The notes under the pieces were generated by a model. That model searched no databases. It saw nothing but the letters and a program-made list of their open reading frames with translations, and was not told where the DNA came from. From NCBI RefSeq assembly GCF_903970965.1, contig NZ_CAJCKW010000001.1, forward strand, positions 620,001-684,000: a stretch of 64,000 nt of DNA, written 5' to 3'. This document shows positions 1 through 64,000 of the stretch, piece by piece; position 1 is the first letter of the stretch; the number at the start of each line of letters is the position of its first letter. Both the position numbers and the translations under genes were made by a program. This DNA comes from Aureimonas sp. ME7. Its GTDB lineage: Bacteria; Pseudomonadota; Alphaproteobacteria; Rhizobiales; Rhizobiaceae.

Positions 1-963
1 GACCAGTTCGGAATGCTTCTTCAGCTCGTCCCGAAAGAAGGTCTCGGCCGTCGCCGGGTCGCTGCCGACGACGACGAGGCCCTGCGCGGCGAAGTCGTCC
101 TTGACCTTCTGGGTGTCGAGGACGCGCTTGGTCTCGGTGTAAAGGCGATCGACGATCGGCTGGGGCAGTCCCGCCGGTCCGATCATGGCGACCCATGCGT
201 CGAAGCTGTAGTTCGGCAGGCCGGACTCGGCGAGGGTCGGGACGTCGGGCAGGGACGGGTTCCTGGTCGGGGTCGAGACGGCGAGGGCCTTCAGGGTCCC
301 GCCCTGGATCTGCGGCAGCGCGGCGGCGACGGACAGGAAGCCGACCTTGACGTGGCCGGCGACGAGGTCGTTCGTGAGCGGACCCGTGCCCTTGTAGGGG
401 ACGTGCCGCATCTCGACGCCCGCCTCCCGCGTGAAAAGGACGCCCGCAAGATGGAGGGCGGTGCCGTTGCCGGAGGATCCGTAGTCGACCGTGCCGGGCT
501 GCGCCTTGGCCATGGCGATCAGCTCCTGAGCGCTCTTGGCCTCCAGCGAGGGGTGGGCCACGAGCACCAGCGGCACCGTGGCGATGACGGAGATCGGCTT
601 GATGTCCGCGAGGCTGTCGAAGGGCACCGACTTCATGATGCTCGGGTTGATCACGTGGTTCGACGAGATCATGCCGATCGTGTAGCCGTCCTTCTCCGCC
701 CGGACGAGCTCCGAGGTGCCGATCACGCCGCCCGCCCCCGGCCGGTTCTCGACGATGAACTGCTGTCCCATCGGCGCGGCGAGATCCTCGGCGAGCTTGC
801 GCGCGACGATGTCTACCGTGGACGCGGCGGCGAGCGGCACGAGGATGCGGACGGGCTTGGTGGGATAGGCGTCCTCGGCGAACGAGGGCGCCGACAGGAG
901 CGGCAGCATCGCGGCTCCCAGAACGAGGGCGCGTCGGGTCAGGCTGGCGATTGCGTTGGTCAC
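1..963 (-). CDS. TctC/Bug-family periplasmic substrate-binding protein (3' end outside window)
   Basis: Periplasmic solute-binding protein of the tripartite tricarboxylate transporter (Bug) family, expected to bind a carboxylate. The start is GTG at 963, preceded by a GGGAGG site. A signal peptide covers roughly residues 1-29, with a twin-arginine-like LTRRALVL and an SFA-ED cleavage region. Family motifs follow: PVRILVP, NRPGAGGVIG, KDGYTIG, HVPYKGTGP and SLPDVPTLAESG. About 320 codons are present and the reading frame runs off the window edge, so only the last few residues can be missing. It lies 42 bases downstream of the aconitase-like gene and is probably co-transcribed with it. No TctA or TctB membrane partner is visible nearby. 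The family call is sure; the ligand is unknown. Confidence 0.93.
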   Translation of the reverse strand, partial: MTNAIASLTRRALVLGAAMLPLLSAPSFAEDAYPTKPVRILVPLAAASTVDIVARKLAEDLAAPMGQQFIVENRPGAGGVIGTSELVRAEKDGYTIGMISSNHVINPSIMKSVPFDSLADIKPISVIATVPLVLVAHPSLEAKSAQELIAMAKAQPGTVDYGSSGNGTALHLAGVLFTREAGVEMRHVPYKGTGPLTNDLVAGHVKVGFLSVAAALPQIQGGTLKALAVSTPTRNPSLPDVPTLAESGLPNYSFDAWVAMIGPAGLPQPIVDRLYTETKRVLDTQKVKDDFAAQGLVVVGSDPATAETFFRDELKKHSELV

Positions 964-1005
964 GGTGTTCCTCCCTTGGATGTCCGGCGTTGGCCGCCGG
1001 CTCGG

Positions 1006-2955
1006 TTATCTCGGTTGCTGGTTCCGCAGCTCGTCGAACGACACCAGCGTCCCCGCGATCGCGCTCGCGGCGACGGTGGGGGGGCTCGCGAGCCAGACCT
1101 GGCCCGGGCCGGAGCGGCCGGGGAAGTTGCGGTTGATGGCGCTGACGGTCACCTGGTCGCCGCGGGTCGAGGATCCCGGTCCGCAGTTGGCGCAGGCGCC
1201 GCAGCTCGGCTCGAGAAGCTCGGCGCCGACGCGGCGGAACGTCTCGACGTAGCCCCGTTCCACGCAGTAGTCGCGGACCGCGCTCGTTCCGAACTGAAGG
1301 AACAGGGTCACGTGCGGAGCCACCTTCAGACCGTTGGCGTCGGCCCAGGCCAGCACCTCGTGGTAGCGGTCGAAGTCCTCGCGCTTGCCGGCCGTGCAGG
1401 AGCCGCCGTAGGCGATCTCGAGCGTCACCCGCTCCGTCACCTCGGCGAGCGGCCTGCCGTTGCCGGGATCGCCGGGCGCCGCCACCATCGGCGGGATGCG
1501 GGAGCAGTCGACGCGGATGACCTCGGCGTAATCCGCGCCGTCGTCGCTGCGCATCCAGGGCTCGAGCGTGAACGCGACGCCGCGCCGCTCGCGCAGGAAC
1601 CGGACCGTCTCCTCGTCCGGCTCGACGATGCCCGTGAAGCCGCCGAGCTCGGCCGTCATGTTGGTGAGGGTCGCCCGCTCGTCCGTCGACAGGCCGGCCA
1701 TGCCGGGTCCTGAGAACTCGAACACGCGCCCGACGCCGGAGCCGCCCTTCAGCGAGGGCAGGGCGAGGAGGTGCAGGATGACGTCCTTCGCTGTCACGCC
1801 GCGCGGGATCGAGCCCTCCAGCTCGATCCGCAGCACCTCGGGCATCACCATCCGCACGGCGCCGGTGACCATGGCGTTCGCCATGTCCGTGGTGCCGACG
1901 CCGAACGCGACGCAGCCGAGCGCCCCGCTGTGCGGCGTATGCGAGTCGGTGCCGACGATGAGCTGGCCGGGCAGCGCGTAGCTCTCCGCCATCATCGCGT
2001 GCGAGATGCCCTCCGATCCGGCGCGGCCCTCGAGGTAGCCGTGGTCGCGCAGGCCATAGTCGGCGACGAACTCGCGGTGGGCTGCCGAGAGCCTGCGGGC
2101 GCTCGGGATCAGGCCGCCCGCCACGTGCGCCGGGCTGCGGTCGACATAGGAGAGGTGATCCTCGAAGCAGACGATCGTTTCCCGCTCGCGCAGGGGCGCC
2201 GGGCGGCCGAAGGTTTTGTGCAGGAGATGGCTGCACATGCCCGTGTAGTATTCGTGGATGAAGCGGAAGTCCGCCCGTACGAAGCCGCCGGCACCCGCCG
2301 TCGGCACCGACGTGTCGGGGGTCTCGACGACATGGCGCCGGACGATCTTCTCGAACAGCGTCAGAGGGCCCTCGGACGCGGGTTGCGGGGAGACGTCGTC
2401 CTTCGCGGTCGTGCCGAGCCGCTCGTGGCCGTAGAGAAGCAGGCCGCCGCTCCTGAGGATGGTGGCGGCCAAGGTGTCGCGCCCGGCGACGAGTTCGGCG
2501 ACGTCGATCTCCTCGCCCCGTTCGATCCGCTCCACGAGGCCGAAGTCGGTGGAAGTGAAGAGGCCGAGATTGTCGGCGTTCTGTCGGTAGATACGCTCGA
2601 AGCTCTCCGCCACCACGAGGCGGATACCGGCTGCCAGCTCGGCTGCCGGGCTGTGTTCGCGTGACGACCCCTTGCCGTAGCGACGGCCGGCGACCGTCAC
2701 GGCGAACCCGCCGTCGCGCACGGCGCGCTGGCCGATCGGCCGCTCGTCCCCCGCCTTGAAGCCGGTGTAGGGATGGTCGCCCAGCGTCTCGTCGTAGTGG
2801 ACAAGGCTCGTGATCGGGGTGATCTCGTCGGTGGAGATGTCGTCGCGCAAGGGCCCGACGGTCGCCAGCGTGGCTTGGCCCCCGGCGAGCTGCGCGCGAA
2901 CGGCAGCCGGATCGGCCGCGAGGAACAGGATGCGTCCGGACAGCTTGAGCTTCAT
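1006..2955 (-). CDS. Aconitase/isopropylmalate-isomerase family dehydratase, swivel domain first
   Basis: Iron-sulfur hydro-lyase of the aconitase superfamily, 649 residues. The small swivel domain comes first (about residues 1-180, with GKGSSREHS at 94-102) and the large catalytic domain second, the reverse of classical AcnA order. Likely 4Fe-4S ligands are Cys520 (GGSCTAGKRE) and Cys585/Cys588 (CGACANCGPG). An upstream in-frame Met exists at 2976, but the ATG at 2955 has a GGGAGAG site seven bases upstream and was chosen. The gene sits between a LysR regulator and a TctC-type binding protein in one direction, suggesting catabolism of an imported di- or tricarboxylate. The substrate could be aconitate, homoaconitate, a methylcitrate-like or another hydroxy acid; sequence alone does not decide. 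Confidence 0.88.
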   Translation of the reverse strand: MKLKLSGRILFLAADPAAVRAQLAGGQATLATVGPLRDDISTDEITPITSLVHYDETLGDHPYTGFKAGDERPIGQRAVRDGGFAVTVAGRRYGKGSSREHSPAAELAAGIRLVVAESFERIYRQNADNLGLFTSTDFGLVERIERGEEIDVAELVAGRDTLAATILRSGGLLLYGHERLGTTAKDDVSPQPASEGPLTLFEKIVRRHVVETPDTSVPTAGAGGFVRADFRFIHEYYTGMCSHLLHKTFGRPAPLRERETIVCFEDHLSYVDRSPAHVAGGLIPSARRLSAAHREFVADYGLRDHGYLEGRAGSEGISHAMMAESYALPGQLIVGTDSHTPHSGALGCVAFGVGTTDMANAMVTGAVRMVMPEVLRIELEGSIPRGVTAKDVILHLLALPSLKGGSGVGRVFEFSGPGMAGLSTDERATLTNMTAELGGFTGIVEPDEETVRFLRERRGVAFTLEPWMRSDDGADYAEVIRVDCSRIPPMVAAPGDPGNGRPLAEVTERVTLEIAYGGSCTAGKREDFDRYHEVLAWADANGLKVAPHVTLFLQFGTSAVRDYCVERGYVETFRRVGAELLEPSCGACANCGPGSSTRGDQVTVSAINRNFPGRSGPGQVWLASPPTVAASAIAGTLVSFDELRNQQPR

Positions 2956-3008
2956 GATGCGTCTCTCCCGACGCAATCCGTAGCGCAGTTTGGTCCGGGT
3001 CTAAGGTG

Positions 3009-3932
3009 CTAAGGCGGGGTGGGGGCCATCGCGGATTGCGACGGCTGGCCGCGCATGACCGTGACGAACGCGTCGGCCGAGGGCAAGCGCGGGGTCTTGC
3101 GCAGGGCGTAGAGCCGGAGCTCGCGCTGGCTCCAGTCCTCGGCGAGCGTCCGGCGGACGAACTTGTCGGTCCCGGCATAGGCGGAGGCGGCCCCTTGCGG
3201 CAGGACGGCGATGCCGAGCCCGACCTCGACCATGCGGCACACGGCATCGAAGCTGTTGACGACGACGCGCACGTCGAGCGCGAGGCCGGCCTCAGCGGCC
3301 TTGGCGCGAAGCGTCCGGTCCAACGATCCGCCGGCCTGGATCGAGATCAGCGGGTGGACCGCGAGTTCCGCCAGCGTCATCGCCTGCCGCCGGGCCGCAT
3401 GGTGGCCGCGCGGTAGGACGACGATGAAGGGATCGTTGCAGAAGAACCAGGACTCGACCCCCGAGGGCACGTCCGTCCGCATGCCGATGCCAACGTCGGC
3501 CCGGTCGTCGAGGCAGCCCCGGACGACCTCCTGCGTCGAACACTCCTGGAGCGCGACGTCGACGGCGGGGTATCCGTCGCGGAACGCGCGCAGGCGCTCG
3601 GGCAGGTAGCCGACGATGGCCGACGGGTTGGCGAGGACCCGCAGCGTTCCCGACAACGTGCCCGAGCGGGCCTGTACCTCCCGCGCCAGCGCGTTCAGTT
3701 CGGACTCCAGCCGCGTGCCGCGCGACAGCGCGATCTCGCCCGCGTCGGTGAGCTTGATGCCGCGGGGCGAGCGCACGAGGAGGGGCGCGCCGAGCGCCTG
3801 CTCGAGGTCGGCGATGCGCCGGCTGAGGGCGGAGGGCGCGATATGCTCCCGCTCGGCCGCGCGGGCGATGGACCCTTCCTGCGCGACGGTCAGGAACAGC
3901 CGCAGGCTATAGGGATCGACCCGGCGCGACAT
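3009..3932 (-). CDS. LysR-family transcriptional regulator
   Basis: LysR-type regulator of 307 residues. The N-terminal winged helix (about residues 8-65) contains LRLFLTVAQEGSIARAAE and APSALSRRIADLEQALG, followed by a periplasmic-binding-protein-like effector domain. The reading frame is open far upstream, but the LysR homology begins at the ATG at 3932. It is transcribed in the same direction as the aconitase-like gene, 53 bases upstream of it, so it probably heads the LysR/dehydratase/TctC operon and may regulate it by sensing the imported acid or an intermediate. The effector is unknown. Confidence 0.93.
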   Translation of the reverse strand: MSRRVDPYSLRLFLTVAQEGSIARAAEREHIAPSALSRRIADLEQALGAPLLVRSPRGIKLTDAGEIALSRGTRLESELNALAREVQARSGTLSGTLRVLANPSAIVGYLPERLRAFRDGYPAVDVALQECSTQEVVRGCLDDRADVGIGMRTDVPSGVESWFFCNDPFIVVLPRGHHAARRQAMTLAELAVHPLISIQAGGSLDRTLRAKAAEAGLALDVRVVVNSFDAVCRMVEVGLGIAVLPQGAASAYAGTDKFVRRTLAEDWSQRELRLYALRKTPRLPSADAFVTVMRGQPSQSAMAPTPP

Positions 3933-3976
3933 GCTGTGTGTCTCCCGAATGGCGATGGGGCCCCGCGACCGCGGCG

Positions 3977-4474
3977 TCAGACCGGGACATAGGTCGAAGC
4001 CTTGACCCGCTTGAGCGTGAAGCTCGTGCTGATCGAGCGCACGTTGGGCAGTTCGGTGAGCGCGTTCTTCACGGTCGCCTCGTAGTCGCGCACGCTTCGC
4101 GACACGACTTGGAGGACGTAGTCGTGCTCGCCGCTGAGCGAGTAGCATTGGAGGATCTCCGGCACGCGCTCCACGGCCCGCTCGAACTCCTGCAGGCGCT
4201 CGCGGCGGTGCTCGGAGATGCGCACGAAGCAGAACACCACGATGTCGAAGCCCACGGCCTCGGGATCGACGAGGTAGCGCTTCTCGCTGACGATGCCGAC
4301 CTCCTGCAAGCGCTGGAGACGGCGCCAACACGGGGTGTGGCTCAGCCCCGTCTCCTCGCCGAGTTCGCGCATGGTGAGGCCCGGCTTCTCCTGGATGACC
4401 CGGAGGATGCGTCGGTCCGCTTCGTCGATGTCCAGGCGCACGGCGGCAGACCCTTCGAAAGTGCCTTGCGTCAT
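3977..4474 (-). CDS. Lrp/AsnC-family transcriptional regulator
   Basis: Feast/famine regulator of 165 residues. The N-terminal HTH (about 14-70) contains LDIDEADRRILRVIQ and a recognition helix around LSHTPCWRRLQRL. The C-terminal RAM/AsnC ligand-binding domain (about 78-155) contains SGEHDYVLQVVSRSVRDYE. It is divergent from the oxidoreductase gene at 4618, with 143 bases between the two starts. The position next to an oxidoreductase and leucine-degradation operon suggests control by leucine or another amino acid, which is typical of this family. The target assignment is inferred from position only. Confidence 0.93.
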   Translation of the reverse strand: MTQGTFEGSAAVRLDIDEADRRILRVIQEKPGLTMRELGEETGLSHTPCWRRLQRLQEVGIVSEKRYLVDPEAVGFDIVVFCFVRISEHRRERLQEFERAVERVPEILQCYSLSGEHDYVLQVVSRSVRDYEATVKNALTELPNVRSISTSFTLKRVKASTYVPV

Positions 4475-4617
4475 CTCCGGAAACGTTCGAGAAGGACGCT
4501 GTCCTCGTAACCCCTATCATTGCGGGACCGTGTTGCGAAAGCAGTTTGGAGCGGCTCCAAAATAGTGACCGTTCCGCTGCCTGGGCATGCGAGCGTCATG
4601 AGGCTGGGAGGCACCTC

Positions 4618-7600
4618 ATGAACAAGCTGGTTTCGCTCGACGACAAGTACACCGCGCAGGGCGGCTCCGTTTACATGACGGGGACGCAAGCGCTGGTGCG
4701 CCTGCCGATGACCCAGATGCGCCGGGACCGGGCGGCGGGGCTGAACACCGGCGCCTTCATCTCCGGCTACCGTGGCTCGCCGCTGGGCGGCTACGACCAG
4801 CAGCTCCTCAAGGCGCTCAAGTACCTCGAGCCCCACGACGTCGTCTTCCAGCCCGGCCTCAACGAGGATCTGGCGGCGGCGGCCGTTTGGGGCAGCCAGC
4901 AGCTCCACCTGTCGCCGGGCGCGACGAAGGACGGCCTTCTCGGCATCTGGTACGGCAAGGGGCCGGGCGTCGACCGCTCCGGCGACGTGTTCAAGCATGC
5001 CAACGCGGCGGGCTCGGCCCGCCATGGCGGCGTCCTGGCGCTGGCGGGCGACGACCACACCTGCAAGTCCTCCTCCATCCCGCACCAGTCGGACCACGCC
5101 TTCATCTCGGCTTTGATGCCGATGCTCTACCCGTCCTCGGTCCACGAGTTCCTCGAACTCGGCCTCCTCGGAGTCGCCATGTCGCGCTTCTCCGGCTGCT
5201 GGGTCGGCTTCAAGGTCATCTCGGAGACGGTCGAGACGACCACGGTCGTCGACCTCGCGCAGGAGGGCCGGCAGTTCGTCCTGCCGTCCGACTTCGCCCT
5301 GCCGGAGGGCGGGTTGAACCTGCGCTGGCCCGACACGCCGCTGGTCCAGGACGCACGCCTCCAGGAGACCAAGGGCTTCGCCGCCATCGCCTTCGCCCGC
5401 GCCAACGGGGTGGACCAGACCGTCATCGACAGCCCCCGGGCCCGCTTCGGTATCGTCGCCTCGGGCAAGGCGTTCGAGGACGTCCGGCAGGCGCTCGCCG
5501 AACTCGGCCTCCGCCAGCCGGAATGGGAGGCGATCGGCCTCCGGCTCTACAAGGTGCGCATGCCCTGGCCGCTCGAGCCGCAGGGGATCCGGGCCTTCTC
5601 CGAGGGACTCGAGGAGGTATTGATCGTCGAGGAGCGGCGCGAGATCATCGAGAACCAGATCAAGCAGCAGCTCTTCAACTGGCGTGCCGACGTCCGTCCC
5701 CGCATCGTCGGCAAGTTCGACCACGAGGACCGGCCGTTCCTGTCCCTGTCTGCGGGGCTCACCGTCTCGTCCGTCGCCCGCGCCATCGCGGAGCGTGTCC
5801 TGCGCCTCGAACTCCCCGCCGACCTCGCGCAGCGGATCACCGAGCGGCTTCGTGTCGTGGAGGCGGCCAAGGGACGGGGAGCCCAGCATTCCGCGCCGGT
5901 GACCCGGCTTCCGCACTACTGCGCCGGCTGCCCGCACAACACCTCGACGCGCGTGCCCGAAGGCTCCAAGGCGATGGCCGGCATCGGCTGTCACTTCATG
6001 GCCCAGTGGATGGACCGCAACACCGAGACCTTCACCCACATGGGCGCCGAGGGCGTGCCCTGGACGGCGATCGGCCGCTTCACCACCGAGGCGCATCGGT
6101 TCGTCAACCTCGGCGACGGGACCTACTTCCATTCCGGCCATCTCGCGATCCGCCAGTCGGTCGCGGCCAAGGCCAACGTCACCTACAAGATCCTCTACAA
6201 CGACGCCGTCGCGATGACCGGCGGCCAGGCCGTCGACGGGGTGCTGACGCCCCAGCAGATCACGCACCAGATGCACCACGAACGGGTGGAGCGCATCGTT
6301 CTGATGTCCGACCGGCCCGACGTCTACGCCCCCGCCGAACTCGCTCCGGGCACCGAGATCCGCCACCGCGACGAGATCGATGCGACCATGCTGGAGTTGC
6401 GCGAGGTGCCGGGCGTCACCGTCATCGTCTTCGAGCAGATTTGCGCGGCCGAGAAGCGCCGACGCCGCAAGCGCGACAAGTCGCTCGACCCGGACAAGCG
6501 CCTGTGGATCAACCCCGCCGTCTGCGAGGGCTGCGGCGACTGTTCGGAAAAGTCGAACTGCATCGCGGTCGAGCCCGAAGAGACCGAGATGGGCCGCAAG
6601 CGCCGCATCAACCAGTCGGCCTGCAACAAGGACTATTCCTGCCAAAAGGGCTTCTGCCCCTCCTTCGTGACGATCAACGGGGCCAAGCCGAAGCGCCGTG
6701 CGGCGCTCGGGCGGCCGGACGTCACCGCCTTGCCGGACGCGGTGCTGCCCGAGATCGACCGGGCCTGGAACATCGCGGTCACCGGCGTCGGTGGAACGGG
6801 CGTCCTGACCATCGGCGCGCTGCTTGGCATGGCGGCCCACATCGAGGGCAAGATTCCGATGATCCTCGACATGGCGGGGCTGGCGCAGAAGGGCGGCGCG
6901 GTGCTCAGCCACGTGCGCATCGCGCGCGCCGACCGGCCGGTCGCCGCGCCGCGCATCGCAGCGGGCGGCGCCGACCTCCTGCTGGCTGCCGACTCGGTCG
7001 TCGCCGCCTCGAAGGAGGCCATCCTCCTTTGCGACGCCAGCCGGACACATGCCGTCTTCAACACCCGCAACACGCCCGTCTCGGACTTCGTGCGCCTGCG
7101 CGACTTCGACTTCAAGGAAGCGGCCGTCGAGCGCACCGTTGAGAAAGCGGTGCGCCACCGGGACGACTTCCGCAACTTCTCCGACATCGCGGTCGCCGCG
7201 TGCGGCGACGAGATCGGCGCCAACATCATGATGCTCGGCTACGCGTGGCAGAGGGGCCTGATCCCGCTCGGCCGCGACGCGATCACCAAGGCCATCGAGC
7301 TCAACGCGGTGGCCGTGCCGTTCAACCTCGCGGCCTTCGACTGGGGACGCCTTCTGGCGCACGATCCGGCCGCCGTCGAGCGGATGGCGGTGGAGGAAGA
7401 TCGGCCGCGACCGCTGGCGACGATGTCGACGCCCGAGATCGTCGAGCATCGCAAGGCGCACCTGACGGCGTACCAGGACGCCGCACTGGCGCGGCGCTAT
7501 GTGGATCGCGTCGGGCGCTTCGCCGAAGCCGCGAAACGTCTCGGAGGCGACGACGACCTCGTCCGAACGGTGGCGACGGGCTACGCTCGGGTCCTCGCCT

Positions 7601-8085
7601 ACAAGGATGAGTACGAGGTCGCCCGGCTCTACAGCAGCCCGGCGTTCCGCGAGGGGCTGGCGAAAGCCTTCGACGGCGACGTCCGCCTGCGGTTCAACCT
7701 GGCACCCCCGATGCTGCCGGGCACCGACGCCGACGGGCGGCCGAGGAAGCGCGAGTTCGGCGCCTGGATGCTGCCCGTCTTCGGTGTCCTCGCTCGCCTG
7801 AAGGGGCTGCGCGGCACCGCCTTCGATCCGTTCGGTCGCACCGCAGACCGCAAGCTCGAGCGGCGCCTCATCGAACTCTACGAGGCGGACCTCGACTTCG
7901 CGGAGCGTCACCTGACTGTCCGGACCGCCGCGCGCTTCAAGGCGCTGCTCGGCCTCGCGAACGACATCCGCGGCTTCGGCCCGGTGAAGGAGAAGGCCTT
8001 CGAGAAGGCCATGGCCCGGCGGGAGGCGCTGCGGGCCGAGATCGAGAACACGGGCGTGGAACCGGCCGCTGTCGCGGCCGAGTGA
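4618..8085 (+). CDS. Indolepyruvate ferredoxin oxidoreductase family protein (fused alpha/beta)
   Basis: Large 2-oxoacid:acceptor oxidoreductase of 1155 residues, fusing the IorA-like and IorB-like parts. It carries the PFOR-type N-terminal domain, a thiamine-diphosphate region near residue 500 ([20 protein letters not shown]), a ferredoxin-type cluster region from Cys636 ([13 protein letters not shown]) with further cysteines in [12 protein letters not shown], and a C-terminal gamma-type domain ([11 protein letters not shown]). The family oxidatively decarboxylates aryl or branched 2-oxoacids to acyl-CoA. The ATG at 4618 was chosen over an earlier in-frame start because GGGAGG lies seven bases upstream. 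The isovaleryl-CoA dehydrogenase gene starts 21 bases downstream, so this enzyme may feed isovaleryl-CoA from the leucine 2-oxoacid. That role is inferred. Confidence 0.95.
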
Positions 8086-8106
8086 ACGCGGGAGGGAGAC
8101 AGCATC

Positions 8107-9270
8107 ATGTTCACCAATTCGATGGCGTTCGATCTCGGGGACGAGGTGAACGCGCTCCGCGACACGGTCCATGGCTGGGCGCAGGAGCGCGTGAAGCCGA
8201 TGGCGGCGGCGATCGACCACGCCAACGATTTCCCGCACGAGCTTTGGCGCGAGATGGGGGACCTCGGCCTCCTCGGGATCACGGTGGACGAGGAGTTCGG
8301 CGGGGCCGCGATGGGTTACCTGGCCCACGTCGTCGCCGTCGAGGAGGTCGCCCGGGCCAGCGCCTCGGTCGCGCTGTCGTACGGCGCCCACTCCAACCTC
8401 TGCGTCAACCAGATCAAGCTGAACGGCTCGCGCGAGCAGAAGGCGCGCTACCTGCCGCCGCTGGTTTCGGGCGAGAATGTCGGCGCCCTCGCCATGTCGG
8501 AGGCGGGCGCGGGCTCGGACGTCGTTTCGATGCGCCTGCGCGCCGAGAGGCGCAACGACCGCTTCGTGCTGAACGGGACGAAGTTCTGGATCACCAACGG
8601 ACCGGAGGCGGAGACGCTGGTCGTCTACGCCAAGACCGATCCCGAGGCGGGATCGAGGGGCATCACGGCGTTCCTGGTCGAGCGCGGCATGAAGGGGTTC
8701 TCCACGTCGAAGCACTTCGACAAGCTCGGCATGCGCGGCTCCAACACGGCCGAGCTGGTCTTCGAGGACGTCGAGGTGCCGTTCGAGAACGTGCTCGGCG
8801 AAGAGGGAAGGGGCGTCCGCGTCCTGATGTCGGGGCTGGACTACGAGCGTGTCGTCCTGTCCGGCATCGGGCTCGGCATCATGGCGGCCTGCATGGACGA
8901 GATCATGCCGTATATGGTCGAGCGCAAGCAGTTCGGCCAAGCCATCGGCTCGTTCCAGATCATGCAGGCCAAGATCGCCGACCTCTACACCAAGCTGAAC
9001 ACCGCGCGGGCCTACACCTACGAAGTGGCGCGCGCCTGCGACCGCGGACGGGTGACGCGCCAGGACGCGGCCGCGTGCGTGCTCTACGCCTCCGAGGAGG
9101 CCATGACGCTCGCCCACCAGGCGGTGCAGGCGATGGGCGGGGCGGGTTTCATGAACGAGACGCCGGTCTCGCGCCTCTTCCGCGACGCCAAGCTGATGGA
9201 GATCGGCGCGGGCACCAGCGAGATCCGCCGCATGCTGATCGGTCGCGAACTCGTCGGGGCTCAGGGTTGA
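8107..9270 (+). CDS. ivd: Isovaleryl-CoA dehydrogenase
   Basis: FAD-dependent acyl-CoA dehydrogenase of 387 residues, converting isovaleryl-CoA to 3-methylcrotonyl-CoA. Visible signatures are [20 protein letters not shown], and [11 protein letters not shown] near the C-terminus. The Glu in [11 protein letters not shown] matches the position of the catalytic base specific to isovaleryl-CoA dehydrogenases. The ATG is preceded by GGGAGGGAG. It follows the oxidoreductase by 21 bases and overlaps the carboxylase gene by one base (TGATG). The methylcrotonyl-CoA carboxylase, HMG-CoA lyase and hydratase genes downstream make the leucine assignment firm. Confidence 0.96.
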
Positions 9271-10877
9271 TGGGCGCGATCCGTTCCAAGGCCGTCGCGG
9301 GCTCCACGCAGTTCGCCGCCAACCGCGAGGCGCACCTCGCGTCCATCGCCGAGATCGAGCGAGTCGCTGCACGCACGGAGGGGGGAGGCGGCGACACCGC
9401 GCGCGCCCGCCATGCCGCGCGCGGCAAGCTGCTTCCGAGGGAGCGGGTGCAGCGCCTGCTCGACCCCGGCTCGCCGTTCCTCGAGATCGGCGCCTTCGCC
9501 GCCAACGGGATGTACGGTGACGCGGTCCCGGCCGCCGGCGTGATCGCCGGCATCGGGCGCGTGTCGGGCCGCGAGGTCATGGTGCTGGCCAACGACGCGA
9601 CGGTGAAAGGCGGCACCTACTACCCGCTCACCGTCAAGAAGCACCTGCGGGCCCAGGAGATCGCGTCCGAGAACCGGCTCCCTTGCGTCTACCTCGTGGA
9701 TTCCGGCGGTGCCAACCTTCCCAACCAGGACGAGGTCTTCCCCGACCGCGACCATTTCGGGCGCATCTTCTACAACCAGGCCCGCATGTCGGCGGCGGGC
9801 ATTCCCCAGATCGCCGTCGTCATGGGCTCTTGCACGGCGGGCGGCGCCTACGTGCCCGCCATGTCGGACGTCACTATCATCGTGCGCGAGCAGGGGACCA
9901 TCTTCCTGGCCGGGCCGCCGCTGGTGAAGGCGGCGACGGGAGAGGTCGTGTCGGCGGAGGACCTCGGGGGCGGAGACGTCCACACGCGCCTTTCGGGCGT
10001 CGCCGACTACCTCGCCGAGGACGACGCTCACGCCCTCGCGCTCGCCCGGCGCGCGGTCGCGAACCTCAACCGGGAGAAGCGGCCGGCCGTCGAGTTGCGC
10101 ACGCCGGAGGACCCGCTCTGCGACCCCGAGGAGATCCTCGGCGTCGTGCCCGCCGACCTGCGCACGCCCTACGACATCCGCGAGGTGATCGCCCGCGTCG
10201 TCGACGGTTCGCGCTTCGACGAGTTCAAGGCGCGTTTTGGCGAGACCCTGGTCTGCGGCTTCGCCCACGTCTTCGGCGTCCCCGTCGGGATCGTCGCCAA
10301 CAACGGCGTCCTGTTCTCCGAGAGCGCGCTGAAAGGCGCCCATTTCGTGGAACTCTGCTCGCAGCGGGGCATGCCCCTCGTCTTCCTCCAGAACATCACG
10401 GGCTTCATGGTCGGCCGCAAGTACGAGGCCGGCGGCATCGCGAAGGACGGGGCGAAGCTCGTCACCGCCGTGGCGACCACGTCCGTGCCGAAGGTGACCA
10501 TGCTGGTCGGCGGGTCCTTCGGCGCCGGCAACTACGGTATGTGCGGACGTGCGTACTCGCCTCGGTTCCTGTGGACCTGGCCGAACAGCCGCATCTCGGT
10601 GATGGGCGGCGAACAGGCGGCGGGGGTGCTCGCCACCGTGCGCCGCGCCGCGGTCGAGAAGGAGGGCGGGGCGTGGTCGGCCGAGGACGAGGCCGAATTC
10701 AAGCGGCCGACGGTCGAGACGTTCGAGCGGCAATCGAGGCCGCTCTACGCCTCGGCCCGACTCTGGGACGACGGCATCGTCGATCCCCGCAAGAGCCGCG
10801 ACGTGCTCGCCCTGTCGCTGTCCGCCGCCCTGAACGCCCCCATCGAGCCGACGCGGTTCGGCGTCTTCCGGATGTGA
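9270..10877 (+). CDS. mccB: Methylcrotonyl-CoA carboxylase beta (carboxyltransferase) subunit
   Basis: Carboxyltransferase subunit of 3-methylcrotonyl-CoA carboxylase, 535 residues, with two crotonase-fold halves. It transfers the carboxyl group from biotin to 3-methylcrotonyl-CoA. Motifs include [48 protein letters not shown] and [17 protein letters not shown]; the last two are characteristic of acyl-CoA carboxyltransferases. The ATG at 9270 overlaps the previous stop codon, indicating translational coupling. The partner biotin subunit starts 11 bases after this gene ends. Confidence 0.96.
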
Positions 10878-10888
10878 GGAACCCTTCG

Positions 10889-12880
10889 ATGTTCGAGAAG
10901 CTCCTCATTGCCAACCGGGGCGAGATCGCCGTCCGCGTGATGGCCACCGCCCGCCGCCTCGGGATCCGCACCGTCGCCGTCCATTCCGAGGCCGACAGGA
11001 ACGCCCTCCATGTGCGCACCGCCGACGAGGCCGTCCTGATCGGGCCGGCGGCAGTGGCCGAAAGCTACCTCAAGGCCGCCGCGATCCTCGACGCCGCGCG
11101 GCGGACCGGGGCACAGGCGATCCACCCCGGCTACGGGTTCCTGTCCGAGAACCCCGAGTTCGTCGAGGCCGTCGAGGCGGCGGGCCTCGTGTTCGTCGGC
11201 CCGCCGGCCTCGGCGATCCGCGCCATGGGCCTCAAGGACGCGGCCAAGCGGCTGATGGAACGTGCCGGCGTTCCCGTCGTCCCGGGCTACCATGGGGCGG
11301 ACCAGGACCCGGCCATGCTGGCCGCCGAGGCCGACCGTGTGGGCTATCCCGTCCTGATCAAGGCGCGGGCCGGCGGCGGCGGCAAGGGCATGCGGCTCGT
11401 CGAGCGGCCCGTGGACTTCGCGCACGCGCTGGAGGGTGCGCGGCGCGAGGGGCAGGCGAGCTTCGGCGACCCCGCGGTGCTGATCGAGCGCTACGTCACG
11501 GCCCCGCGCCATGTCGAGATGCAGGTCTTCGCCGACGCCCATGGCAACGTCGTCCACCTGTTCGAGCGCGACTGCTCGCTCCAGCGCCGGCACCAGAAGG
11601 TGATCGAGGAGGCGCCCGCGCCCGGCATGACGCCGGAGGTGCGCGAGGCGATGGGCCATGCGGCGATCGAGGCGGCGCGCGCGATCGGCTACCGCGGGGC
11701 GGGGACGGTCGAGTTCATCGCCGATGGCTCGGTGGGCCTCCGTCCGGACGGGTTCTGGTTCATGGAGATGAACACCCGCCTCCAGGTCGAGCACCCCGTC
11801 TCCGAGGCGATCACCGGCCTCGACTTCGTGGAGACGCAGCTTCGCGTCGCCGTCGGGGAGCCGCTGCCGTTCCGTCAGGAGGACTTGGCGATCCGCGGCC
11901 ACGCCTTCGAGGCGCGCCTCTACGCCGAGGATGTCGCCAAGGGCTTCCTGCCCGCGACGGGACGCCTGGAGCACCTGTCCTTCCCCGAGGCGACGTCGTT
12001 CGCGCCCGGGCCCGTGCGCATCGACAGCGGCGTCGTTGAAGGGGACACGATCACCCCATGGTACGACCCAATGATCGCCAAGGTGATCGTTCATGGCGAG
12101 GATCGGCCGAGCGCTCTCCGGGCCTTGACCGACACGCTCGACCGCGTTCGGGTGGGCGGCACGGTCACCAACATAGGCTTTCTCGCCCGGCTCTCGCGGC
12201 AGCCGGACTTCGCGGCGGGGCGCGTCGACACCGGTCTCATCGCCCGCGACATGGAGCGCCTTTCAGCGGAGCCGGACGCCCCCGAGGACGCTCCCCTGGT
12301 CGCCGCGCTCGCGCTCACCGGGCTTCTAGCGCCGTCGGAAGGAGACGACCCGTGGAGCCGCCTCCGCGGCTTCAGGTCCTGGGGCGTCGCGGAGGTGAGG
12401 GTTCCCCTCGTGCACGAGGGGCAGGGCACCACGGTGTCCTTCGGATTGACGGCTGACGGGACCGTGGTGTCGGACGGCGCCGCCGTGTCCGTACGCCGCG
12501 ACGGGGATGCGGTCGCCGTCGGACGCGACGGACGGAACACCTCGCTCGTCGCCGTCGCCCGACACGGAAAGGCGATGTTGTTCGGGGGCGGGGCGTCGTC
12601 CACCTATCACCTCCTGGACGCGCTCGACGCGGCCGGCGACCCGTCCGGCGGCGGCGACGTCATCGCGGCCCCCATGCCCGGCGTCGTGACGGGACTGCTG
12701 GTCGCGGTCGGCGATGCCGTCGCGGCAGGTGATCCGATGGTCGTCCTCGAGGCGATGAAGATGGAGCATACCCTGCGCGCGCCGCGCGACGGCGTCGTGG
12801 CCGAAGTCCTCGTTGAGGTCGGGCGGCAGGTCGAGGACGGCGACGTGCTCGTGACGCTGGAGCCGACGGTCGATGACTGA
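10889..12880 (+). CDS. mccA: Methylcrotonyl-CoA carboxylase alpha (biotin carboxylase/carrier) subunit
   Basis: Biotin-containing subunit of 663 residues. The biotin carboxylase domain starts with KLLIANRGEIAVRV and includes the ATP-grasp glycine loop RAGGGGKGMR and EMNTRLQVEHPVSEAITG. A linker domain follows. The C-terminal biotinyl domain carries the biotin attachment Lys624 within EAMKMEH. It uses ATP and bicarbonate to carboxylate biotin for MccB. The ATG follows GAGGA. Its end overlaps the HMG-CoA lyase gene by 8 bases, so the operon is tightly coupled. Confidence 0.96.
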   Translation: MFEKLLIANRGEIAVRVMATARRLGIRTVAVHSEADRNALHVRTADEAVLIGPAAVAESYLKAAAILDAARRTGAQAIHPGYGFLSENPEFVEAVEAAGLVFVGPPASAIRAMGLKDAAKRLMERAGVPVVPGYHGADQDPAMLAAEADRVGYPVLIKARAGGGGKGMRLVERPVDFAHALEGARREGQASFGDPAVLIERYVTAPRHVEMQVFADAHGNVVHLFERDCSLQRRHQKVIEEAPAPGMTPEVREAMGHAAIEAARAIGYRGAGTVEFIADGSVGLRPDGFWFMEMNTRLQVEHPVSEAITGLDFVETQLRVAVGEPLPFRQEDLAIRGHAFEARLYAEDVAKGFLPATGRLEHLSFPEATSFAPGPVRIDSGVVEGDTITPWYDPMIAKVIVHGEDRPSALRALTDTLDRVRVGGTVTNIGFLARLSRQPDFAAGRVDTGLIARDMERLSAEPDAPEDAPLVAALALTGLLAPSEGDDPWSRLRGFRSWGVAEVRVPLVHEGQGTTVSFGLTADGTVVSDGAAVSVRRDGDAVAVGRDGRNTSLVAVARHGKAMLFGGGASSTYHLLDALDAAGDPSGGGDVIAAPMPGVVTGLLVAVGDAVAAGDPMVVLEAMKMEHTLRAPRDGVVAEVLVEVGRQVEDGDVLVTLEPTVDD

Positions 12881-13730
12881 CGCGGTGACGCTCTTCGAGA
12901 TGGGGCCGCGTGACGGCCTTCAGAACGAGAGGCGGTCGATCTCGACGGCGGAAAAAGTCCGCCTCGTCGATCTCCTCTCCGCGACGGGCCTCCGCAAGAT
13001 CGAGGCGGCAAGCTTCGTCAGCCCGCGCTGGGTCCCGCAGATGGCGGACGCTGCCGAAGTGATGGCCGGCATCACACGCGCTCCGGGCGTCGCCTACACC
13101 GCGCTGACGCCGAACATGTGCGGGCTCGAAGGCGCTCTGGCTAGCGGGGCGACCGAGGTGGCCGTCTTCGCATCGGCTTCCGAGGGCTTCAGCCGAGCCA
13201 ACATCAATTGCTCGATCGACCAGAGCCTGGAGCGTTTCGTCCCGGTGATCGTGGGGGCTCTCGCGGCGGGTGTCGTGGTCCGGGGATACGTCTCCTGCGT
13301 CGTTGACTGTCCCTATGATGGCTCGGTCGCCCCGGGCGCGGTTCTGGACGTGACGGAACGGCTGCTCGCACTCGGGTGCTATGAGGTCAGTCTCGGAGAC
13401 ACGTTAGGCCTTGGGACCCCGGCGGCCGTCCACGCATTGCTCCGGCGCCTTGCGGACAGCGTGCCTCCCGCGCGGCTCGCGGGCCATTTCCACGACACCG
13501 GGGGCAATGCAATCGCGAACATCGAGGTGGCGCTCGAACAAGGCCTTCGCACCTTCGACAGTTCCGTCGGCGGCCTCGGGGGCTGCCCGTACGCGCCGGG
13601 AGCAAAGGGAAACGTCGCGACGGAGAAGGTGAACGAGCGTCTCCGTCAGCTCGGCATGGAAACGGGCCTCGACGCGGAGCGACTGTCGGACGCGGCGGCC
13701 TTCGCGAAAACGCTCGGGAGTGCCAACTGA
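12873..13730 (+). CDS. mvaB: Hydroxymethylglutaryl-CoA lyase
   Basis: TIM-barrel lyase of 285 residues that cleaves HMG-CoA to acetyl-CoA and acetoacetate, the last step of leucine degradation. The metal and substrate region EMGPRDGLQNE is at the N-terminus, and HFHDTGGNA carries metal ligands. The family signature GLGGCPYAPGA includes the catalytic Cys238. It overlaps mccA by 8 bases and is followed directly by the hydratase that makes its substrate. No acetoacetate-CoA ligase or transferase is present in the window, so acetoacetate must be activated by enzymes encoded elsewhere. Confidence 0.96.
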   Translation: MTDAVTLFEMGPRDGLQNERRSISTAEKVRLVDLLSATGLRKIEAASFVSPRWVPQMADAAEVMAGITRAPGVAYTALTPNMCGLEGALASGATEVAVFASASEGFSRANINCSIDQSLERFVPVIVGALAAGVVVRGYVSCVVDCPYDGSVAPGAVLDVTERLLALGCYEVSLGDTLGLGTPAAVHALLRRLADSVPPARLAGHFHDTGGNAIANIEVALEQGLRTFDSSVGGLGGCPYAPGAKGNVATEKVNERLRQLGMETGLDAERLSDAAAFAKTLGSAN

Positions 13731-13750
13731 CGCCGTTCGAAACCATCCTC

Positions 13751-14527
13751 GTGCGGCGTGACGCGCGCGACGTCGTTACGGTGACCCTGAACCGCCCGGA
13801 GAAGCGCAACGCGCTCTCCGCCGCGATGATCGCCGAGCTGACGGAGTTCGCGACGGGCATCGACGCCGACGGGACGGTCCGCGCCGTCGTCCTGGACGGT
13901 GCCGGCGAGACTTTTTGCGCCGGAGGCGACCTGTCGTGGATGAAGCGGCAGGTAGAGGCCGACCGCACGACGCGTATGTCCGAAGCGCGCAAGCTAGCGG
14001 GCATGCTCGGTGCCCTCAACAACCTTCGCGCGCCGCTGGTCGGGGCGATCCGGGGGGCGGCGCTCGGAGGCGGGGCCGGACTTGCCGCGGTACGCGACGT
14101 CGCCGTCGCCGAGACGGGGACGCGCTTCGGATTTACCGAGACGAAGCTCGGGTTGATCCCGGCGACCATCGGGCCCTACGTCCTCGCCCGGCTGGGCGAG
14201 GGCAGGGCACGGCGGGTATTCATGTCGGCGAGGATCTTCGATGCCGCGGAGGCGGAACGCTTGGGGCTGGTAGCCCGGTGCGTCGAATCCGGCCATCTTG
14301 CCGCCGCGGTGGAGGAGGAGGTTGCCCCGTACCTCGCCGCCGCTCCCGGTGCGGTCGCCCGCGCGAAGCGGCTCGCCCTCCAGCTTGCGTCGCCGATCGA
14401 CGAGGCGTCAGTGGAAGCTTCCATCGCGGCGCTTGCCGACGCCTGGGAAAGCGACGAGGCACGGGCGGGCATTGCCGTGTTTCTCGACAAGCGCGCTCCG
14501 CCATGGACATCGGTTCCGGATGTCTGA
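13751..14527 (+). CDS. Methylglutaconyl-CoA hydratase (enoyl-CoA hydratase family)
   Basis: Crotonase-family hydratase of about 258-266 residues, placed by operon context as the 3-methylglutaconyl-CoA hydratase making HMG-CoA. Motifs are TLNRPEKRNALS, DGAGETFCAGGDLSWMK and GAIRGAALGGGAGLA (oxyanion hole). The start is uncertain. The coordinates use GTG at 13751, but no ribosome site precedes it. A CTG at 13727, overlapping the lyase stop as CTGA, has GGGAG six bases upstream and would add eight residues (TPFETILV) that match the usual N-terminus of such hydratases. The true start may therefore be the CTG. Confidence 0.92.
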   Translation: MRRDARDVVTVTLNRPEKRNALSAAMIAELTEFATGIDADGTVRAVVLDGAGETFCAGGDLSWMKRQVEADRTTRMSEARKLAGMLGALNNLRAPLVGAIRGAALGGGAGLAAVRDVAVAETGTRFGFTETKLGLIPATIGPYVLARLGEGRARRVFMSARIFDAAEAERLGLVARCVESGHLAAAVEEEVAPYLAAAPGAVARAKRLALQLASPIDEASVEASIAALADAWESDEARAGIAVFLDKRAPPWTSVPDV

Positions 14528-14651
14528 CAGCCACCTTTGCCGGCTCCCTGGCGTCGCGGATGAACGGGCGCCGCCTCCGCGGTGAAGGGGCTTCCCGGAT
14601 GCGATCCCGGCATTGGAGTGGCGAGTCCCCCTCCTGTTCGTGGGGTCGTCG

Positions 14652-14680
14652 GAAGGCTCGTGTGGCGATGCGAAGCCTTC
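14652..14680 (+). terminator. Possible hairpin after the leucine operon
   Basis: GAAGGCTCG and CGAAGCCTTC pair around a 10-base loop, about 125 bases downstream of the hydratase stop. There is no clear T-run after it. It could be a weak terminator or part of an older insertion-element border, since the ISL3-like element begins just downstream. Confidence 0.3.
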
Positions 14681-14686
14681 TCTGTG

Positions 14687-14744
14687 AATCGGCGTGGAAT
14701 AAGGCCCCTGTTTTTGGGGTGATCGGCGTCCAAACGGGGGCTGA
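14687..14744. repeat. Left terminal repeats of the ISL3-like element
   Basis: Two tandem degenerate copies of an ATCGGCGT-type repeat lie at 14688-14695 and 14722-14729; the inner one continues CCAAACGGGGGCTGAC. The inner copy matches the right-end copy in inverted orientation over about 25 bases with a few mismatches. Confidence 0.65.
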
Positions 14745-14761
14745 CGCAATTCTGATGACGA

Positions 14762-16327
14762 TTAGGGTGCTCCGATAAGGCGGGCTTCGAGAAGGTCCAG
14801 CTTGGCGCTACCGTACATCTGGCGCTTGATCAGCTTCAGGCGGTTGACGTGCCCTTCGGTCTGGCCGCTCGACCACTGCTCGGTGGCAGCCGCACGCACG
14901 GCGGCAAAATCCTTGGTGATGGCGCGGGCGAACGAGGCGATCAGGCTGGAGCCGGTGTCCTTCAGCCAGGGGTCGAGATCGGCTTCGGCCTTGCGACGGA
15001 CGATGGACTGGAAGCGGTCGACCAGGGTTCGAGCTTCGGCCAGAGTTGGAACACCTTCCTCGATCGCGGCGACCGTGAGCGTCTCGGTCCTCGTCAGTTG
15101 GTCGCGCTTCCGCGTCATGAGGCGAGCGGTGGTACGGGCAGACGGCGGTCTGCAAAGCTGGGCGCTTGTTATGCGTTCCGATCGGCGTCGACGCGTCGTC
15201 CATTCCCGAACGACGCGTTCTGAACCACCGAAGCCAAGCGCCCGGAGGCGACGCCAGAGTTCTGCGCCGTTACGACAGCCTGCCTCCCACTGCGCGTCGA
15301 GAAACGGCAGATGCGGGTCGAGCGAGCCCTGTCGCGTACGGAACATATCGGTGCGTTGGCCTCGCACGATCAGGCGCACTAGCTTGCGACTGCGGCCCGT
15401 TCGGCGGGCGATCTCCTTGATCGAGACGCCGTTGGCCGCCAGCTTCGTGACGATGGCGTTCGTTTTCTCCCGGCGGAGGTAGCCACCGTACTGGCGCCGT
15501 TCGGCACAGGTGAGGAGCTTAGGATCGACGAACGTTGCGCCGAGGCCGGCTCGGATCGGCTTCATCGACTTCGATACCGCCTCGAGAAAGGCGCCGCTGG
15601 CATTCTCCATCAGGTGCCAGCGGTCTGCGACCTGGATCGCATCGGGCAGTGCCCGTGCCGCCGCTTCTCCGTAGCCGCCGCCTCGGTCGCGGGAGACGAC
15701 ACGAATGCCGGGATGGGCGGCGAGCCACGCAGCGACGGTCCCGATCTCGCGGTCGGGCAGCAGCTTCACGATCCGACGGCGTTCCAGATCGCAGATGATC
15801 GTGCCGTAGCGATGGTTGCGGCGGAACGCCCAGTCGTCGACCCCGATCACCACCAGTGGGTCGGTCCGGGAACGAGCCCGGCGCCGCACGACACGCAGCA
15901 GCGTGTCGTTGCTGACCGGCAGCATCAGACGGGCGGCGAACGCAGCGCCCGGTCTGCCGCCGAGAGCAAGGCCGAGGTGATGGACGATCCCCTCCATGCG
16001 ATCGGTACGACGGACCCGTTCGGACACGCTCGCTCCGAAGCGCTCGGCGAAGATCCGTCGCCGACAACCTCGCTCGTCACATCGGAAGCGCCTCGTCGCC
16101 AACGGAAGCTGGACCGCATGTCCGCCCAGGGGCAGGTCGGCGACACGCCGGTGGTGGCGGCTATGAACCCGATGCGAGAGACGATCGCAGGACGGGCGCG
16201 CTGCGGATGACGCTCGCGCCGAGGCGGTGACGATCAGGACGCCGTCAGCGAACTCCTGTTGATTGACAGCAAGTCCGGCTGGAGCAACGGCTGAGAGCGA
16301 AAGGCGACACGACATGGCAGCGATCAC
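14762..16327 (-). CDS. ISL3-family transposase
   Basis: Transposase of 521 residues of the IS204/IS1001/IS1096/IS1165 (ISL3) type. The central catalytic region contains VIGVDDWAFRRNHRYGTI, SRDRGGGYGEAAARAL and ADRWHLMENA; the C-terminal part has QTEGHVNRLKLIKRQMYG. An HTH (VSIKEIARRTGRSRKLVRLI) is inserted in the middle, as seen in alphaproteobacterial members. The N-terminal zinc-finger region reads ARPSCDR where a CPxC pair is usual, so one Cys appears lost. Translation may start at 16327 or at the ATG at 16315. The frame is intact, but activity is uncertain. Confidence 0.9.
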   Translation of the reverse strand: MIAAMSCRLSLSAVAPAGLAVNQQEFADGVLIVTASARASSAARPSCDRLSHRVHSRHHRRVADLPLGGHAVQLPLATRRFRCDERGCRRRIFAERFGASVSERVRRTDRMEGIVHHLGLALGGRPGAAFAARLMLPVSNDTLLRVVRRRARSRTDPLVVIGVDDWAFRRNHRYGTIICDLERRRIVKLLPDREIGTVAAWLAAHPGIRVVSRDRGGGYGEAAARALPDAIQVADRWHLMENASGAFLEAVSKSMKPIRAGLGATFVDPKLLTCAERRQYGGYLRREKTNAIVTKLAANGVSIKEIARRTGRSRKLVRLIVRGQRTDMFRTRQGSLDPHLPFLDAQWEAGCRNGAELWRRLRALGFGGSERVVREWTTRRRRSERITSAQLCRPPSARTTARLMTRKRDQLTRTETLTVAAIEEGVPTLAEARTLVDRFQSIVRRKAEADLDPWLKDTGSSLIASFARAITKDFAAVRAAATEQWSSGQTEGHVNRLKLIKRQMYGSAKLDLLEARLIGAP

Positions 16328-16371
16328 CGATGGAAACCGCCATTCCCATCGTACAACTGCACCAAAGATGA

Positions 16372-16417
16372 GTCAGACCCCCTCTTGCACGCCGATCCGG
16401 GGTCCCGTTCCAACGCA
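16372..16417. repeat. Right terminal repeats of the ISL3-like element
   Basis: In inverted orientation to the left end, the minus strand reads an outer GCGTTGGAACGGGACCCCG and an inner GATCGGCGTGCAAGAGGGGG followed by TCTGAC. The helicase remnant starts directly outside this end. Confidence 0.65.
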
Positions 16418-16419
16418 GT

Positions 16420-16911
16420 TTGATAGCAATAAGGCCGGAGCGGAACGCCCGGCCCCAGGACGTCGAGGATCTGACGGTAATGTCGGCGTGGGAGTTCGCC
16501 GAGCAGGGTAAGCGCAGCCTCGTTGTCGTCACAGAGGCCAATTGGGTGGAAGGATACGGGACCCGTGCGGTCGAGCTGGTCCGTCGGGGCTACCTTCCAA
16601 GCCTGATTGATGACAAGGCGCCGCTGGCACGCGCGCTCGAGGTGGGTGCCGAATGGCTCGGCGCGGAACATCCCGTCGTCGCCGCCATGCGCATCGGCGT
16701 AGCAATTCATCACGGGAAACTGCCGCAGCCGTTCCTGCGGGAGATGGAACTGCCGCTCAACTCGGGCACGCTAGAAGTGATCGTTGCCTCGCCGACACTG
16801 TCGCAGGACCTCAACCTGAACGGCATCTGGCTTCGCCAGCGATGCAGCCGCCTCGTAGACACGGACGACTCTGCCTACGACGTCGCCGACCTCGTTGAAT
16901 GGAAGACCTTC
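16420..16911 (+). pseudogene. Fragment of a DEAD/DEAH-type helicase C-terminal domain
   Basis: An open frame begins at the IS border with no natural start. It encodes about 150 residues resembling the second RecA-like domain of superfamily 2 helicases: SLVVVTEANWVEGYG, AAMRIGVAIHHGKLPQPF (the usual HHG region) and VIVASPTLSQDLNLN (motif V). After NLN the helicase-like sequence stops, although the frame stays open into unrelated or frame-shifted sequence. The 5' part is absent, presumably removed by the IS insertion. Helicases of this type are common in defence islands, so this may be the relic of one. The parent gene cannot be named. Confidence 0.55.
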
Positions 16912-16988
16912 TCGGAGGCCGCAGCGGCGGTGGAGCTGCGGGGATACCTCGTCCGACGCGGCCGGGACTTTCCGAGCCTGGGAGCGAA

Positions 16989-17243
16989 ATGCCCGAACTC
17001 GTCGGCGAGATGCGGGACGACATCCGTTCGGCGCCCTTCACCAGGGAGATCGTCGCCCTCTCGAAGCGTATTATGTACAACCCGGGTCCGATCCCGTTCT
17101 TCTGCTACTACCACGAAGACCAAGCCGACCTGCTCGCCAAGCTCAAGGTGTGCGAGCACTACAGCGGGATTTACGACGCGTGGCGGAACGACATGCCGCG
17201 TTGGAACTTCACCGAGGACTTCGCGGAGTACTTCCTGGGGTAG
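16989..17243 (+). CDS. Small hypothetical protein beside the helicase fragment
   Basis: An 84-residue frame starts at the ATG at 16989, with GGGAG close upstream (about four bases between). The sequence is rich in aromatic and charged residues (RIMYNPGPIPFFCYYHEDQ, EHYSGIYDAWRND, WNFTEDFAEYFLG) and looks like genuine protein rather than a shadow frame. It has no signal peptide or membrane segment. It may be the remaining tail of a larger gene, or an intact small partner of the truncated helicase. I do not recognise the family. Confidence 0.5.
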   Translation: MPELVGEMRDDIRSAPFTREIVALSKRIMYNPGPIPFFCYYHEDQADLLAKLKVCEHYSGIYDAWRNDMPRWNFTEDFAEYFLG

Positions 17244-17317
17244 TGAGGCGAGGACGCCGACATGCCGCTCTCGAGCAGTCGGTCATACATTGCCTCCCGT
17301 CCCTATATCCCGTCGGG

Positions 17318-17385
17318 TTTCCGAGGAACACCCGCTGAGCATTCGTCGGCATCCAGTTCGCGCTGGCGTCTGCGCTCGCCCTGCC
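17318..17385 (-). pseudogene. C-terminal scrap of a LysR-type regulator
   Basis: The minus strand encodes NWMPTNAQRVFLG, nearly the same as the tail of the tandem-HTH LysR at 56224-57426 (SWMPTNAQREFVG). The match covers about 15 residues, and nothing upstream continues the regulator. It is probably the relic of a lost paralogue that once ended here, next to the amidohydrolase gene. Confidence 0.4.
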
Positions 17386-17391
17386 CGAAGC

Positions 17392-18255
17392 TCAGCGTGC
17401 CTGTCCGAAACCGTAGAGTCGCTCAGGGTTGTCCACCAGCATGGTACGCCACGCCTCTCCGGCGAAGTCGATCGTCCGCTCCAGCATCAATGGGTCGCTC
17501 GGAAGCCCGAAAGGGCCCGGCGACGGGTGTGGCCAGTCGGTCCCGAACAGGAGCCTATCGGGCGCGATGGCCGCGTAGCGGCGCGCGAGCTCGCCGGCGT
17601 CCTCGTAACCCGGCGGTCCGACGCGGGTGACGTGATATAAGCCCGATATCTTCACGTAGGCCCGGCGCCGTTCAAGAAGTTTGCAAACCACCGCGATCGC
17701 CGCCTTGCCGCAGCTCCCGCGGGGATCCACGCCGCCCAGATGGTCGAACACGACCGGCACGGGCAATCCCGCCAGGACATCCGCGTACGCCGTGATCTCT
17801 TCCGCTCCGACATGGAGCTGGATATGCCAACCAAGCGGCGCGATCCGTTGCGCCAGCGGCTCGGCCATCCTCAAGGTCAATGGGCCGGGACGGCGGGTGT
17901 TGAACCGGACGCCGCGAACGCCCCCTCGATGGAAGCGGGCGAGTTCGTCGTCCGTCACGTCAAGATCGACGACCGCAACACCGCGAAACGACGGTCCCAG
18001 CTTGCCGAGCGCGTCGAGCAGGCATGCGTTGTCGGTGCCGTAGGTGGACGGTTGGACGACGACCCCGCACTCGATTCCCATCGTTACAGCAAAACCCAGG
18101 TAATCCGACGCCGTCGCCGGCGGCGGGTTCACGACGGCGCCGGGCGGCCGGGGGAAACGGTCATCGAAGACATGGAAGTGTGTGTCGCAGGCATGCCGAG
18201 GCATGGCGCGAGACGTGGCCGGTGCCGTGGACGCTCCTGAGGCGTAGGTCGTCAT
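17392..18255 (-). CDS. Amidohydrolase_2 family protein (PDC-lactonase-like)
   Basis: TIM-barrel metal-dependent hydrolase of 287 residues. The N-terminal metal site is CDTHFHVF, the central loop VVFDHLGG, and the C-terminal metal/acid motif FGTDWPHP. The family includes 2-pyrone-4,6-dicarboxylate lactonase, sugar lactonases and decarboxylases. It resembles LigI at 46644 but lacks that gene's clear pathway context. It overlaps the beta-propeller lactonase gene by 4 bases (ATGA), so both probably act on lactones or other ring-opened acids. It is the last gene of the long minus-strand region. The substrate is unknown. Confidence 0.88.
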   Translation of the reverse strand: MTTYASGASTAPATSRAMPRHACDTHFHVFDDRFPRPPGAVVNPPPATASDYLGFAVTMGIECGVVVQPSTYGTDNACLLDALGKLGPSFRGVAVVDLDVTDDELARFHRGGVRGVRFNTRRPGPLTLRMAEPLAQRIAPLGWHIQLHVGAEEITAYADVLAGLPVPVVFDHLGGVDPRGSCGKAAIAVVCKLLERRRAYVKISGLYHVTRVGPPGYEDAGELARRYAAIAPDRLLFGTDWPHPSPGPFGLPSDPLMLERTIDFAGEAWRTMLVDNPERLYGFGQAR

Positions 18256-19340
18256 GGGCTTCCCCCGTCAGACCGCGTCCCGCTCGCGTCGGTGGCGAGC
18301 GAAGGGCCGAACACGACGCATACGGGGCTCGGGGTATTCGCGAGAAGGATGGTCTCGCCCGTGACGTCGCGTCCCAGCGCCACAATCGTGTCGCTGTCCT
18401 CGTTGGCGACCACAAGCCCGCTTCCACCCGGGTAGGCCGTCGCGAAGCGGGGAGTGCGCCCTCCGCATCCGCTCCAACGGGGCGTCGACAGAAGTCCGGT
18501 CTCCCGATCCACCTCGAATGCGCAGATCGTATCGTGTCCGCGGTTAGACACGAACAGGGTGGACCCGTCGGGAGACAGCACCACCGCGGCGGCACGGCTC
18601 TGCGCAAAGGCGTCGTCCGGCAACGTTGAATGAGTGCGTAGTGGTTTCAGGAGGGCTCCTGCCGTCGAGAGTACCGTCACCGTGGAGTCCAGTTCCCCGA
18701 CCAAGTATGCAAGCTCGTGAAGCCGGGAGAAAACGATGTTGCGTGGCCCCGACCCTTCCCGAACGCGAGCCGTTCCCTCGGGCCGGAGCGAGAGCTGGCC
18801 AGTCTCAGAGTCATACGCGACGGCGCTGACTGTGTCCGACCCCTTGTTGGGGACGGCGAGCCACCGTCCGCATGGCGAGAACCGTGCTTGGTGCGGCTTG
18901 GTGGAGGTCTGCTCCGTTCGGTGCGGCCCCAGCGTCTCTTGGATCGTCAGGTAAGACACTAGGGAGCCCAGGCACCCGTCCGCATCCACCGCGCGCGTGA
19001 CGAGCGCTCCGGTCAGATGATTGGTGGCCACGAGGAACCGCTCGTCGGGACTCAGCAGGAGATCGACCGGGTTCAGCCCGGCAACCGTGTCGCTTCCCAG
19101 GGAACTCAGCGTGCTGCCGTCAACGCGGAAGACGGTGATCTCGCTTCCATCACCGTGAACCGTATACAGACGACGGCCGTCGCGCCGGAGCGCGAGGTAG
19201 GAAGGGTTCGGTAGGGTCGCCTCGACACCTTGGAGATGCCATCGCCCGTCGACGTCGACGCCGAAGACCGAGATGCCCTCACCCCGCGCATTACGCTCAC
19301 GCGTCGTGCGGCAGCCCACGTAAGCGTATCGTTCCAGCAT
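18252..19340 (-). CDS. Lactonase family protein (6-phosphogluconolactonase/YbhE-like beta-propeller)
   Basis: Seven-bladed beta-propeller of 362 residues, similar to the Pgl (YbhE) and muconate cycloisomerase-like lactonases. Repeated blade motifs are LALRRDGRRLYTVHG, LLLSPDERFLVATNH, ARFSPCGRWLAVPNKGSD and VLSPDGSTLFVSNRGHD. No signal peptide is evident, so it is likely cytoplasmic. It overlaps the amidohydrolase gene by four bases and lies 129 bases downstream of the TctC-type binding protein. It may hydrolyse a sugar-acid lactone in the same route. Confidence 0.87.
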   Translation of the reverse strand: MLERYAYVGCRTTRERNARGEGISVFGVDVDGRWHLQGVEATLPNPSYLALRRDGRRLYTVHGDGSEITVFRVDGSTLSSLGSDTVAGLNPVDLLLSPDERFLVATNHLTGALVTRAVDADGCLGSLVSYLTIQETLGPHRTEQTSTKPHQARFSPCGRWLAVPNKGSDTVSAVAYDSETGQLSLRPEGTARVREGSGPRNIVFSRLHELAYLVGELDSTVTVLSTAGALLKPLRTHSTLPDDAFAQSRAAAVVLSPDGSTLFVSNRGHDTICAFEVDRETGLLSTPRWSGCGGRTPRFATAYPGGSGLVVANEDSDTIVALGRDVTGETILLANTPSPVCVVFGPSLATDASGTRSDGGSP

Positions 19341-19469
19341 GCCTCGAAGTCCCTACTTCCTCCGACTTGCGACCGTGTCGCCGCCCGGCACCGTCCGTCC
19401 GGGTCGGGCGGCCGCCGCCGGTGGCCCCGCAGGAGCGACACGTCGCGCCACGCCCGCAATCGGGCGCCG

Positions 19470-20453
19470 TCAGCGTCCCGCCTGCGCGCCTTCGGCTCCG
19501 AACACCGTCAGCCAGCGGGCAACGTCCTTCTCGACGACCGCCTGCATGTTCTGGCCACCCTTCTCGTCCTCGGCAGGCTCACGCGCCCCGAGTCCGACAA
19601 GACGTTCCCGAACGCCAGGCTCCGCCAGCGCGTCGTTCAGCGATGCCTGAAGCGCCGCGACCACCTCGGGCGGCGTTCCCTTCGGCGCGAAGAGCCCGGT
19701 CCAGACCTGTAGTTCGAGGTTCGGCAACCCGGCCTCGGCAGCCGTCGGAACGTCCGGCATGGCCGCGGAACGCTCGGGCGCGGCGACCGCGAGCGCGCGT
19801 ACTGCCCCGTCCTTCACGTATGAACTCGCCGACACGACGAGATCGCACGACCCGTCGATCTCGCCTGAGATCACGGCCATGACGGTTTGGCCGAACCCTT
19901 GGAAGGGGACGTCGACCGGGTTTATGCCGCCCGCCTGGAAGAGCAGCAGGCAGGCCAACTGCGAGGCTGCCCCGATGCCGGAATGGCCGAAGGTGACTTC
20001 GTTCGCCGGATCCTTCGCGTAGGCGATGAACTCGCTCAACGTCTTGTAGGGCTTGTCCTTATTGACGAAGACGACGCCGGGCGTGAAGGACGCTATCCCG
20101 AGATAGTCGAAGTCCGTCGTCGGGTCGAAGGTCAGGTTCTTGTTGACCGCGACGGCCGCCGCGAGCGTGCCCGTGTGCCCGAGTCCGATCGTGTAACCGT
20201 CGGGGGCGGCTCCCTTCACGCGTTCCGTTCCGATCGCCCCGCCGGCGCCCGGCAGGTTTTCCACCAGCACGTTCTGTCCGAGACGCTTGCCCATGGCCTC
20301 CGCGACGATGCGTCCCGTGGTGTCGGCCGCTCCCCCTGCCGCGAACGGCACGACCATCGTTATGGGCTTGTCGGGAAACGACTGTGCTGCGGCGGTTCCC
20401 AAAGGGGCCAGCGCCAGGGCCGTCGCCAAGGCGGCTGTGCGAAACGATGCCAT
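19470..20453 (-). CDS. TctC/Bug-family periplasmic substrate-binding protein
   Basis: Solute-binding protein of 327 residues. The signal peptide covers about residues 1-23 (ending LGTAAAQ). Bug motifs are KPITMVVPFAAGGAADTTGR, NLPGAGGAIG, PDGYTIGLG and AMPDVPTAAEAGLPN. It stands alone without TctA/TctB, in front of a lactonase and an amidohydrolase, so it probably brings in or senses the carboxylate they process. The 416-base gap upstream and an inverted repeat at 20516-20537 suggest its own promoter. Confidence 0.93.
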   Translation of the reverse strand: MASFRTAALATALALAPLGTAAAQSFPDKPITMVVPFAAGGAADTTGRIVAEAMGKRLGQNVLVENLPGAGGAIGTERVKGAAPDGYTIGLGHTGTLAAAVAVNKNLTFDPTTDFDYLGIASFTPGVVFVNKDKPYKTLSEFIAYAKDPANEVTFGHSGIGAASQLACLLLFQAGGINPVDVPFQGFGQTVMAVISGEIDGSCDLVVSASSYVKDGAVRALAVAAPERSAAMPDVPTAAEAGLPNLELQVWTGLFAPKGTPPEVVAALQASLNDALAEPGVRERLVGLGAREPAEDEKGGQNMQAVVEKDVARWLTVFGAEGAQAGR

Positions 20454-20869
20454 GCGTGATCCTCCCAGATCCTTGCCCGCTACCGGGGCCTACGCCAGGC
20501 ACACTACCCAGTAAAGGTTTTTAATCAACAAAAAACCAATAACTGAAATGCTTATCACGCATGTAGCGATAGACGTTTGGCTTTACATCGGAATAAGGGC
20601 AGCGCGAGGGGGCGACCGCATTGCCTGAGTTGCACGGAAGCTGGCTGCTTACCCCGTCCGCACCGGGAGCGTGGTCAGGGTCGTCCGCATGCCGTGAAGT
20701 TTGGCGACGGCCGCTGCCAACGGCTCGTTTCCTGCCTGGCGCGGACCCACCAAACGGACACGACCGCACATCCCGGACCGCACCGGGTCCAAGGCCGTGA
20801 CGGGGTCGGGCCGGCAAGGGCAGACCGAGCGCTGCCCGCATATCCGACGACCGTCAGCGTTTCGGTCGT
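20454..20869. other. 416-base intergenic region
   Basis: No gene was recognised. The part next to the binding-protein gene (20505-20580) is unusually AT-rich for this genome and probably holds its promoter. The rest contains minus-strand open frames without a convincing start. One ends with RLVGPRQAGNEPLAAA, which could be a degraded coding tail but matches nothing I know. Confidence 0.5.
20516..20537. promoter_or_regulatory. Inverted repeat in AT-rich promoter region
   Basis: GGTTTTT and AAAAACC form a 7-base inverted repeat separated by 8 bases, about 63 bases upstream of the TctC-type gene start at 20453. It could be an operator for a dimeric repressor such as a GntR or LacI type. The binder is unknown. 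Confidence 0.4.
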
Positions 20870-21169
20870 TCAGTCCAGGACGTCGCGGGTGTGGACGACG
20901 ACGGGTGGTTCGGCGAAATGCGGGCCCGCAAGGCGCCGCCACTCCTGGAAGTCCTCCGACCCGCGGAAGCGGACTGTATGGTCCTCCACCGTCACCCACC
21001 GGACAATGAGCTTGTATGATCCCGGCTGCTCCACGACGCGGTGGAACTCCATGCCGGCGCATCCACGCGCCCGGAGGAAAAGCGGACGCGCCGCCGCGGC
21101 CGCGCGTTCCAAGGCTTGCTCCTCGCCGGGTTTGGCGACGATCTCCGCGATCTCAAGGAACATCGCCAT
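20870..21169 (-). CDS. Antibiotic biosynthesis monooxygenase (ABM)-domain protein
   Basis: Single-domain ferredoxin-like protein of 99 residues (97 if the second ATG, 21163, is used). It shows the ABM pattern: FLEIAEIVAKPGEEQALE, RGCAGMEFHRVVEQPG, YKLIVRWVTVEDH and FQEWRRLAGPHF. Such proteins are small cofactor-free quinol monooxygenases or dimeric accessory proteins in catabolic operons. Its start overlaps the cupin gene by 17 bases, so the two are coupled. The function here is unassigned. Confidence 0.85.
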   Translation of the reverse strand: MAMFLEIAEIVAKPGEEQALERAAAAARPLFLRARGCAGMEFHRVVEQPGSYKLIVRWVTVEDHTVRFRGSEDFQEWRRLAGPHFAEPPVVVHTRDVLD

Positions 21170-21590
21170 CTCCTGCCGTGGCGGGCTTCACCCCATGTTC
21201 TGCGTCGATGGTCCGCGTGTCGCCCGTCGCCACGATGGTGCGCGTCGCATCGACGTTGGCGTAGATCCAAAGGATCTTCATCGGCTCCGTGTCGGAGGCG
21301 TTGATGAAGCGGTGGGGCAGGTTCGCCGGGATGTACGTCGTGTCCTGCGCCTTGATCCTATGACGCTCGCCGTCGATCTCGACGATGGCGTTGCCCTCGA
21401 GAAGCATGACGCTCTCCTCGCAGTTGTGGCTGTGCACCGGGATCGCAGCGCCCGGCTCGAAGATCGTAATGCCGTTGATGAAGCTGGTGGTGCCCGAAGC
21501 CCGGTTGACCAGCGGGATGGTCCGGGCACCGCCTCCGCGCTCGTGCGCCTCGATCTCGTCGGGCCGGAGGATGAGGGCCTTCCGGGTCAT
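21153..21590 (-). CDS. Cupin-domain protein
   Basis: Single cupin barrel of 145 residues. Cupin motif 1 is PVHSHNCEESVMLLEG and motif 2 is YIPANLPHRFINASD, which supply the usual His/His/Glu/His metal-binding set. It overlaps the isomerase-like gene by 4 bases (ATGA) and the ABM gene by 17. It could be a small metal-dependent isomerase or dioxygenase, or a ligand-sensing protein. No more specific call is possible. Confidence 0.87.
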   Translation of the reverse strand: MTRKALILRPDEIEAHERGGGARTIPLVNRASGTTSFINGITIFEPGAAIPVHSHNCEESVMLLEGNAIVEIDGERHRIKAQDTTYIPANLPHRFINASDTEPMKILWIYANVDATRTIVATGDTRTIDAEHGVKPATAGDGDVP

Positions 21591-22462
21591 GGCGTCGTCT
21601 CCCTGTCCGCATGGTCACGCGTATCGGCGGAAATCGGTTGCGAAATGTCCGGGACGGAAGCGAAGCTATCCCGCCACCGAAGGCCGGATAACGTATCCGC
21701 AGCGGGAACGTACTCGAGCCCAACGGCCCCCGCGTAGCCGATCTCGTCAAGGACAGAGAACACGCCATCGAAGTCGATCGTCCCCGTACCCGGCTCGTGA
21801 CGACCCGGGTGGTCGGCGACATGGACGTGCGCCACGAGCGTCCTGTGCTCCCTCAGGAAGGCGAGCGGGTCCCGGCCCGCGTTCGTCTCGTGGAAGACGT
21901 CGAGGATGATCGCGAGGTTTCCGGGTCCCACCTCCGTGACCGCACTGACGGCGACGGCAGGATCGTTGAGGATATAACGTGCGATCGTCCCCGGTCCGAT
22001 GGCCTCCACGAGCACGGTCGTGTCCTGCGCTCGCGCGGCTTCGCAAGCGTGTCGAAGGTTCGCAACGTAGGTCGACCAGACATCCTGCCGCCCTGCGCCG
22101 CTGGGAAGTACCCCCGCCATGGCGTGAACGTACCGCGCTCCGACGTCCCGCGCGTAGCGTAGGCCCGCCTCGACGCCGTCGCGGAACTCTTCCTCCCGCC
22201 CCGGAACGCCCGCCAAGCCCTTGTCCCCGCGCGCGGCGTCGCCGCCGGGCAGCGCCAACTGGAGGAATTCAAGGCCGTGTCCCCGGCACAGCTCGAGCAC
22301 GCGCCCGGCGGGGAGCGAGTAGGGATTGGAGTGCTCGACGGCGGCGAAGCCGGCTCGTGCCGCCGCGGCGAAGCGGTCCTCCAGGGGGAGCTCGGTAAAC
22401 AGGTAGCCGAGGTGGGCGCTGTACCGCCTCGTGGCTTGTCCCGTGAGCGACGGATCATGCAT
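21587..22462 (-). CDS. Hydroxypyruvate isomerase-like / sugar-phosphate isomerase TIM barrel
   Basis: Xylose isomerase-like TIM-barrel protein of 291 residues, closest in pattern to hydroxypyruvate isomerase (Hyi) and 2-oxo-tetronate isomerase (OtnI). Motifs are AHLGYLFTELPLEDRFAAAA, FAAVEHSNPYSLP, LVEAIGPG, NLAIILDVFHETNAG, HVHVADHPGRHEPGTG and GLEYVP. Predicted metal ligands are Glu, Asp, His and Glu. OtnK and OtnC are encoded a few genes away, supporting an OtnI-like role in the four-carbon acid-sugar route. It overlaps the aconitase gene by 8 bases. Confidence 0.85.
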   Translation of the reverse strand: MHDPSLTGQATRRYSAHLGYLFTELPLEDRFAAAARAGFAAVEHSNPYSLPAGRVLELCRGHGLEFLQLALPGGDAARGDKGLAGVPGREEEFRDGVEAGLRYARDVGARYVHAMAGVLPSGAGRQDVWSTYVANLRHACEAARAQDTTVLVEAIGPGTIARYILNDPAVAVSAVTEVGPGNLAIILDVFHETNAGRDPLAFLREHRTLVAHVHVADHPGRHEPGTGTIDFDGVFSVLDEIGYAGAVGLEYVPAADTLSGLRWRDSFASVPDISQPISADTRDHADRETTP

Positions 22463-25106
22463 GGGCGCCCAGCCTTTCGAGGATCAGGGGAACGATGCCG
22501 CCAGCCGCGAGCTGCTTGACCTCGAGGGCAGTCTCGACCGCGGCCACCGTTTCCAATTTTAATCGGGTGCCGTCCATCCGACCGACCGTCACCGTGATGG
22601 TCGCCCGCGGTCCCAGTTCCCCGACCGGTGCGAGGACCTCGATCTCGTCGCCCGGCGAGATCGACAGCGTCGCAGGGTGCGAGCTTCTCGGGAGCATTAG
22701 GGGAAGCACCCCCATGGCGATGAGGTTCGTGCGGTGGATCCGCTCGAAGCTAGAGGCGATCACGGCCCGGATGCCGAGAAGGGCGACGCCCTTCGCCGCC
22801 CAATCCCTGGACGAGCCCATGCCGTACCGTTCGCCTGCGATGATCACGACGGATCGAGCGTCCGCCTCGTACCGGGCGGCGGCCTCGCGCAGACCGACGA
22901 CCTCGCCGCTCGGGCCGTAGGCCGTCGTCCCGCCGTTCAGATTGGGCGCCAGGAGGTTCGCGACGGAGCGGTTGTCGAACAGCCCGCGGACCATTGCCTC
23001 GAAGTTTCCCCGCCGCGACGCGAAGACGTTGAGGTCGGCTGGGTCGTCTCCATGGTCGACGAGATACCGGGCCGCCTCGGATCTCGGCATGATCTGGCCT
23101 GCCGGGGAGATGTGGTCGGTGGTCACGTCGTCGCCCAGCACGAGCAGCGGTGTGGCGGTGTAGGAGCCTAGCCGTGTCGTGCCGCCACGATGCGTGAACG
23201 GCGGGCGCCGGATGTAGGTCGAGGAATCATCCCAAGGGAAAACTTTTCCGGTCGGTGCGTCCAATTCCACCCAATCGCGGCTCGCCGTCGCCTCCGCGAA
23301 CGCCGACGGGAAGTCGGCGGCGTCTCCGGCTTCGGCGGCGACCCGGTCAATCTCAGCCGAGGTCGGCCAGAGGTCAGCCAGGAACACCGGAGCTCCGCCC
23401 GGCGTCCATGCTACCGGGTCGGACGTCACGTCGCGACGCACGTCCCCGGCCAGCGCGTAGGCTACGACCATTGGCGGCGAGGCAAGGAAGCCGAGGTCGA
23501 GCCGGGGATGGACGCGCCCGGGGAAGTTGCGGTTGCCCGAGAGAATGGCGACCGCCGCCTTGCCGTGGTCCAGGGCGACCTCCACCACGGACGGAAGAGG
23601 ACCGGAGTTACCGATGCACGTCGTGCAGCCGAACCCGACGATGCCGAAGCCGACAGTGGCAAGGTCGTCAAGAAGCCCGGCGCGGTGGAGGTAACGCTCG
23701 GCTGCAGGCGACCCCGGCGCGAGCGACGTCTTGACCCAGTGCGGAGGGCGAAGCCCCAGTGCGCGTGCCTTGCGGGCTAAAAGGCCAGCGGCCACGAGCA
23801 GGCGTGGATCCGTCGTGTTCGTGCAGCTCGTGAGCGCCGCTATGGCAACGGCACCGTCGGGCACACTCGTGTCCTGACCCGGCTCGTCGCCCAGGGGCCG
23901 GCCGAGTGCCGCTTCCACCGCCGTACGCGCATCCCGCGTGGACAGGAGGTCCTGAGGACGGCGTGGACCCGCCAGGCTTGGCGTGAGGGCGGACATGTCC
24001 AATTCAAGGGTCGCCGTGTACGTCGGCGAAACATCCGAGTCGAACCAAAGACCTTGCCGCTTGGTCACGACCTCCGCACGCTCGACGACGTTGGACGGGC
24101 GGCCCGTCATGCGCAGGTAGTCGATCGCCCGAGAGTCGACGGGGAAGAACCCAGTCGTCGCGCCGTACTCGGGTGCCATGTTGGCGACGACGGCGCGGTC
24201 GCCCGCGGACAGCGTCGGGACGCCCGGGCCGAAGAACTCGACGAACTCGCCCGTCACGCCGTGGGCACGGAGCCGCTGCGTCACCGCGAGGGCGAGGTCG
24301 GTCGACAGGACGCCTTCCGGCAGGGCGCCGACGAGGCGGACGCCGACCACCTCCGGCAGGCGCAGCATCACGGGCATGCCGAGCATCACGCCTTCGGCCT
24401 CGAGGCCGCCGACGCCCCAGCCTAGGACGCCGATGCCGTTGACCATCGGCGTGTGGCTGTCCGTGCCGATAAGCGTGTCGGGGAACACCCAGGACCGCCC
24501 GTCGACCTGGGCGGTGCGGCTGACGGTGGCGAGCTGCTCCATGTTCAACGTGTGCATGATGCCCGTGCCCGGCGGGTTGACGCGCAGGCCGGGCAGGGCG
24601 GTCGTCGCCCACTTCATCAGGCGGTAGCGCTCGGCGTTGCGCGCGAGCTCGGTTGCCATGTTGGCTTCCAGCGCGTCCGGCGAGCCGTAGCGGTCCACCG
24701 CGACGGAATGGTCGACCGACACGTCGATCGGGATCGACGGACGCAGAATGGCCGGATCGAGTCCTGCCTCGGCCAGAGCGTCGCGCATGCCTGCAATGTC
24801 GACGAGGGCGGGCACGCAGGTCGTGTCGTGCATAAGCACGCGGGAGGGGCGGAAGGCGATCTCGGCCTCGCTCCGTCCACGCTCGAGCCAGTCAAGGATG
24901 ACAGAGGCCTGGGCCTCGGCCTCGTCGGTCGCGGCGTGGCGCAGGGCGTTCTCGGCCAGGATGCGAAGGACCCAGGGCATCCGGTCCAACGCAGGGCCGA
25001 AGGTGGCGCGCAGGTCGACGAGGTCATGGGGATGGCCGTCGACGACGACGCTCGCGATGGCTGCCCTTCCGGAGGGTCGCTCGGCCCGTACGCTGGCTCC
25101 GCTCAT
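22455..25106 (-). CDS. acnA: Aconitate hydratase A
   Basis: Classical AcnA/IRP-type aconitase of 883 residues, interconverting citrate and isocitrate through cis-aconitate. The catalytic domain holds cluster cysteines in TSCTNTTDP and GFGCTTCIGNSG; the C-terminal swivel domain contains GERYGMGSSRDWAAKG. The ATG at 25106 is favoured, although the frame is open further upstream. It lies 11 bases downstream of the RraA-like gene and overlaps the isomerase-like gene by 8 bases. A catabolic operon is an unusual home for a housekeeping-type enzyme, so it may be a dedicated isozyme acting on another hydroxy-tricarboxylate. Confidence 0.94.
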   Translation of the reverse strand: MSGASVRAERPSGRAAIASVVVDGHPHDLVDLRATFGPALDRMPWVLRILAENALRHAATDEAEAQASVILDWLERGRSEAEIAFRPSRVLMHDTTCVPALVDIAGMRDALAEAGLDPAILRPSIPIDVSVDHSVAVDRYGSPDALEANMATELARNAERYRLMKWATTALPGLRVNPPGTGIMHTLNMEQLATVSRTAQVDGRSWVFPDTLIGTDSHTPMVNGIGVLGWGVGGLEAEGVMLGMPVMLRLPEVVGVRLVGALPEGVLSTDLALAVTQRLRAHGVTGEFVEFFGPGVPTLSAGDRAVVANMAPEYGATTGFFPVDSRAIDYLRMTGRPSNVVERAEVVTKRQGLWFDSDVSPTYTATLELDMSALTPSLAGPRRPQDLLSTRDARTAVEAALGRPLGDEPGQDTSVPDGAVAIAALTSCTNTTDPRLLVAAGLLARKARALGLRPPHWVKTSLAPGSPAAERYLHRAGLLDDLATVGFGIVGFGCTTCIGNSGPLPSVVEVALDHGKAAVAILSGNRNFPGRVHPRLDLGFLASPPMVVAYALAGDVRRDVTSDPVAWTPGGAPVFLADLWPTSAEIDRVAAEAGDAADFPSAFAEATASRDWVELDAPTGKVFPWDDSSTYIRRPPFTHRGGTTRLGSYTATPLLVLGDDVTTDHISPAGQIMPRSEAARYLVDHGDDPADLNVFASRRGNFEAMVRGLFDNRSVANLLAPNLNGGTTAYGPSGEVVGLREAAARYEADARSVVIIAGERYGMGSSRDWAAKGVALLGIRAVIASSFERIHRTNLIAMGVLPLMLPRSSHPATLSISPGDEIEVLAPVGELGPRATITVTVGRMDGTRLKLETVAAVETALEVKQLAAGGIVPLILERLGAHA

Positions 25107-25117
25107 CCCCGGGTCTC

Positions 25118-25591
25118 TCAGACGAGCCGTTCGGACGAGACGAGGACGCCGTCCGCGTCGACGTAGATCCAGTCGCCCGGGCGGAACTCGGCACCGCCGA
25201 ACCGGACCGGGATCTCCTTGCGGCCGGCACCGTCCTTGGCGCTCTTCTTTGGGCTGGTCGCGAGGCACCGCACGCCGACGTCCATCGCGTCGATCTCGAC
25301 GCAGTCGCGGATCGAGCCGTTGATGACGATTCCGGCCCAGCCGTTGTCGAAGAGGATCTGCGCGATCATGTCCCCGAGGAGTGCAAAACGCGTCGAGCCC
25401 CCGCCGTCGACCACCATCACGCGGCCCTCGCCGGGTTCCTGGAGGCAGGCCTTCATCAGGGCGTTGTCTTCGAAGCACTTCACGGTCGCGATCGGCCCGT
25501 GGAAGGCGACGCGACGCCCGAAGCGGCGGAATGGCAGGTCGCAGAGGGTGACCTTTGCGTCGTGCGCATCGACCAGGTCGGCAGTCTTCAT
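25118..25591 (-). CDS. rraA: RraA-family protein (RNase E inhibitor / HMG-aldolase-like)
   Basis: RraA/DlpA-fold protein of 157 residues. Typical motifs are DGGGSTRFALLGDMIAQ, GIVINGSIRDCVEI and CLATSPKKSAKDGAG. Members either bind RNase E or act as 4-hydroxy-4-methyl-2-oxoglutarate or oxaloacetate aldolases and decarboxylases; the GxxRD aldolase motif is present. The length fits true RraA, while the catabolic neighbours favour an aldolase or oxaloacetate decarboxylase activity. The ATG at 25591 was chosen because family homology starts there. Confidence 0.85.
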   Translation of the reverse strand: MKTADLVDAHDAKVTLCDLPFRRFGRRVAFHGPIATVKCFEDNALMKACLQEPGEGRVMVVDGGGSTRFALLGDMIAQILFDNGWAGIVINGSIRDCVEIDAMDVGVRCLATSPKKSAKDGAGRKEIPVRFGGAEFRPGDWIYVDADGVLVSSERLV

Positions 25592-25622
25592 GTTCGTGTC
25601 CTCGTGTTCGATGGGGCGCGGG

Positions 25623-26264
25623 TCAACGCATCTGCCGGGCGTAGCCGGCCTCGAGTTCCTCAACCTGCGTGTCCGTCAGTCGCTGGGTCTTGAACGGGCG
25701 CAGCATCAGGAGGAGCTTGGCGGTCTCCTCCAGCTCCTCGGAGGCGTAGACAGCCGAGGTCAGGTCCTTGCCCGCGACGACCGGGCCGTGGTTCGCCAGG
25801 AGGACGGCAGCATGGCGGCCGTCGAGGCCACGGATGAGGTCGCCCGAGCGCGGGTCCCCCGGCTTGACGTAGGGGACGCGCGCGACCTTGCCGACGCGCA
25901 TGACGACGTAGGGGGTGATCGGCTCGACGCAGTCCGCGTCGTCGAGGTCGGCGAGGCAGGAGAGCGCGGTGCAGTGGGTGCAGTGGAGGTGGACCACGGC
26001 GCCGGTCGCCGGCCGCGTCTCGTAGAAGGCGCGGTGGAGGAAGACCTCCTTCGACGGCTTGTCGCCGCCGACATGGTTCCAGTCCTTGTCGAGCTTCGAG
26101 ATGCGCTCGGGCTCGAGAAAGCCGAGGCACGAGTTCGTCGGCGTCATGAGGAAGCCGTCGGCGACCCGGGCGCTGACGTTGCCCGCCGTGCCGACGGAGA
26201 AGCCGCGCTCGAACAGCGAGCGGCAATATCGGACCATCTCCTCGCGGAGCTCGCGCTCGCTCAT
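25623..26264 (-). CDS. otnC: 3-oxo-tetronate 4-phosphate decarboxylase (class II aldolase/adducin family)
   Basis: Class II aldolase-fold protein of 213 residues. It shows FSVGTAGNVSAR near residue 20, zinc ligands in GAVVHLHCTHCTALS, and LLANHGPVVAGKDL. With OtnK it forms the known pair in which 3-oxo-tetronate is phosphorylated and then decarboxylated to a triose phosphate. It overlaps otnK by four bases (ATGA), as is common for this pair. The pairing makes the name likely; the starting acid sugar is not determined. Confidence 0.88.
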   Translation of the reverse strand: MSERELREEMVRYCRSLFERGFSVGTAGNVSARVADGFLMTPTNSCLGFLEPERISKLDKDWNHVGGDKPSKEVFLHRAFYETRPATGAVVHLHCTHCTALSCLADLDDADCVEPITPYVVMRVGKVARVPYVKPGDPRSGDLIRGLDGRHAAVLLANHGPVVAGKDLTSAVYASEELEETAKLLLMLRPFKTQRLTDTQVEELEAGYARQMR

Positions 26265-27526
26265 GCCTGGCCCCCGAGGCTGCCGAGCGCCTTCTCGAAG
26301 AAGTCGGGCGCGCCGAAGTTGCCCGACTTGAGCACGAGGGCGAGGCTGCCGTTCTCCGTGGCGAGCACGGGGACGCCGGGATCGATCTCCGAGCCGATCC
26401 GGAGGGCGTCGAGGTTCAGGGCGGACACGACCGCGCCGGAGGTTTCGCCGCCCGCGACCACGAGGCGGCGCACGCCGCCCTCGACCAGCATCCTGGCCGT
26501 GTCCGCGAACAGGGCGTCGAGCTTGTGGGCGACCGCGTCCCGTCCGTAGCGTTCCTGGAGGCGGCGGACCTCGTCGGGCGTGCCTGACGAGTAGGCGAGG
26601 GGTGCCCGTCCCTCGTTCGAGCGGACGAACGACACGATGTCCCGCGCGGTGGTCGCGTCGCGCATGACGGCGTCGACGTCGATGGCGAGCACGGGATGGC
26701 TGGCGGCGTGGCGGTCGATCTGGCCGCGCGTCGCTCCCGAGCAGCTTCCGGCGAGGATCGCCTCCGGACCGTCGACGGCGACCGCGCCGCTGCCCGACCC
26801 CGAGGCCAGCCCGGCCCGGATGAAGTTGGCGGGTAGGCCGATCGCGATGCCGGACCCGCCCGTCAGCAGGGGCGCGTCCGCACAGGCCGTCCCGATGGTG
26901 ACGAGGTCGTCGTCGGACGTCGCGTCGACGACCACGAGCGGGGAGACGGCAGCGTCGGTCAAGGATTCGCGGATGGCCTCGGCCCCGCGCCGCACCGTGC
27001 CCGAGGCGACGAGCCCGACCTCGTTCCGGCTCTGCCGCGCGAGCCAACGGCGGATGTCGGAGTCCGTCATCGGGTTCAGCGGATGGTTCTGCATGCCGGA
27101 CTCGGCGAGCAGGCGGTCGTGCACGAAGAGGTGGCCCTGGTAGACCGTACGCCCGGCTCCCGGGAATGCGGGGCAGATGACGACGCCCCGCGCGCCGAGG
27201 GTCTCCGCCAGGGCGTCGGCGACCGGGCCGATGTTGCCCTCCGGCGTTGAGTCGAAGGTCGAGCAGTACTTGAAGACGATCTGGCGGCAGCCCTGGTGGC
27301 GGAGCCAGGCGAGCGCCTCCAGGGACTGGCGCACGGCGTCCGTCGGGGGAATCGAGCGGCTCTTCAGGGACACGACGCCGGCCTCAACGTTCGGCGCCGC
27401 GTCGGTCGCTGGGACGCCGAGGTACTGCGTCGTGCGCAGGCCGCCCTGTCCGCCCCAGCCCTTGGCGATGGTGTTGGCGATGTCGCTCGCCCCGGTGAAG
27501 TCGTCCGCGATCACGCCGAGAAGCAT
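26261..27526 (-). CDS. otnK: 3-oxo-tetronate kinase (four-carbon acid sugar kinase, formerly DUF1537)
   Basis: Kinase of 421 residues. The N-terminal domain begins GVIADDFTGASDIANTIA and contains FKYCSTFDSTPEGNIGPV; the C-terminal nucleotide-binding domain contains VVAGGETSGAVVSAL. It phosphorylates 3-oxo-tetronate for OtnC. The frame is open upstream, but homology begins at the ATG at 27526. The usual partner dehydrogenase (LtnD or DenD) is absent; an isocitrate/tartrate-type dehydrogenase is encoded at the far end of the region instead. Confidence 0.9.
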   Translation of the reverse strand: MLLGVIADDFTGASDIANTIAKGWGGQGGLRTTQYLGVPATDAAPNVEAGVVSLKSRSIPPTDAVRQSLEALAWLRHQGCRQIVFKYCSTFDSTPEGNIGPVADALAETLGARGVVICPAFPGAGRTVYQGHLFVHDRLLAESGMQNHPLNPMTDSDIRRWLARQSRNEVGLVASGTVRRGAEAIRESLTDAAVSPLVVVDATSDDDLVTIGTACADAPLLTGGSGIAIGLPANFIRAGLASGSGSGAVAVDGPEAILAGSCSGATRGQIDRHAASHPVLAIDVDAVMRDATTARDIVSFVRSNEGRAPLAYSSGTPDEVRRLQERYGRDAVAHKLDALFADTARMLVEGGVRRLVVAGGETSGAVVSALNLDALRIGSEIDPGVPVLATENGSLALVLKSGNFGAPDFFEKALGSLGGQA

Positions 27527-27533
27527 CGGACCC

Positions 27534-28202
27534 TCACGCGGCGGGGGCGACGAGGCGGCGGATCTTCTCCACCGCTGCGTCGGGACTGGTGAGGACCGGG
27601 GTCGCCGTGACGGCGCTGACCGCGGCGCGGGCGCGCGACGTCGAGAAGTGCGCGAGCATGATGGCGTCGAACCCTTCGAGCGCGGCCGCCTGCTCGGCCA
27701 CGAGGCGGTTGTGGGTCTCGGCATCGCCGCCGTTCAGGGCGCGGATCGCTGGCTCCACGACGAACGTGGTAAGCTCCGCTTCCGGCTTGATGCGGATCGC
27801 GTCGGAGCGGAACTCCTCCTCCATGCTGGCCCGCGACGGCGGGAAGGCCGCGATCATGGCGAGGCGCCGGCCGCGCGCCATCGCCGCCTCGAACATCGCC
27901 TCGTTGGGCTTCAGGACGGGGACGGGCAACTGCCGTGCCGCCTCCTCAATGGCGCTGCCAAAGGACGAGCAGGTGAAGAGGACGCCGTCCGCGCCGATGC
28001 CGACCGCGTAGCGGGCGAGCGTTACCATCCGGTCGGTCAGCTCGTCCGTGATGCCGGAAGCCGCGGCCCGGTCGGGCGACAGGCTGTCGTCCATGATGTT
28101 GACGGTCTCGGCGTCGGCCCATCCGGTCGCGAAGGCCTGCCGGATCGGTTCGACGGCGATGGGGGTGGCATGGATCAGCGCGATGCGCGGCTTGGAGGGC
28201 AT
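27534..28202 (-). CDS. Asp/Glu/hydantoin racemase family protein
   Basis: Racemase-superfamily protein of 222 residues. The N-terminal half has IALIHATPIAVEPI and the catalytic cysteine region DGVLFTCSSFGS (Cys78). The usual second catalytic Cys position reads IMLAHFSTSRA, so one of the two active-site cysteines is missing. Such members may be decarboxylases or isomerases rather than true racemases; arylmalonate decarboxylase also uses a single Cys, but at the other position. It ends 8 bases before otnK starts. The substrate is unknown. Confidence 0.85.
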   Translation of the reverse strand: MPSKPRIALIHATPIAVEPIRQAFATGWADAETVNIMDDSLSPDRAAASGITDELTDRMVTLARYAVGIGADGVLFTCSSFGSAIEEAARQLPVPVLKPNEAMFEAAMARGRRLAMIAAFPPSRASMEEEFRSDAIRIKPEAELTTFVVEPAIRALNGGDAETHNRLVAEQAAALEGFDAIMLAHFSTSRARAAVSAVTATPVLTSPDAAVEKIRRLVAPAA

Positions 28203-28262
28203 GGGTCTCTCCGGATCGGGATGGCGGGGCCGACGACGACGTCGGCCCCCGTGCGGTCGGCT

Positions 28263-29336
28263 TCAAGCAGCGGGGAAGACCCAAACGCTCTCCGGCGGGA
28301 ACTCGGCGTAGATCCGGCCCGGGGGGAGCGGTCGGGCGCCGTTTGCCTTGACCGCAAAGTCGCCGCGGCGGATCCGGTACTCCCATCGGTCGCCGAGGTA
28401 GAGGCTGTCGTCGAGCTGCATCTCGAGGCGGTTCGGACCGGGATCGTTGGAGACGCTGATCTGCTCGACGCGGATCACGGCCTGCGCGTCCGCGGCCTTC
28501 GCCAGCTTCGCGTCGGCGTCGCGCACCACGCCGTCCAGCGCCCAGCCCTCGCCGCCGATCGTGGCGCGGTTGCCCTCGATCGAGACGATCTTGCCGCGGG
28601 CGATGTTGTTCGCGCCGAGGAAGTCCGCCGCGTAGAAGCTGCTCGGCTCCGTGTAGATCTGGTGCGGCGCACCCTCTTGGACGATGCGCCCGTTCTGGAG
28701 GAGCAGGATGTTGTCAGCGGCGGCGAGTGCTTCCGTCTGGTCGTGCGTGACGAGCACCGCGCAGATCTCGAGGTCGAGGATCAGCTTTCTGATCCAGTAG
28801 CGCGCCTCCTCGCGGAGCTTGGCGTCGAGGTTCGACAGGGGCTCGTCGAGAAGGAGGACGCGCGGCTCGTAGACGAGGGCACGGCAGATCGCGACGCGCT
28901 GCTGCTGGCCGCCCGAGAGCTGACTCGGGTAGCGGTCGCCGAGGTGGCCGAGACCGAGGCGCTCCAGGATGTGCTGGACGCGCTTCTCCATGTCGGCCGC
29001 GTTGGTGCCGCGCAGCTTCAGCCCGTAACCGACGTTCTCCTTCACCGTCCGGTGCGGCCACAGCGCGTAGGACTGGAAGACGAGGCCGATGTTGCGCTGC
29101 TCGGGCGGCAGGAGGATGCGCTTCTCGTTGTCGAGCGCGACCTTGTCGCCGATGCGGATGACGCCGATCTCGGGGTTCTCCAACCCGGCGATGCACCGCA
29201 GGAGGGTGGTCTTGCCCGAACCCGATGCGCCCAGCAGCGCGACGATCGAGCCGCGGTCGGCGGTGAAGGAGGCGCCCTTGAGGATCTGGAGGCCGCCCAG
29301 CCACTTCTGGACGTTGTTGACGACGAGCTCAGTCAT
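28263..29336 (-). CDS. ABC transporter ATP-binding protein (Fe3+/polyamine/AEP type)
   Basis: ATPase of 357 residues. Walker A is GASGSGKTTLLR, the signature LSGGQQQR and Walker B VLLLDEPLSNLD, followed by a switch His (VTHDQTEA). A C-terminal TOBE-like regulatory domain lies after about residue 240. It powers the importer made with the fused permease (overlapping by 8 bases) and the binding protein encoded upstream. The class includes Fe3+, sulfate, polyamine and 2-aminoethylphosphonate importers; the operon context favours an organic acid. Confidence 0.93.
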   Translation of the reverse strand: MTELVVNNVQKWLGGLQILKGASFTADRGSIVALLGASGSGKTTLLRCIAGLENPEIGVIRIGDKVALDNEKRILLPPEQRNIGLVFQSYALWPHRTVKENVGYGLKLRGTNAADMEKRVQHILERLGLGHLGDRYPSQLSGGQQQRVAICRALVYEPRVLLLDEPLSNLDAKLREEARYWIRKLILDLEICAVLVTHDQTEALAAADNILLLQNGRIVQEGAPHQIYTEPSSFYAADFLGANNIARGKIVSIEGNRATIGGEGWALDGVVRDADAKLAKAADAQAVIRVEQISVSNDPGPNRLEMQLDDSLYLGDRWEYRIRRGDFAVKANGARPLPPGRIYAEFPPESVWVFPAA

Positions 29337-31086
29337 GGATCTTGGCTCCGAGACGCAGGGCGAGCATGAGGCCGGCCGCGGTGAGGATGATCGAGATGAA
29401 GGAGAGCGCCGCGATCGTGTCCATGGCGCCTGTCTGGAGGAGGGTGACCATCAGCGAGCCGATGACCTCGGTGCCCGCGCCCATGAGGTAGACGCCGACG
29501 GCGTACTCCCGGAGGAAGATGATCATGATCAGCGCCCAGGCGCCGGCGAGGCCGGGACGGACGATCGGGACGACGATGTCGCGCCAGGTCCGGCCGACGG
29601 TGGCGCCCGACGTGCGCGCCGCCTCCTCGAGCTCGGGCGCGACCTGGATCAGCGTTCCCTGGAGAAGCCGGAGGCCGTAGCTGAGGCCCACCACCAGATA
29701 AGCGATGAAGAGGGCGATCAGCGTCGGTCGCAGCGGGGTGAGGAAGGGCACGAAGAGGAAGAGCCAGAAGAAGGCGAGGCCGACGACGAGGCCGGGCAGG
29801 GCGCGGGGCAGGAGCACCGTGTAGTCGAGCACCGTGTTCGAGACGGTGTGGTTGCGGTGTCCGGCGAGGCCGACGAGCAGGTAGATGAACACCGCCACCG
29901 CGCCGCCGACCACCGACAGGAGCACTGTGTTGAGGATACCTCGCGTCAGGCTCGGCACGTCGAGGAGGTGGCGGAAGTTCTGGAGCGTCAGGTGGTCGAC
30001 GAGGCTGATGCCCTGTCCCCAGGCGTTGACGAACGCGCGCACCGTGATGCCGCCGATCGGCAGGACCACCGAGACGAAGAGCCAGAGACCGATGACGGAC
30101 AGGGCGATCGCCTGTCCCTTGCGGCCGAGCTTGAGCGGCGTGGCGCGGGCGCCCTTGCCGCCGAGCGCGGCGTAGCGGCGCGAGTTGCGCAGGAGCTTGC
30201 GCTGGAAGAACACGAGCGGCAGGGTGATCAGGATCAGCACCATCGCGACCACCGCCATGAGCTGGTAGGTCGGCACGCCGAAGAGGGTGGTGAGCTTGTA
30301 GATGTAGGTCGTGAGCACCACGATGCCGTTCGGGTCGCCGAGGACCAACGGGATGCCGAAGGTTTCGAAGCCCAGCAGGATGTTGAGCGCCGCCACGAAG
30401 ACGAGCGCAGGCAGCACCATCGGCAGCGTGACGTCACGCGACACCCGCCAGATCCCGGCGCCGGTCGTCCGGGCGGCCTCCTCGAGGTCGGACGGCAGGT
30501 TCCGCATGGCCGCGGAAACGTAGAGATAGACGTGCGGGACGTGGCTGAGGCCGGCGATCACGATGATTCCGGCGAGCGTGTACAGGTTCCACGGCACGAA
30601 GCCGAAGGTCTCGCGCATCCAGATCGACACGAAGCCCGACGGGCCGACCGAGACTGTGTAGCCGAAGGCGAGCACGATCGAGGAGATGAACATCGGCACG
30701 AGGACGAGGATCTCGAGCGTCCGCTTGAAGCGGATGTCGGTGCGGGTCAGCAGGAATGCGAGGATGCCTCCGAGCGGGACCGCGACGAACACCATGCCGA
30801 AGGCGAAGAGCGTCGTGGTGCCGAGTGCCTGGTAGAAGGTCGGGTCGCTGAGGACGTAGGCATAGGCGTCGAGGCTGACGCTGGTCCGGCGGCTGAAGAA
30901 CGGGCCGTCGAGGAAGCTCTGGTAGACGATGAGGCCGACCGGGGCGAGCACGAACAGCGCGAGCAGGCCGATGACGACGTTCCGGTACCAGCGGGCGTCG
31001 ATCGGCCGCTTCATCCGGGGCTCGACTGGCTCGCGCATGGCGGCGGAAGCCACGCGGCCGGGTATGGAGGGGGCGTTTGCTGACAT
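29329..31086 (-). CDS. ABC transporter permease, fused double-domain (FbpB/ThiP type)
   Basis: Inner-membrane permease of 585 residues with two BPD_transp_1 halves, each about six membrane segments. The first segment (about residues 33-55) starts YRNVVIGLLALFVLAPVG. EAA-loop regions appear as DLEEAARTTGAGIWRVSRDV and ELEEAARTSGATVGRTWRDI, one per half, so a single polypeptide supplies both permease domains. It overlaps the ATPase gene by 8 bases and starts 70 bases downstream of the binding-protein gene. Confidence 0.93.
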   Translation of the reverse strand: MSANAPSIPGRVASAAMREPVEPRMKRPIDARWYRNVVIGLLALFVLAPVGLIVYQSFLDGPFFSRRTSVSLDAYAYVLSDPTFYQALGTTTLFAFGMVFVAVPLGGILAFLLTRTDIRFKRTLEILVLVPMFISSIVLAFGYTVSVGPSGFVSIWMRETFGFVPWNLYTLAGIIVIAGLSHVPHVYLYVSAAMRNLPSDLEEAARTTGAGIWRVSRDVTLPMVLPALVFVAALNILLGFETFGIPLVLGDPNGIVVLTTYIYKLTTLFGVPTYQLMAVVAMVLILITLPLVFFQRKLLRNSRRYAALGGKGARATPLKLGRKGQAIALSVIGLWLFVSVVLPIGGITVRAFVNAWGQGISLVDHLTLQNFRHLLDVPSLTRGILNTVLLSVVGGAVAVFIYLLVGLAGHRNHTVSNTVLDYTVLLPRALPGLVVGLAFFWLFLFVPFLTPLRPTLIALFIAYLVVGLSYGLRLLQGTLIQVAPELEEAARTSGATVGRTWRDIVVPIVRPGLAGAWALIMIIFLREYAVGVYLMGAGTEVIGSLMVTLLQTGAMDTIAALSFISIILTAAGLMLALRLGAKIHD

Positions 31087-31156
31087 GGGTCGCGGATCCC
31101 GTGACGGAGGATGGGGCCCGCGACCCGACGCGGGCCGCGGGCGTCGGGGCGTCGCC

Positions 31157-32248
31157 TCAGCGGGCGACCGCCGCCTGCCATTCCTTGAAGAAGCCGACGC
31201 GCTTCTCGGGCTTCATGAACTCGAGCAGGGTGTCGTCGAGGGCGATGGGCTTCAGGGCGCCGCCGACGGTGTCGTTCAGCGTCTTGACGTTGAGACCCGC
31301 CGTCACGTCCTCGCGCACGGACGGCAGGCCACCCGAGGCGAGCGCGTCCTGACCCTCCTTCGACAGCATGAAGTCGACGAAGAGCTTGGCCGCCTCCGGA
31401 TGGGGCGCGTCCTTGGTGATGCCCGCGACGCGCGAGAAGGCGGCCGTGTAGTCGGTGAAGAACCCGACGCCGAGGTTCGGCGTCGACTTCACCCAGTCGA
31501 GCGCGTAGGAGCCGATGATGTTGTAGGCGAGGACGTTCTCGCCCGAGACCACGGTCTCGCGCATCGAGCCCGAGCTCGAGTAGGTGCGCACGCCCGCGCC
31601 GCCCATGGCCTTGGCGAGCGTCCAGAACCCGTCCGCGTCGGCGACGACGTCGTGCGTGTGGTGGAGGAAGCCAGTGCCGCTCTTCTCCGGGTCGAAGGTC
31701 GCGACCTTGCCCTTCAGGGCGGCGTCTCCCTCGAGGAACTTGGCGAGGTCGGCGTGGGTCGTCGGAACCTTGTCCTTCGGCAGGGCCGAAGTGTTGTAGA
31801 TCATGCCGATCGGCTCGACCGTGGTCGCGTAGAGCATGTTCTCGTAGTCCGCCCACTCGGGAAGGTTCGCCTTCTCGGGGGACTCGTATTCTTCGACGTA
31901 GCCGTCGGCAGCGAGCGTCATCTGGAGGTCCATGCCGGAACTCCAGACGATGTCGGCGCCGACCTGGCCTGCGGCGGCCTCGGAGATCGCACGGTTGTAG
32001 GCGCCGTTGGTGCCGAGGTCGTTGTACTCGATGGGGATGCCGTACTTCTTGGTGAAGGCGTCGAGCAGGGCCTGCGCCTGCGCGATGTCGGTCGAGGTGT
32101 AGATGACGACCTTGCCCTCGCCCTTGGCGGCCTCGATCGTCGAGGCGTAGTCGGCGGGATAGCCGGCGGGAACGTCCTGGGCCGAGGCGGCGGCGATGGC
32201 GGCGAGCGAGACGGCGCCCGCGAAGAGGGCCGACGTGAAGATGCGCAT
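31157..32248 (-). CDS. ABC transporter extracellular substrate-binding protein (Fe3+-type family)
   Basis: Periplasmic binding protein of 363 residues with a signal peptide at about 1-23 (SLAAIAAASAQ). It belongs to the family 1/AfuA-like binding proteins: VVIYTSTDIAQAQALLDAF, GADIVWSSGMDLQ, EPIGMIYNTS and AHPEAAKLF-like PHPEAAKLFVDFMLSKEGQ. The ATG at 32248 has GGGAGGAATTC upstream. With the permease and ATPase it forms a complete importer for the catabolic region. The ligand is more likely an organic acid or phosphonate than iron, judged by neighbours. Confidence 0.92.
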   Translation of the reverse strand: MRIFTSALFAGAVSLAAIAAASAQDVPAGYPADYASTIEAAKGEGKVVIYTSTDIAQAQALLDAFTKKYGIPIEYNDLGTNGAYNRAISEAAAGQVGADIVWSSGMDLQMTLAADGYVEEYESPEKANLPEWADYENMLYATTVEPIGMIYNTSALPKDKVPTTHADLAKFLEGDAALKGKVATFDPEKSGTGFLHHTHDVVADADGFWTLAKAMGGAGVRTYSSSGSMRETVVSGENVLAYNIIGSYALDWVKSTPNLGVGFFTDYTAAFSRVAGITKDAPHPEAAKLFVDFMLSKEGQDALASGGLPSVREDVTAGLNVKTLNDTVGGALKPIALDDTLLEFMKPEKRVGFFKEWQAAVAR

Positions 32249-32402
32249 GTGAATTCCTCCCGAGTGCCGGGCGCCCCGCCGCGCACGATGGCTGCGGCTC
32301 CTCCGGGGCGGCGGCGATGTCGGGTCGGCGGACCATCCGCCGACCTCGGTCGTCACTGGGCTGACTGGCGAATTCGGAACGAAAAGCCAGTTGGGCATGT
32401 CG

Positions 32403-33500
32403 TCAACGGGCGTTGGCAACCATGCGCTCGGGCTGGCTGTCGCGGCCGACGGCGGCAGCGACGAGCGAGCCGAAGGCGTCGCAGTTCATGGTGCCGCCGA
32501 GGTCGCGGGTGCGGCTCTCGGGGTTTTCCAGCACCTCGTCGACGGCGCGCTCGATCTCGGCGCCCGCCGCCTCGAAGTTGGCGAGGCCCCGCTTCTCGCC
32601 GAGCCAGCTCAGCATCATCGCGACCGACAGGATTAGCGACGACGGGTTGGCGACGTTCTTGCCCTGGATATCCGGGGCGGAGCCATGCTGCGCCTGGGCG
32701 CAGACGCGGTTCTCCTCGCGGTTGGCGTTGATCGAGCCGGCGAGGCCGAGGCTGCCGGAGAGCTCGCTGGCGAGGTCGGAGAGGATGTCGGAGTAGAAGT
32801 TCGTCGAGACGATCACGTCGTAGCGCGAGGGGTCGCGGACGAGGTGGGCGGCCATGGCGTCGATGATGACGTCGTTCAGTTCGACCTCGGGGAACTCCTT
32901 GTGGACCTTGCGGACCCAGTCGAGGAAGAAGCCGTCGGTGATGATGAAGTTGTTCGCCTTGTGGACGGCGGTGACCTTCTTGCCGCGCTTCATCGCGAGC
33001 AGGAAAGCCTCCCGGGCGATGCGCTCGCAGGCCTTGGAGGTAAGCTTGCGCACCGACAGCGCGACGTCCTCGGTCGGCATGAACTCGCCGAGGCCCTTGT
33101 ACATGTTGCGGTCGGGATAGAAGCCCTCGGTCGCCTCGCGCATGATTACGAGGTCCATGTCCTTGCCGGGCAGGAAGGAGCGCTTACGGGCGGGGCGGAC
33201 GTTCGCATAGAGGTCGAGCCGGACGCGGAAGCCGCCGGAGACGTTCACGCCGCCCTTGTCGCGTGCCGGATAGTCCATGTGGGACTGGGGCCCGAGGATG
33301 ATGCCGTCGTAGCCTTTGGCCTTCTCGATCGTCTCGTCGCGCAGTGTCGTGCCGTGTTTCTCGAGGCTGACGAAGCCGACGTCCTCGTAGTCGCACTCGA
33401 TGCCAAGGTCGAAGCGGCGGTTCGCCTGCTCTAGGACCTCCATCGTGGCCTTGGTGATCTCGGGTCCGATGCCGTCGCACGGCAGCACAAGGAAACGCAT
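32403..33500 (-). CDS. Isocitrate/isopropylmalate-type decarboxylating dehydrogenase (tartrate dehydrogenase-like)
   Basis: Beta-decarboxylating hydroxyacid dehydrogenase of 365 residues. Motifs are LPCDGIGPEITKATMEV, LDLYANVRPARKRSF, IMREATEGFYPDR, VHKANNFIITDGFF, and the metal site in NDVIIDAMAAHLV and DILSDLASELSGSLG. Members oxidise isocitrate, isopropylmalate, tartrate, malate or related (2R,3S)-hydroxy acids. It is the first gene of the minus-strand region, divergent from the GntR regulator at 33708, and likely makes a 2-oxoacid used downstream. Substrate choice is uncertain. Confidence 0.9.
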   Translation of the reverse strand: MRFLVLPCDGIGPEITKATMEVLEQANRRFDLGIECDYEDVGFVSLEKHGTTLRDETIEKAKGYDGIILGPQSHMDYPARDKGGVNVSGGFRVRLDLYANVRPARKRSFLPGKDMDLVIMREATEGFYPDRNMYKGLGEFMPTEDVALSVRKLTSKACERIAREAFLLAMKRGKKVTAVHKANNFIITDGFFLDWVRKVHKEFPEVELNDVIIDAMAAHLVRDPSRYDVIVSTNFYSDILSDLASELSGSLGLAGSINANREENRVCAQAQHGSAPDIQGKNVANPSSLILSVAMMLSWLGEKRGLANFEAAGAEIERAVDEVLENPESRTRDLGGTMNCDAFGSLVAAAVGRDSQPERMVANAR

Positions 33501-33603
33501 CTTCTCTCTCCCATTTCGCGCGGCGGCGCCGCCGGATTGGCGTGGGAGTGTTTTGGCTTTTTCGATTTATAAATGCAACGGCAATTTTGGACTTTGAAAC
33601 AGA

Positions 33604-33615
33604 AAAATGCATTTT
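33604..33615. promoter_or_regulatory. Perfect 12-base palindrome in the divergent promoter region
   Basis: AAAATGCATTTT is a perfect palindrome in an AT-rich stretch between the dehydrogenase start (33500) and the GntR start (33708). A related half, AAATGCAA, lies upstream near 33570. It is a good candidate operator for the GntR protein to control itself and the catabolic operon. Confidence 0.5.
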
Positions 33616-33707
33616 GATTGGTGCGGCAGATTGGTTATTGTCTCACCGGACCGTGAGCAAGGTGGCCTGCCGTCGGCGAACGGGGCGTGGCATGGGGAAG
33701 GGTACGC

Positions 33708-34664
33708 ATGTCCGAAGTCGCAAGCCCGCTCGTGATCTCGCTGGCAGGGAAGGTCGGCGACCTGATCCGTGCCGGGGACATCAAGGTAGGGGAGAAGCTC
33801 GCCACGCAGGCGCTGGCCGACCGCTTCGGCGTGTCCCGGTCGCCCGTGCGGGACGCGCTCACCCTGCTGCACGAACGGGGCTTCATCGATCAGCAGCCGA
33901 ACCGCGGCTTCTTCGCCAAGCACGTCGCCTATAACGCCGGTGGCGCCGCCAGCGAGCCGCTGCCGCACGACGCTCCGGACGTCTACCAACGGCTTGCCGA
34001 GGACTGGCTGACCGACCGCATCCCGTCGGAGGTGAGTGAGCAGATGCTGCGCGAGCGCTATGGGCTGACGAAGGCGCAAGTGTCCGATATCCTCGTGCGC
34101 GCGACGCGGGAGGGATGGGCCGAGCGCAAGCAGGGCTACGGCTGGCGACTTCTTCCCGTAGCCAAGACCCCCGAGGCGTTCGAGCAGATCTACCGTTTCC
34201 GCATGCTGGTCGAACCCGCAGCCATGCTGGAACCGGACTTCCGCGTCGACCCGAAAATCCTCGCGGAGCAACGCCGCATCCAGGAGAAGATGCTGGAGTC
34301 CGACATCGAGCGGTTGCCGGCGGAGCGGCTGCTCGACAACGGCTCGATCTTCCACGAGGAGCTGATGCGCATGAGCGGCAACCCGTTCATGCATATGTCG
34401 CTCGTCCGGGTGAACCGCATGCGGCGCTTGCTGGAGTACCGCTCCAGCATCGATCGGGCACGGCTCACCGTCCAATGCACCCAGCACCTCGAGATCCTGT
34501 CCGCGCTGGAGCGCAACGAGATCATCGAAGCGTCCTACCTCATGCGACGTCACCTCGGCGGTGCCTTGACACGCAAGTCGCCGCTCCGATGGGCGAAGGA
34601 CGCGTTGCCCTCCGGATACGGCGACGGCGAGGACGTTCAGTCCCCGGATCCATCGAACGATTAG
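33708..34664 (+). CDS. GntR-family regulator with a possible second winged helix
   Basis: Regulator of 318 residues. The N-terminal GntR winged helix (about 5-70) contains KLATQALADRFGVSRSPVRD. A second wHTH-like segment follows at about 90-150 (SEQMLRERYGLTKAQVSDIL, EGWAERKQGYGWRL). The helical C-terminal part resembles an FCD-like effector domain (FRMLVEPAAM, FHEELMRMSGNPFM). The ATG at 33708 was chosen over a GTG at 33687 because GGGGAAGGG lies just upstream. It is divergent from the 17.4-33.5 kb catabolic region and is its likely regulator. Confidence 0.88.
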   Translation: MSEVASPLVISLAGKVGDLIRAGDIKVGEKLATQALADRFGVSRSPVRDALTLLHERGFIDQQPNRGFFAKHVAYNAGGAASEPLPHDAPDVYQRLAEDWLTDRIPSEVSEQMLRERYGLTKAQVSDILVRATREGWAERKQGYGWRLLPVAKTPEAFEQIYRFRMLVEPAAMLEPDFRVDPKILAEQRRIQEKMLESDIERLPAERLLDNGSIFHEELMRMSGNPFMHMSLVRVNRMRRLLEYRSSIDRARLTVQCTQHLEILSALERNEIIEASYLMRRHLGGALTRKSPLRWAKDALPSGYGDGEDVQSPDPSND

Positions 34665-35003
34665 GGGAGAGTTCCGCCATCGGTGGAGGCAGCCTATGGT
34701 CAGGCTTCCGAGGGGCACGGCTAGCCGGGCCTCGCTCCCGGCCGGCTGATCGGACGGCCATGCGTTCGGCGATCTCCTGAGAACGCGATGCAGCTGCGGG
34801 GCGCCGTTAAGCCCGACACGTCGAAATCGATCCCCTGTTCCGGCAGGCCTTTCGCTCGCGGATGAGGCGCTTGCAGGGCACGCGTGCGATCCTTCTCCGG
34901 ACCAATGGGCAACGCGGCGCCCCGGTCCGGAGGGGCAACTGTCTCGTCGGGGCCGACTGGGAACCCGGAGGGGGGCTGGCGCATCCATACGAGGTTGAAC
35001 AGC
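34665..35003. other. 339-base non-coding stretch
   Basis: No gene was recognised between the GntR stop and the pyrroline-5-carboxylate reductase relic. A GCCGGG/CCCGGC inverted repeat at 34724-34742 might be a weak terminator. A GAGG ribosome-site-like sequence precedes the relic's ATG. Confidence 0.4.
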
Positions 35004-35640
35004 ATGGTGTTGGGCTTCATCGGCACCGGCACGATCGCGGCGGCAATGGTCGACGGCCTCAGGGGGGGCGACATCCTTGTGTCGCCGCGCGGTACCGCCG
35101 TCCCGGCTGAACTCTCCGCCCGCCACGAGGGAGTGAGGGTGGCCGACGGCAACCAGTCCGTGGTGGATGGAAGCGACACGGTCGTTCTTTCGGTTAGGCC
35201 GCAAGTCGCCGAGGAGATCGTCCGCGACCTGCGGTTCCGTCGCGACCAACGGGTGGTCAGCCTTATCGCAGCCACGGGATCGACAGCCTGCGCAGGTGGA
35301 TCGGACAGGACCTTGCGATCATCCAGGCGATCCTCTGGCCCTTCGTCGCCGCGCGAAACGGCGTGACGCCGATATATCCGCCCGACCCCGAAGTCGGCGC
35401 CCTTTTCGACCGGCTCGGTACCGCCGTTCCCTGCCGCACGAAGGAGGAGTTCGATCTTCTTGCGGTCGCCTCGGCTTTGAAGGGCAGCTATTTCGGCCTT
35501 CTCGAGGCAACCCAGGATTGGCTGCGGGATCGGGGACTGTCCGATGCCTCGTCGCGCACCTACCTGGCCGGCCTCTTCGCCAGCCTAGGAGATTGCATGG
35601 CTTGTCCGCCCGCGCGCGTTCGGCCTGAAATTAGAATGGA
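35004..35640 (+). pseudogene. Frameshifted pyrroline-5-carboxylate reductase (ProC-like)
   Basis: The first frame starts at the ATG at 35004 with GFIGTGTIAAAMVDGL (Rossmann NADPH motif) and continues to VVSLIAAT near 35278. The protein then continues in another frame: IDSLRRWIGQDLAIIQAI, WPFVAARNGVTPIYPPDPEV and EEFDLLAVASALKGSYFG. A single missing base around 35278-35282 explains the shift. The C-terminal end after YLAGLFASLG is also lost, shortly before the IS1182-type element. The gene is broken and probably inactive; the decay may be linked to the IS insertion. Confidence 0.8.
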
Positions 35641-35699
35641 TCTATGTCGTCAGCTTCAGGATCGCCAGATCCCTGCGATCTATGTCTGCAACGGGTCCA

Positions 35700-37362
35700 G
35701 GCCGTGTCAAAACGTCGAGCTTAGTTGTCGTTCGACGTTTTGAGGCCGACCGGCTGGCTAGACGTCAAGAAGGGGCGCACTGCGGCTGCGTTTTGCGATC
35801 ATTGGGGAGACAGGACGATGCGGTCGGCTGGCGTGATGGGACGGAGCAATACGCCGTGGCTGCCTGGTCAGCCTGCCATTGCGGCGAGGAGCCTCTGGCT
35901 GCCCATGATGTTCAGGACCCGCGTGAGATTGTAGGCCAGGACCTGGAGCGCCATCTCGGCCGACACACGCGGTAGCGTCCGGGTCAGGAAATGGGTGGCG
36001 CCCATACGGGGCTTCAGCGTGCCGAACGGATGCTCGACCGTCTCGCGCCGCACCCGCATGGCCAGAGGATCGGCATCGAGCCGGCGCTGCACGCTCTCCA
36101 GAACGTGCTCGTGCTCCCAGCGCGTGACGCGCCGCTCCTTACCCGTCGTGCAGTCTGCCTTCATCGGGCAAGCCTGGCAGGCGTTCGTCCAGTAGCGGCT
36201 GAGCGTCATGCCGTTCTCGACCGTCGTGTATCGGTAGGGGAGCGTCTCGCCTGCCGGGCAGCGGTAGGCGTTCTCGTCGTGGCGGTACAGGAAGTCTTCC
36301 TTGCCGAAGCGTCCCGCCGCCTTGGCGCCGGACGTCATCGGTCGTGGCAGCGTGACGGCGATGCCGGCGCGCTCGCAGGCCAAGATCTCCTCGCCGGAGT
36401 AGTAACCGCGGTCGGCCACAGCCTCGAGCCGATCGACCTGGAGCGCCTGCTTGGCCTGCTGCGCCATGCCGCTGAGCGGCGCCCGGTCCGACCCGACATT
36501 GGTGACCTCGTGCGCCACGATCAGATGGTGTTCGGTGTCCACCGCCACCTGGACGTTGTAGCCCACCATGCCCGACCCGCGTCCGCTGGTTGCCATCGAG
36601 CGGGCGTCCGGATCGGTCAGGGAGACCTGACGATCGGGCGCCGCCGCCATCTGCGTCTCCAAGCCGGCGAGGCGCTCCATCTCCTGACCGAGGCGGGCGA
36701 TCTTCTCGTTCAGCCGAGCGACCTTGGCGGCGAGTTCGGGTGTCGGCTCCTGGCGGTCGGCCGTGTCGAGCTGAGCCAGATAGCGTGAGACACTCTCCTC
36801 GATCTGCTCACGGCGCCGCTCGAGCTTGGCCTTGGTGAAGTTGCGGTCGCGGTTGTTGACCGCCTTGAACTTCGAGCCGTCAATCGCGACTCGCGTGCCG
36901 GTCAGCAGGCCCATCTCGCGGCATAGAGCCACGAAGCGAGCGCAGACGCGTCCGATGGCGGAGCCGTTCTGCCGACGGAACTCGGCAATGGTCTTGTGAT
37001 CGGGCGACAGCCGCGCCGTCAGCCACATGACCTCGACGTTGCGGCCCGCCTCGCGCTCCAGCCGCCGGCTGGAAGGAATGCGGTTCAGGTAGCCGTAGAC
37101 GTAGAGCTTCAGGAGAGCCGAGGGAGGATAGCCGGGCCGACCCGTCGCGGCCGCCTCGACACCCTCGAAGCCGAGCGAACCCAGATCCAGCGCATCGATG
37201 AACACGTCGATCACCCGGACCGGGTTGTCCTTCGCAATCCAGTCCTTGAGGCAGGGCGGAAACAGCGTCGCTTGATTGCGATCGACACCGACAACGAAGC
37301 GTCCCATGCCACCTTCCGGTCAACACTGACGAGAATAACACGCGTAGGGTTTTGACACAGCC
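35700..37362. mobile_element. IS1182-type insertion sequence
   Basis: One transposase gene is bounded by inverted repeats GGCCGTGTCAAAAC (35700-35713) and, on the minus strand, GGCTGTGTCAAAAC (37349-37362), 13 of 14 bases identical. The length is about 1.66 kb, normal for IS1182. No target duplication was evident from the flanks. Confidence 0.8.
35868..37307 (-). CDS. IS1182-family transposase
   Basis: DDE transposase of 479 residues, apparently intact. The N-terminal DUF772-like domain contains PGYPPSALLKLYVYGYLNRI and SPDHKTIAEFRRQNG. Catalytic acidic residues are expected in VAIDGSKFKAVNNRD, EAVADRGYYSGEEI and VEHPFGTLKPRMG. A cysteine-rich region (ACQACPMKADC) lies near the C-terminus. 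The element is probably still functional because gene and ends are both preserved. Confidence 0.94.
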   Translation of the reverse strand: MGRFVVGVDRNQATLFPPCLKDWIAKDNPVRVIDVFIDALDLGSLGFEGVEAAATGRPGYPPSALLKLYVYGYLNRIPSSRRLEREAGRNVEVMWLTARLSPDHKTIAEFRRQNGSAIGRVCARFVALCREMGLLTGTRVAIDGSKFKAVNNRDRNFTKAKLERRREQIEESVSRYLAQLDTADRQEPTPELAAKVARLNEKIARLGQEMERLAGLETQMAAAPDRQVSLTDPDARSMATSGRGSGMVGYNVQVAVDTEHHLIVAHEVTNVGSDRAPLSGMAQQAKQALQVDRLEAVADRGYYSGEEILACERAGIAVTLPRPMTSGAKAAGRFGKEDFLYRHDENAYRCPAGETLPYRYTTVENGMTLSRYWTNACQACPMKADCTTGKERRVTRWEHEHVLESVQRRLDADPLAMRVRRETVEHPFGTLKPRMGATHFLTRTLPRVSAEMALQVLAYNLTRVLNIMGSQRLLAAMAG

Positions 37363-37574
37363 AGGGTCGATAGCAGATGGGCCACCTTTCTGTGCCCACT
37401 CCCGTGATTTTTGACCAGCTTGTTCGGGAGGTTTGCCGACGATCCGCGTTTGGTCGCGTCGACGCAGGAAGCGGACGCATGTATGCACTGGAGACACTAG
37501 GCTCAGAGCCGTTCGAAGCCCGTCCGAGAGAGACTTGATTACGTGTGGGCGATTGATCTCCTCCAGCAGCGTTC

Positions 37575-37582
37575 ATGCAATA
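37575..37582. promoter_or_regulatory. Half-site of the GntR operator near its own start
   Basis: ATGCAATA is identical to the right arm of the palindrome at 39440-39461 plus one base. It lies about 32 bases upstream of the earliest possible start of the GntR gene, suggesting autoregulation. The site is short, so chance cannot be excluded. Confidence 0.35.
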
Positions 37583-37613
37583 TCGAGGCTAACGGAATGG
37601 GCATACGCCTGCG

Positions 37614-38357
37614 TTGCCCATAGTGATTTACGTGCATCACAAACCCAAGTCGCAGGAAGAGCAGAGTTTGACCGTCGATCCTGAGCCGTCAGGCGCTGAT
37701 CCGTGGCCGATCGATCCCAGTTTGCCTCTGGGCGAGGGCGTCTACCGCGCCTTGCAGGACGCACTGCAGAAAGGTCGGCTGGCGCCCGGCGACCGGTTGC
37801 GGGAGGAGGAGATCGCGCGTCGCCTGGCCGTCAGCCGCACGCCGGTGCGGGAGGCCTTCGCGCGGTTGCTGGCGCGTCGCTTCGTCGAGCCTGCGGGCGG
37901 GCGTGGCATCGTGGTGCGCACGCTCGACATCGGTGAGGTCACTGAGCTCTACATGATGCGCGAGATCCTGGAGGGCGCCGCGGCGCGTCTGGCGGCGCGC
38001 CATGCCTCCGAGTTCGAAGTCGATACGCTGCGCGAGATCGAGGCCGGCTTCGAGGCGGCTGGGGACGAGGCGTCCCGGGCCGAAAGCAACAGGCATCTCC
38101 ACGACGCGATCGTGCGCGTCGCCCGCAATCGCTACCTCGACGCCAGCCTGGAAGAACTGAAGGACGCTTTGCCGCTTCTCGGGCGCACGACCTTCAGCGT
38201 GCCGGAGCGCCCGCAGGCCGCCGCCGCCGAGCACCGCGCCGTGGTGGACGCGATCGCCAGCCGCGATCTCGACGGAGCGGAGGCCGCAGCGCGCGCCCAC
38301 ATCCGCGGAGCGTTGCGGGCGCGCCTTAGCATGATGCGGATCGCCGAGCGCTCCTGA
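37614..38357 (+). CDS. GntR/FadR-family (FCD) transcriptional regulator
   Basis: Regulator of about 230-247 residues. The winged helix contains RLREEEIARRLAVSRTPVREA; the FCD effector domain contains LYMMREILEGAAARLAA, SNRHLHDAIVRVA and EHRAVVDAIASRDLDGAEAA, with His and Asp positions suited to metal and carboxylate binding. The start is uncertain: the longest frame uses TTG at 37614, but a TTG at 37668 has AGGAAGAG six bases upstream and is better supported. It neighbours TctC- and TcuA-type genes and probably represses them in response to a tricarboxylate. Confidence 0.9.
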   Translation: MPIVIYVHHKPKSQEEQSLTVDPEPSGADPWPIDPSLPLGEGVYRALQDALQKGRLAPGDRLREEEIARRLAVSRTPVREAFARLLARRFVEPAGGRGIVVRTLDIGEVTELYMMREILEGAAARLAARHASEFEVDTLREIEAGFEAAGDEASRAESNRHLHDAIVRVARNRYLDASLEELKDALPLLGRTTFSVPERPQAAAAEHRAVVDAIASRDLDGAEAAARAHIRGALRARLSMMRIAERS

Positions 38358-38386
38358 GCGCTCGGCGATCACCCGGTGTCGAACCG

Positions 38387-39364
38387 CTAGTTCGTGAGGC
38401 CGATCGAGCGGAGCGTATCGGCGACCTTGGTCTTCTCGCTGTCGAGGAAGGAGGCGAACTCGGCCTGCGGCTGATACATGTCGACCCAGCCTCGCGTGTC
38501 GATCTCCTTCTTCCACGCCTCCGAGCGCGCCATCGCGTCGACCGCTTGCTCGAGCGCCTGCCGATCGGCGGCCGGAACCTTCGATCCGACCATCAGCCCT
38601 CGCCAGTTCAGGAGACTCACGTCGAGGCCCGACTCGCGCAGAGTCGGCACGTCCGGAAACGACGGCAACCGCTCCTCGGACGAGACGGCGAGCGGGCGTA
38701 GCGCCCCGGACTCGATCTGCGGAGCGAATTCCGCCACGCCGTTGACCCCGACGGTGACGAAACCTCCGAGGATCGAGGCGAGCGACTCGCCGCCACCCGA
38801 ATGCGCGACGTAGTTGATCCGCCGGGGATCGACGCCCGCGGCGTTGGCCACGAGGCCCACCAGCATGTGGTCGGTGCCTCCGGCCGATCCGCCACCCCAG
38901 GAAACCGCTCCGGGATCCGCCTTCAGCCTCTCGACGAGTTGCTGGACGGTCTGGATGGGGGACGCCGTCGGGACGGCGATCATTTCCCATTCGCCGGTGA
39001 GGCGGGCCAGCGGCGTCACCTCGTCCAGCGTTACCGCCGACTTGTTGGTGATGACGCCCCCCATCATGATCAGCCCACTGACAAGGACCGTGTCGGTGCT
39101 TGCGGCGGAGTTTGCCACGAACTGGGCCAGACCGATCGTGCCGCCGGCGCCCGGCACATTCTGCACCTGCACGTCCGAAACGACCTCGCCGGCTTCCATT
39201 GCGGCCTGCATGGCACGGGCCGTCTGATCCCATCCACCACCTGGGCTGGCCGGGGCAACGAGGGTCAGTGCCGACAGGTCCTCGGCGAATGCCGGGCCTC
39301 CCACAAGCGCCAGTGCGACCAACGAAGCGCGCGCGCTGCGGTGAAAACGGGTGAGCATGTTCAT
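38387..39364 (-). CDS. TctC/Bug-family periplasmic substrate-binding protein
   Basis: Binding protein of 325 residues with a signal peptide at about 1-27 (LALVGGPAFA). Motifs are LTLVAPASPGGGWDQTARAM, NVPGAGGTIG, GGGSAGGTDHMLVGLV and SFPDVPTLRESG. The PGGGWDQ form is typical of TctC proteins binding citrate-like tricarboxylates, in agreement with TcuA next door. It is convergent with the GntR gene (29 bases apart) and divergent from tcuA. Membrane partners TctA/TctB are not adjacent. Confidence 0.93.
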   Translation of the reverse strand: MNMLTRFHRSARASLVALALVGGPAFAEDLSALTLVAPASPGGGWDQTARAMQAAMEAGEVVSDVQVQNVPGAGGTIGLAQFVANSAASTDTVLVSGLIMMGGVITNKSAVTLDEVTPLARLTGEWEMIAVPTASPIQTVQQLVERLKADPGAVSWGGGSAGGTDHMLVGLVANAAGVDPRRINYVAHSGGGESLASILGGFVTVGVNGVAEFAPQIESGALRPLAVSSEERLPSFPDVPTLRESGLDVSLLNWRGLMVGSKVPAADRQALEQAVDAMARSEAWKKEIDTRGWVDMYQPQAEFASFLDSEKTKVADTLRSIGLTN

Positions 39365-39439
39365 GAAGTTCCTCCCTGAAACCGCCGCCGAGACGGCCTT
39401 TCGGACGGTTCAAGACTCATCCGTCACGTTCAGTATGGC

Positions 39440-39461
39440 ATTGCATGCTATTGTATGCAAT
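39440..39461. promoter_or_regulatory. Palindromic operator between the TctC and TcuA genes
   Basis: ATTGCAT and ATGCAAT form a perfect inverted repeat separated by 8 bases. The inner ATTGTATGCAAT is itself a near-palindrome of the type bound by FadR/GntR repressors. It lies between the divergent starts at 39364 and 39495, well placed to control both genes. Confidence 0.6.
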
Positions 39462-39494
39462 AACGCGGCATGGTTGGATCCCGGGGAGGATGGA

Positions 39495-41021
39495 ATGGTC
39501 GAGACTGTGGACGTGCTGGTCGTCGGATCGGGCAACGCCGCTCTCTGCGCGGCGCTGGCCGCACGCGAGACGGGCGCGAGGGTGCTGGTCGTGGAGAAGG
39601 CGGGGCGGGAACTGGCGGGGGGAAACTCCAAGTACACCGCAGGCGCCATGCGCTTCGTCTACGACGGTAACGAGGATCTCTTGCCGTTTCTGCGAGACCC
39701 GTCCGATCCGCGTCTGTCGCGCACCGACTTCGGTGCCTACACGGCCGAGAAGTTCGGCGAGGATCTCCTCGGCTTCAACGATGGGCGGCCCCTGTCGGAG
39801 GAGCAGCACGCGCTGATCGACGGCTCCTATGACGCCCTGCGCTGGCTGGCCACGCATGACGTCAAGTTCGAGCCGATCTATTCGCGGCAGAGCTTCGAGA
39901 AGGACGGACGCTTCGTTTTCTGGGGCGGTCTGACGCTCGCCGCCGCGCATGAAGGCGTCGGGCTCGTCGATGCCGAGATCGCGGCCTTCGAACGGCTAGG
40001 CGGCGAGATCCGATACGATTGCGGCGTGGTGGACCTCCTTGTCGAGGATGAGAGGGTCGTCGGCGCCGTGGTGGAAACCGGCGCCGGCGAGCGCGCGACG
40101 ATCCGGGCCAGGGCCGTCGTGCTCGGCTCGGGTGGCTTCGAGGCGAACCGCGAGATGCGGATCCAGCATATGGGCCCGAACTTCGCCGATGCGAAGGTGA
40201 GAGGCACGCCCTTCAACACAGGGATCGGTCTGGAGCTCTCCTATCGCTTGGGCGCCCAGCCCCACGGCTTCTATGGCGGTTGCCACGCGACACCGATGGA
40301 CCTTCACACGCCCGAATACGGCAATCTCGACCTGCCGCACGACGAGCGGAAGAACTACCGGAAGATCTGCTACTTCCTGGGCGTGATGCTGAACCGCGAC
40401 GGACAGCGTTTCGTCGACGAAGGCCGGGATTTCCGCAACTACACCTATGCCCAGTTCGGCCGCGCGGTTCTGGAGCAGCCCGGCGGCGTGGCGTGGCAGA
40501 TCTTCGATGCGAAGATCGAGCCGCTCCTTTATGCCGAGTACCGTTTCCACGACGCGCACTACGTCGAGGCGGCGACCCTTGACGACCTGATCGCCCAACT
40601 CGACGGCGTCAGGGATCCCGCAGCCTTCCGGCAGACGATCGAGGCGTTCAACGCCGCAGTGGACGACAGCCATCCGTTCGATCCCACGATCAAGGACGGG
40701 CGCGGCACGCAAGGCCTCGAACTTCCGAAGTCCAATTGGGCGCAGCGGATCGATCAGGGACCCTTCCGCGCCTATCCCGTCACCGGCGGCATCACCTTCA
40801 CCTATGGCGGACTGAAGGTCGGTCCGAACGGCGGGGTCGTCGGCAAGGACGGACAGGAGATCCCCGGCCTCTTCGCCTGCGGAGAACTCGTCGGCGGCGT
40901 CTTCTTCAACGGATATCCGGGTGGCTCGGGACTGACCTCCGGCGCCGTGTTCGGGCGCCGCGCCGGTGCGGGCGCCGCAAGGTTGGCCAGCAGCGTCCCG
41001 GAGCAGCTCGAACTGGCATGA
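39495..41021 (+). CDS. tcuA: FAD-dependent tricarballylate dehydrogenase TcuA-like flavoprotein
   Basis: Flavoprotein of the fumarate reductase/succinate dehydrogenase family, 508 residues, predicted to oxidise tricarballylate to cis-aconitate. The N-terminal FAD motif is VLVVGSGNAALCAALAARE, followed by VVEKAGRELAGGNSKYTAG. Substrate-domain motifs include GFYGGCHATPMDLH and GGITFTYGGLKVGPNG; the C-terminal FAD contact is CGELVGGVFFNGYPGGSG. The ATG at 39495 with GGGGAGG upstream was chosen over an earlier in-frame start. No TcuB electron-transfer partner is adjacent. Confidence 0.88.
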   Translation: MVETVDVLVVGSGNAALCAALAARETGARVLVVEKAGRELAGGNSKYTAGAMRFVYDGNEDLLPFLRDPSDPRLSRTDFGAYTAEKFGEDLLGFNDGRPLSEEQHALIDGSYDALRWLATHDVKFEPIYSRQSFEKDGRFVFWGGLTLAAAHEGVGLVDAEIAAFERLGGEIRYDCGVVDLLVEDERVVGAVVETGAGERATIRARAVVLGSGGFEANREMRIQHMGPNFADAKVRGTPFNTGIGLELSYRLGAQPHGFYGGCHATPMDLHTPEYGNLDLPHDERKNYRKICYFLGVMLNRDGQRFVDEGRDFRNYTYAQFGRAVLEQPGGVAWQIFDAKIEPLLYAEYRFHDAHYVEAATLDDLIAQLDGVRDPAAFRQTIEAFNAAVDDSHPFDPTIKDGRGTQGLELPKSNWAQRIDQGPFRAYPVTGGITFTYGGLKVGPNGGVVGKDGQEIPGLFACGELVGGVFFNGYPGGSGLTSGAVFGRRAGAGAARLASSVPEQLELA

Positions 41022-41426
41022 TCGGAGCAGGCTGATCCACGAGACGTGCACTTGCAATGAATCGAGGGGCGATCTCGCCCTTCGAGGTCAGCGTGCTTCC
41101 CGTTTCATGGTCCATGCCATCTGGAAACGGTACCGGAATCCCTCATCGGCTGCGCAATCCCCGTCCGCCTTGAGGATCCTCCTCCGCACAGTTCGCTGGA
41201 TCCCGCCCGTGGCCTGACCGCTGTGTCATTGCCCCTTCGATCAGCCGCGACCAATCCGGTGCCGGATTCGTACAGATTCTTCGAAGCCGCGGCCCGGGTG
41301 CTGTCGGCGCTGTCGGTCGACGACTTGCGTCAAGCACCCGGCGAACGATTTGCCCCAGGGCTTCGCGGCCCATGGAACCCATGCCGTGGACTTGTAGCGC
41401 CAATGGCTGCCACAAGTTGCCGCCGT
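41022..41426. other. 405-base gap between convergent genes
   Basis: No gene, operator or convincing terminator was seen between the tcuA and aminotransferase stops. A minus-strand frame (41143-41547) overlaps the 3' end of the aminotransferase gene and lacks a start with a ribosome site; part of it (NLWQPLALQVHGMGSMGREA) looks protein-like but is unrecognised. Confidence 0.4.
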
Positions 41427-42524
41427 TCAGGCGGGCGACGCGCGTTCCAGAACTTCGCGAAGCCCCTCGCACAGCGCGTCCACCGCCTTTGGGGGGTGGA
41501 CTGCCAGCCGGAGATAGCGGTCGGACGACCCCAGCTTGTTGCCGCATTCGCGAACGAACAGGCCGTGATCCTGCAAGAGAGCGTCACGCACCCACTGCCC
41601 GGACACGCCATCCGGCAACTCGCAGAAAACGAAGTTCGCAGCGGATGGGAAGACGCGAAGCCCGTCGATCCGCATCAGTCGCCCGATCATGTTGTGACGG
41701 TCCCGCTTGACGCGCCCGAGGCTGGCGCGGAATGCCGGCGCGTGCGCCAGGACGCGGCGCAGGACGAAAGCCGCAAGGCCGTTGATGTTCCAGAAGGGGA
41801 CCTGCGCACGAAGTTCCGCCGCCAGCCTCTCGTTAGCGACGGCATAACCCAACCGCACTCCATGCCATCCAAGCGCCTTGCCGAGGCTCTTGACGACAAC
41901 AAGGTTTCGCGAGCGAAGCGCGAGGGCTGCGGCGCTCTCGACGTCGGAGAAGTCGATGAAGGACTCGTCGACGACTATGAGGTCGAGATCGGGCAAGGAG
42001 CGGACGAGCGTCTCGATCTCGGGAGCAGAGAGAACCGTTCCCGTTGGATTGTCGGGGTTGCAGACCACGAGCGTCCGGGCGCCCGTCATGATCACCTGGT
42101 CGATGATCTCGGCGACGTTGAGCGTGAAGCCGGCCTCACGTCGCCGTTCGAGGAAGCTGACGCTCAACCCGTTCTCCCGGGGAAGGTCCGTCCAGCGACC
42201 GAACGTTGGGATCGGCGTGACGAAGGGAGCAGCCGCGTTCCGGCAAAGTAGCGTGATGAGCTCCGTGGAGCCGTTCGCTGCTACGATGTTCGCGGACGGC
42301 ATGCCCGTCCATTCGGCAAGATGCGCTTGGTGCGTCTCGGCGTAGTCCGGATAGTACTTGACCAAGTCCGGAAGGGCGTCGCGGATCTCGTCCAGAAGTT
42401 CGGGAGGCGGGAAATACGGGTTCACCGGAACACAGAAGTCGAGCAGATCCCGTGTCGGAGCCATCCCCGCTCGGACCTGGAAGAAAGAGGGGTTGTGCGA
42501 GGGAGTTCGGAATGCGTTCAGCAT
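41427..42524 (-). CDS. cobD: Threonine-phosphate decarboxylase (CobD/CobC-type PLP enzyme)
   Basis: Class I/II aminotransferase-fold PLP protein of 365 residues. Motifs are LDFCVPVNPYFPP (typical of threonine-phosphate decarboxylases), VCNPDNPTGTVLS, the PLP Lys region VVVKSLGKALGWHGVRLGYA, and LRLAVHPPKAVD. The family overlaps histidinol-phosphate aminotransferase, but the adjacent L-threonine kinase gene, four bases upstream, supports the reaction from threonine phosphate to aminopropanol phosphate for the cobalamin side chain. The ATG at 42524 is well supported by homology. The symbol follows Salmonella naming; Rhizobiales usage is cobC. Confidence 0.82.
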   Translation of the reverse strand: MLNAFRTPSHNPSFFQVRAGMAPTRDLLDFCVPVNPYFPPPELLDEIRDALPDLVKYYPDYAETHQAHLAEWTGMPSANIVAANGSTELITLLCRNAAAPFVTPIPTFGRWTDLPRENGLSVSFLERRREAGFTLNVAEIIDQVIMTGARTLVVCNPDNPTGTVLSAPEIETLVRSLPDLDLIVVDESFIDFSDVESAAALALRSRNLVVVKSLGKALGWHGVRLGYAVANERLAAELRAQVPFWNINGLAAFVLRRVLAHAPAFRASLGRVKRDRHNMIGRLMRIDGLRVFPSAANFVFCELPDGVSGQWVRDALLQDHGLFVRECGNKLGSSDRYLRLAVHPPKAVDALCEGLREVLERASPA

Positions 42525-42528
42525 GGCC

Positions 42529-43494
42529 TCAACGTCCCATCCAACAACCGCCGCCAACCACGGCATAGTCGCCGACGATGGGGGCGTCCGTTCCGAACTC
42601 CGCCTCCACGGAGCGGCGTAGCCTCTCCCCTGCATCGCCTTCACCGCGCTCGGTGTAGAGCAGGCCCAGCACGGTCCCGCTGTGCGCGCAGTTGACGCCG
42701 AGCGCACCTTCCTTGTCCGCGATCCGCTCCAGTGGTGCGAAATGCGCCTTCGGCAGGATCTCCTGGCTGAGGCGGGCACTCTGCCGGGCGGCCTCACCGA
42801 TCCCCTCAAGGTCCCCGAGACACAGGCTGCGGCCCAGCAGTTCCACGTAGGCCCGGACGATCGCCTCTTGGCGCGCGTACACTGCGCGTGCGCGGTCCCG
42901 GTCAAAGCCGACCGTGTCGACCTCCCCACCGCCGTCGATGACGATGACACGCAGGTGTGCGGGGGCGGTCCAGGCGCCAAGACGATGACCCGTCAAGTGG
43001 TTCACCCAGGCAATGCCCGCATAGTGGACGCAGTCGGAGGGTTCCACCGACGCGAGCAGCGTCCCCGTCTCGGCGGGCGTCAGCGAGATGCGCGAGCAGC
43101 GACAAAGGGCGGACAGGGCCGCCGTCAGGTCGGCCGTGCTCGACGCCATGCCCTTCCCCCTCGGGATCGCGCTGTCGATGCGGACTTCGTGCGTCAGCTC
43201 GACGCCGAAGCGCTCCGCCAATGCGTCGGCCAGCCGCCGGACTTTCTGGTGCTGGTCGGGCTCTGCTAGGGCAAGGCCACGCTCAGGGACAACCCGGGCC
43301 GTCGCGCAGGCGAACGTGTCGATCGGACAGTTGACGAGGAAGTCCTGCCCTCCGATAGCGCCCTGCACGAGCTCGCCGCACGTCCCCGGCGCACGCATCC
43401 GCACAGACGGCGAGGGGGCGGGGGCGATCGGGAAGCTCGACGGCCGGGAAGGGTGGGCGCAAGAAGTTCGCCCTAGGGCGCTGGAACGTGTCAT
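42529..43494 (-). CDS. pduX: L-threonine kinase PduX (GHMP family)
   Basis: GHMP kinase of 321 residues that phosphorylates L-threonine for cobalamin synthesis or salvage. The N-terminal motif RAPGTCGELVQGAIGG is characteristic of PduX. The ATP-binding GHMP loop is PRGKGMASSTADLTA (residues 111-125), and GVNCAHSGTVLGLLY lies near the C-terminus. Translation probably starts at 43494 with AAGGAC upstream, though a Met at residue 33 is possible. It directly precedes the decarboxylase gene, forming a two-gene aminopropanol-phosphate unit. No cobalamin riboswitch was found upstream. Confidence 0.87.
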   Translation of the reverse strand: MTRSSALGRTSCAHPSRPSSFPIAPAPSPSVRMRAPGTCGELVQGAIGGQDFLVNCPIDTFACATARVVPERGLALAEPDQHQKVRRLADALAERFGVELTHEVRIDSAIPRGKGMASSTADLTAALSALCRCSRISLTPAETGTLLASVEPSDCVHYAGIAWVNHLTGHRLGAWTAPAHLRVIVIDGGGEVDTVGFDRDRARAVYARQEAIVRAYVELLGRSLCLGDLEGIGEAARQSARLSQEILPKAHFAPLERIADKEGALGVNCAHSGTVLGLLYTERGEGDAGERLRRSVEAEFGTDAPIVGDYAVVGGGCWMGR

Positions 43495-43723
43495 CGAACG
43501 TTTGTCCTTGGAGTTGCGGAGGTTCGGGCAAGCGGGGCGCAGGGGAACTGCGGGCGGTGGCTCGGCTCCGGATCGTCGAGTGGGCCACTGAGGGCGGCTT
43601 CGAGGGCGAGGATCATCTGCCCCAGCGTCTCGCCATCGAGGTCACGCGCCGTGGATGGTGCATGGAACGGCGCCCTGCGCGCTGGGGCGGCTGCCGTGCG
43701 GTTCAGCGGGGCGGGGGAGCTGA

Positions 43724-43876
43724 TCATCGCTCGAACGTCCACACCGGGCGTGACAGGTTGCGCTCGGGGACCAGAACCGTCCGCGTCGAGCATGGCATCA
43801 CGAGCTGCGCCGGCGCGGGGTTGCGCGCCGAAACGAAGCCGACGGTCAGGAGCGCGAGGAGGCTGGAGGCTTTCAA
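43724..43876 (-). CDS. Small predicted secreted protein, TTG start
   Basis: A 50-residue frame starts with TTG at 43876, preceded by AAGGA with a seven-base spacing. It begins with a lysine and a hydrophobic stretch (KASSLLALLTVGFVSA) followed by PAPAQ, a typical signal peptide and cleavage region. The mature part is only about 27 residues with one Cys (VMPCSTRTVLVPERNL). It is divergent from the PepSY/two-component operon and shares its repeat-containing promoter region, so it may be co-regulated. No family was recognised. Confidence 0.5.
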   Translation of the reverse strand: MKASSLLALLTVGFVSARNPAPAQLVMPCSTRTVLVPERNLSRPVWTFER

Positions 43877-43939
43877 GGTCGTATCCTTGTCCGAGATCGA
43901 CGTCGTTCGCGTCGACGGATAAGGTCCTAACCAATCCTC

Positions 43940-43979
43940 GCTGACAGGCACGTGAGCCAACTGTCAGCGTGCTGTCAGC
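43940..43979. promoter_or_regulatory. CTGTCAGC repeats, likely response-regulator binding sites
   Basis: Two direct CTGTCAGC copies at 43961-43968 and 43972-43979 are spaced 11 bases apart, one helical turn, as expected for an OmpR-type dimer. An inverted copy, GCTGACAG, is at 43940-43947. The block lies between the small secreted-protein gene and the PepSY gene and is probably bound by the response regulator encoded at 44485. Confidence 0.65.
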
Positions 43980-44002
43980 TTCGATCGGCTAGAGAAGCTA
44001 GC

Positions 44003-44482
44003 GTGCGTATCCTTCATCACTCGATCATACTGCTACGGGCCGGCTTCGTTCTTCTGGCGACGACGATGGCTGTCCAGGCGCAGGACGGAGGGCCGGGCGG
44101 GAACGGCCCCGGTGGCGGCGGGGGCGCGTCCGGTGAAGGGCGAGGCGGTGGCTTCGGCGGCGCCGGAAACGAGCTCGGTAGCGGCAACGGGTTGGCGGGG
44201 CAGGGTGGTCCGCAGGGCCGTAGTGGTGCGTCTTCCCCCGACCTCTCGCGTTACACTCGTGGCCCCGAGGGCGCGCTCGAAGCCGTGCGCGCCAAGCAGG
44301 CGTTGCCCATCGATCTCATCGTGGGCGCGGCGCGCCGCCTCACCGACGGCGAGGTCATAGACGCGAGGATGGTGGCGGCGGGCAACGCGTTGCAGTACGA
44401 CCTCAAGGTTCTCGAGGCGACGGGCGACGTGCGCAGCTTCCTCTTCGACGCCCGGACCGGGCAACTCGTGAGGATCCGATAG
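44003..44482 (+). CDS. PepSY-domain secreted protein
   Basis: Exported protein of 159 residues. A signal peptide covers about residues 1-29 (LLRAGFVLLATTMAVQAQ). A long Gly-rich low-complexity region follows (about residues 30-75). The C-terminal PepSY-like domain has EGALEAVRAKQALPIDLIV, YDLKVLEATGDVRSF and FDARTGQLVRIR. It starts at GTG 44003 with GAGAAG upstream and ends 2 bases before the response regulator gene. PepSY proteins beside PhoPQ-like systems probably modulate the sensor or respond to envelope stress. Confidence 0.83.
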   Translation: MRILHHSIILLRAGFVLLATTMAVQAQDGGPGGNGPGGGGGASGEGRGGGFGGAGNELGSGNGLAGQGGPQGRSGASSPDLSRYTRGPEGALEAVRAKQALPIDLIVGAARRLTDGEVIDARMVAAGNALQYDLKVLEATGDVRSFLFDARTGQLVRIR

Positions 44483-44484
44483 CC

Positions 44485-45150
44485 ATGCGCGTTCTCATAG
44501 CGGAGGACGACCAGCGAATCTCGAAGGCGTTGGGCATCAGTCTCTCTGCCGCGGGCTTCGTCCCGGAGTACGCGACCGACGGCGAGGACGCATGGTTTCG
44601 CGGTGACACCGAGGCGTTCGACGCGATCGTCCTCGATCTGGGCTTGCCGACCCTGGACGGTCTGACGATCCTGAAGCGTTGGCGCCGCGCCGCCCGGCTT
44701 GCGCCCGTGCTCATCCTGACCGCGCGGGGACAATGGAACGAGCGGGTGGAGGGGATCGAGGCCGGCGCCGACGACTACGTCGTGAAGCCCTTCCGAATGG
44801 AGGAGGTCGTGGCGCGCGTGCGGGCTCTCGTGAGACGCGCCGGCGGTTTCGCCTCGTCCCAGATAGAGGTCGGCGACATGCTGCTGGACACGCGCGCCAT
44901 GCAGGTCTCGCGCGGCGGCGTGCCCATCATGCTGACCCCGCAGGAGTATCGGCTCTTCGCGTTCCTTGTCCACCAGCGCGGCCGGATCGTCTCCCAGTCT
45001 GAGATCACGGAACACCTTTACTCCCAGGATTTCGAACGCGAGTCGAACGCCGTCGAGGTGCTGGTGGGTCGCGTTCGCAGACGGCTCGGTGCGGGAGTGA
45101 TCGTCACCCGTCGCGGGTTCGGCTACATGCTGGGCGAGGGAAGCGCTTGA
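44485..45150 (+). CDS. OmpR/PhoP-family response regulator
   Basis: Response regulator of 221 residues. The receiver domain holds the acidic pocket AEDD and phospho-acceptor Asp51 (IVLDLGLPTLDG), the Thr in LILTARG and Lys in YVVKPF. The C-terminal winged helix (about 125-218) contains LTPQEYRLFAFLVHQRGRIV and AVEVLVGRVRRRLG. It overlaps or abuts the kinase gene and forms a pair with it. The CTGTCAGC repeats upstream of the operon suggest autoregulation. Confidence 0.95.
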   Translation: MRVLIAEDDQRISKALGISLSAAGFVPEYATDGEDAWFRGDTEAFDAIVLDLGLPTLDGLTILKRWRRAARLAPVLILTARGQWNERVEGIEAGADDYVVKPFRMEEVVARVRALVRRAGGFASSQIEVGDMLLDTRAMQVSRGGVPIMLTPQEYRLFAFLVHQRGRIVSQSEITEHLYSQDFERESNAVEVLVGRVRRRLGAGVIVTRRGFGYMLGEGSA

Positions 45151-45152
45151 GG

Positions 45153-46517
45153 ATGCGTTCGCTACGGTTGCGCCTCGTGCTGGGCGCGGGCGTATGGATC
45201 GCGGTTGCGGTGGTGCTGGCCGGGGCGGCGATCGGCTACCTGTTCGTCGGAAGCGTCGAGCGGGGAGCGCGGGCCGACTTGTCCGCCACGATGGCCCGTC
45301 TCGTCGCCCTCGTAGATGCGGGCGCCGCAGGCGACTCGCCGGCATTGACCGGCGCCTTGCCCGACGCGCGCTATGACACGCCGCTCGCCGGCGTCTACTG
45401 GCAAGTGACAGACCTCGACAGAGGCGGAATCGCCCGGTCTCGCTCGCTCTGGGACCACGTGCTCACGATCGACGCCGTCCGAGGCGACAGGTTCGTCACC
45501 ACCGAGGGTCCCGCGGACCAGTCCCTGTTGGCCGCGGCGCGCACGATTCGGTTTCCCTCGGACGAGGGCACCAGACGTTATCAGGTCGTCGTCGCACAGG
45601 ATCGCTCGATCCTCGATGAGACCATCGAGCGGTTCGGGCGCGAACTGGCGGTCGCTTTGCTCATTCTCGGATTGATGCTCGTCCTTGCCGCCATCTTGCA
45701 GGTGCAGCTTGGGCTAAGCCCGCTCGGAAAGCTTCGCGCCGACGTCGAAATGGTCCGGAAGGGGACAACCACCTCCGTCAACTCCAAGTACCCGACGGAG
45801 GTGCTGCCCTTGGTCACCGAGGTGAACGAACTCCTGGCGGCGCAACGCAAGGCAATGGAGTTCGCGCGCTCGCGGGCCGCCGACCTAGCGCACGGATTGA
45901 AGACGCCGCTCGCCGTCCTGGGGACCTTGGAACAGGAGCTTCAGCGCCGGGGCGACATAGGCAACGCCGGACTCATCGCCGAACTCACGGCAGAGATGCA
46001 TGACAGGATCGACTACCAGATGCGCTTGGTGGGCCTGAACCAAAGAGCACGCCTCCACAGCCTCAGCGCGTCGCCTGCCCGTGCTGTCGAGCGGACCGCG
46101 TCCGTCCTTCGGAAGACACGGATGGGCGAGCGACTGGGTTGGACGATCGACGTCGACCCTGAGATTCAGTTCGACATCGAGGAGAACGATCTCGTCGAAC
46201 TTGTCGGCGTCGTCCTCGAGAACGCGGCCAAGTGGGCCGACGCGGCGATTCGTGTCAGGGTCGCCGGGAGCGGCGCGAAAGCCGAGTTGCGCATCGAGGA
46301 CGACGGACCAGGCATCTCTCCGAGCGAATTGAACGGCATCGGAGTGCGCGGCCGTCGTCTCGATGAGACCATGCCCGGAACCGGGCTGGGGCTGGCGATC
46401 GCCGGCGAGATCGTCGCATTGAACGGCGGGACGCTCACCTTCGAAAGGTCGACGCTCGGAGGGCTCTGCGTGCGGATCGAGCTGCCGCTCGCGCCGTCGT
46501 CTCACCCTTCATCCTGA
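45153..46517 (+). CDS. Sensor histidine kinase (PhoQ-like)
   Basis: Membrane sensor kinase of 454 residues. There are two membrane segments, about 11-33 (VLGAGVWIAVAVVLAGAAIG) and 160-185 (ELAVALLILGLMLVLAAIL), around a periplasmic sensor of about 125 residues. The HAMP-like linker precedes the H-box DLAHGLKTPLAVL with His247. The ATPase has the N-box LENAAKWAD, DDGPGIS and GTGLGLAI. The ATG at 45153 starts two bases after the regulator's stop. The signal is unknown; PhoQ-like pairs often sense cations or envelope stress. Confidence 0.93.
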   Translation: MRSLRLRLVLGAGVWIAVAVVLAGAAIGYLFVGSVERGARADLSATMARLVALVDAGAAGDSPALTGALPDARYDTPLAGVYWQVTDLDRGGIARSRSLWDHVLTIDAVRGDRFVTTEGPADQSLLAAARTIRFPSDEGTRRYQVVVAQDRSILDETIERFGRELAVALLILGLMLVLAAILQVQLGLSPLGKLRADVEMVRKGTTTSVNSKYPTEVLPLVTEVNELLAAQRKAMEFARSRAADLAHGLKTPLAVLGTLEQELQRRGDIGNAGLIAELTAEMHDRIDYQMRLVGLNQRARLHSLSASPARAVERTASVLRKTRMGERLGWTIDVDPEIQFDIEENDLVELVGVVLENAAKWADAAIRVRVAGSGAKAELRIEDDGPGISPSELNGIGVRGRRLDETMPGTGLGLAIAGEIVALNGGTLTFERSTLGGLCVRIELPLAPSSHPSS

Positions 46518-46643
46518 AAACCGCGACGGCTGGCCGGACCTGAGTGGTCGGCGCCGGCGCGATGGCGATCGCAGTACGCGATCTCCGAGAACGCAAGCGA
46601 AAAGTTTTCCGATCCCGGCCGAGCGATCACGGCTGTGACCGTC

Positions 46644-47549
46644 CTAACCCGAGAGCTGTGCCTCCTCGAACCAGTAGAGACGCATGGGGTTGGCGACGAG
46701 CAATCTTTCCCGCGCCTCCTCGCTCGGCGCGATCCGGGGAATCATGTCCACCAACCCACCGTCGTCGGGCATGTGCGTCGTCATGTTGGGATGCGGCCAG
46801 TCGGTGCCCCAAAGCACCCGGTCGGGGAACCGCTCCACGAGATGGCGGGCAAACGGCACGACGTCGTCGTAGGAAGGCGGTCCGCTGCGGGACAGACGCT
46901 CCGGGCAGGTGACCTTGGACCAGACGTTCGGGCGTTCCATCAGCTCGACGAAGTGGCTGAACTCGGGACCGTCGACAGGTTTCGACACGTCGGGACGACC
47001 CATGTGGTCAACCACGACCATGGTCGGCAGGCTCGTGAAGAAGTCCCAGCGCTCTTCAAGGTCGGCCGCCTCGAAGTAGACCACGACATGCCAGCCGAGC
47101 GGCGCGATGCGCTCGATGATGCGGTGGTACGTGCTGTCCGGCTTCGGATCGACGAGGCGGCGGACGAAGTTGAAGCGCACTCCGCGCACGCCCGCGGCAT
47201 CCAGCATGGCCAGGGTCTCGTCGGAGACGTCCGGGCGTACCGTGGCGACACCGCGGGCGCGTCCGCCCGAAGCCGTCAAGGCGTCGACCAATGCCCGGTT
47301 GTCGGCACCGTGACAGGTCGCCTGGACTATGACGTTGCGCGAGAAACCCAAGTGGTCACGTAGGGCGAACAGCTCCTCCTTACCCGCGTCGCAAGGTGTG
47401 TACTTCCGCTCCGGTGCATATGGGAAACGGTTGCCCGGACCGAAAACGTGACAGTGGGCATCCACCGCGCCGGGCGGCGGGACGAAGCGGGGCTTCGAGG
47501 GTGCCGGATCGTAGCTCAACCAGTTCGCGTCCATCTTGAAGTCGCTCAT
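46644..47549 (-). CDS. ligI: 2-pyrone-4,6-dicarboxylate lactonase LigI-like
   Basis: Amidohydrolase of 301 residues matching LigI, which opens 2-pyrone-4,6-dicarboxylate to 4-oxalomesaconate. Motifs are GAVDAHCHVFGPG, VVVDHMGRPDVSKP, VKVTCPERLSR-like SKVTCPERLSRSGPPSY, and WGTDWPHPNM. The upstream gene (overlap 4 bases) encodes LigJ, the hydratase for its product, which supports the assignment. It is likely part of the wider aromatic cleavage regulon in this region. Confidence 0.9.
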   Translation of the reverse strand: MSDFKMDANWLSYDPAPSKPRFVPPPGAVDAHCHVFGPGNRFPYAPERKYTPCDAGKEELFALRDHLGFSRNVIVQATCHGADNRALVDALTASGGRARGVATVRPDVSDETLAMLDAAGVRGVRFNFVRRLVDPKPDSTYHRIIERIAPLGWHVVVYFEAADLEERWDFFTSLPTMVVVDHMGRPDVSKPVDGPEFSHFVELMERPNVWSKVTCPERLSRSGPPSYDDVVPFARHLVERFPDRVLWGTDWPHPNMTTHMPDDGGLVDMIPRIAPSEEARERLLVANPMRLYWFEEAQLSG

Positions 47550-48568
47550 AGGCCCCGTGCCCTCAGTTGCGCGTCGAGTCGCGGATAGACACGTCGCGCA
47601 TTGCCCTCGAACACTCGGTGCTTGTCCTCCTCGGGGATGGGGAGGGCGTCGATGTAGCGCTTGGTGTCGTCGAAATGGTGCCCCGTCTCCGGATCGATGC
47701 CGCGCACGGCGCCGACCATCTCAGAGCCGAACAGGATGTTGCCGACGTCGATCACCTCGAACAGGAGGTCGATGCCCGGCTGGTGGTAGACGCAGGTGTC
47801 GAAGTAGACGTTGCGCATCACGTGTTCGGCGAGGGGGGGCCGCTTCAGCATGTCTGCGAGGCCCCGATAGCGTCCCCAATGGTAGGGAACCGCCCCTCCG
47901 CCATGCGGAATGACGAGGCGCAGCGTCGGGAAGTCCTTGAACAGGTCTCCTTCGATGAACTGCATGAATGCGATCGTGTCGGCTGCGAGGTAGTAGGCGC
48001 CGGTCGCGTGCATGGCCGGGTTGCACGAGCCCGAGACGTGGATCATGGCTGGCACGTCCAGCTCGACCATCTTTTCGAAGAACGGGTACCACGCCCGGTC
48101 CGTGAGCGGCGGTGCGTCGAAGCGGCCGCCGCTCGGGTCTGGGTTGAGGTTGCAGCCGACGAAGCCGAGCTCATTCACGCAGCGCTCCAACTCGTCAATG
48201 GAATGCGCGATCGACACGCCCGGAGACTGGGGAAGCTGACAGACGCCGATGAAGGTCTCGGGATAGAGGTCGACCACGCGCTTGATGAGGTCGTTGCAGC
48301 GCCGCGTCCAGGCTTGGCTCACCGCTTCGCTGCCGACGTGGGGCGCCATGGCCGAGGCTCGTGGCGAGAAGATCGTCATGTCGGCGCCACGCTCGCGCAG
48401 GAGCCGAAGCTGGTTGGTCTCGATCGAATCGCGGATTTCGTCGTCCGAGATCTCCGGATAGTCCGGATCGACATCTCCGGCCGCCCTGAAGGCCGCCTCC
48501 TGTCGGTTGCGCCATTCGGTGTGTGACGCCGGAGCGGTCGTGTAGTGGCCGTGGCAATCGATGATCAT
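47546..48568 (-). CDS. ligJ: 4-oxalomesaconate hydratase LigJ-like (amidohydrolase fold)
   Basis: Amidohydrolase-family protein of 340 residues matching LigJ, which hydrates 4-oxalomesaconate to 4-carboxy-4-hydroxy-2-oxoadipate. It starts MIIDCHGHYTTAP with metal ligands. Further motifs are NPDPSGGRFDAPPLTDRAW, MIHVSGSCNPAMHATGAYY, RLVIPHGGGAVPYHWGRYRG and LFGSEMVGAVRGIDP. The ATG at 48568 is fixed by homology. It overlaps ligI by 4 bases and lies 146 bases downstream of a LysR gene in the same direction. Confidence 0.9.
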   Translation of the reverse strand: MIIDCHGHYTTAPASHTEWRNRQEAAFRAAGDVDPDYPEISDDEIRDSIETNQLRLLRERGADMTIFSPRASAMAPHVGSEAVSQAWTRRCNDLIKRVVDLYPETFIGVCQLPQSPGVSIAHSIDELERCVNELGFVGCNLNPDPSGGRFDAPPLTDRAWYPFFEKMVELDVPAMIHVSGSCNPAMHATGAYYLAADTIAFMQFIEGDLFKDFPTLRLVIPHGGGAVPYHWGRYRGLADMLKRPPLAEHVMRNVYFDTCVYHQPGIDLLFEVIDVGNILFGSEMVGAVRGIDPETGHHFDDTKRYIDALPIPEEDKHRVFEGNARRVYPRLDAQLRARGL

Positions 48569-48714
48569 GGAAGTTCGTCCTGCGGCTGCGGGGCGGTCCG
48601 AACGTGACGGGCAGCTCCTCCGGCGAAGACCGCGGGCTAGCGTCCGTTTCGTCCACCTGCCTCTTGTAAGGTTACCCTCACGTTCCGCGAGCATCGAAAG
48701 CGGTTGCCCGCCAT

Positions 48715-49926
48715 TCAAATTCCGGATGTGTCGGGCTGCGCGGCCGCCGTGAGCGCGTCGATCAGGGCGCTCTGGATCGCGGTCGGGCGCCAGTCCGCGC
48801 GGAGCGCGATCCCGATCCGGCGCCGCGAGCCAGGAACTGGGCCGGCGACGGCGGCGAGGAGCCCAGCATCCCGCTCGACCCGGAACTGGTCGGAGGAGAG
48901 AAGGGCGAGCCATTCTCCCCGAAGCATCAGCCCGCGGGCCGTGAGCACGGAGCCGCATTCGATGCGTCGTGCCGGACGCCGCGCCGCGAACATCGTTTCC
49001 CAGACCGCGCGCATCGGCGCGCCGGACGCTCCGACGATCCAAGGGAAGGACGCGAGTGCCTCGAGGGTCGGCACTTCGTCGCCTGCGAGCGGGTGATCGG
49101 CACGGCCGACCACGAAGAGGTCGTCGTCCAGGAGCGGGCGCTGCACGACGTCTGAGCTCGGTGCCGGATCGCGGAGCGCGCCGACCAGGATGTCGATCTC
49201 GCCGCCGCGCAACGCCATCAGCAGTTCGGTGTAGGAACCCTCGACGATCGTCACCTCAGCCTGTTCGTAAGCTGACATGAGGAGCGCCAGGGCTTCCGGC
49301 AGGAGCCGCGCCCGGGGAAGGGGAAGCGTACCTACAACGACGCGCCCGGTTCCCGCCCGAACCAGTGCGGCCAGTTCGTCGAGCCCCGCCTGCAGCTCGG
49401 CGACCATCAGGCGGATCGAGCGGACGAAGCGAACGGCGGCAGCGGTCGCCCGGACGGTGCGTCCTACCCGCACGAGAAGGTTCTGCCCCAGGATCAGCTC
49501 CAGCTCCTTGACGGCCCGGTGCACGGATGGCTGGGCCAGCCGCAATTCGCGCGCGGCCATGACGTAACTGCCGGAGCGCTCGACGCTCGACAGCGCCCGT
49601 AATTGCCCCATCGTCACGCGCCGCTCGATGTATGCGATCTGCGGAAGCCTTGCCGCCCGTCGGATCCGGCGCCCGCCTGCCACAAGGTGGTCGAGCGCCC
49701 GCGCCGCGCGAGCGATGAAGGTCGCTCCGGCGGGGGTCGGCACGGTTCCGCCGGGAAGACGGTCGAACAGACGCTGGTCTAGGAGGATCTCCAGCTTAGT
49801 GAGTGCCTGGGTGAGCGCGGGTTGGGAAAGGTTCACCGCGCCCGACGCCGCGCTTACGCTGCCCTCCCGCGCTACCGCGAGCACGGCGTCGATATGGCGA
49901 AGATTGAGGTCGAAGGGCCCGAGCAT
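48715..49926 (-). CDS. LysR-family regulator with duplicated N-terminal HTH
   Basis: Regulator of 403 residues, about 100 longer than ordinary LysR proteins because there are two HTH domains. The first is about residues 8-66 (HIDAVLAVAREGSVSAASGA, SQPALTQALTKLEILLDQRL); the second is about 105-165 (LRALSSVERSGSYVMAAREL, AQPSVHRAVKELELILGQNL). An ordinary effector domain follows. The regulator at 56224 has the same architecture. It lies in front of ligJ/ligI in one direction, and the conserved ATAGC-N5-CTTATGG site is just upstream of its start. Confidence 0.93.
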   Translation of the reverse strand: MLGPFDLNLRHIDAVLAVAREGSVSAASGAVNLSQPALTQALTKLEILLDQRLFDRLPGGTVPTPAGATFIARAARALDHLVAGGRRIRRAARLPQIAYIERRVTMGQLRALSSVERSGSYVMAARELRLAQPSVHRAVKELELILGQNLLVRVGRTVRATAAAVRFVRSIRLMVAELQAGLDELAALVRAGTGRVVVGTLPLPRARLLPEALALLMSAYEQAEVTIVEGSYTELLMALRGGEIDILVGALRDPAPSSDVVQRPLLDDDLFVVGRADHPLAGDEVPTLEALASFPWIVGASGAPMRAVWETMFAARRPARRIECGSVLTARGLMLRGEWLALLSSDQFRVERDAGLLAAVAGPVPGSRRRIGIALRADWRPTAIQSALIDALTAAAQPDTSGI

Positions 49927-49935
49927 GATCCATCT

Positions 49936-49952
49936 ATAGCGAAGGCTTATGG
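49936..49952. promoter_or_regulatory. Shared operator motif ATAGC-N5-CTTATGG, site 1
   Basis: TATAGCGAAGGCTTATGG lies ten bases upstream of the LysR start and in the divergent region before the TctC-type gene at 50133. The same ATAGC-N5-CTTAT core occurs at 58402 and 61144. The motif contains the LysR T-N11-A pattern and is roughly palindromic. Confidence 0.65.
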
Positions 49953-50132
49953 CACGCACGCTCTTTCGTCTGGTGCATTCGAGTTGGCTGGGGCACCTCT
50001 GGGCGAAAGGATCCCGCGCCGTTCCGAAACGGATGGGACGCACGCTTCCCCGGCAGGGAGAACTCGGCTGCGCCCGGAAACTTGCCGGGTGCCGCGCTGG
50101 GCGGAGATCCGACGGTTCAGGGAGGCAAGGCT

Positions 50133-51140
50133 ATGTGCAAGATCTTCGGGATGACCCGGCGTGGGATGATTCGGCTGATGGGCGGAGCGGCGCTCGGCGC
50201 TCTCGCCCCGCTGCTTCAACCGGATGCCGCGATTGCGCAGGACGCCTATCCCAATGCGCCGGTAACGATCGTGCTGCCCTTCGGGCCGGGCGGCATCGCG
50301 GACATTACCGCGCGCATCGTCGCCGAGGGGCTGACCCGCAAGCTCGGCCAGCAGTTCTTGGTCCAGAACCAGCCCGGCGCCGGTGGCTCCACCGCGGCGC
50401 GCATCGTCCTGTCGGCGCCTGCCGACGGCTACACGCTGGCCTTCTTCACGAACGGCACCTCCATCTCGGTTCCGCTTTTCGCGCAACTGCCCTTCGACCC
50501 GGTCCAGGAGTTCGTCCCCGTCTCAAGTCTCGCCTACTTCGACTTCGTCTTCGCGACCCGGAAGGGCGGTCTCTACGACTCCATGGAAGCGTTGCTGGCA
50601 GCCTCACGTGCGGAACCGGGCGTCCTGAACGTCGGCACGGTGAACGTCGGCTCCAGCCAGAACCTCGCGGCCGAGCTGTTCCGCACGACGTCGGGCATCG
50701 AGTTCACCGTGGTGCCCTACCGCGCGACGCCGGATCTCCTGGTCGGCCTCCTGGGGGAGGAGGTGGATCTCATCATCGACAGCGAGGCGGCCCTGAAGTC
50801 GGCGCTCGACGACGGACAGGCGCTGGCGGTGGCCTCATCGGGCCCCAAGCGCTCGACCGTCTTGCCAGACGTTCCTACTGCCGCCGAAGCCGGGGTCGCC
50901 GGCTTCGACGTCACTTCATGGAACGCCATCTTCGCGCCGGCCGGAACGCCGGAACCCGTGGTCACCCAGCTCAACACCGCCGTGAACGAGATCCTGGCGG
51001 ATCCGGCGACCATCCAGCGCTTCCGTGAACTGGGCGTCGAGGCGCGAGGATCCACGCCGCAGGCCATTGGAGAGCGGATGCAGGCGGACATCGTCAAATG
51101 GGGGGCGGTGATCGAGAAGGCCGGGATCCCCAAGATGTAG
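50133..51140 (+). CDS. TctC/Bug-family periplasmic substrate-binding protein
   Basis: Binding protein of 335 residues. A signal sequence of twin-arginine-like character (MTRRGMIRLMGGAALGALA) ends near residue 35 (AAIAQ). Motifs are APVTIVLPFGPGGIADITAR, NQPGAGGSTA, ADGYTLAFF and VLPDVPTAAEAGV. The ATG at 50133 has GGGAGG upstream. It is divergent from the tandem-HTH LysR and shares the motif at 49936. It is followed 63 bases later by the ModA-like gene. The ligand is probably an aromatic or ring-cleavage acid, by context. Confidence 0.93.
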   Translation: MCKIFGMTRRGMIRLMGGAALGALAPLLQPDAAIAQDAYPNAPVTIVLPFGPGGIADITARIVAEGLTRKLGQQFLVQNQPGAGGSTAARIVLSAPADGYTLAFFTNGTSISVPLFAQLPFDPVQEFVPVSSLAYFDFVFATRKGGLYDSMEALLAASRAEPGVLNVGTVNVGSSQNLAAELFRTTSGIEFTVVPYRATPDLLVGLLGEEVDLIIDSEAALKSALDDGQALAVASSGPKRSTVLPDVPTAAEAGVAGFDVTSWNAIFAPAGTPEPVVTQLNTAVNEILADPATIQRFRELGVEARGSTPQAIGERMQADIVKWGAVIEKAGIPKM

Positions 51141-51203
51141 GACGACAACGGGCGGCATGTCCGCCGTCGTCGCAACCCCGGAAACGACCGGAAGGAAGAC
51201 GCC

Positions 51204-51893
51204 ATGAAAACGAAGATCGTTCTGGTGTCGTCCATGGCGATGCGGCAGATCCTCGGTGAACTTGCGGAGCGCTACGAGGCGGAAACGGGCTGCCTCGTCG
51301 ATCTCAGGCCCATGGGGGGCGTGGACGCCGCGAACCGCGTTCGGGAAGGCGATGCGGCCGACGCGGTCGTGCTCGCCCGCGATGCCATGGCCGACCTGGA
51401 ACGGGCCGGTCACGTCCGCGCCGGAAGCACGGTGAGCCTCGCGCGCTCCGGCATGGCCGTGGCGGTGCCCACCGGCGCCCCGCATCCTGACCTTTCCGAC
51501 GAGGCGGGATTTCGGACGAGCGTCTTCGGCACCAGCCGCATCGCCTATTCGACGGGGCCGAGCGGCAACCACTTCCTCCGTCTGTGCGAGCGTTGGGGTC
51601 TGCTGCCGGACGGGGCCGAACGCCTCGTGAAGGCGCCACCCGGCGTACCCGTCGGGGATCTCCTCGCAAGGGGCGAGGCCGCGCTCGGCGTCCAGCAACT
51701 CAGCGAACTGCTCAATGTGCCCGGTATCGAGATCGTCGGCCCTCTGCCGCCCGAGATCCAGTCGATCACGGTTTTCTCGGCAGGCGTCGCCGCCAGCTCG
51801 CGGAGACCGGAGGAGGCGGGCCGTCTGATCGCCTTCTTGGCAGACGGAGAAGCCGCGCAGGTCAAGCGCCGGCATGGCATGGAGGCGGCTTGA
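51204..51893 (+). CDS. ModA-like substrate-binding-fold protein without signal peptide
   Basis: Protein of 229 residues with the type II periplasmic binding fold of the molybdate-binding (ModA) family: KIVLVSSMAMRQILGELAERY, DAVVLARDAMADLERAG, RIAYSTGPSGNHFLRLCERW and ITVFSAGVAASSRRPEEAG. It has no signal peptide, so it should stay in the cytoplasm, and no ModB/ModC is near. The GGAAGGA-type ribosome site and short gap suggest co-transcription with the TctC gene. It may be a cytoplasmic enzyme, perhaps an isomerase, or a sensor in the aromatic pathway rather than a transporter part. Confidence 0.82.
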   Translation: MKTKIVLVSSMAMRQILGELAERYEAETGCLVDLRPMGGVDAANRVREGDAADAVVLARDAMADLERAGHVRAGSTVSLARSGMAVAVPTGAPHPDLSDEAGFRTSVFGTSRIAYSTGPSGNHFLRLCERWGLLPDGAERLVKAPPGVPVGDLLARGEAALGVQQLSELLNVPGIEIVGPLPPEIQSITVFSAGVAASSRRPEEAGRLIAFLADGEAAQVKRRHGMEAA

Positions 51894-51958
51894 GCTGATC
51901 GCTCGTCCAACCGTGGACGCATAGCCTAAGGTGCCGGCGGCAACTCCGCTTCGCGAGC

Positions 51959-52852
51959 CTAGCCGGCAGCGAAGTGGCCGACCACGAAGCGACGCAGTTG
52001 CACGGCCGCAGGCGAGAGGGGCTTGCCACGTCGGGATACGATGCTGATCTGGCGGCGGACCTCCGGCTCGGCCAGCCGGATCAGCCGCAGGTCGTCGCCG
52101 ACCTTAGACGGGAACGACATCTGCGGGATGACCGCCGCCGCAAGCCCCTCGCGCGCCAACGCGATCGCGGTTTGCAGGTGCTGGACCTCGAACTGCCATT
52201 CGAGACCCTCCACCTTACCGTCAAGGGCGTCGTCGATGATGGCCCTGTTCCCGGTCCGGCGGCTGACCCGGATCAGGGGAAGCTTCGAGAGCTCGCTCCA
52301 GCGCACCTCGTCGCGGTTCGCCAGCGGGTGCGACGGTCCGCAAACGAGGACGAACGGATCGTCCAGCAGAACCTCCGTGTCGAAGTCCCAGCGGTCCGTG
52401 AAGGTCATCGTCAGCCCGAACTCGATGACGCCCTGCTGGAGCAGTTCGACGATCTCGGATGCCGAGAGATCGAAGATCTGCACGTGGACACGGGGTTGCT
52501 GGCGGTTGAACGCGCGCAGGATCGACGGCAGCCGACCGCTGGCGATCGTGGGCAGGCAGCCGATGGAAAGGGTCTGCCGGCGCTCGTCGCCCTCCTTCTT
52601 CAACTCCTCAAGCGACGACGACAGCCCTTCGACGGCAGCCTGGACCTTTGGGAGGAGCGTCAGCCCGGCCTCCGTGAGCGAGACGCGCCGTGTCGTTCGC
52701 GACAGCAGTTTCACGCCCAGGTCGTCCTCGACCTTGCGAACGCGATGGCTGAGCGCCGTCTGGGACAGGTTGAGGTGGAGCGCGGCGGCGCGGAAGCTGC
52801 CGTGTTCCGCGATGGCAAGGAACGCCCTCAAGCCCTGAAAGTCGATGTTCAC
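51959..52852 (-). CDS. LysR-family transcriptional regulator
   Basis: LysR regulator of 297 residues with a single N-terminal HTH (GLRAFLAIAEHGSFRAAALH, SQTALSHRVRKVEDDLGVKL) and an effector domain (FVLVCGPSHPLANRDEV). It is divergent from the tctB gene with 119 bases between starts, and is the likely regulator of the tctBAC transporter. It is of normal length, unlike the two tandem-HTH regulators around it. Confidence 0.93.
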   Translation of the reverse strand: MNIDFQGLRAFLAIAEHGSFRAAALHLNLSQTALSHRVRKVEDDLGVKLLSRTTRRVSLTEAGLTLLPKVQAAVEGLSSSLEELKKEGDERRQTLSIGCLPTIASGRLPSILRAFNRQQPRVHVQIFDLSASEIVELLQQGVIEFGLTMTFTDRWDFDTEVLLDDPFVLVCGPSHPLANRDEVRWSELSKLPLIRVSRRTGNRAIIDDALDGKVEGLEWQFEVQHLQTAIALAREGLAAAVIPQMSFPSKVGDDLRLIRLAEPEVRRQISIVSRRGKPLSPAAVQLRRFVVGHFAAG

Positions 52853-52971
52853 AGGAAGTCCGCCCTTTGGATTGATGCACCGAATCGCTCAATCCGCCGA
52901 AGGAAATCATTTGTTACAGCAGTTGTCGACTTCCATAGTCCCTGCGTCATCAACGGAGGGGAGGCTTCGTC

Positions 52972-53607
52972 TTGGCGTTTCCAGCACATGCTCTCGTACG
53001 CAAGCCACGCAACCTCGTCGGAGGCCTGCTGCTGGTCGGCCTCGCCGCGGGCGCGCTACGCCTGTCCGCCCAACTCGACCAAGGAACGCTGGGGGCGATC
53101 GGACCGGGAATGTTTCCCCGGTGGCTCGCGTTCTGCCTCGGCCTATGCGGCCTTGCGGTCGCCGCCTCGGCGCTGAAGGAGGGCGACCCGTCCGGGGCCG
53201 ACGGGCTGGAGGCGATAGGCGTGCGGGGCCCGGCATTGGTGCTGCTGGCGATCGCCTCGTTCGCCCTCACGCTGCGTCCCTTCGAACTCGGGCCGTTCTC
53301 GACCCCGGGCGGCGGCCTGCTCGTCGCGGGCCCCCTGACCGTCTTCCTCGGTGGCCTTGCGACGCCGGAGGCCCGTCCGCGTGAGTTGCTCGCGATCGGA
53401 GCGGGCCTGACGGCGTTCTCCATCGTGCTTTTCGCCGACCTCCTGAACCTCCCCATCCCGGTCTACCCGCAAGCACTGGCCGACGCCCTCTTCGCAGGCT
53501 GGTCGCACAAGACGGTCCTACGCGTCCTGGCGGCGCTGCTCGCCCTTATCGCCGCGGTGCTGGTCGTCCTCGGCGAGCGGGCGCCGACGGAGGCCGACCG
53601 TGGTTGA
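52972..53607 (+). CDS. tctB: Tripartite tricarboxylate transporter small subunit TctB-like
   Basis: Small membrane subunit of 211 residues with about four or five membrane segments (NLVGGLLLVGLAAGALRL, FPRWLAFCLGLCGLAVAASA, ALVLLAIASFALTL, VLAALLALIAAVLVVLG). The motif QGTLGAIGPGMFPRW is typical of TctB. The start is TTG at 52972 with GGGGAGG seven bases upstream. It overlaps tctA by 8 bases. With TctA and the TctC at 55189 it makes a full secondary carboxylate importer. Confidence 0.88.
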   Translation: MAFPAHALVRKPRNLVGGLLLVGLAAGALRLSAQLDQGTLGAIGPGMFPRWLAFCLGLCGLAVAASALKEGDPSGADGLEAIGVRGPALVLLAIASFALTLRPFELGPFSTPGGGLLVAGPLTVFLGGLATPEARPRELLAIGAGLTAFSIVLFADLLNLPIPVYPQALADALFAGWSHKTVLRVLAALLALIAAVLVVLGERAPTEADRG

Positions 53608-55105
53608 TCTCGTCTCCAACCTCGCGACCGGCTTCTCGGTCGCGCTCACGCCGCTGAACCTTTGCCTGGCCTTCCTCGGCTGCCTGATCGGAACGCTGAT
53701 CGGCGTCCTTCCTGGCATCGGCCCTATAGCGACCATCGCCATGCTGCTCCCGATCACCTTCGGCATCGAGCCGACGGGCGCCCTGATCATGCTGGCAGGC
53801 ATCTACTACGGCGCGCAGTACGGCGGCTCCACGACGGCGATCCTCATCAACATCCCGGGCGAGGCCACCTCGGTCGTCACCGCCCTCGACGGCTACCAGA
53901 TGGCCCGCCAAGGCCGTGCCGGCGTGGCGCTCGGCATCGCGGCGATCGGGTCCTTCATCGCCGGGACGGTGGCGACCTTCCTGATCGCGGGCCTGAGCGC
54001 GCCGCTGACGGGCGTCGCCCTCGTCTTCGGGCCGAGCGAGTACTTCGCCCTCATGATCCTCGGCCTCATCTTCGCGGTCGTCCTCGCCCGCGGCTCGGTC
54101 GTGAAGGCGGTCGCGATGATCCTTCTCGGGATCCTCCTGTCTACCGTCGGCACCGACATCGAGACGGGCGAGCAGCGCCTGACCTTGGACTTCGAGTTCC
54201 TCATCGACGGCCTCGACTTCGCCGTCCTCGCCATGGGCCTGTTCGGCATCGCCGAGGTCCTGCGCAACCTCGACCACAACGAGACGCGGGACCTCGTGCA
54301 GACGAAGGTCGGACGCCTCCTGCCGAGCATGCAGGAGTTCAGGACCTCCATCGGCCCGATCCTTCGCGGCACGGGTCTCGGCTCGATCCTCGGGATCCTC
54401 CCCGGAAGCGGCGCCGTGCTCGGTCCCTTCGCGTCCTACGCGCTCGAGAAGAAGATCGCGGCCGAGCCGGCGAGGTTCGGCCGGGGCGCCATCGAGGCAG
54501 TCGCGGGGCCGGAGGCGGCGAACAACGCGGGCGCCCAGACCTCGTTCATTCCGCTCCTCACCCTCGGCATCCCCTCGAACGCCGTCATGGCGCTGATGAT
54601 CGGGGCCATGGCCGTGCACGGCATCGTGCCCGGTCCGCAGGTCATGACGAGCAACCCGATGCTGTTCTGGGGCATGATCGCCTCGATGTGGATCGGCAAC
54701 CTGATGCTGCTCGTCATCAACCTGCCACTCATTGGCATCTGGGTGCGCCTGCTGAAGGTGCCCTACAGGGTCCTGTTCCCGGCGATCCTCCTGTTTTGCT
54801 CGATCGGCATCTACTCGGTGAACTCGTCGACCATGGACGTTCTCCTGATCGGCGTGCTGGGTCTTGCGGGCTACGTCCTCATCAAGCTCGACTTCGATCC
54901 CGCGCCGCTCGTCCTCGGCTTCGTCCTCGGCGACCTCATCGAGGAGAACCTCCGCCGCGCGCTGCTCCTTTCGCGCGGGTCGGTGGCGAGCCTTGTGGAA
55001 AGCCCGATCAGCGCGATCCTCCTGCTCGTCGCCGCCCTGATCCTCGCGCTCGCCGTCCTGCCGAACATCCGCCAGCGCCGCGACGAGGTCTTCGTCGACG
55101 ACTGA
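53600..55105 (+). CDS. tctA: Tripartite tricarboxylate transporter large permease TctA-like
   Basis: Membrane permease of 501 residues with about 11-12 segments. Family motifs are GTLIGVLPGIGPIATIAMLL, GIYYGAQYGGSTTAILINIP, LGILPGSGAVLGPFASYALE, AQTSFIPLLTLGIPSN and GMIASMWIGNLML. The repeated LPGxG hairpins are characteristic of TctA. It is the only complete TctA in the window, so it may also serve the other binding proteins. Confidence 0.95.
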   Translation: MVDLVSNLATGFSVALTPLNLCLAFLGCLIGTLIGVLPGIGPIATIAMLLPITFGIEPTGALIMLAGIYYGAQYGGSTTAILINIPGEATSVVTALDGYQMARQGRAGVALGIAAIGSFIAGTVATFLIAGLSAPLTGVALVFGPSEYFALMILGLIFAVVLARGSVVKAVAMILLGILLSTVGTDIETGEQRLTLDFEFLIDGLDFAVLAMGLFGIAEVLRNLDHNETRDLVQTKVGRLLPSMQEFRTSIGPILRGTGLGSILGILPGSGAVLGPFASYALEKKIAAEPARFGRGAIEAVAGPEAANNAGAQTSFIPLLTLGIPSNAVMALMIGAMAVHGIVPGPQVMTSNPMLFWGMIASMWIGNLMLLVINLPLIGIWVRLLKVPYRVLFPAILLFCSIGIYSVNSSTMDVLLIGVLGLAGYVLIKLDFDPAPLVLGFVLGDLIEENLRRALLLSRGSVASLVESPISAILLLVAALILALAVLPNIRQRRDEVFVDD

Positions 55106-55188
55106 ACGCGAGCGTGCCAGCCAGCACGGGACGCCGCAGGCTGCCCGGAAGCGACACCACAAGACATCACCGACAGGGAGGAAACGAC

Positions 55189-56202
55189 ATGGTCCATGAA
55201 GCGAGAAGGGCGGGCGTCGAAGTAAGCCGCCGCACGGTACTGGGCGGGGCGGCCGCAATTGCCGCCGGCTTCTTCGCCAAGCCGTTCGCGGCGCTCGCGC
55301 AGGAGTATCCCACGCGCAACGTCACCCTCATCGTGCCGTTCACGCCCGGCGGCTCGACGGACATCCTGGCCCGCCTCCTCGGCCAGGAGCTGGAGAAGAC
55401 GCTCGGACAGCCGATCGTCGTGGAGTCCCGTCCGGGCGGTGGCGGCTCCGTCGGCGTCGGTTTCGTCGCCCGCGCCAACCCGGACGGCTACACGCTCGTC
55501 ATGGGGCACATCGGCTCGCTGGCCGTCGCCCCGAGCCTCTACCCGAAGCTGCCCTACGACCCGGTCAAGAGCCTCTCGCCCATCAGCGGGATCGCGAAGG
55601 TCCACAACATGCTGGTCGTCAACCCGTCCGTCCCGGCGCAGAACCTTTCCGAACTCGTAGCCTACGCCAAGGCCAATCCCGGCAAGCTGAACTACGCCTC
55701 TGGCGGCAAGGGCAGCGCCGCCCACATCGCCATGGTCGCGCTCTGCGACGCGGCGGGCATCCAGATGACCCACGTCCCCTACAAGGGCACGGCCCCCGCC
55801 GTGACGGACCTTCTGGGTGGACGGGTGCAACTGACCTTCACGGGCGCGCCGAACCTCATCCAGCACGTCAAGGCAGGCACGCTCCGCCCCATCGCGGTCT
55901 CGGGCGCCACGCGCCTGGCGGCCGCGCCCGACGTCCCGACCGTGGCCGAGGCCGGCTACCCCGGGTTCGAGGCCTCCCAGTGGTACGGCATCCTAGCCCC
56001 CGCCGAGACGCCCGCGCCGATCGTCGAGCGCCTCAACACCGAAATCGTCAAGGTCATGGCGTCGCCCGCGATCGCCGAACGGCTCGCGGCGGAGGGGGCA
56101 GACGTCTGGACGGACACGCCCGACGACTTCCGTGGCTTCATCGGTCAGGAGATCGTCCGCTGGGGCGACCTGATCAAGAAGGCCAGGATCCAGCCCGAGT
56201 AG
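55189..56202 (+). CDS. tctC: Tripartite tricarboxylate transporter binding protein TctC-like
   Basis: Periplasmic binding protein of 337 residues, the partner of TctB/TctA upstream. The signal region has a twin-arginine motif (VSRRTVLGGAAAIAAGFFA) and ends near AALAQ. Bug motifs are NVTLIVPFTPGGSTDILAR, SRPGGGGSVGVG, PDGYTLVMG, THVPYKGTAPAVTDLLGG and AAPDVPTVAEAGYPGFE. The ATG at 55189 has GGGAGGAAACGAC before it. The ligand is unknown; genes on both sides suggest an aromatic acid or its ring-cleavage product. Confidence 0.95.
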   Translation: MVHEARRAGVEVSRRTVLGGAAAIAAGFFAKPFAALAQEYPTRNVTLIVPFTPGGSTDILARLLGQELEKTLGQPIVVESRPGGGGSVGVGFVARANPDGYTLVMGHIGSLAVAPSLYPKLPYDPVKSLSPISGIAKVHNMLVVNPSVPAQNLSELVAYAKANPGKLNYASGGKGSAAHIAMVALCDAAGIQMTHVPYKGTAPAVTDLLGGRVQLTFTGAPNLIQHVKAGTLRPIAVSGATRLAAAPDVPTVAEAGYPGFEASQWYGILAPAETPAPIVERLNTEIVKVMASPAIAERLAAEGADVWTDTPDDFRGFIGQEIVRWGDLIKKARIQPE

Positions 56203-56223
56203 CGCGATCTCGGCCGGGACACT

Positions 56224-57426
56224 TCAACGGTTCCCGGCCGCACTCTCCAACAGGCCGACGAACTCCCGCTGGGCGTTCGTCGGCATCCAGCTCGCGCGCA
56301 GCGTCAGTCCGATGCGGCGAGAGGTGTGGGAGAGATCGACCGCCAGCGGCGTCAGGAGCCCGCGGCTGATCTCGGCCTCCACCTGGAGCCTGGAAATGCA
56401 CCCGACATGGTCGCTGATCTCCAGAAGCTCGCGCATGAGGATCATGGAGCCGGATTCGACGATGCTGGCGGGTGGGGCAATGCCCCGGAACAGGGCGTCG
56501 AAGTGGGCCCGGATCGGTGTGCCGGGCTGCGCCACCACGCAAGGGTATGCGGCCACGTCGGCCACCTCGACCCTGTTCCGGTCGGCAAGCGGATGGTGGC
56601 GTCGCGTCACCAGCGCGAGCGTGTCGGAGAACAGGTGGCGCTGCTCGACGTCGGCGATCGGGAGGGGGTCGCGCAGCGCGCCGACGAGGAAATCGATCTC
56701 GCCCCGGCGCAGACCCGCCAGGAGATCGTCGTACGGTCCCTCGACGACGTGGACGGGCAGGTTGGGCCGCATCTCCCGAAAGCGGGCAATGGCCTTCGGC
56801 AGGAGGTAGGAGCGGGAAAGCGGCATGCCCCCGATCACGATCCGTCCGGCCTCGCCGGACTGCGCGTCGGCAAGATCCGCCTCGGCCTGGTCGAGCTCGA
56901 CGAAGGCGAGGCGGGCGGCCTGCGCAAGGGCCTGTGCCGTCCGTGTCGCGACCATGCCGTAGGAGGTCCGCTCCAGGAGTGGCCGGGCCGCCTCGTGCTC
57001 GAGCTGGGAGACGGCTCGATGGACCGTCGGCTGGGCGAGGCCGAGACGCCGCGCGGCGAGGGTGAAGTTCTCCGCTTCTCGCACCGCGATCAGTGCCTGG
57101 AGCTGCGCGGTCGTCGCCGTGATCAGGAGCCTCGGCGACAACGCGGACAGGACCGGGTCGAGATGCTCGAAGGCACGCCTCACCCGAAGGGCGAGGATGT
57201 CGCCGAGCGGCGTCGCGAACAGGCCTTGCGGCGTGCGCCCGAAGAGAGGGGCGCCAGCGGTCCGTTCGAGTTTGGCGATCGCCTGCGTGACGGCAGGCTG
57301 CGTGACATGGCAGCTCTCGGCTGCCCGGGTGACCGAGTGGGTGTCGACGACCGCCAGGAAGACGCGCAGGTGACGAAGGCTGTGCCCCGCTATCAGGGTC
57401 GGCTCCCCCGCCTCTCCGCCGGTCAC
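56224..57426 (-). CDS. LysR-family regulator with duplicated N-terminal HTH
   Basis: Regulator of about 400 residues with two HTH domains: about 15-72 (HLRVFLAVVDTHSVTRAAES, TQPAVTQAIAKLERTAGAPL) and about 105-160 (QLQALIAVREAENFTLAARR, AQPTVHRAVSQLEHEAARPL). The effector domain follows. No ATG is near; the best start is GTG at 57426, overlapping the stop of the DUF1932 dehydrogenase gene as GTGA, so the two are translationally coupled. It is a paralogue of the regulator at 48715 and probably binds the shared ATAGC-N5-CTTAT motif. Confidence 0.92.
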   Translation of the reverse strand: MTGGEAGEPTLIAGHSLRHLRVFLAVVDTHSVTRAAESCHVTQPAVTQAIAKLERTAGAPLFGRTPQGLFATPLGDILALRVRRAFEHLDPVLSALSPRLLITATTAQLQALIAVREAENFTLAARRLGLAQPTVHRAVSQLEHEAARPLLERTSYGMVATRTAQALAQAARLAFVELDQAEADLADAQSGEAGRIVIGGMPLSRSYLLPKAIARFREMRPNLPVHVVEGPYDDLLAGLRRGEIDFLVGALRDPLPIADVEQRHLFSDTLALVTRRHHPLADRNRVEVADVAAYPCVVAQPGTPIRAHFDALFRGIAPPASIVESGSMILMRELLEISDHVGCISRLQVEAEISRGLLTPLAVDLSHTSRRIGLTLRASWMPTNAQREFVGLLESAAGNR

Positions 57427-58325
57427 CGGACCAAGCGCTCGATCACGCGGTCGGCCCGTTCGGCAAGCTCGTCGGAGCCCGGGGCCACCTTCAGCGTCGC
57501 CACCTCGTCCTGCCACTCGGCCGCCGCTTTCGTCATCCGGTCGGGTAGCCCGAGGTCGCGCAGCGTGGCGGCGACCTCCCGCATCTCCGCGGCACGGCGG
57601 GTCCCGTGGACCATCATGCGCTCGAAATTGTAGGCGGAGCGCGCCCGCCAGTCGAAACCGGGGTCGGAGGCCTGGAGCGAGGCAAGGACGGCGTCCTCCA
57701 CGCCCGCTCGCCGGGCCGCAAGAACGCATTCGGCGGTAAGGGCCTCGAAGCCCTTGATCATCACGGAGCGAAGCATCTTCGTCGCCGAGGCCGCGCCGAC
57801 CTCCGTTCCCGCCACATTGCCCTTCATGCCGAGACCCGAGAGGGCGCGAGCCGCCGCCTCGGCCCCCGCGCCCGACAGGAGGAGCGGCACCTTGTGGCGG
57901 GCCGGATGCACCGGGGACATCACCGCAACGTCGACGTAGGTTCCGCCCGCCCGCTCGATCAGCGCGGCGTTGCCCTGCTTTGTGGAGGGCGCGCATGAGT
58001 TGCAGTCGAGGAAGAGCGTGCCCGGCTCGATGTGGCGGGCAGCCTCCTCGGCGGCGTCCCGGGCGCGGTCGGCGGTCACAAGGCTGAACACGACGGACCG
58101 CCCGCGGGTCGCGGCGTCGGGGGCTGCCGCGCATTCTACGGCCAGGTCCTCGCAAGGACCTGTGATGCTGCTCCGCAGGGCGGGATCGAGCACCTTCTCG
58201 TCGAAGGCGGCGACCGAGATGCCGGCGGGCACGTCCGCCGCCGAGCGCCAGCCCGAGACGAAGGCGCGTGCCGCCTCGCCGAAGCCAATGAAGCCGATGT
58301 CAGGCACGTTCGTGATCGTGTCCAT
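57423..58325 (-). CDS. DUF1932/6-phosphogluconate dehydrogenase-like NAD(P) oxidoreductase
   Basis: Beta-hydroxyacid dehydrogenase-type protein of 300 residues. The N-terminal Rossmann motif is IGFIGFGEAARAFVSGW; the central region has DCNSCAPSTKQGNAALIE and YVDVAVMSPVHPARHKVPLL; a catalytic-Lys-like region is GAASATKMLRSVMIKGFEAL; the C-terminal helical domain matches DUF1932. The ATG at 58325 with a perfect GGAGGAACGC upstream was chosen over an earlier Met. It is divergent from galB. It may supply the dehydrogenase step that LigC performs in the protocatechuate 4,5-pathway, but this is inference from position. Confidence 0.88.
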   Translation of the reverse strand: MDTITNVPDIGFIGFGEAARAFVSGWRSAADVPAGISVAAFDEKVLDPALRSSITGPCEDLAVECAAAPDAATRGRSVVFSLVTADRARDAAEEAARHIEPGTLFLDCNSCAPSTKQGNAALIERAGGTYVDVAVMSPVHPARHKVPLLLSGAGAEAAARALSGLGMKGNVAGTEVGAASATKMLRSVMIKGFEALTAECVLAARRAGVEDAVLASLQASDPGFDWRARSAYNFERMMVHGTRRAAEMREVAATLRDLGLPDRMTKAAAEWQDEVATLKVAPGSDELAERADRVIERLVR

Positions 58326-58401
58326 GCGTTCCTCCGTCGGGCTGTCGCGCCGTTCCATGACGGCAAAAACTGGCAGAGGTCGATTGGCCTGAACAGGCGT
58401 T

Positions 58402-58418
58402 ATAGCTTTAACTTATGG
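58402..58418. promoter_or_regulatory. Shared operator motif ATAGC-N5-CTTATGG, site 2
   Basis: TATAGCTTTAACTTATGG lies between the divergent DUF1932/LysR and galB operons. It matches site 1 at all positions outside the five-base spacer. An overlapping inverted repeat, ATGGG-TGG-CCCAT, spans 58415-58427. Confidence 0.65.
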
Positions 58419-58492
58419 GTGGCCCATCAATCCCAATTAGCGTTGCGGCGCGATCGGCGCGACACCTCCCGGCAACGCAGGAGGAGGGATTC

Positions 58493-59227
58493 ATGACCGA
58501 TCGGAAAACGGCGCTCGTCGTCAGCGCCCACGCGGCGGACTTCGTGTGGCGATGCGGCGGGGCCATCGCGCTCCATGCCGACAAGGGTTACGAGGTCACC
58601 GTCGTCTGCCTGTCCTTCGGTGAGCGGGGCGAGTCCGCCAAGCTCTGGAAGCAGCCGGACATGACGCTCGACCGCGTCAAGGCGGCGCGCCGGGCGGAAT
58701 CGGAGAAGGCCGCGAAGGCGCTGGGCGTCCACGACCTCGTCTGCTTCGACCTCGGCGACTACCCGCTCCGCCTCAATGACGGGGACAAGGATCGCTTGGT
58801 CGACGTGATCCGCGACGTGCAGCCGTCCTTCATGCTGTGCCACTCCCAGTACGACCCCTACAACACCGACCACAGTTATGCGACGCAGGTCGCCCTCGAG
58901 TGCCGGATGATCGCGCAGGCCTGGGGCCACAAGCCCGGACAGAAGGTGCTCGGCGCCCCGCAGCTCTATCTCTTCGAGCCGCACCAGACCGAGCAGATGG
59001 GCTGGAAGCCGGACACGTTCCTCGACATCACCCCCGTCTGGGACAAGAAGCGGGCCGCCATCGAGTGCATGGAGGGGCAGGAGCACCTCTGGGAGTTCTA
59101 CACCCGTGTCGCCCAGAACCGGGCCAACCACTTCCAGCGCAACTCCGGCGGCCAGTCCGGCGGGCGGGCGTCGAAGTACGCGGAAGGCTTCCAGTCGGTC
59201 TTCCCGCGCACCGTCGACGAGCTCTGA
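58493..59227 (+). CDS. galB: 4-oxalomesaconate hydratase GalB-like (PIG-L family)
   Basis: PIG-L/LmbE-fold protein of 244 residues, similar in pattern to GalB, the gallate-pathway 4-oxalomesaconate hydratase. The zinc-site motif is SAHAADFVWRCGG (His13, Asp16); the second site is HSQYDPYNTDHSYAT, with LGAPQLYLFEPHQTEQMGW further on. The ATG at 58493 follows GGAGGAGGG. The dioxygenase and LigK genes follow in the same operon. A second, unrelated hydratase for the same reaction (LigJ) is encoded at 47546. Confidence 0.88.
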   Translation: MTDRKTALVVSAHAADFVWRCGGAIALHADKGYEVTVVCLSFGERGESAKLWKQPDMTLDRVKAARRAESEKAAKALGVHDLVCFDLGDYPLRLNDGDKDRLVDVIRDVQPSFMLCHSQYDPYNTDHSYATQVALECRMIAQAWGHKPGQKVLGAPQLYLFEPHQTEQMGWKPDTFLDITPVWDKKRAAIECMEGQEHLWEFYTRVAQNRANHFQRNSGGQSGGRASKYAEGFQSVFPRTVDEL

Positions 59228-59270
59228 GGGCCAGGGCCGCGGGAGGCGGCCGCAAGGGAGGAACGACAGC

Positions 59271-60233
59271 ATGGACGAGCAAAGCTTCGACATCGCGCAC
59301 CTCGCGCACGTGGAACTCTACACGGACCGCTTCGAGGAGAGCCTCGACTTCTTCGTCAACGTCTACGGGCTGACGCTGTCGGGGCAGGACGGGGAGTCGG
59401 CATACCTTCGAGCCTGGGACGACTACGAGTTCCACTCGCTGAAGCTCACCCGGCACCACACGACGGGCATCGGGCACATCGCCTACCGCGCGTCGTCACA
59501 GGCTGCGCTCGAGCGCCGTGTGGCGGCGATCGAGGCCAGCGGCTTCGACGTGATCGGATGGGTCGACGGCGATCCCGGGCACGGCCGCGCCTTCCGCTTC
59601 AAGGACCCGTTCGACCACGTGTTCGAGATCTACTGGGACACGGTTCGCTACGCGGCTCCCGATCACGAGCGTCCGAAGCTGAAGAACGTCGCGCAGCGCT
59701 ACCACGCGCGCGGCGCCCATCCCCGGCGGATCGACCATCTCAACCTCCTCGCCGAGGACGTGACGGAGTTCCGCCGCTTCATGGAAACGTGCCTCGGCTC
59801 GCGCGTCACCGAGATGATCCGGCTCGACAACGGGCGGCTCGGCGGCGCCTGGTTCACGATCAACAACAAGACCTACGACCTTGCCTGCACCGAGGAGCGG
59901 GGCGGCGGCCACGGGCGGCTTCACCACGTCACCTACGCCACCGACACACGCGAGGACATCCTCCGGGCGGCCGACATCTTCCTCGAGAACGGCATCCACA
60001 TCGAGACCGGGCCGCACAAGCACGCGATCCAGGGGACCTTCTTCCTCTACGTCTGGGAGCCTGCGGGAAACCGCGTCGAGCTCGCCAACTCCGGTGCCCG
60101 GCTGATCCTCGCCCCCGACTGGGAGCCTGTCGTCTGGACCGAGACGGAACGGAAGAAGGGGCAGGCCTGGGGCCTCAAGACCATCGAGACCTTCCACACC
60201 CACGGCACCCCGCCGACCAAGAAAGGACACTGA
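59271..60233 (+). CDS. Type I extradiol ring-cleavage dioxygenase (VOC, XylE-like)
   Basis: Two-domain vicinal-oxygen-chelate dioxygenase of 320 residues. The likely Fe(II) ligands His156 ([13 protein letters not shown]), His219 ([20 protein letters not shown]) and Glu270 ([14 protein letters not shown]) are in the right places, and His251 in GPHKHAIQG matches the active-site His of catechol 2,3-dioxygenase. It should cleave a catechol-type ring next to a hydroxyl. Its operon partners are GalB and LigK, which normally follow the unrelated LigB-type dioxygenases. The ATG has GGGAGGAACGACAGC upstream. The aromatic substrate is not known. Confidence 0.9.
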
Positions 60234-60234
60234 G

Positions 60235-60906
60235 ATGGGCATCGTCGTCCAGAACGTCATCCGCGCCGAGCAGGCCGTGATCGACGGCCTCGCGAAGGCG
60301 GGCGTCGCCACCGTGCACGAGGCGCAGGGGCGTCGCGGCATGCTGGCGAGCCACATGCGGCCGATCTACACCGGCGCGCAGGTCGCGGGGTCGGCCGTCA
60401 CCATCTCTGCCCCTCCGGGCGACAACTGGATGCTGCATGTCGCGATCGAGCAGGTGAAGCCGGGCGACATCCTCGTGCTCGCCCCGACGAGCCCTTGCGA
60501 CAACGGCTACTTCGGCGACCTCCTCGCCACGTCCGCCGTGGCGCGCGGTTGCCGCGGCCTCGTCATCGACGCCGGGGTCCGCGACGTGCGCGACCTGACC
60601 GCCATGGGCTTCCCCGTCTGGTCGAAGGCGGTGTCGGCGCAGGGGACGGTGAAGGCGACGGTCGGCTCGGTGAACGTGCCGGTCGTCTGCGCGGGCGCGG
60701 CGATCGAGGCGGGGGACGTCATCGTCGCGGACGACGACGGCGTCTGCGTCGTCAAGCGCGCCGAGGCATCCGAGGTGCTCGCGGCCGCCGAGAAGCGGCT
60801 CGCCGCCGAGAAGGCCAAGCGCACCCGGCTCGCCGCCGGCGAACTCGGTCTCGACATCTACGGCATGCGGCCGGAACTGGAGGCCAAGGGCCTGCGCTAC
60901 GTCTGA
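60235..60906 (+). CDS. ligK: 4-carboxy-4-hydroxy-2-oxoadipate aldolase LigK-like (RraA fold)
   Basis: RraA-fold class II pyruvate aldolase of 223 residues, the usual length for LigK/ProA/GalC, which cleaves 4-carboxy-4-hydroxy-2-oxoadipate to pyruvate and oxaloacetate. Motifs are [40 protein letters not shown], and the RD metal/substrate site [19 protein letters not shown]. It starts one base after the dioxygenase stop and is the last gene of that operon. It is longer than the RraA-like protein at 25118 and clearly a separate paralogue. Confidence 0.9.
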
Positions 60907-61143
60907 CGCGGACGGGGTGGAACACGCCTTTCCCGATACGGCTCGGCAGTCCAATTCTGGACTGGCGTCCAGATCATGTGGCGCCACGCGCGGAGCTACC
61001 GGACAGCAGCGATCGAAGCTGCTTTCGACGTGGCCGGCGAGCTCGACATCCGAGGTGTCGCGGTCGCCGGATCCGCTTCGAGCACCGCTGTGGCACGCGT
61101 CTGGACCTGTCGGCGGCCAGTCGATGTCGCGCCCGGCGCTTCC

Positions 61144-61158
61144 ATAGCAAGAACTTAT
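61144..61158. promoter_or_regulatory. Shared operator motif ATAGC-N5-CTTAT, site 3
   Basis: ATAGCAAGAACTTAT lies 168 bases upstream of the MFS start. The fixed ten bases of the motif are identical to sites 1 and 2; the two following Gs are not conserved. It links the transporter to the tandem-HTH LysR regulon. Confidence 0.6.
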
Positions 61159-61172
61159 CACGCGCACGTGAT
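61157..61172. promoter_or_regulatory. Perfect inverted repeat ATCACG-N4-CGTGAT
   Basis: A 6-base perfect inverted repeat around CGCA directly overlaps the right edge of the third shared operator. It could be a second binding site or part of an extended operator upstream of the transporter gene. Confidence 0.45.
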
Positions 61173-61325
61173 TTTGGAATGGGATGACGCGCTGAGCCGC
61201 CTAGGGTGCCACCCGGGACCAGGGAGGAAAAACGCCCGGGGAGGGTGGTCTCCCAAGGCGGCGGACGACGGAGAACTCTTCCGATGTCCGCCCGGACGCA
61301 ACCATGGCTCCCGGGAGGAAACGAC

Positions 61326-62675
61326 ATGCAGGCCACCGACGCGATCGAGATCCGGTCGTTCATCGACGAACGCAAGATGTCCCGCCAGCAGTGGTTGCTG
61401 GCCATCCTCTGCTTCGCGATCGTTCTCTGCGACGGCATGGACGTCGCGGTGATGGGCTTCCTCGCCCCCGCGATCATCGAGGGCTGGGGGATCTCGCGGC
61501 CCGAATTCGGCTTCGTCATGGGTGCGGCGCCGATCGGCCTCGCGGTCGGCGCAATCGTGGCGGGCTCCTCGTCCGACTGGTTCGGGCGCCGCAAGGTTCT
61601 TCTCGCCTCGGTCCTTGCCTTCGGCGTCCTGACTTTCCTGACCTCCTACGCCCAGACCACGACCCAGATGGCGCTCCTACGCTTCCTGACGGGGCTCGGC
61701 CTCGGCGCCGCGATGCCGAACACGACGACGCTCCTGTCGGAATACGTGCCGCAGCGCTCGCGCTCGTTCCTGCTCGCCACGATGTTCACGGGCTTCAACT
61801 TCGGCTCGGCCATCATCGGCTTCGTCGCCGCCTACATGCTCCCGCGCTACGGCTGGCAATCGGTGCTCCACTTCGGCGCCGTCATCCCGCTCGCGCTCTG
61901 CGCCGTCCTGTTCTTCCTCCTGCCGGAATCGGCGCGCTTCATGGTTGTGCGCGGCCACTCCGTCGACCGCATACGCAGGGTCCTGTCCCGCGTCAGCGGC
62001 GCCGACCTTTCGGGCGTGCGCGCCTTCACCCTCCACGAGGAGCCGGTTGCGGCCAAGCAGCCCGTAGCCGTCCTGTTCTCGCCCGCCTTCCGGGTCCGCA
62101 CGTTCTCGCTCTGGGTCTGCTACTTCATGGGACTCCTGGTCATCTACCTGTCTACGAGCTGGCTTCCGACCATGATGAAGGACGCCAACATGTCGATCGA
62201 CAGGGCGGCCAACGTCACTGCGATGTTCCAGCTCGGCGGCACTGTCGGCGCCATCGTGGTGGGCTTGGCCATGGACCGCTTCGGCGCTGCCCGCTCCATC
62301 GCCACCGCCTACCTCCTGGGTGGGATCTCCCTCATCCTGCTTGGCGTCGGCGGCATCGAGTCCCTCTGGCTTGCGGCGGTCGTCGCGGTCGTCGGCTTCT
62401 GCATGAGCGGCGGACAGACGGGCCTCAACGCCTTCGCGCCTGGCTGCTACCCGACCTTCGCCCGCGCGACCGGCGTGAGCTGGATGCTCGGCGTCGGCCG
62501 CCTCGGCAGCATCCTCGGATCCTCGATCGGCGGCGTGCTCCTCAGCTTCGGCTGGGACTTCCGGACGATCTTCTGCGTGCTCGCCGTCCCCGCCGTGATC
62601 AGCGCGGTCGCCATCTTGGTCGGCAACATGCAGCGCGCGAGAGACGGATCGGTGACGGAACTACATCGCGTCTAG
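61326..62675 (+). CDS. MFS transporter, aromatic acid:H+ symporter (AAHS) type
   Basis: Major facilitator with 12 predicted membrane segments and 449 residues. The N-terminal half has ILCFAIVLCDGMDVAVMGFL (the acidic DGMD in segment 1 is typical of AAHS permeases such as PcaK and GalT), DWFGRRKVLLASVLAFG and LTGLGLGAAMPNTTTLLSEY. The ATG at 61326 has GGGAGGAAACGAC upstream. It follows the galB/dioxygenase/ligK operon and carries the shared operator, so it likely imports the aromatic acid they degrade. Confidence 0.92.
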   Translation: MQATDAIEIRSFIDERKMSRQQWLLAILCFAIVLCDGMDVAVMGFLAPAIIEGWGISRPEFGFVMGAAPIGLAVGAIVAGSSSDWFGRRKVLLASVLAFGVLTFLTSYAQTTTQMALLRFLTGLGLGAAMPNTTTLLSEYVPQRSRSFLLATMFTGFNFGSAIIGFVAAYMLPRYGWQSVLHFGAVIPLALCAVLFFLLPESARFMVVRGHSVDRIRRVLSRVSGADLSGVRAFTLHEEPVAAKQPVAVLFSPAFRVRTFSLWVCYFMGLLVIYLSTSWLPTMMKDANMSIDRAANVTAMFQLGGTVGAIVVGLAMDRFGAARSIATAYLLGGISLILLGVGGIESLWLAAVVAVVGFCMSGGQTGLNAFAPGCYPTFARATGVSWMLGVGRLGSILGSSIGGVLLSFGWDFRTIFCVLAVPAVISAVAILVGNMQRARDGSVTELHRV

Positions 62676-63406
62676 TCGCCGCTGACCTCGACGTTGGTCT
62701 GCATGGGGTCTCGTTTTCGAAGGGGCCCCTTCTTGTGTCGGCGGTCGGCGGCCCGGTCGACTCCGGGGCAGGGCGGGCTGCTCCGCCACGCCGGCTATTC
62801 AAGTGTCCATGGGAGACGAAATACAAGGACCCCGCCGCCTCCAAGGTAAGTCGAGCGGGATGGCAATGCGTCCCGCCGCGACGTCCCGTTCGATGAATCC
62901 GCTCGATCGCCAGGCTCAAATCGTCAGGCGTAGCGTTGTAGGCTGCTACGTCAGCCCTCGTGCAGACGGGGCGCCGCTCCGCCGCAGTCGCGACTGCTTC
63001 GATGCCTTCGGTGAGGATCGATTCCGGTTCCCGCCCGTCTACGAAGACGTGGATCAACCGCTTTTGGTCTGCGCTTCCAGAACCAGCCTCCCAGACGCTG
63101 CGGGAACCGCATCGACCAATCGTCGACCAACACCTGCCGGAGCGTTTCGGCGCTACCCTGCGGTCGACCTCGAACAGCATGGTACGACCGGGATTTCGGC
63201 ACATCCCAGGTCGATGGCAGGCGCGCAGGTCCCCAACGTCCGCCTGCCCGATGACCATCAACACCAACGAGCGATGTCCGGCTGGGGAGTTGCCACGGCA
63301 GGCAGTGGTTAAGCGGACTTGGAAAACCTGCCAGCGCATTTGCTATGCAGACACATGAGGCGGCTCCTCGTCCATCTCGCGACACGATCAGACGGCAGAC
63401 GATGGT
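62676..63406. other. 731-base stretch without a recognised gene
   Basis: Open frames exist on both strands, the longest on the minus strand (62599-63339), but it runs into the MFS gene, has no ribosome site at its start, and shows no family pattern. Parts such as RLIHVFVDGREPESILTEGI look protein-like, so a decayed gene is possible. The last bases hold the response-regulator promoter. Confidence 0.4.
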
Positions 63407-64000
63407 ATGCGCATACTCGTTGTTGACGATGACGCGGACATCCGCGAGCTCCTTGGGCGCTATCTCGAGGGGCAAGGTTTCGACGTCATGCTGGCTTCCG
63501 GTGCACGCGAATGCGAGCGGGCCGCAGCGGGCGGGGGCATCGATCTCGTGGTGCTCGACGTGATGATGCCCGACGGGTCTGGTCTCGACGTATGCCGCCG
63601 GTTGCGCAACGAGAGGCCATCCCTGCCAGTGATCCTGCTGACGGCCCTGAAGGAGGACGTCGACCGGATCATCGGCCTGGAACTCGGGGCCGACGACTAT
63701 CTCGGCAAGCCCTTCAACCCCCGCGAACTGGTCGCTCGGATCAGAGCGGTGCTGCGCCGGCAGGGCAGGCAGGACGTACAGGACGCGCCTGTCGTCGAGG
63801 CGTCGCCCGTCGATCGGGAGCCTACCGAAACATCGTATCGTTTCGAAGGCTACGTCGCCGACCCCGTTTCGCGCTCGGTTCACGATCCGGAGGGGCGGGA
63901 GGTGCCGCTCACGGGAAGCGAGTTCGACCTCCTGTGCATCTTCCTCGACCGACCCGGACGCCTCCTGTCGCGCGATGCCTTGGCGGAGCATCTCTACGGT
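63407..64000 (+). CDS. OmpR-family response regulator (3' end outside window)
   Basis: N-terminal 198 residues of a response regulator. The receiver has LVVDDDADI, phospho-acceptor Asp51 (VVLDVMMPDGSG), Thr in LLTAL and Lys in LGKPFNPRELVARI. After a linker, the winged-helix DNA-binding domain begins (LTGSEFDLLCIFLDRPGRLL, SRDALAEHLYG) and runs off the window. No good ribosome site was seen before the ATG at 63407. The partner kinase is presumably downstream. Confidence 0.93.
   Translation, partial: MRILVVDDDADIRELLGRYLEGQGFDVMLASGARECERAAAGGGIDLVVLDVMMPDGSGLDVCRRLRNERPSLPVILLTALKEDVDRIIGLELGADDYLGKPFNPRELVARIRAVLRRQGRQDVQDAPVVEASPVDREPTETSYRFEGYVADPVSRSVHDPEGREVPLTGSEFDLLCIFLDRPGRLLSRDALAEHLYG

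What the first reader, a model, noticed from the sequence alone, without database searches (positions are those of the whole stretch)
46644..62675. Possible alternative protocatechuate/gallate-like meta-cleavage pathway with replaced first enzymes
LigI, LigJ/GalB and LigK are the established lower steps from pyrone dicarboxylate to pyruvate and oxaloacetate. The usual LigAB (LigB-fold) dioxygenase and LigC dehydrogenase are not seen. In their place are an XylE-like type I VOC dioxygenase in an operon with GalB and LigK, and a divergent DUF1932 dehydrogenase. This would be non-orthologous replacement of the ring-cleavage and oxidation steps, or a route for a different aromatic acid ending in the same intermediates.
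Basis: partly seen in the sequence, partly recalled or inferred. Interest (0 to 1): 0.8.

Follow-up and report, generated by a model that had tools for sequence, protein, structure and literature searches.

The report
Likely VOC-type gallate ring-cleavage enzyme
A bacterial gene cluster that probably breaks down gallate, a plant tannin building block, seems to use a ring-opening enzyme from a different protein family than the one known for this step, which would mean that nature invented this reaction twice.

Summary
The genes are as described; LigI, LigJ, LigK and GalB match their PDB namesakes. The reading changes. (1) The VOC dioxygenase is best explained as a gallate dioxygenase replacing LigB-fold GalA/DesB. 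Of its 80 best related loci (of 566), 65 hold GalB, 68 LigK and 67 the tautomerase GalD, but 7 LigI and 1 LigJ. In 6 of 80 it lies behind an MFS transporter, where Rouxiella has GalA; 16 of 80 have LigM; one Agrobacterium plasmid lineage adds a tannase. The own genome has PcaH and no LigB domain. (2) DUF1932 is not a LigC substitute: five clusters have it beside LigA, LigB and LigC-type genes. Its role is unknown. (3) LigI-LigJ is a separable, transporter-linked module, perhaps for 2-pyrone-4,6-dicarboxylate. The clade has Tyr where relatives have the catalytic His. Against: no assay; the own genome lacks GalD; four relatives have both VOC and a GalA/LigB-type gene; 11 of 80 loci lack gal partners. 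LigC was searched in the window only.

The parts
59271..60233 (+). VOC (type I extradiol) dioxygenase, 320 aa; proposed gallate dioxygenase
   Evidence: TIGR03211 303.5 bits; 9wgj 365 bits, 3lm4 221, HPCD 114; metal ligands H/H/E kept, catalytic His replaced by Tyr; neighbourhood
58493..59227 (+). GalB, PIG-L-type 4-oxalomesaconate hydratase, 244 aa
   Evidence: 5cgz 318 bits; PF02585; start
60235..60906 (+). [quoted passage not shown]
   Evidence: TIGR02798 377.5 bits over cut-off 304.5; 3noj 309 bits
57423..58325 (-). DUF1932 beta-hydroxyacid-dehydrogenase-like protein, 300 aa; conserved beside OMA genes, reaction unknown
   Evidence: PF09130 + PF03446; model pLDDT 93, closest folds 4ezb and 3qsg; context
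56224..57426 (-). LysR regulator beside DUF1932 (start uncertain), candidate GalR analogue
   Evidence: PF00126 + PF03466; next to DUF1932/GalB in relatives
61326..62675 (+). MFS aromatic acid/H+ symporter (PcaK/GalT-like)
   Evidence: PF07690; NF053517 472 bits, under cut-off 770; TIGR00895 383 bits, under cut-off 418.55
46644..47549 (-). LigI, 2-pyrone-4,6-dicarboxylate hydrolase, 301 aa
   Evidence: 4d8l 364 bits
47546..48568 (-). LigJ, amidohydrolase-type 4-oxalomesaconate hydratase, 340 aa
   Evidence: 6dwv/6dxq 568 bits; PF04909
48715..49971 (-). LysR regulator of the LigI-LigJ module (start uncertain)
   Evidence: PF00126 + PF03466; same order LigI-LigJ-LysR in L028, L127, L128, L129
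50082..51140 (+). TctC-type periplasmic carboxylate-binding protein
   Evidence: PF03401; near LigI in L127, L128 and in L001, L006, L023, L036
51959..52852 (-). LysR regulator beside the Tct transporter genes
   Evidence: PF00126 + PF03466; same place in L129
52972..56202 (+). TctB-TctA-TctC tripartite carboxylate transporter, probably part of the LigI-LigJ module
   Evidence: PF07331, PF01970, PF03401; TctC-TctA-TctB beside LigI-LigJ in L129

Best explanation
The 56.2-62.7 kb part is a gallate catabolic cluster in which ring cleavage is done by a type I (VOC) dioxygenase instead of LigB-fold GalA/DesB. Proposed route: the MFS transporter takes up gallate; the VOC enzyme cleaves gallate C4-C5 to 4-oxalomesaconate (OMA); GalB (or LigJ) hydrates it to CHA; LigK splits CHA to pyruvate and oxaloacetate. 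Because gallate cleavage already gives an acid, no LigC-type oxidation is needed. The LigI-LigJ-TctABC part (46.6-56.2 kb) is a second module that feeds 2-pyrone-4,6-dicarboxylate, taken up or formed as a by-product, into the same intermediates. Shown: gene identities, linkage, absence of LigB-fold enzymes from the own genome, the Tyr signature. Inferred: the substrate, the cleavage position, the transporters' cargo. Unknown: the DUF1932 reaction, and how OMA tautomerises in this genome.
For: In the 80 best VOC loci (of 566; 79-88% identity) GalB is in 65, LigK in 68, GalD in 67, LigI in 7, LigJ in 1 (identity floors 45, 50, 40, 44, 44%); 44 of 80 have GalB-VOC-LigK with gaps under 400 nt. Neighbour families F4/F6 are OMA tautomerase over the NCBIfam cut-off (two members tested). 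1 of 80 loci also holds a LigB-type gene (L022; L080 has a weak 31% hit) and none a LigC-type gene (one 28% hit in L039). Of 40 VOC genomes, 6 have PF02900 hits over 200 bits: 3 HpaD, 2 LigB class, 1 GalA. VOC lies 143-199 nt behind a PcaK-like transporter in 6 of 80 loci, where Rouxiella has GalA (547 bits over cut-off 412), as in P. putida galTAPR (PMC9942251, passages). A tannase follows GalD on a walnut Agrobacterium plasmid. LigM (one copy scored: 637 bits over 580) is in 16 of 80 loci, in 3 of them without GalB, LigK or GalD. PcaH is in 30 of 41 VOC genomes incl. the own. A VOC-LigK fusion protein is listed (P0082).
Against: No activity data. The own genome has no GalD, although a passage of PMC9942251 says GalB uses the enol and not the keto form of OMA when GalD is left out. 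11 of 80 loci have none of GalB/LigK/GalD (some are cut contigs), e.g. Rouxiella L030, whose genome also has GalA; Pantoea At-9b and Chimaeribacter plasmid stretches likewise. Four relatives have VOC and a GalA/LigB-type gene: Rouxiella G026; G021 (L022/L117), where VOC is divergent from an operon with the LigB-type gene; G035; and G157, on different contigs. The tannase link is one plasmid lineage, absent from all 80 loci. PF02900 hits of 125 bits or less in 22 of 40 genomes were not typed. The closest PDB chain, 9wgj, is named catechol 1,2-dioxygenase; its organism and assay were not found. Pyrogallol and 3-O-methylgallate are not excluded.
Confidence: 0.72

Rival explanations
1. One reading: VOC is a protocatechuate 4,5-dioxygenase, DUF1932 oxidises CHMS to PDC in place of LigC, then LigI, LigJ/GalB and LigK.
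For: All five steps are close together in the window and in Agrobacterium L028, where LigJ-LigI-DUF1932 form one run and LigK, GalD and VOC lie opposite. No LigC-type gene is in the window. The 11 Enterobacterales among 41 VOC genomes lack PcaH.
Against: DUF1932 relatives sit in clusters with LigA, LigB and LigC-type genes (L135-L139). 30 of 41 VOC genomes, including those 11 Enterobacterales, lack a LigI match of 250 bits or more, yet 39 of 41 have PF09130. PcaH is present in the own genome. The LigI-LigJ module lies apart from VOC in G024, G029 and G034 (L127-L129).
Confidence: 0.1
2. VOC cleaves 3-O-methylgallate (or both methylgallate and gallate), giving PDC that LigI opens, as LigM-type O-demethylation runs in parallel.
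For: LigM in 16 of 80 loci; LigI in the window and in 7 of 80 loci.
Against: A LigI match of 250 bits or more is missing from 30 of 41 VOC genomes, so PDC would be a dead end in them.
Confidence: 0.08
3. VOC is a catechol-, pyrogallol- or homoprotocatechuate-type enzyme unrelated to OMA that happens to sit in the operon.
For: Sequence family is catechol 2,3-dioxygenase/HpaD-like; the nearest PDB chain is named catechol 1,2-dioxygenase. I did not search the loci for catechol meta-pathway genes.
Against: The GalB-VOC-LigK order with gaps under 400 nt in 44 of 80 loci and linkage to gal genes in both Alpha- and Gammaproteobacteria would be hard to explain.
Confidence: 0.1

Closest known systems
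Pseudomonas putida KT2440 gal pathway (galA-galB-galC-galD, galT, galP, galR)
   Same: GalB, GalC/LigK, LysR regulator and MFS transporter; in relatives also GalD, and in some the transporter-dioxygenase order.
   Different: Dioxygenase is VOC instead of LigB-fold GalA; a DUF1932 protein is added; the own genome lacks GalD.
Sphingobium SYK-6 protocatechuate 4,5-cleavage pathway (LigABC, LigI, LigU, LigJ, LigK) and DesB
   Same: LigI, LigJ and LigK counterparts in the window.
   Different: No LigB-fold enzyme in the genome; no LigC-type gene in the window; PCA probably goes through PcaHG.
Type I extradiol dioxygenases: catechol 2,3-dioxygenase (XylE) and homoprotocatechuate 2,3-dioxygenase (HPCD)
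   Same: Whole-length similarity, H/H/E metal ligands and second-sphere Trp, His and Tyr columns.
   Different: Tyr at the catalytic His200 column (HPCD numbering) and Thr at the HPCD Arg243 column (numbers and roles recalled; alignment).
Paenibacillus PraA, protocatechuate 2,3-dioxygenase
   Same: An extradiol enzyme on a benzoate-type diol outside LigAB (passages of PMC13254512).
   Different: Other cleavage position and product; its fold family was not checked here.

Membership tests
Type I (VOC) extradiol dioxygenase | Similarity over the whole length to type I enzymes | tested here: met
   TIGR03211 positions 1-303 of 303; PF00903; HPCD and C23O aligned nearly end to end
Type I (VOC) extradiol dioxygenase | Two His and one Glu iron ligands | tested here: met
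   H157, H220, E271 (numbered from 59268; minus 1 in the protein) kept in 94 of 94 hits at 60% or more, repeats included; that these columns are the ligands is recalled
Type I (VOC) extradiol dioxygenase | Catalytic second-sphere His (HPCD His200; role recalled) | tested here: not met
   Tyr in 94 of 94 hits at 60% or more; His in 7 of 7 hits under 60% and in the C23O and HPCD chains shown
Catechol 2,3-dioxygenase equivalog TIGR03211 | Score over the curated cut-off of 320.2 | tested here: not met
   303.5 bits
GalA/DesB/LigAB (LigB-fold, PF02900) | LigB domain in the dioxygenase or elsewhere in the genome | tested here: not met
   VOC protein has no PF02900; none in the genome
Gallate (gal) pathway | OMA hydratase GalB | tested here: met
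   5cgz 318 bits
Gallate (gal) pathway | CHA aldolase GalC/LigK | tested here: met
   TIGR02798 over cut-off
Gallate (gal) pathway | OMA tautomerase GalD | tested here: not met
   None in the own genome; present in 67 of 80 related loci
Gallate (gal) pathway | Dioxygenase turns gallate into OMA | not testable with these tools
   Needs an enzyme assay
Protocatechuate 4,5-cleavage pathway | LigAB dioxygenase | tested here: not met
   No PF02900 in the genome
Protocatechuate 4,5-cleavage pathway | LigC CHMS dehydrogenase | tested here: inconclusive
   No hit in the window with three LigC-type queries; no genome-wide search was left
Protocatechuate 4,5-cleavage pathway | LigI, LigJ, LigK | tested here: met
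LigC family (GFO/IDH/MocA with PF19858) | PF01408 and PF19858 domains in the DUF1932 protein | tested here: not met
   It has PF03446 and PF09130; LigC-type proteins of L136, L138, L139, L148 have PF01408 and PF19858

The most novel reading that the evidence does not exclude
Gallate ring cleavage has arisen at least twice: besides LigB-fold GalA/DesB, a clade of VOC dioxygenases with Tyr in place of the catalytic His does the job in many Rhizobiales, Rhodobacterales and Erwiniaceae, sometimes on plasmids; and the OMA node shared by gallate and protocatechuate routes has an unrecognised extra redox partner (DUF1932).
Probability: 0.6. Interest if true: 0.65.

Novelty: new variant of a known kind. 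Interest (0 to 1): 0.56.

Why it matters
Gallate comes from tannins and from syringyl units of lignin. In the AromaDeg passages I saw, gallate dioxygenases are placed in the LigB superfamily (PMC4250580), so genomes with the VOC type would probably be scored as lacking a gallate route; records call the gene catechol 2,3-dioxygenase or VOC family protein. If true, it corrects annotation in many genomes (80 loci examined out of 566 stretches with some relative), gives a natural variant of a much-studied catalytic residue, and offers a new enzyme for OMA or PDC production.

Tried and rejected
DUF1932 as LigC substitute: rejected because five clusters (L135-L139) hold DUF1932 beside LigA, LigB-type and LigC-type genes. 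Pfam domains were shown for LigC of L136, L138, L139 and LigA of L136; the others are by BLAST to those. Two other LigB/LigC-type clusters, L147 and L148, have no DUF1932 within the fetched stretch, so it is not universal.

A single linear pathway through LigI was rejected because LigI is at 7 of 80 loci and, at 250 bits or more, in 11 of 41 genomes.

Strict exclusion of VOC and GalA/LigB types was expected and not found: Rouxiella G026, G021 (L022/L117), G035 and G157 have both.

Tannase linkage was sought in the 80 loci: 0 of 80. In plasmids it is one near-identical Agrobacterium lineage, 19 records at 99% or more, of which I viewed one; three Thioclava strains carry a tannase on another plasmid than VOC.

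The AlphaFold model of the VOC protein was poor (pLDDT 49.8) and was not used. The DUF1932 model is good (93.0) but its nearest folds, 4ezb and 3qsg, carry no named function, so it gave no substrate. No promoter- or terminator-like site was found at 58250-58600. PDB entry 9wgj is named in no held paper.

Counts to read with care: the 80 loci are the best of 566; the 40 genomes (41 with the own) are half of those loci, picked by me; the 94 residue hits repeat some genes. PF02900 hits of 125 bits or less in 22 of the 40 genomes, and second hits in the others, were not typed.

Full report
OBSERVATION. The window lies in a 4.38 Mb genome, 99.9% complete, at C1:620001-684000. The claimed genes are there. 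By comparison with PDB chains they are LigI (4d8l, 364 bits), LigJ (6dwv/6dxq, 568 bits), GalB (5cgz, 318 bits) and LigK (3noj, 309 bits). The fifth is a type I extradiol dioxygenase (9wgj 365 bits, 3lm4 221 bits, HPCD 114 bits), and the sixth a DUF1932 protein. GalB, VOC and LigK run in one direction with gaps of 43 and 1 nt. No PF02900 (LigB) protein exists in the genome. LigC-type queries find nothing in the window; the rest of the genome was not searched for LigC.

WHAT TRAVELS WITH THE VOC GENE. A scan of genome contigs gave 566 stretches encoding relatives; the best 80 were kept (79-88% identity). Among these 80 loci, GalB is found in 65, LigK in 68, GalD in 67, DUF1932 in 41, LigM in 16, LigI in 7 and LigJ in 1, with identity floors of 45, 50, 40, 38, 45, 44 and 44%. 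In 44 of 80 GalB lies within 400 nt upstream and LigK within 400 nt downstream. 11 of 80 have none of GalB, LigK or GalD. One member each of neighbour families F4 and F6 was scored: both are 4-oxalomesaconate tautomerase over the NCBIfam cut-off (499 and 545 bits, cut-off 440). So the conserved partners are the three enzymes that, in Pseudomonas putida, follow GalA in gallate breakdown (PMC9942251 and PMC10512348, passages). No oxidation step is part of that route.

WHICH DIOXYGENASE ELSE. In one of the 80 loci (L022) a LigB-type gene occurs nearby; L080 has a weak 31% hit. No LigC-type gene occurs in the 80 loci beyond a 28% hit in L039. Of 40 VOC genomes examined (half of the 80 loci, my choice), 28 have a PF02900 hit. 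Six exceed 200 bits: 3 HpaD, 2 LigB class and 1 GalA; the best hits of the other 22 are 125 bits or less and were not typed. In six Pantoea, Erwinia and Enterobacter loci the VOC gene lies 143-199 nt behind a PcaK-like transporter. In Rouxiella the gene behind that transporter is GalA (547 bits, cut-off 412). That looks like replacement in the same slot. Against a clean swap, Rouxiella also has a VOC copy elsewhere without gal genes nearby (L030).

GALLATE RATHER THAN PROTOCATECHUATE. PcaH is in the own genome (C6:240808) and in 30 of 41 VOC genomes; the 11 without it are all Enterobacterales. A LigI match of 250 bits or more is in 11 of 41, so a PDC route cannot be general. Upstream genes point to gallate: LigM (vanillate/3-O-methylgallate O-demethylase; the L050 copy scores 637 bits, cut-off 580) in 16 of 80 loci, and a tannase directly after GalD on a predicted conjugative plasmid of walnut Agrobacterium (PF07519). 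The tannase case is one plasmid lineage (19 near-identical records) and none of the 80 loci has it.

CLASS SAMPLE. In 289 genomes of the class (same handles in each of the four searches), the VOC clade (over 500 bits) is in 5, GalD over cut-off in 29, GalA over cut-off in 2, a GalA/LigB-type hit at 1e-60 in 14, and DUF1932 at 1e-30 in 25. Four of the five VOC genomes have GalD, three of them within about 2.1 kb of VOC; the exception is the window's genome. Two of the five (G229, G157) also have a LigB-type hit. All five have DUF1932. Four further VOC-like hits at 44-46% identity lie in genomes without a GalD match at 1e-80.

SIGNATURE RESIDUE. The iron ligands and the Trp, His and Tyr of the second sphere are kept (assignments recalled, alignment). 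The His that acts as acid-base catalyst in HPCD (His200; number and role recalled) is a Tyr. It is Tyr in 94 of 94 hits at 60% identity or more (repeats included) and His in 7 of 7 hits below 60%, and His in the C23O and HPCD chains but Tyr in 9wgj. The meaning is open. A protein fused from VOC and LigK (P0082, 544 aa) is one of 120 listed relatives; it comes from a 2.3 kb contig and could be an error of sequencing.

THE LIGI-LIGJ MODULE. In G024, G029 and G034 LigI-LigJ-LysR sits apart from VOC (another contig, or some 70 kb away in G024), near TctC (L127, L128) or TctABC (L129), and in L127 and L129 near DctA-type symporters; L129 has its own LigK and GalD. An Agrobacterium plasmid has two amidohydrolases in the LigI-LigJ arrangement, DctA, LigK, GalD, a TctC-type protein and VOC in one stretch without an annotated GalB. 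In the window the module borders the gallate cluster. I propose that it serves PDC taken up from outside or formed from ring-opened gallate. That LigAB-type cleavage of gallate gives some PDC is recalled.

NOVELTY. The passages of AromaDeg that I saw place gallate dioxygenases in the LigB superfamily. Searches of the open library (listings seen, passages of some) showed no VOC-type gallate dioxygenase; subscription papers are mostly not held, and a paper on gallate in Rhodococcus opacus, cited in PMC9942251, is not held. I rate this a new variant of a known kind, confidence 0.72 for the gallate reading, pending an assay.

Noticed in passing
whole genome G000: No 4-oxalomesaconate tautomerase (GalD/LigU) was found although both OMA hydratases, LigJ and GalB, are present; another isomerase or spontaneous tautomerisation would be needed.
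   Followed up: partly
L135-L139: DUF1932 recurs in alphaproteobacterial clusters with LigA, LigB, LigC-type, LigI, LigK and GalD genes; I know of no role given to it there.
   Followed up: partly
L127-L129: LigI-LigJ-LysR modules with DctA or Tct transporters, and without VOC or LigB-type hits in the fetched stretch, suggest uptake and use of 2-pyrone-4,6-dicarboxylate.
   Followed up: partly
51204-51893: A ModA-like solute-binding protein (PF13531) lies alone between the TctC gene and a LysR gene.
   Followed up: no
window 17392-18228 (G000:C1:637392-638228), - strand: A second, distant LigI-like amidohydrolase (37% identity; one search reports one TGA inside the matched stretch).
   Followed up: no
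PDB 9wgj: Closest solved relative of the VOC enzyme is named catechol 1,2-dioxygenase though it is VOC-type and also has Tyr at the catalytic His column.
   Followed up: partly
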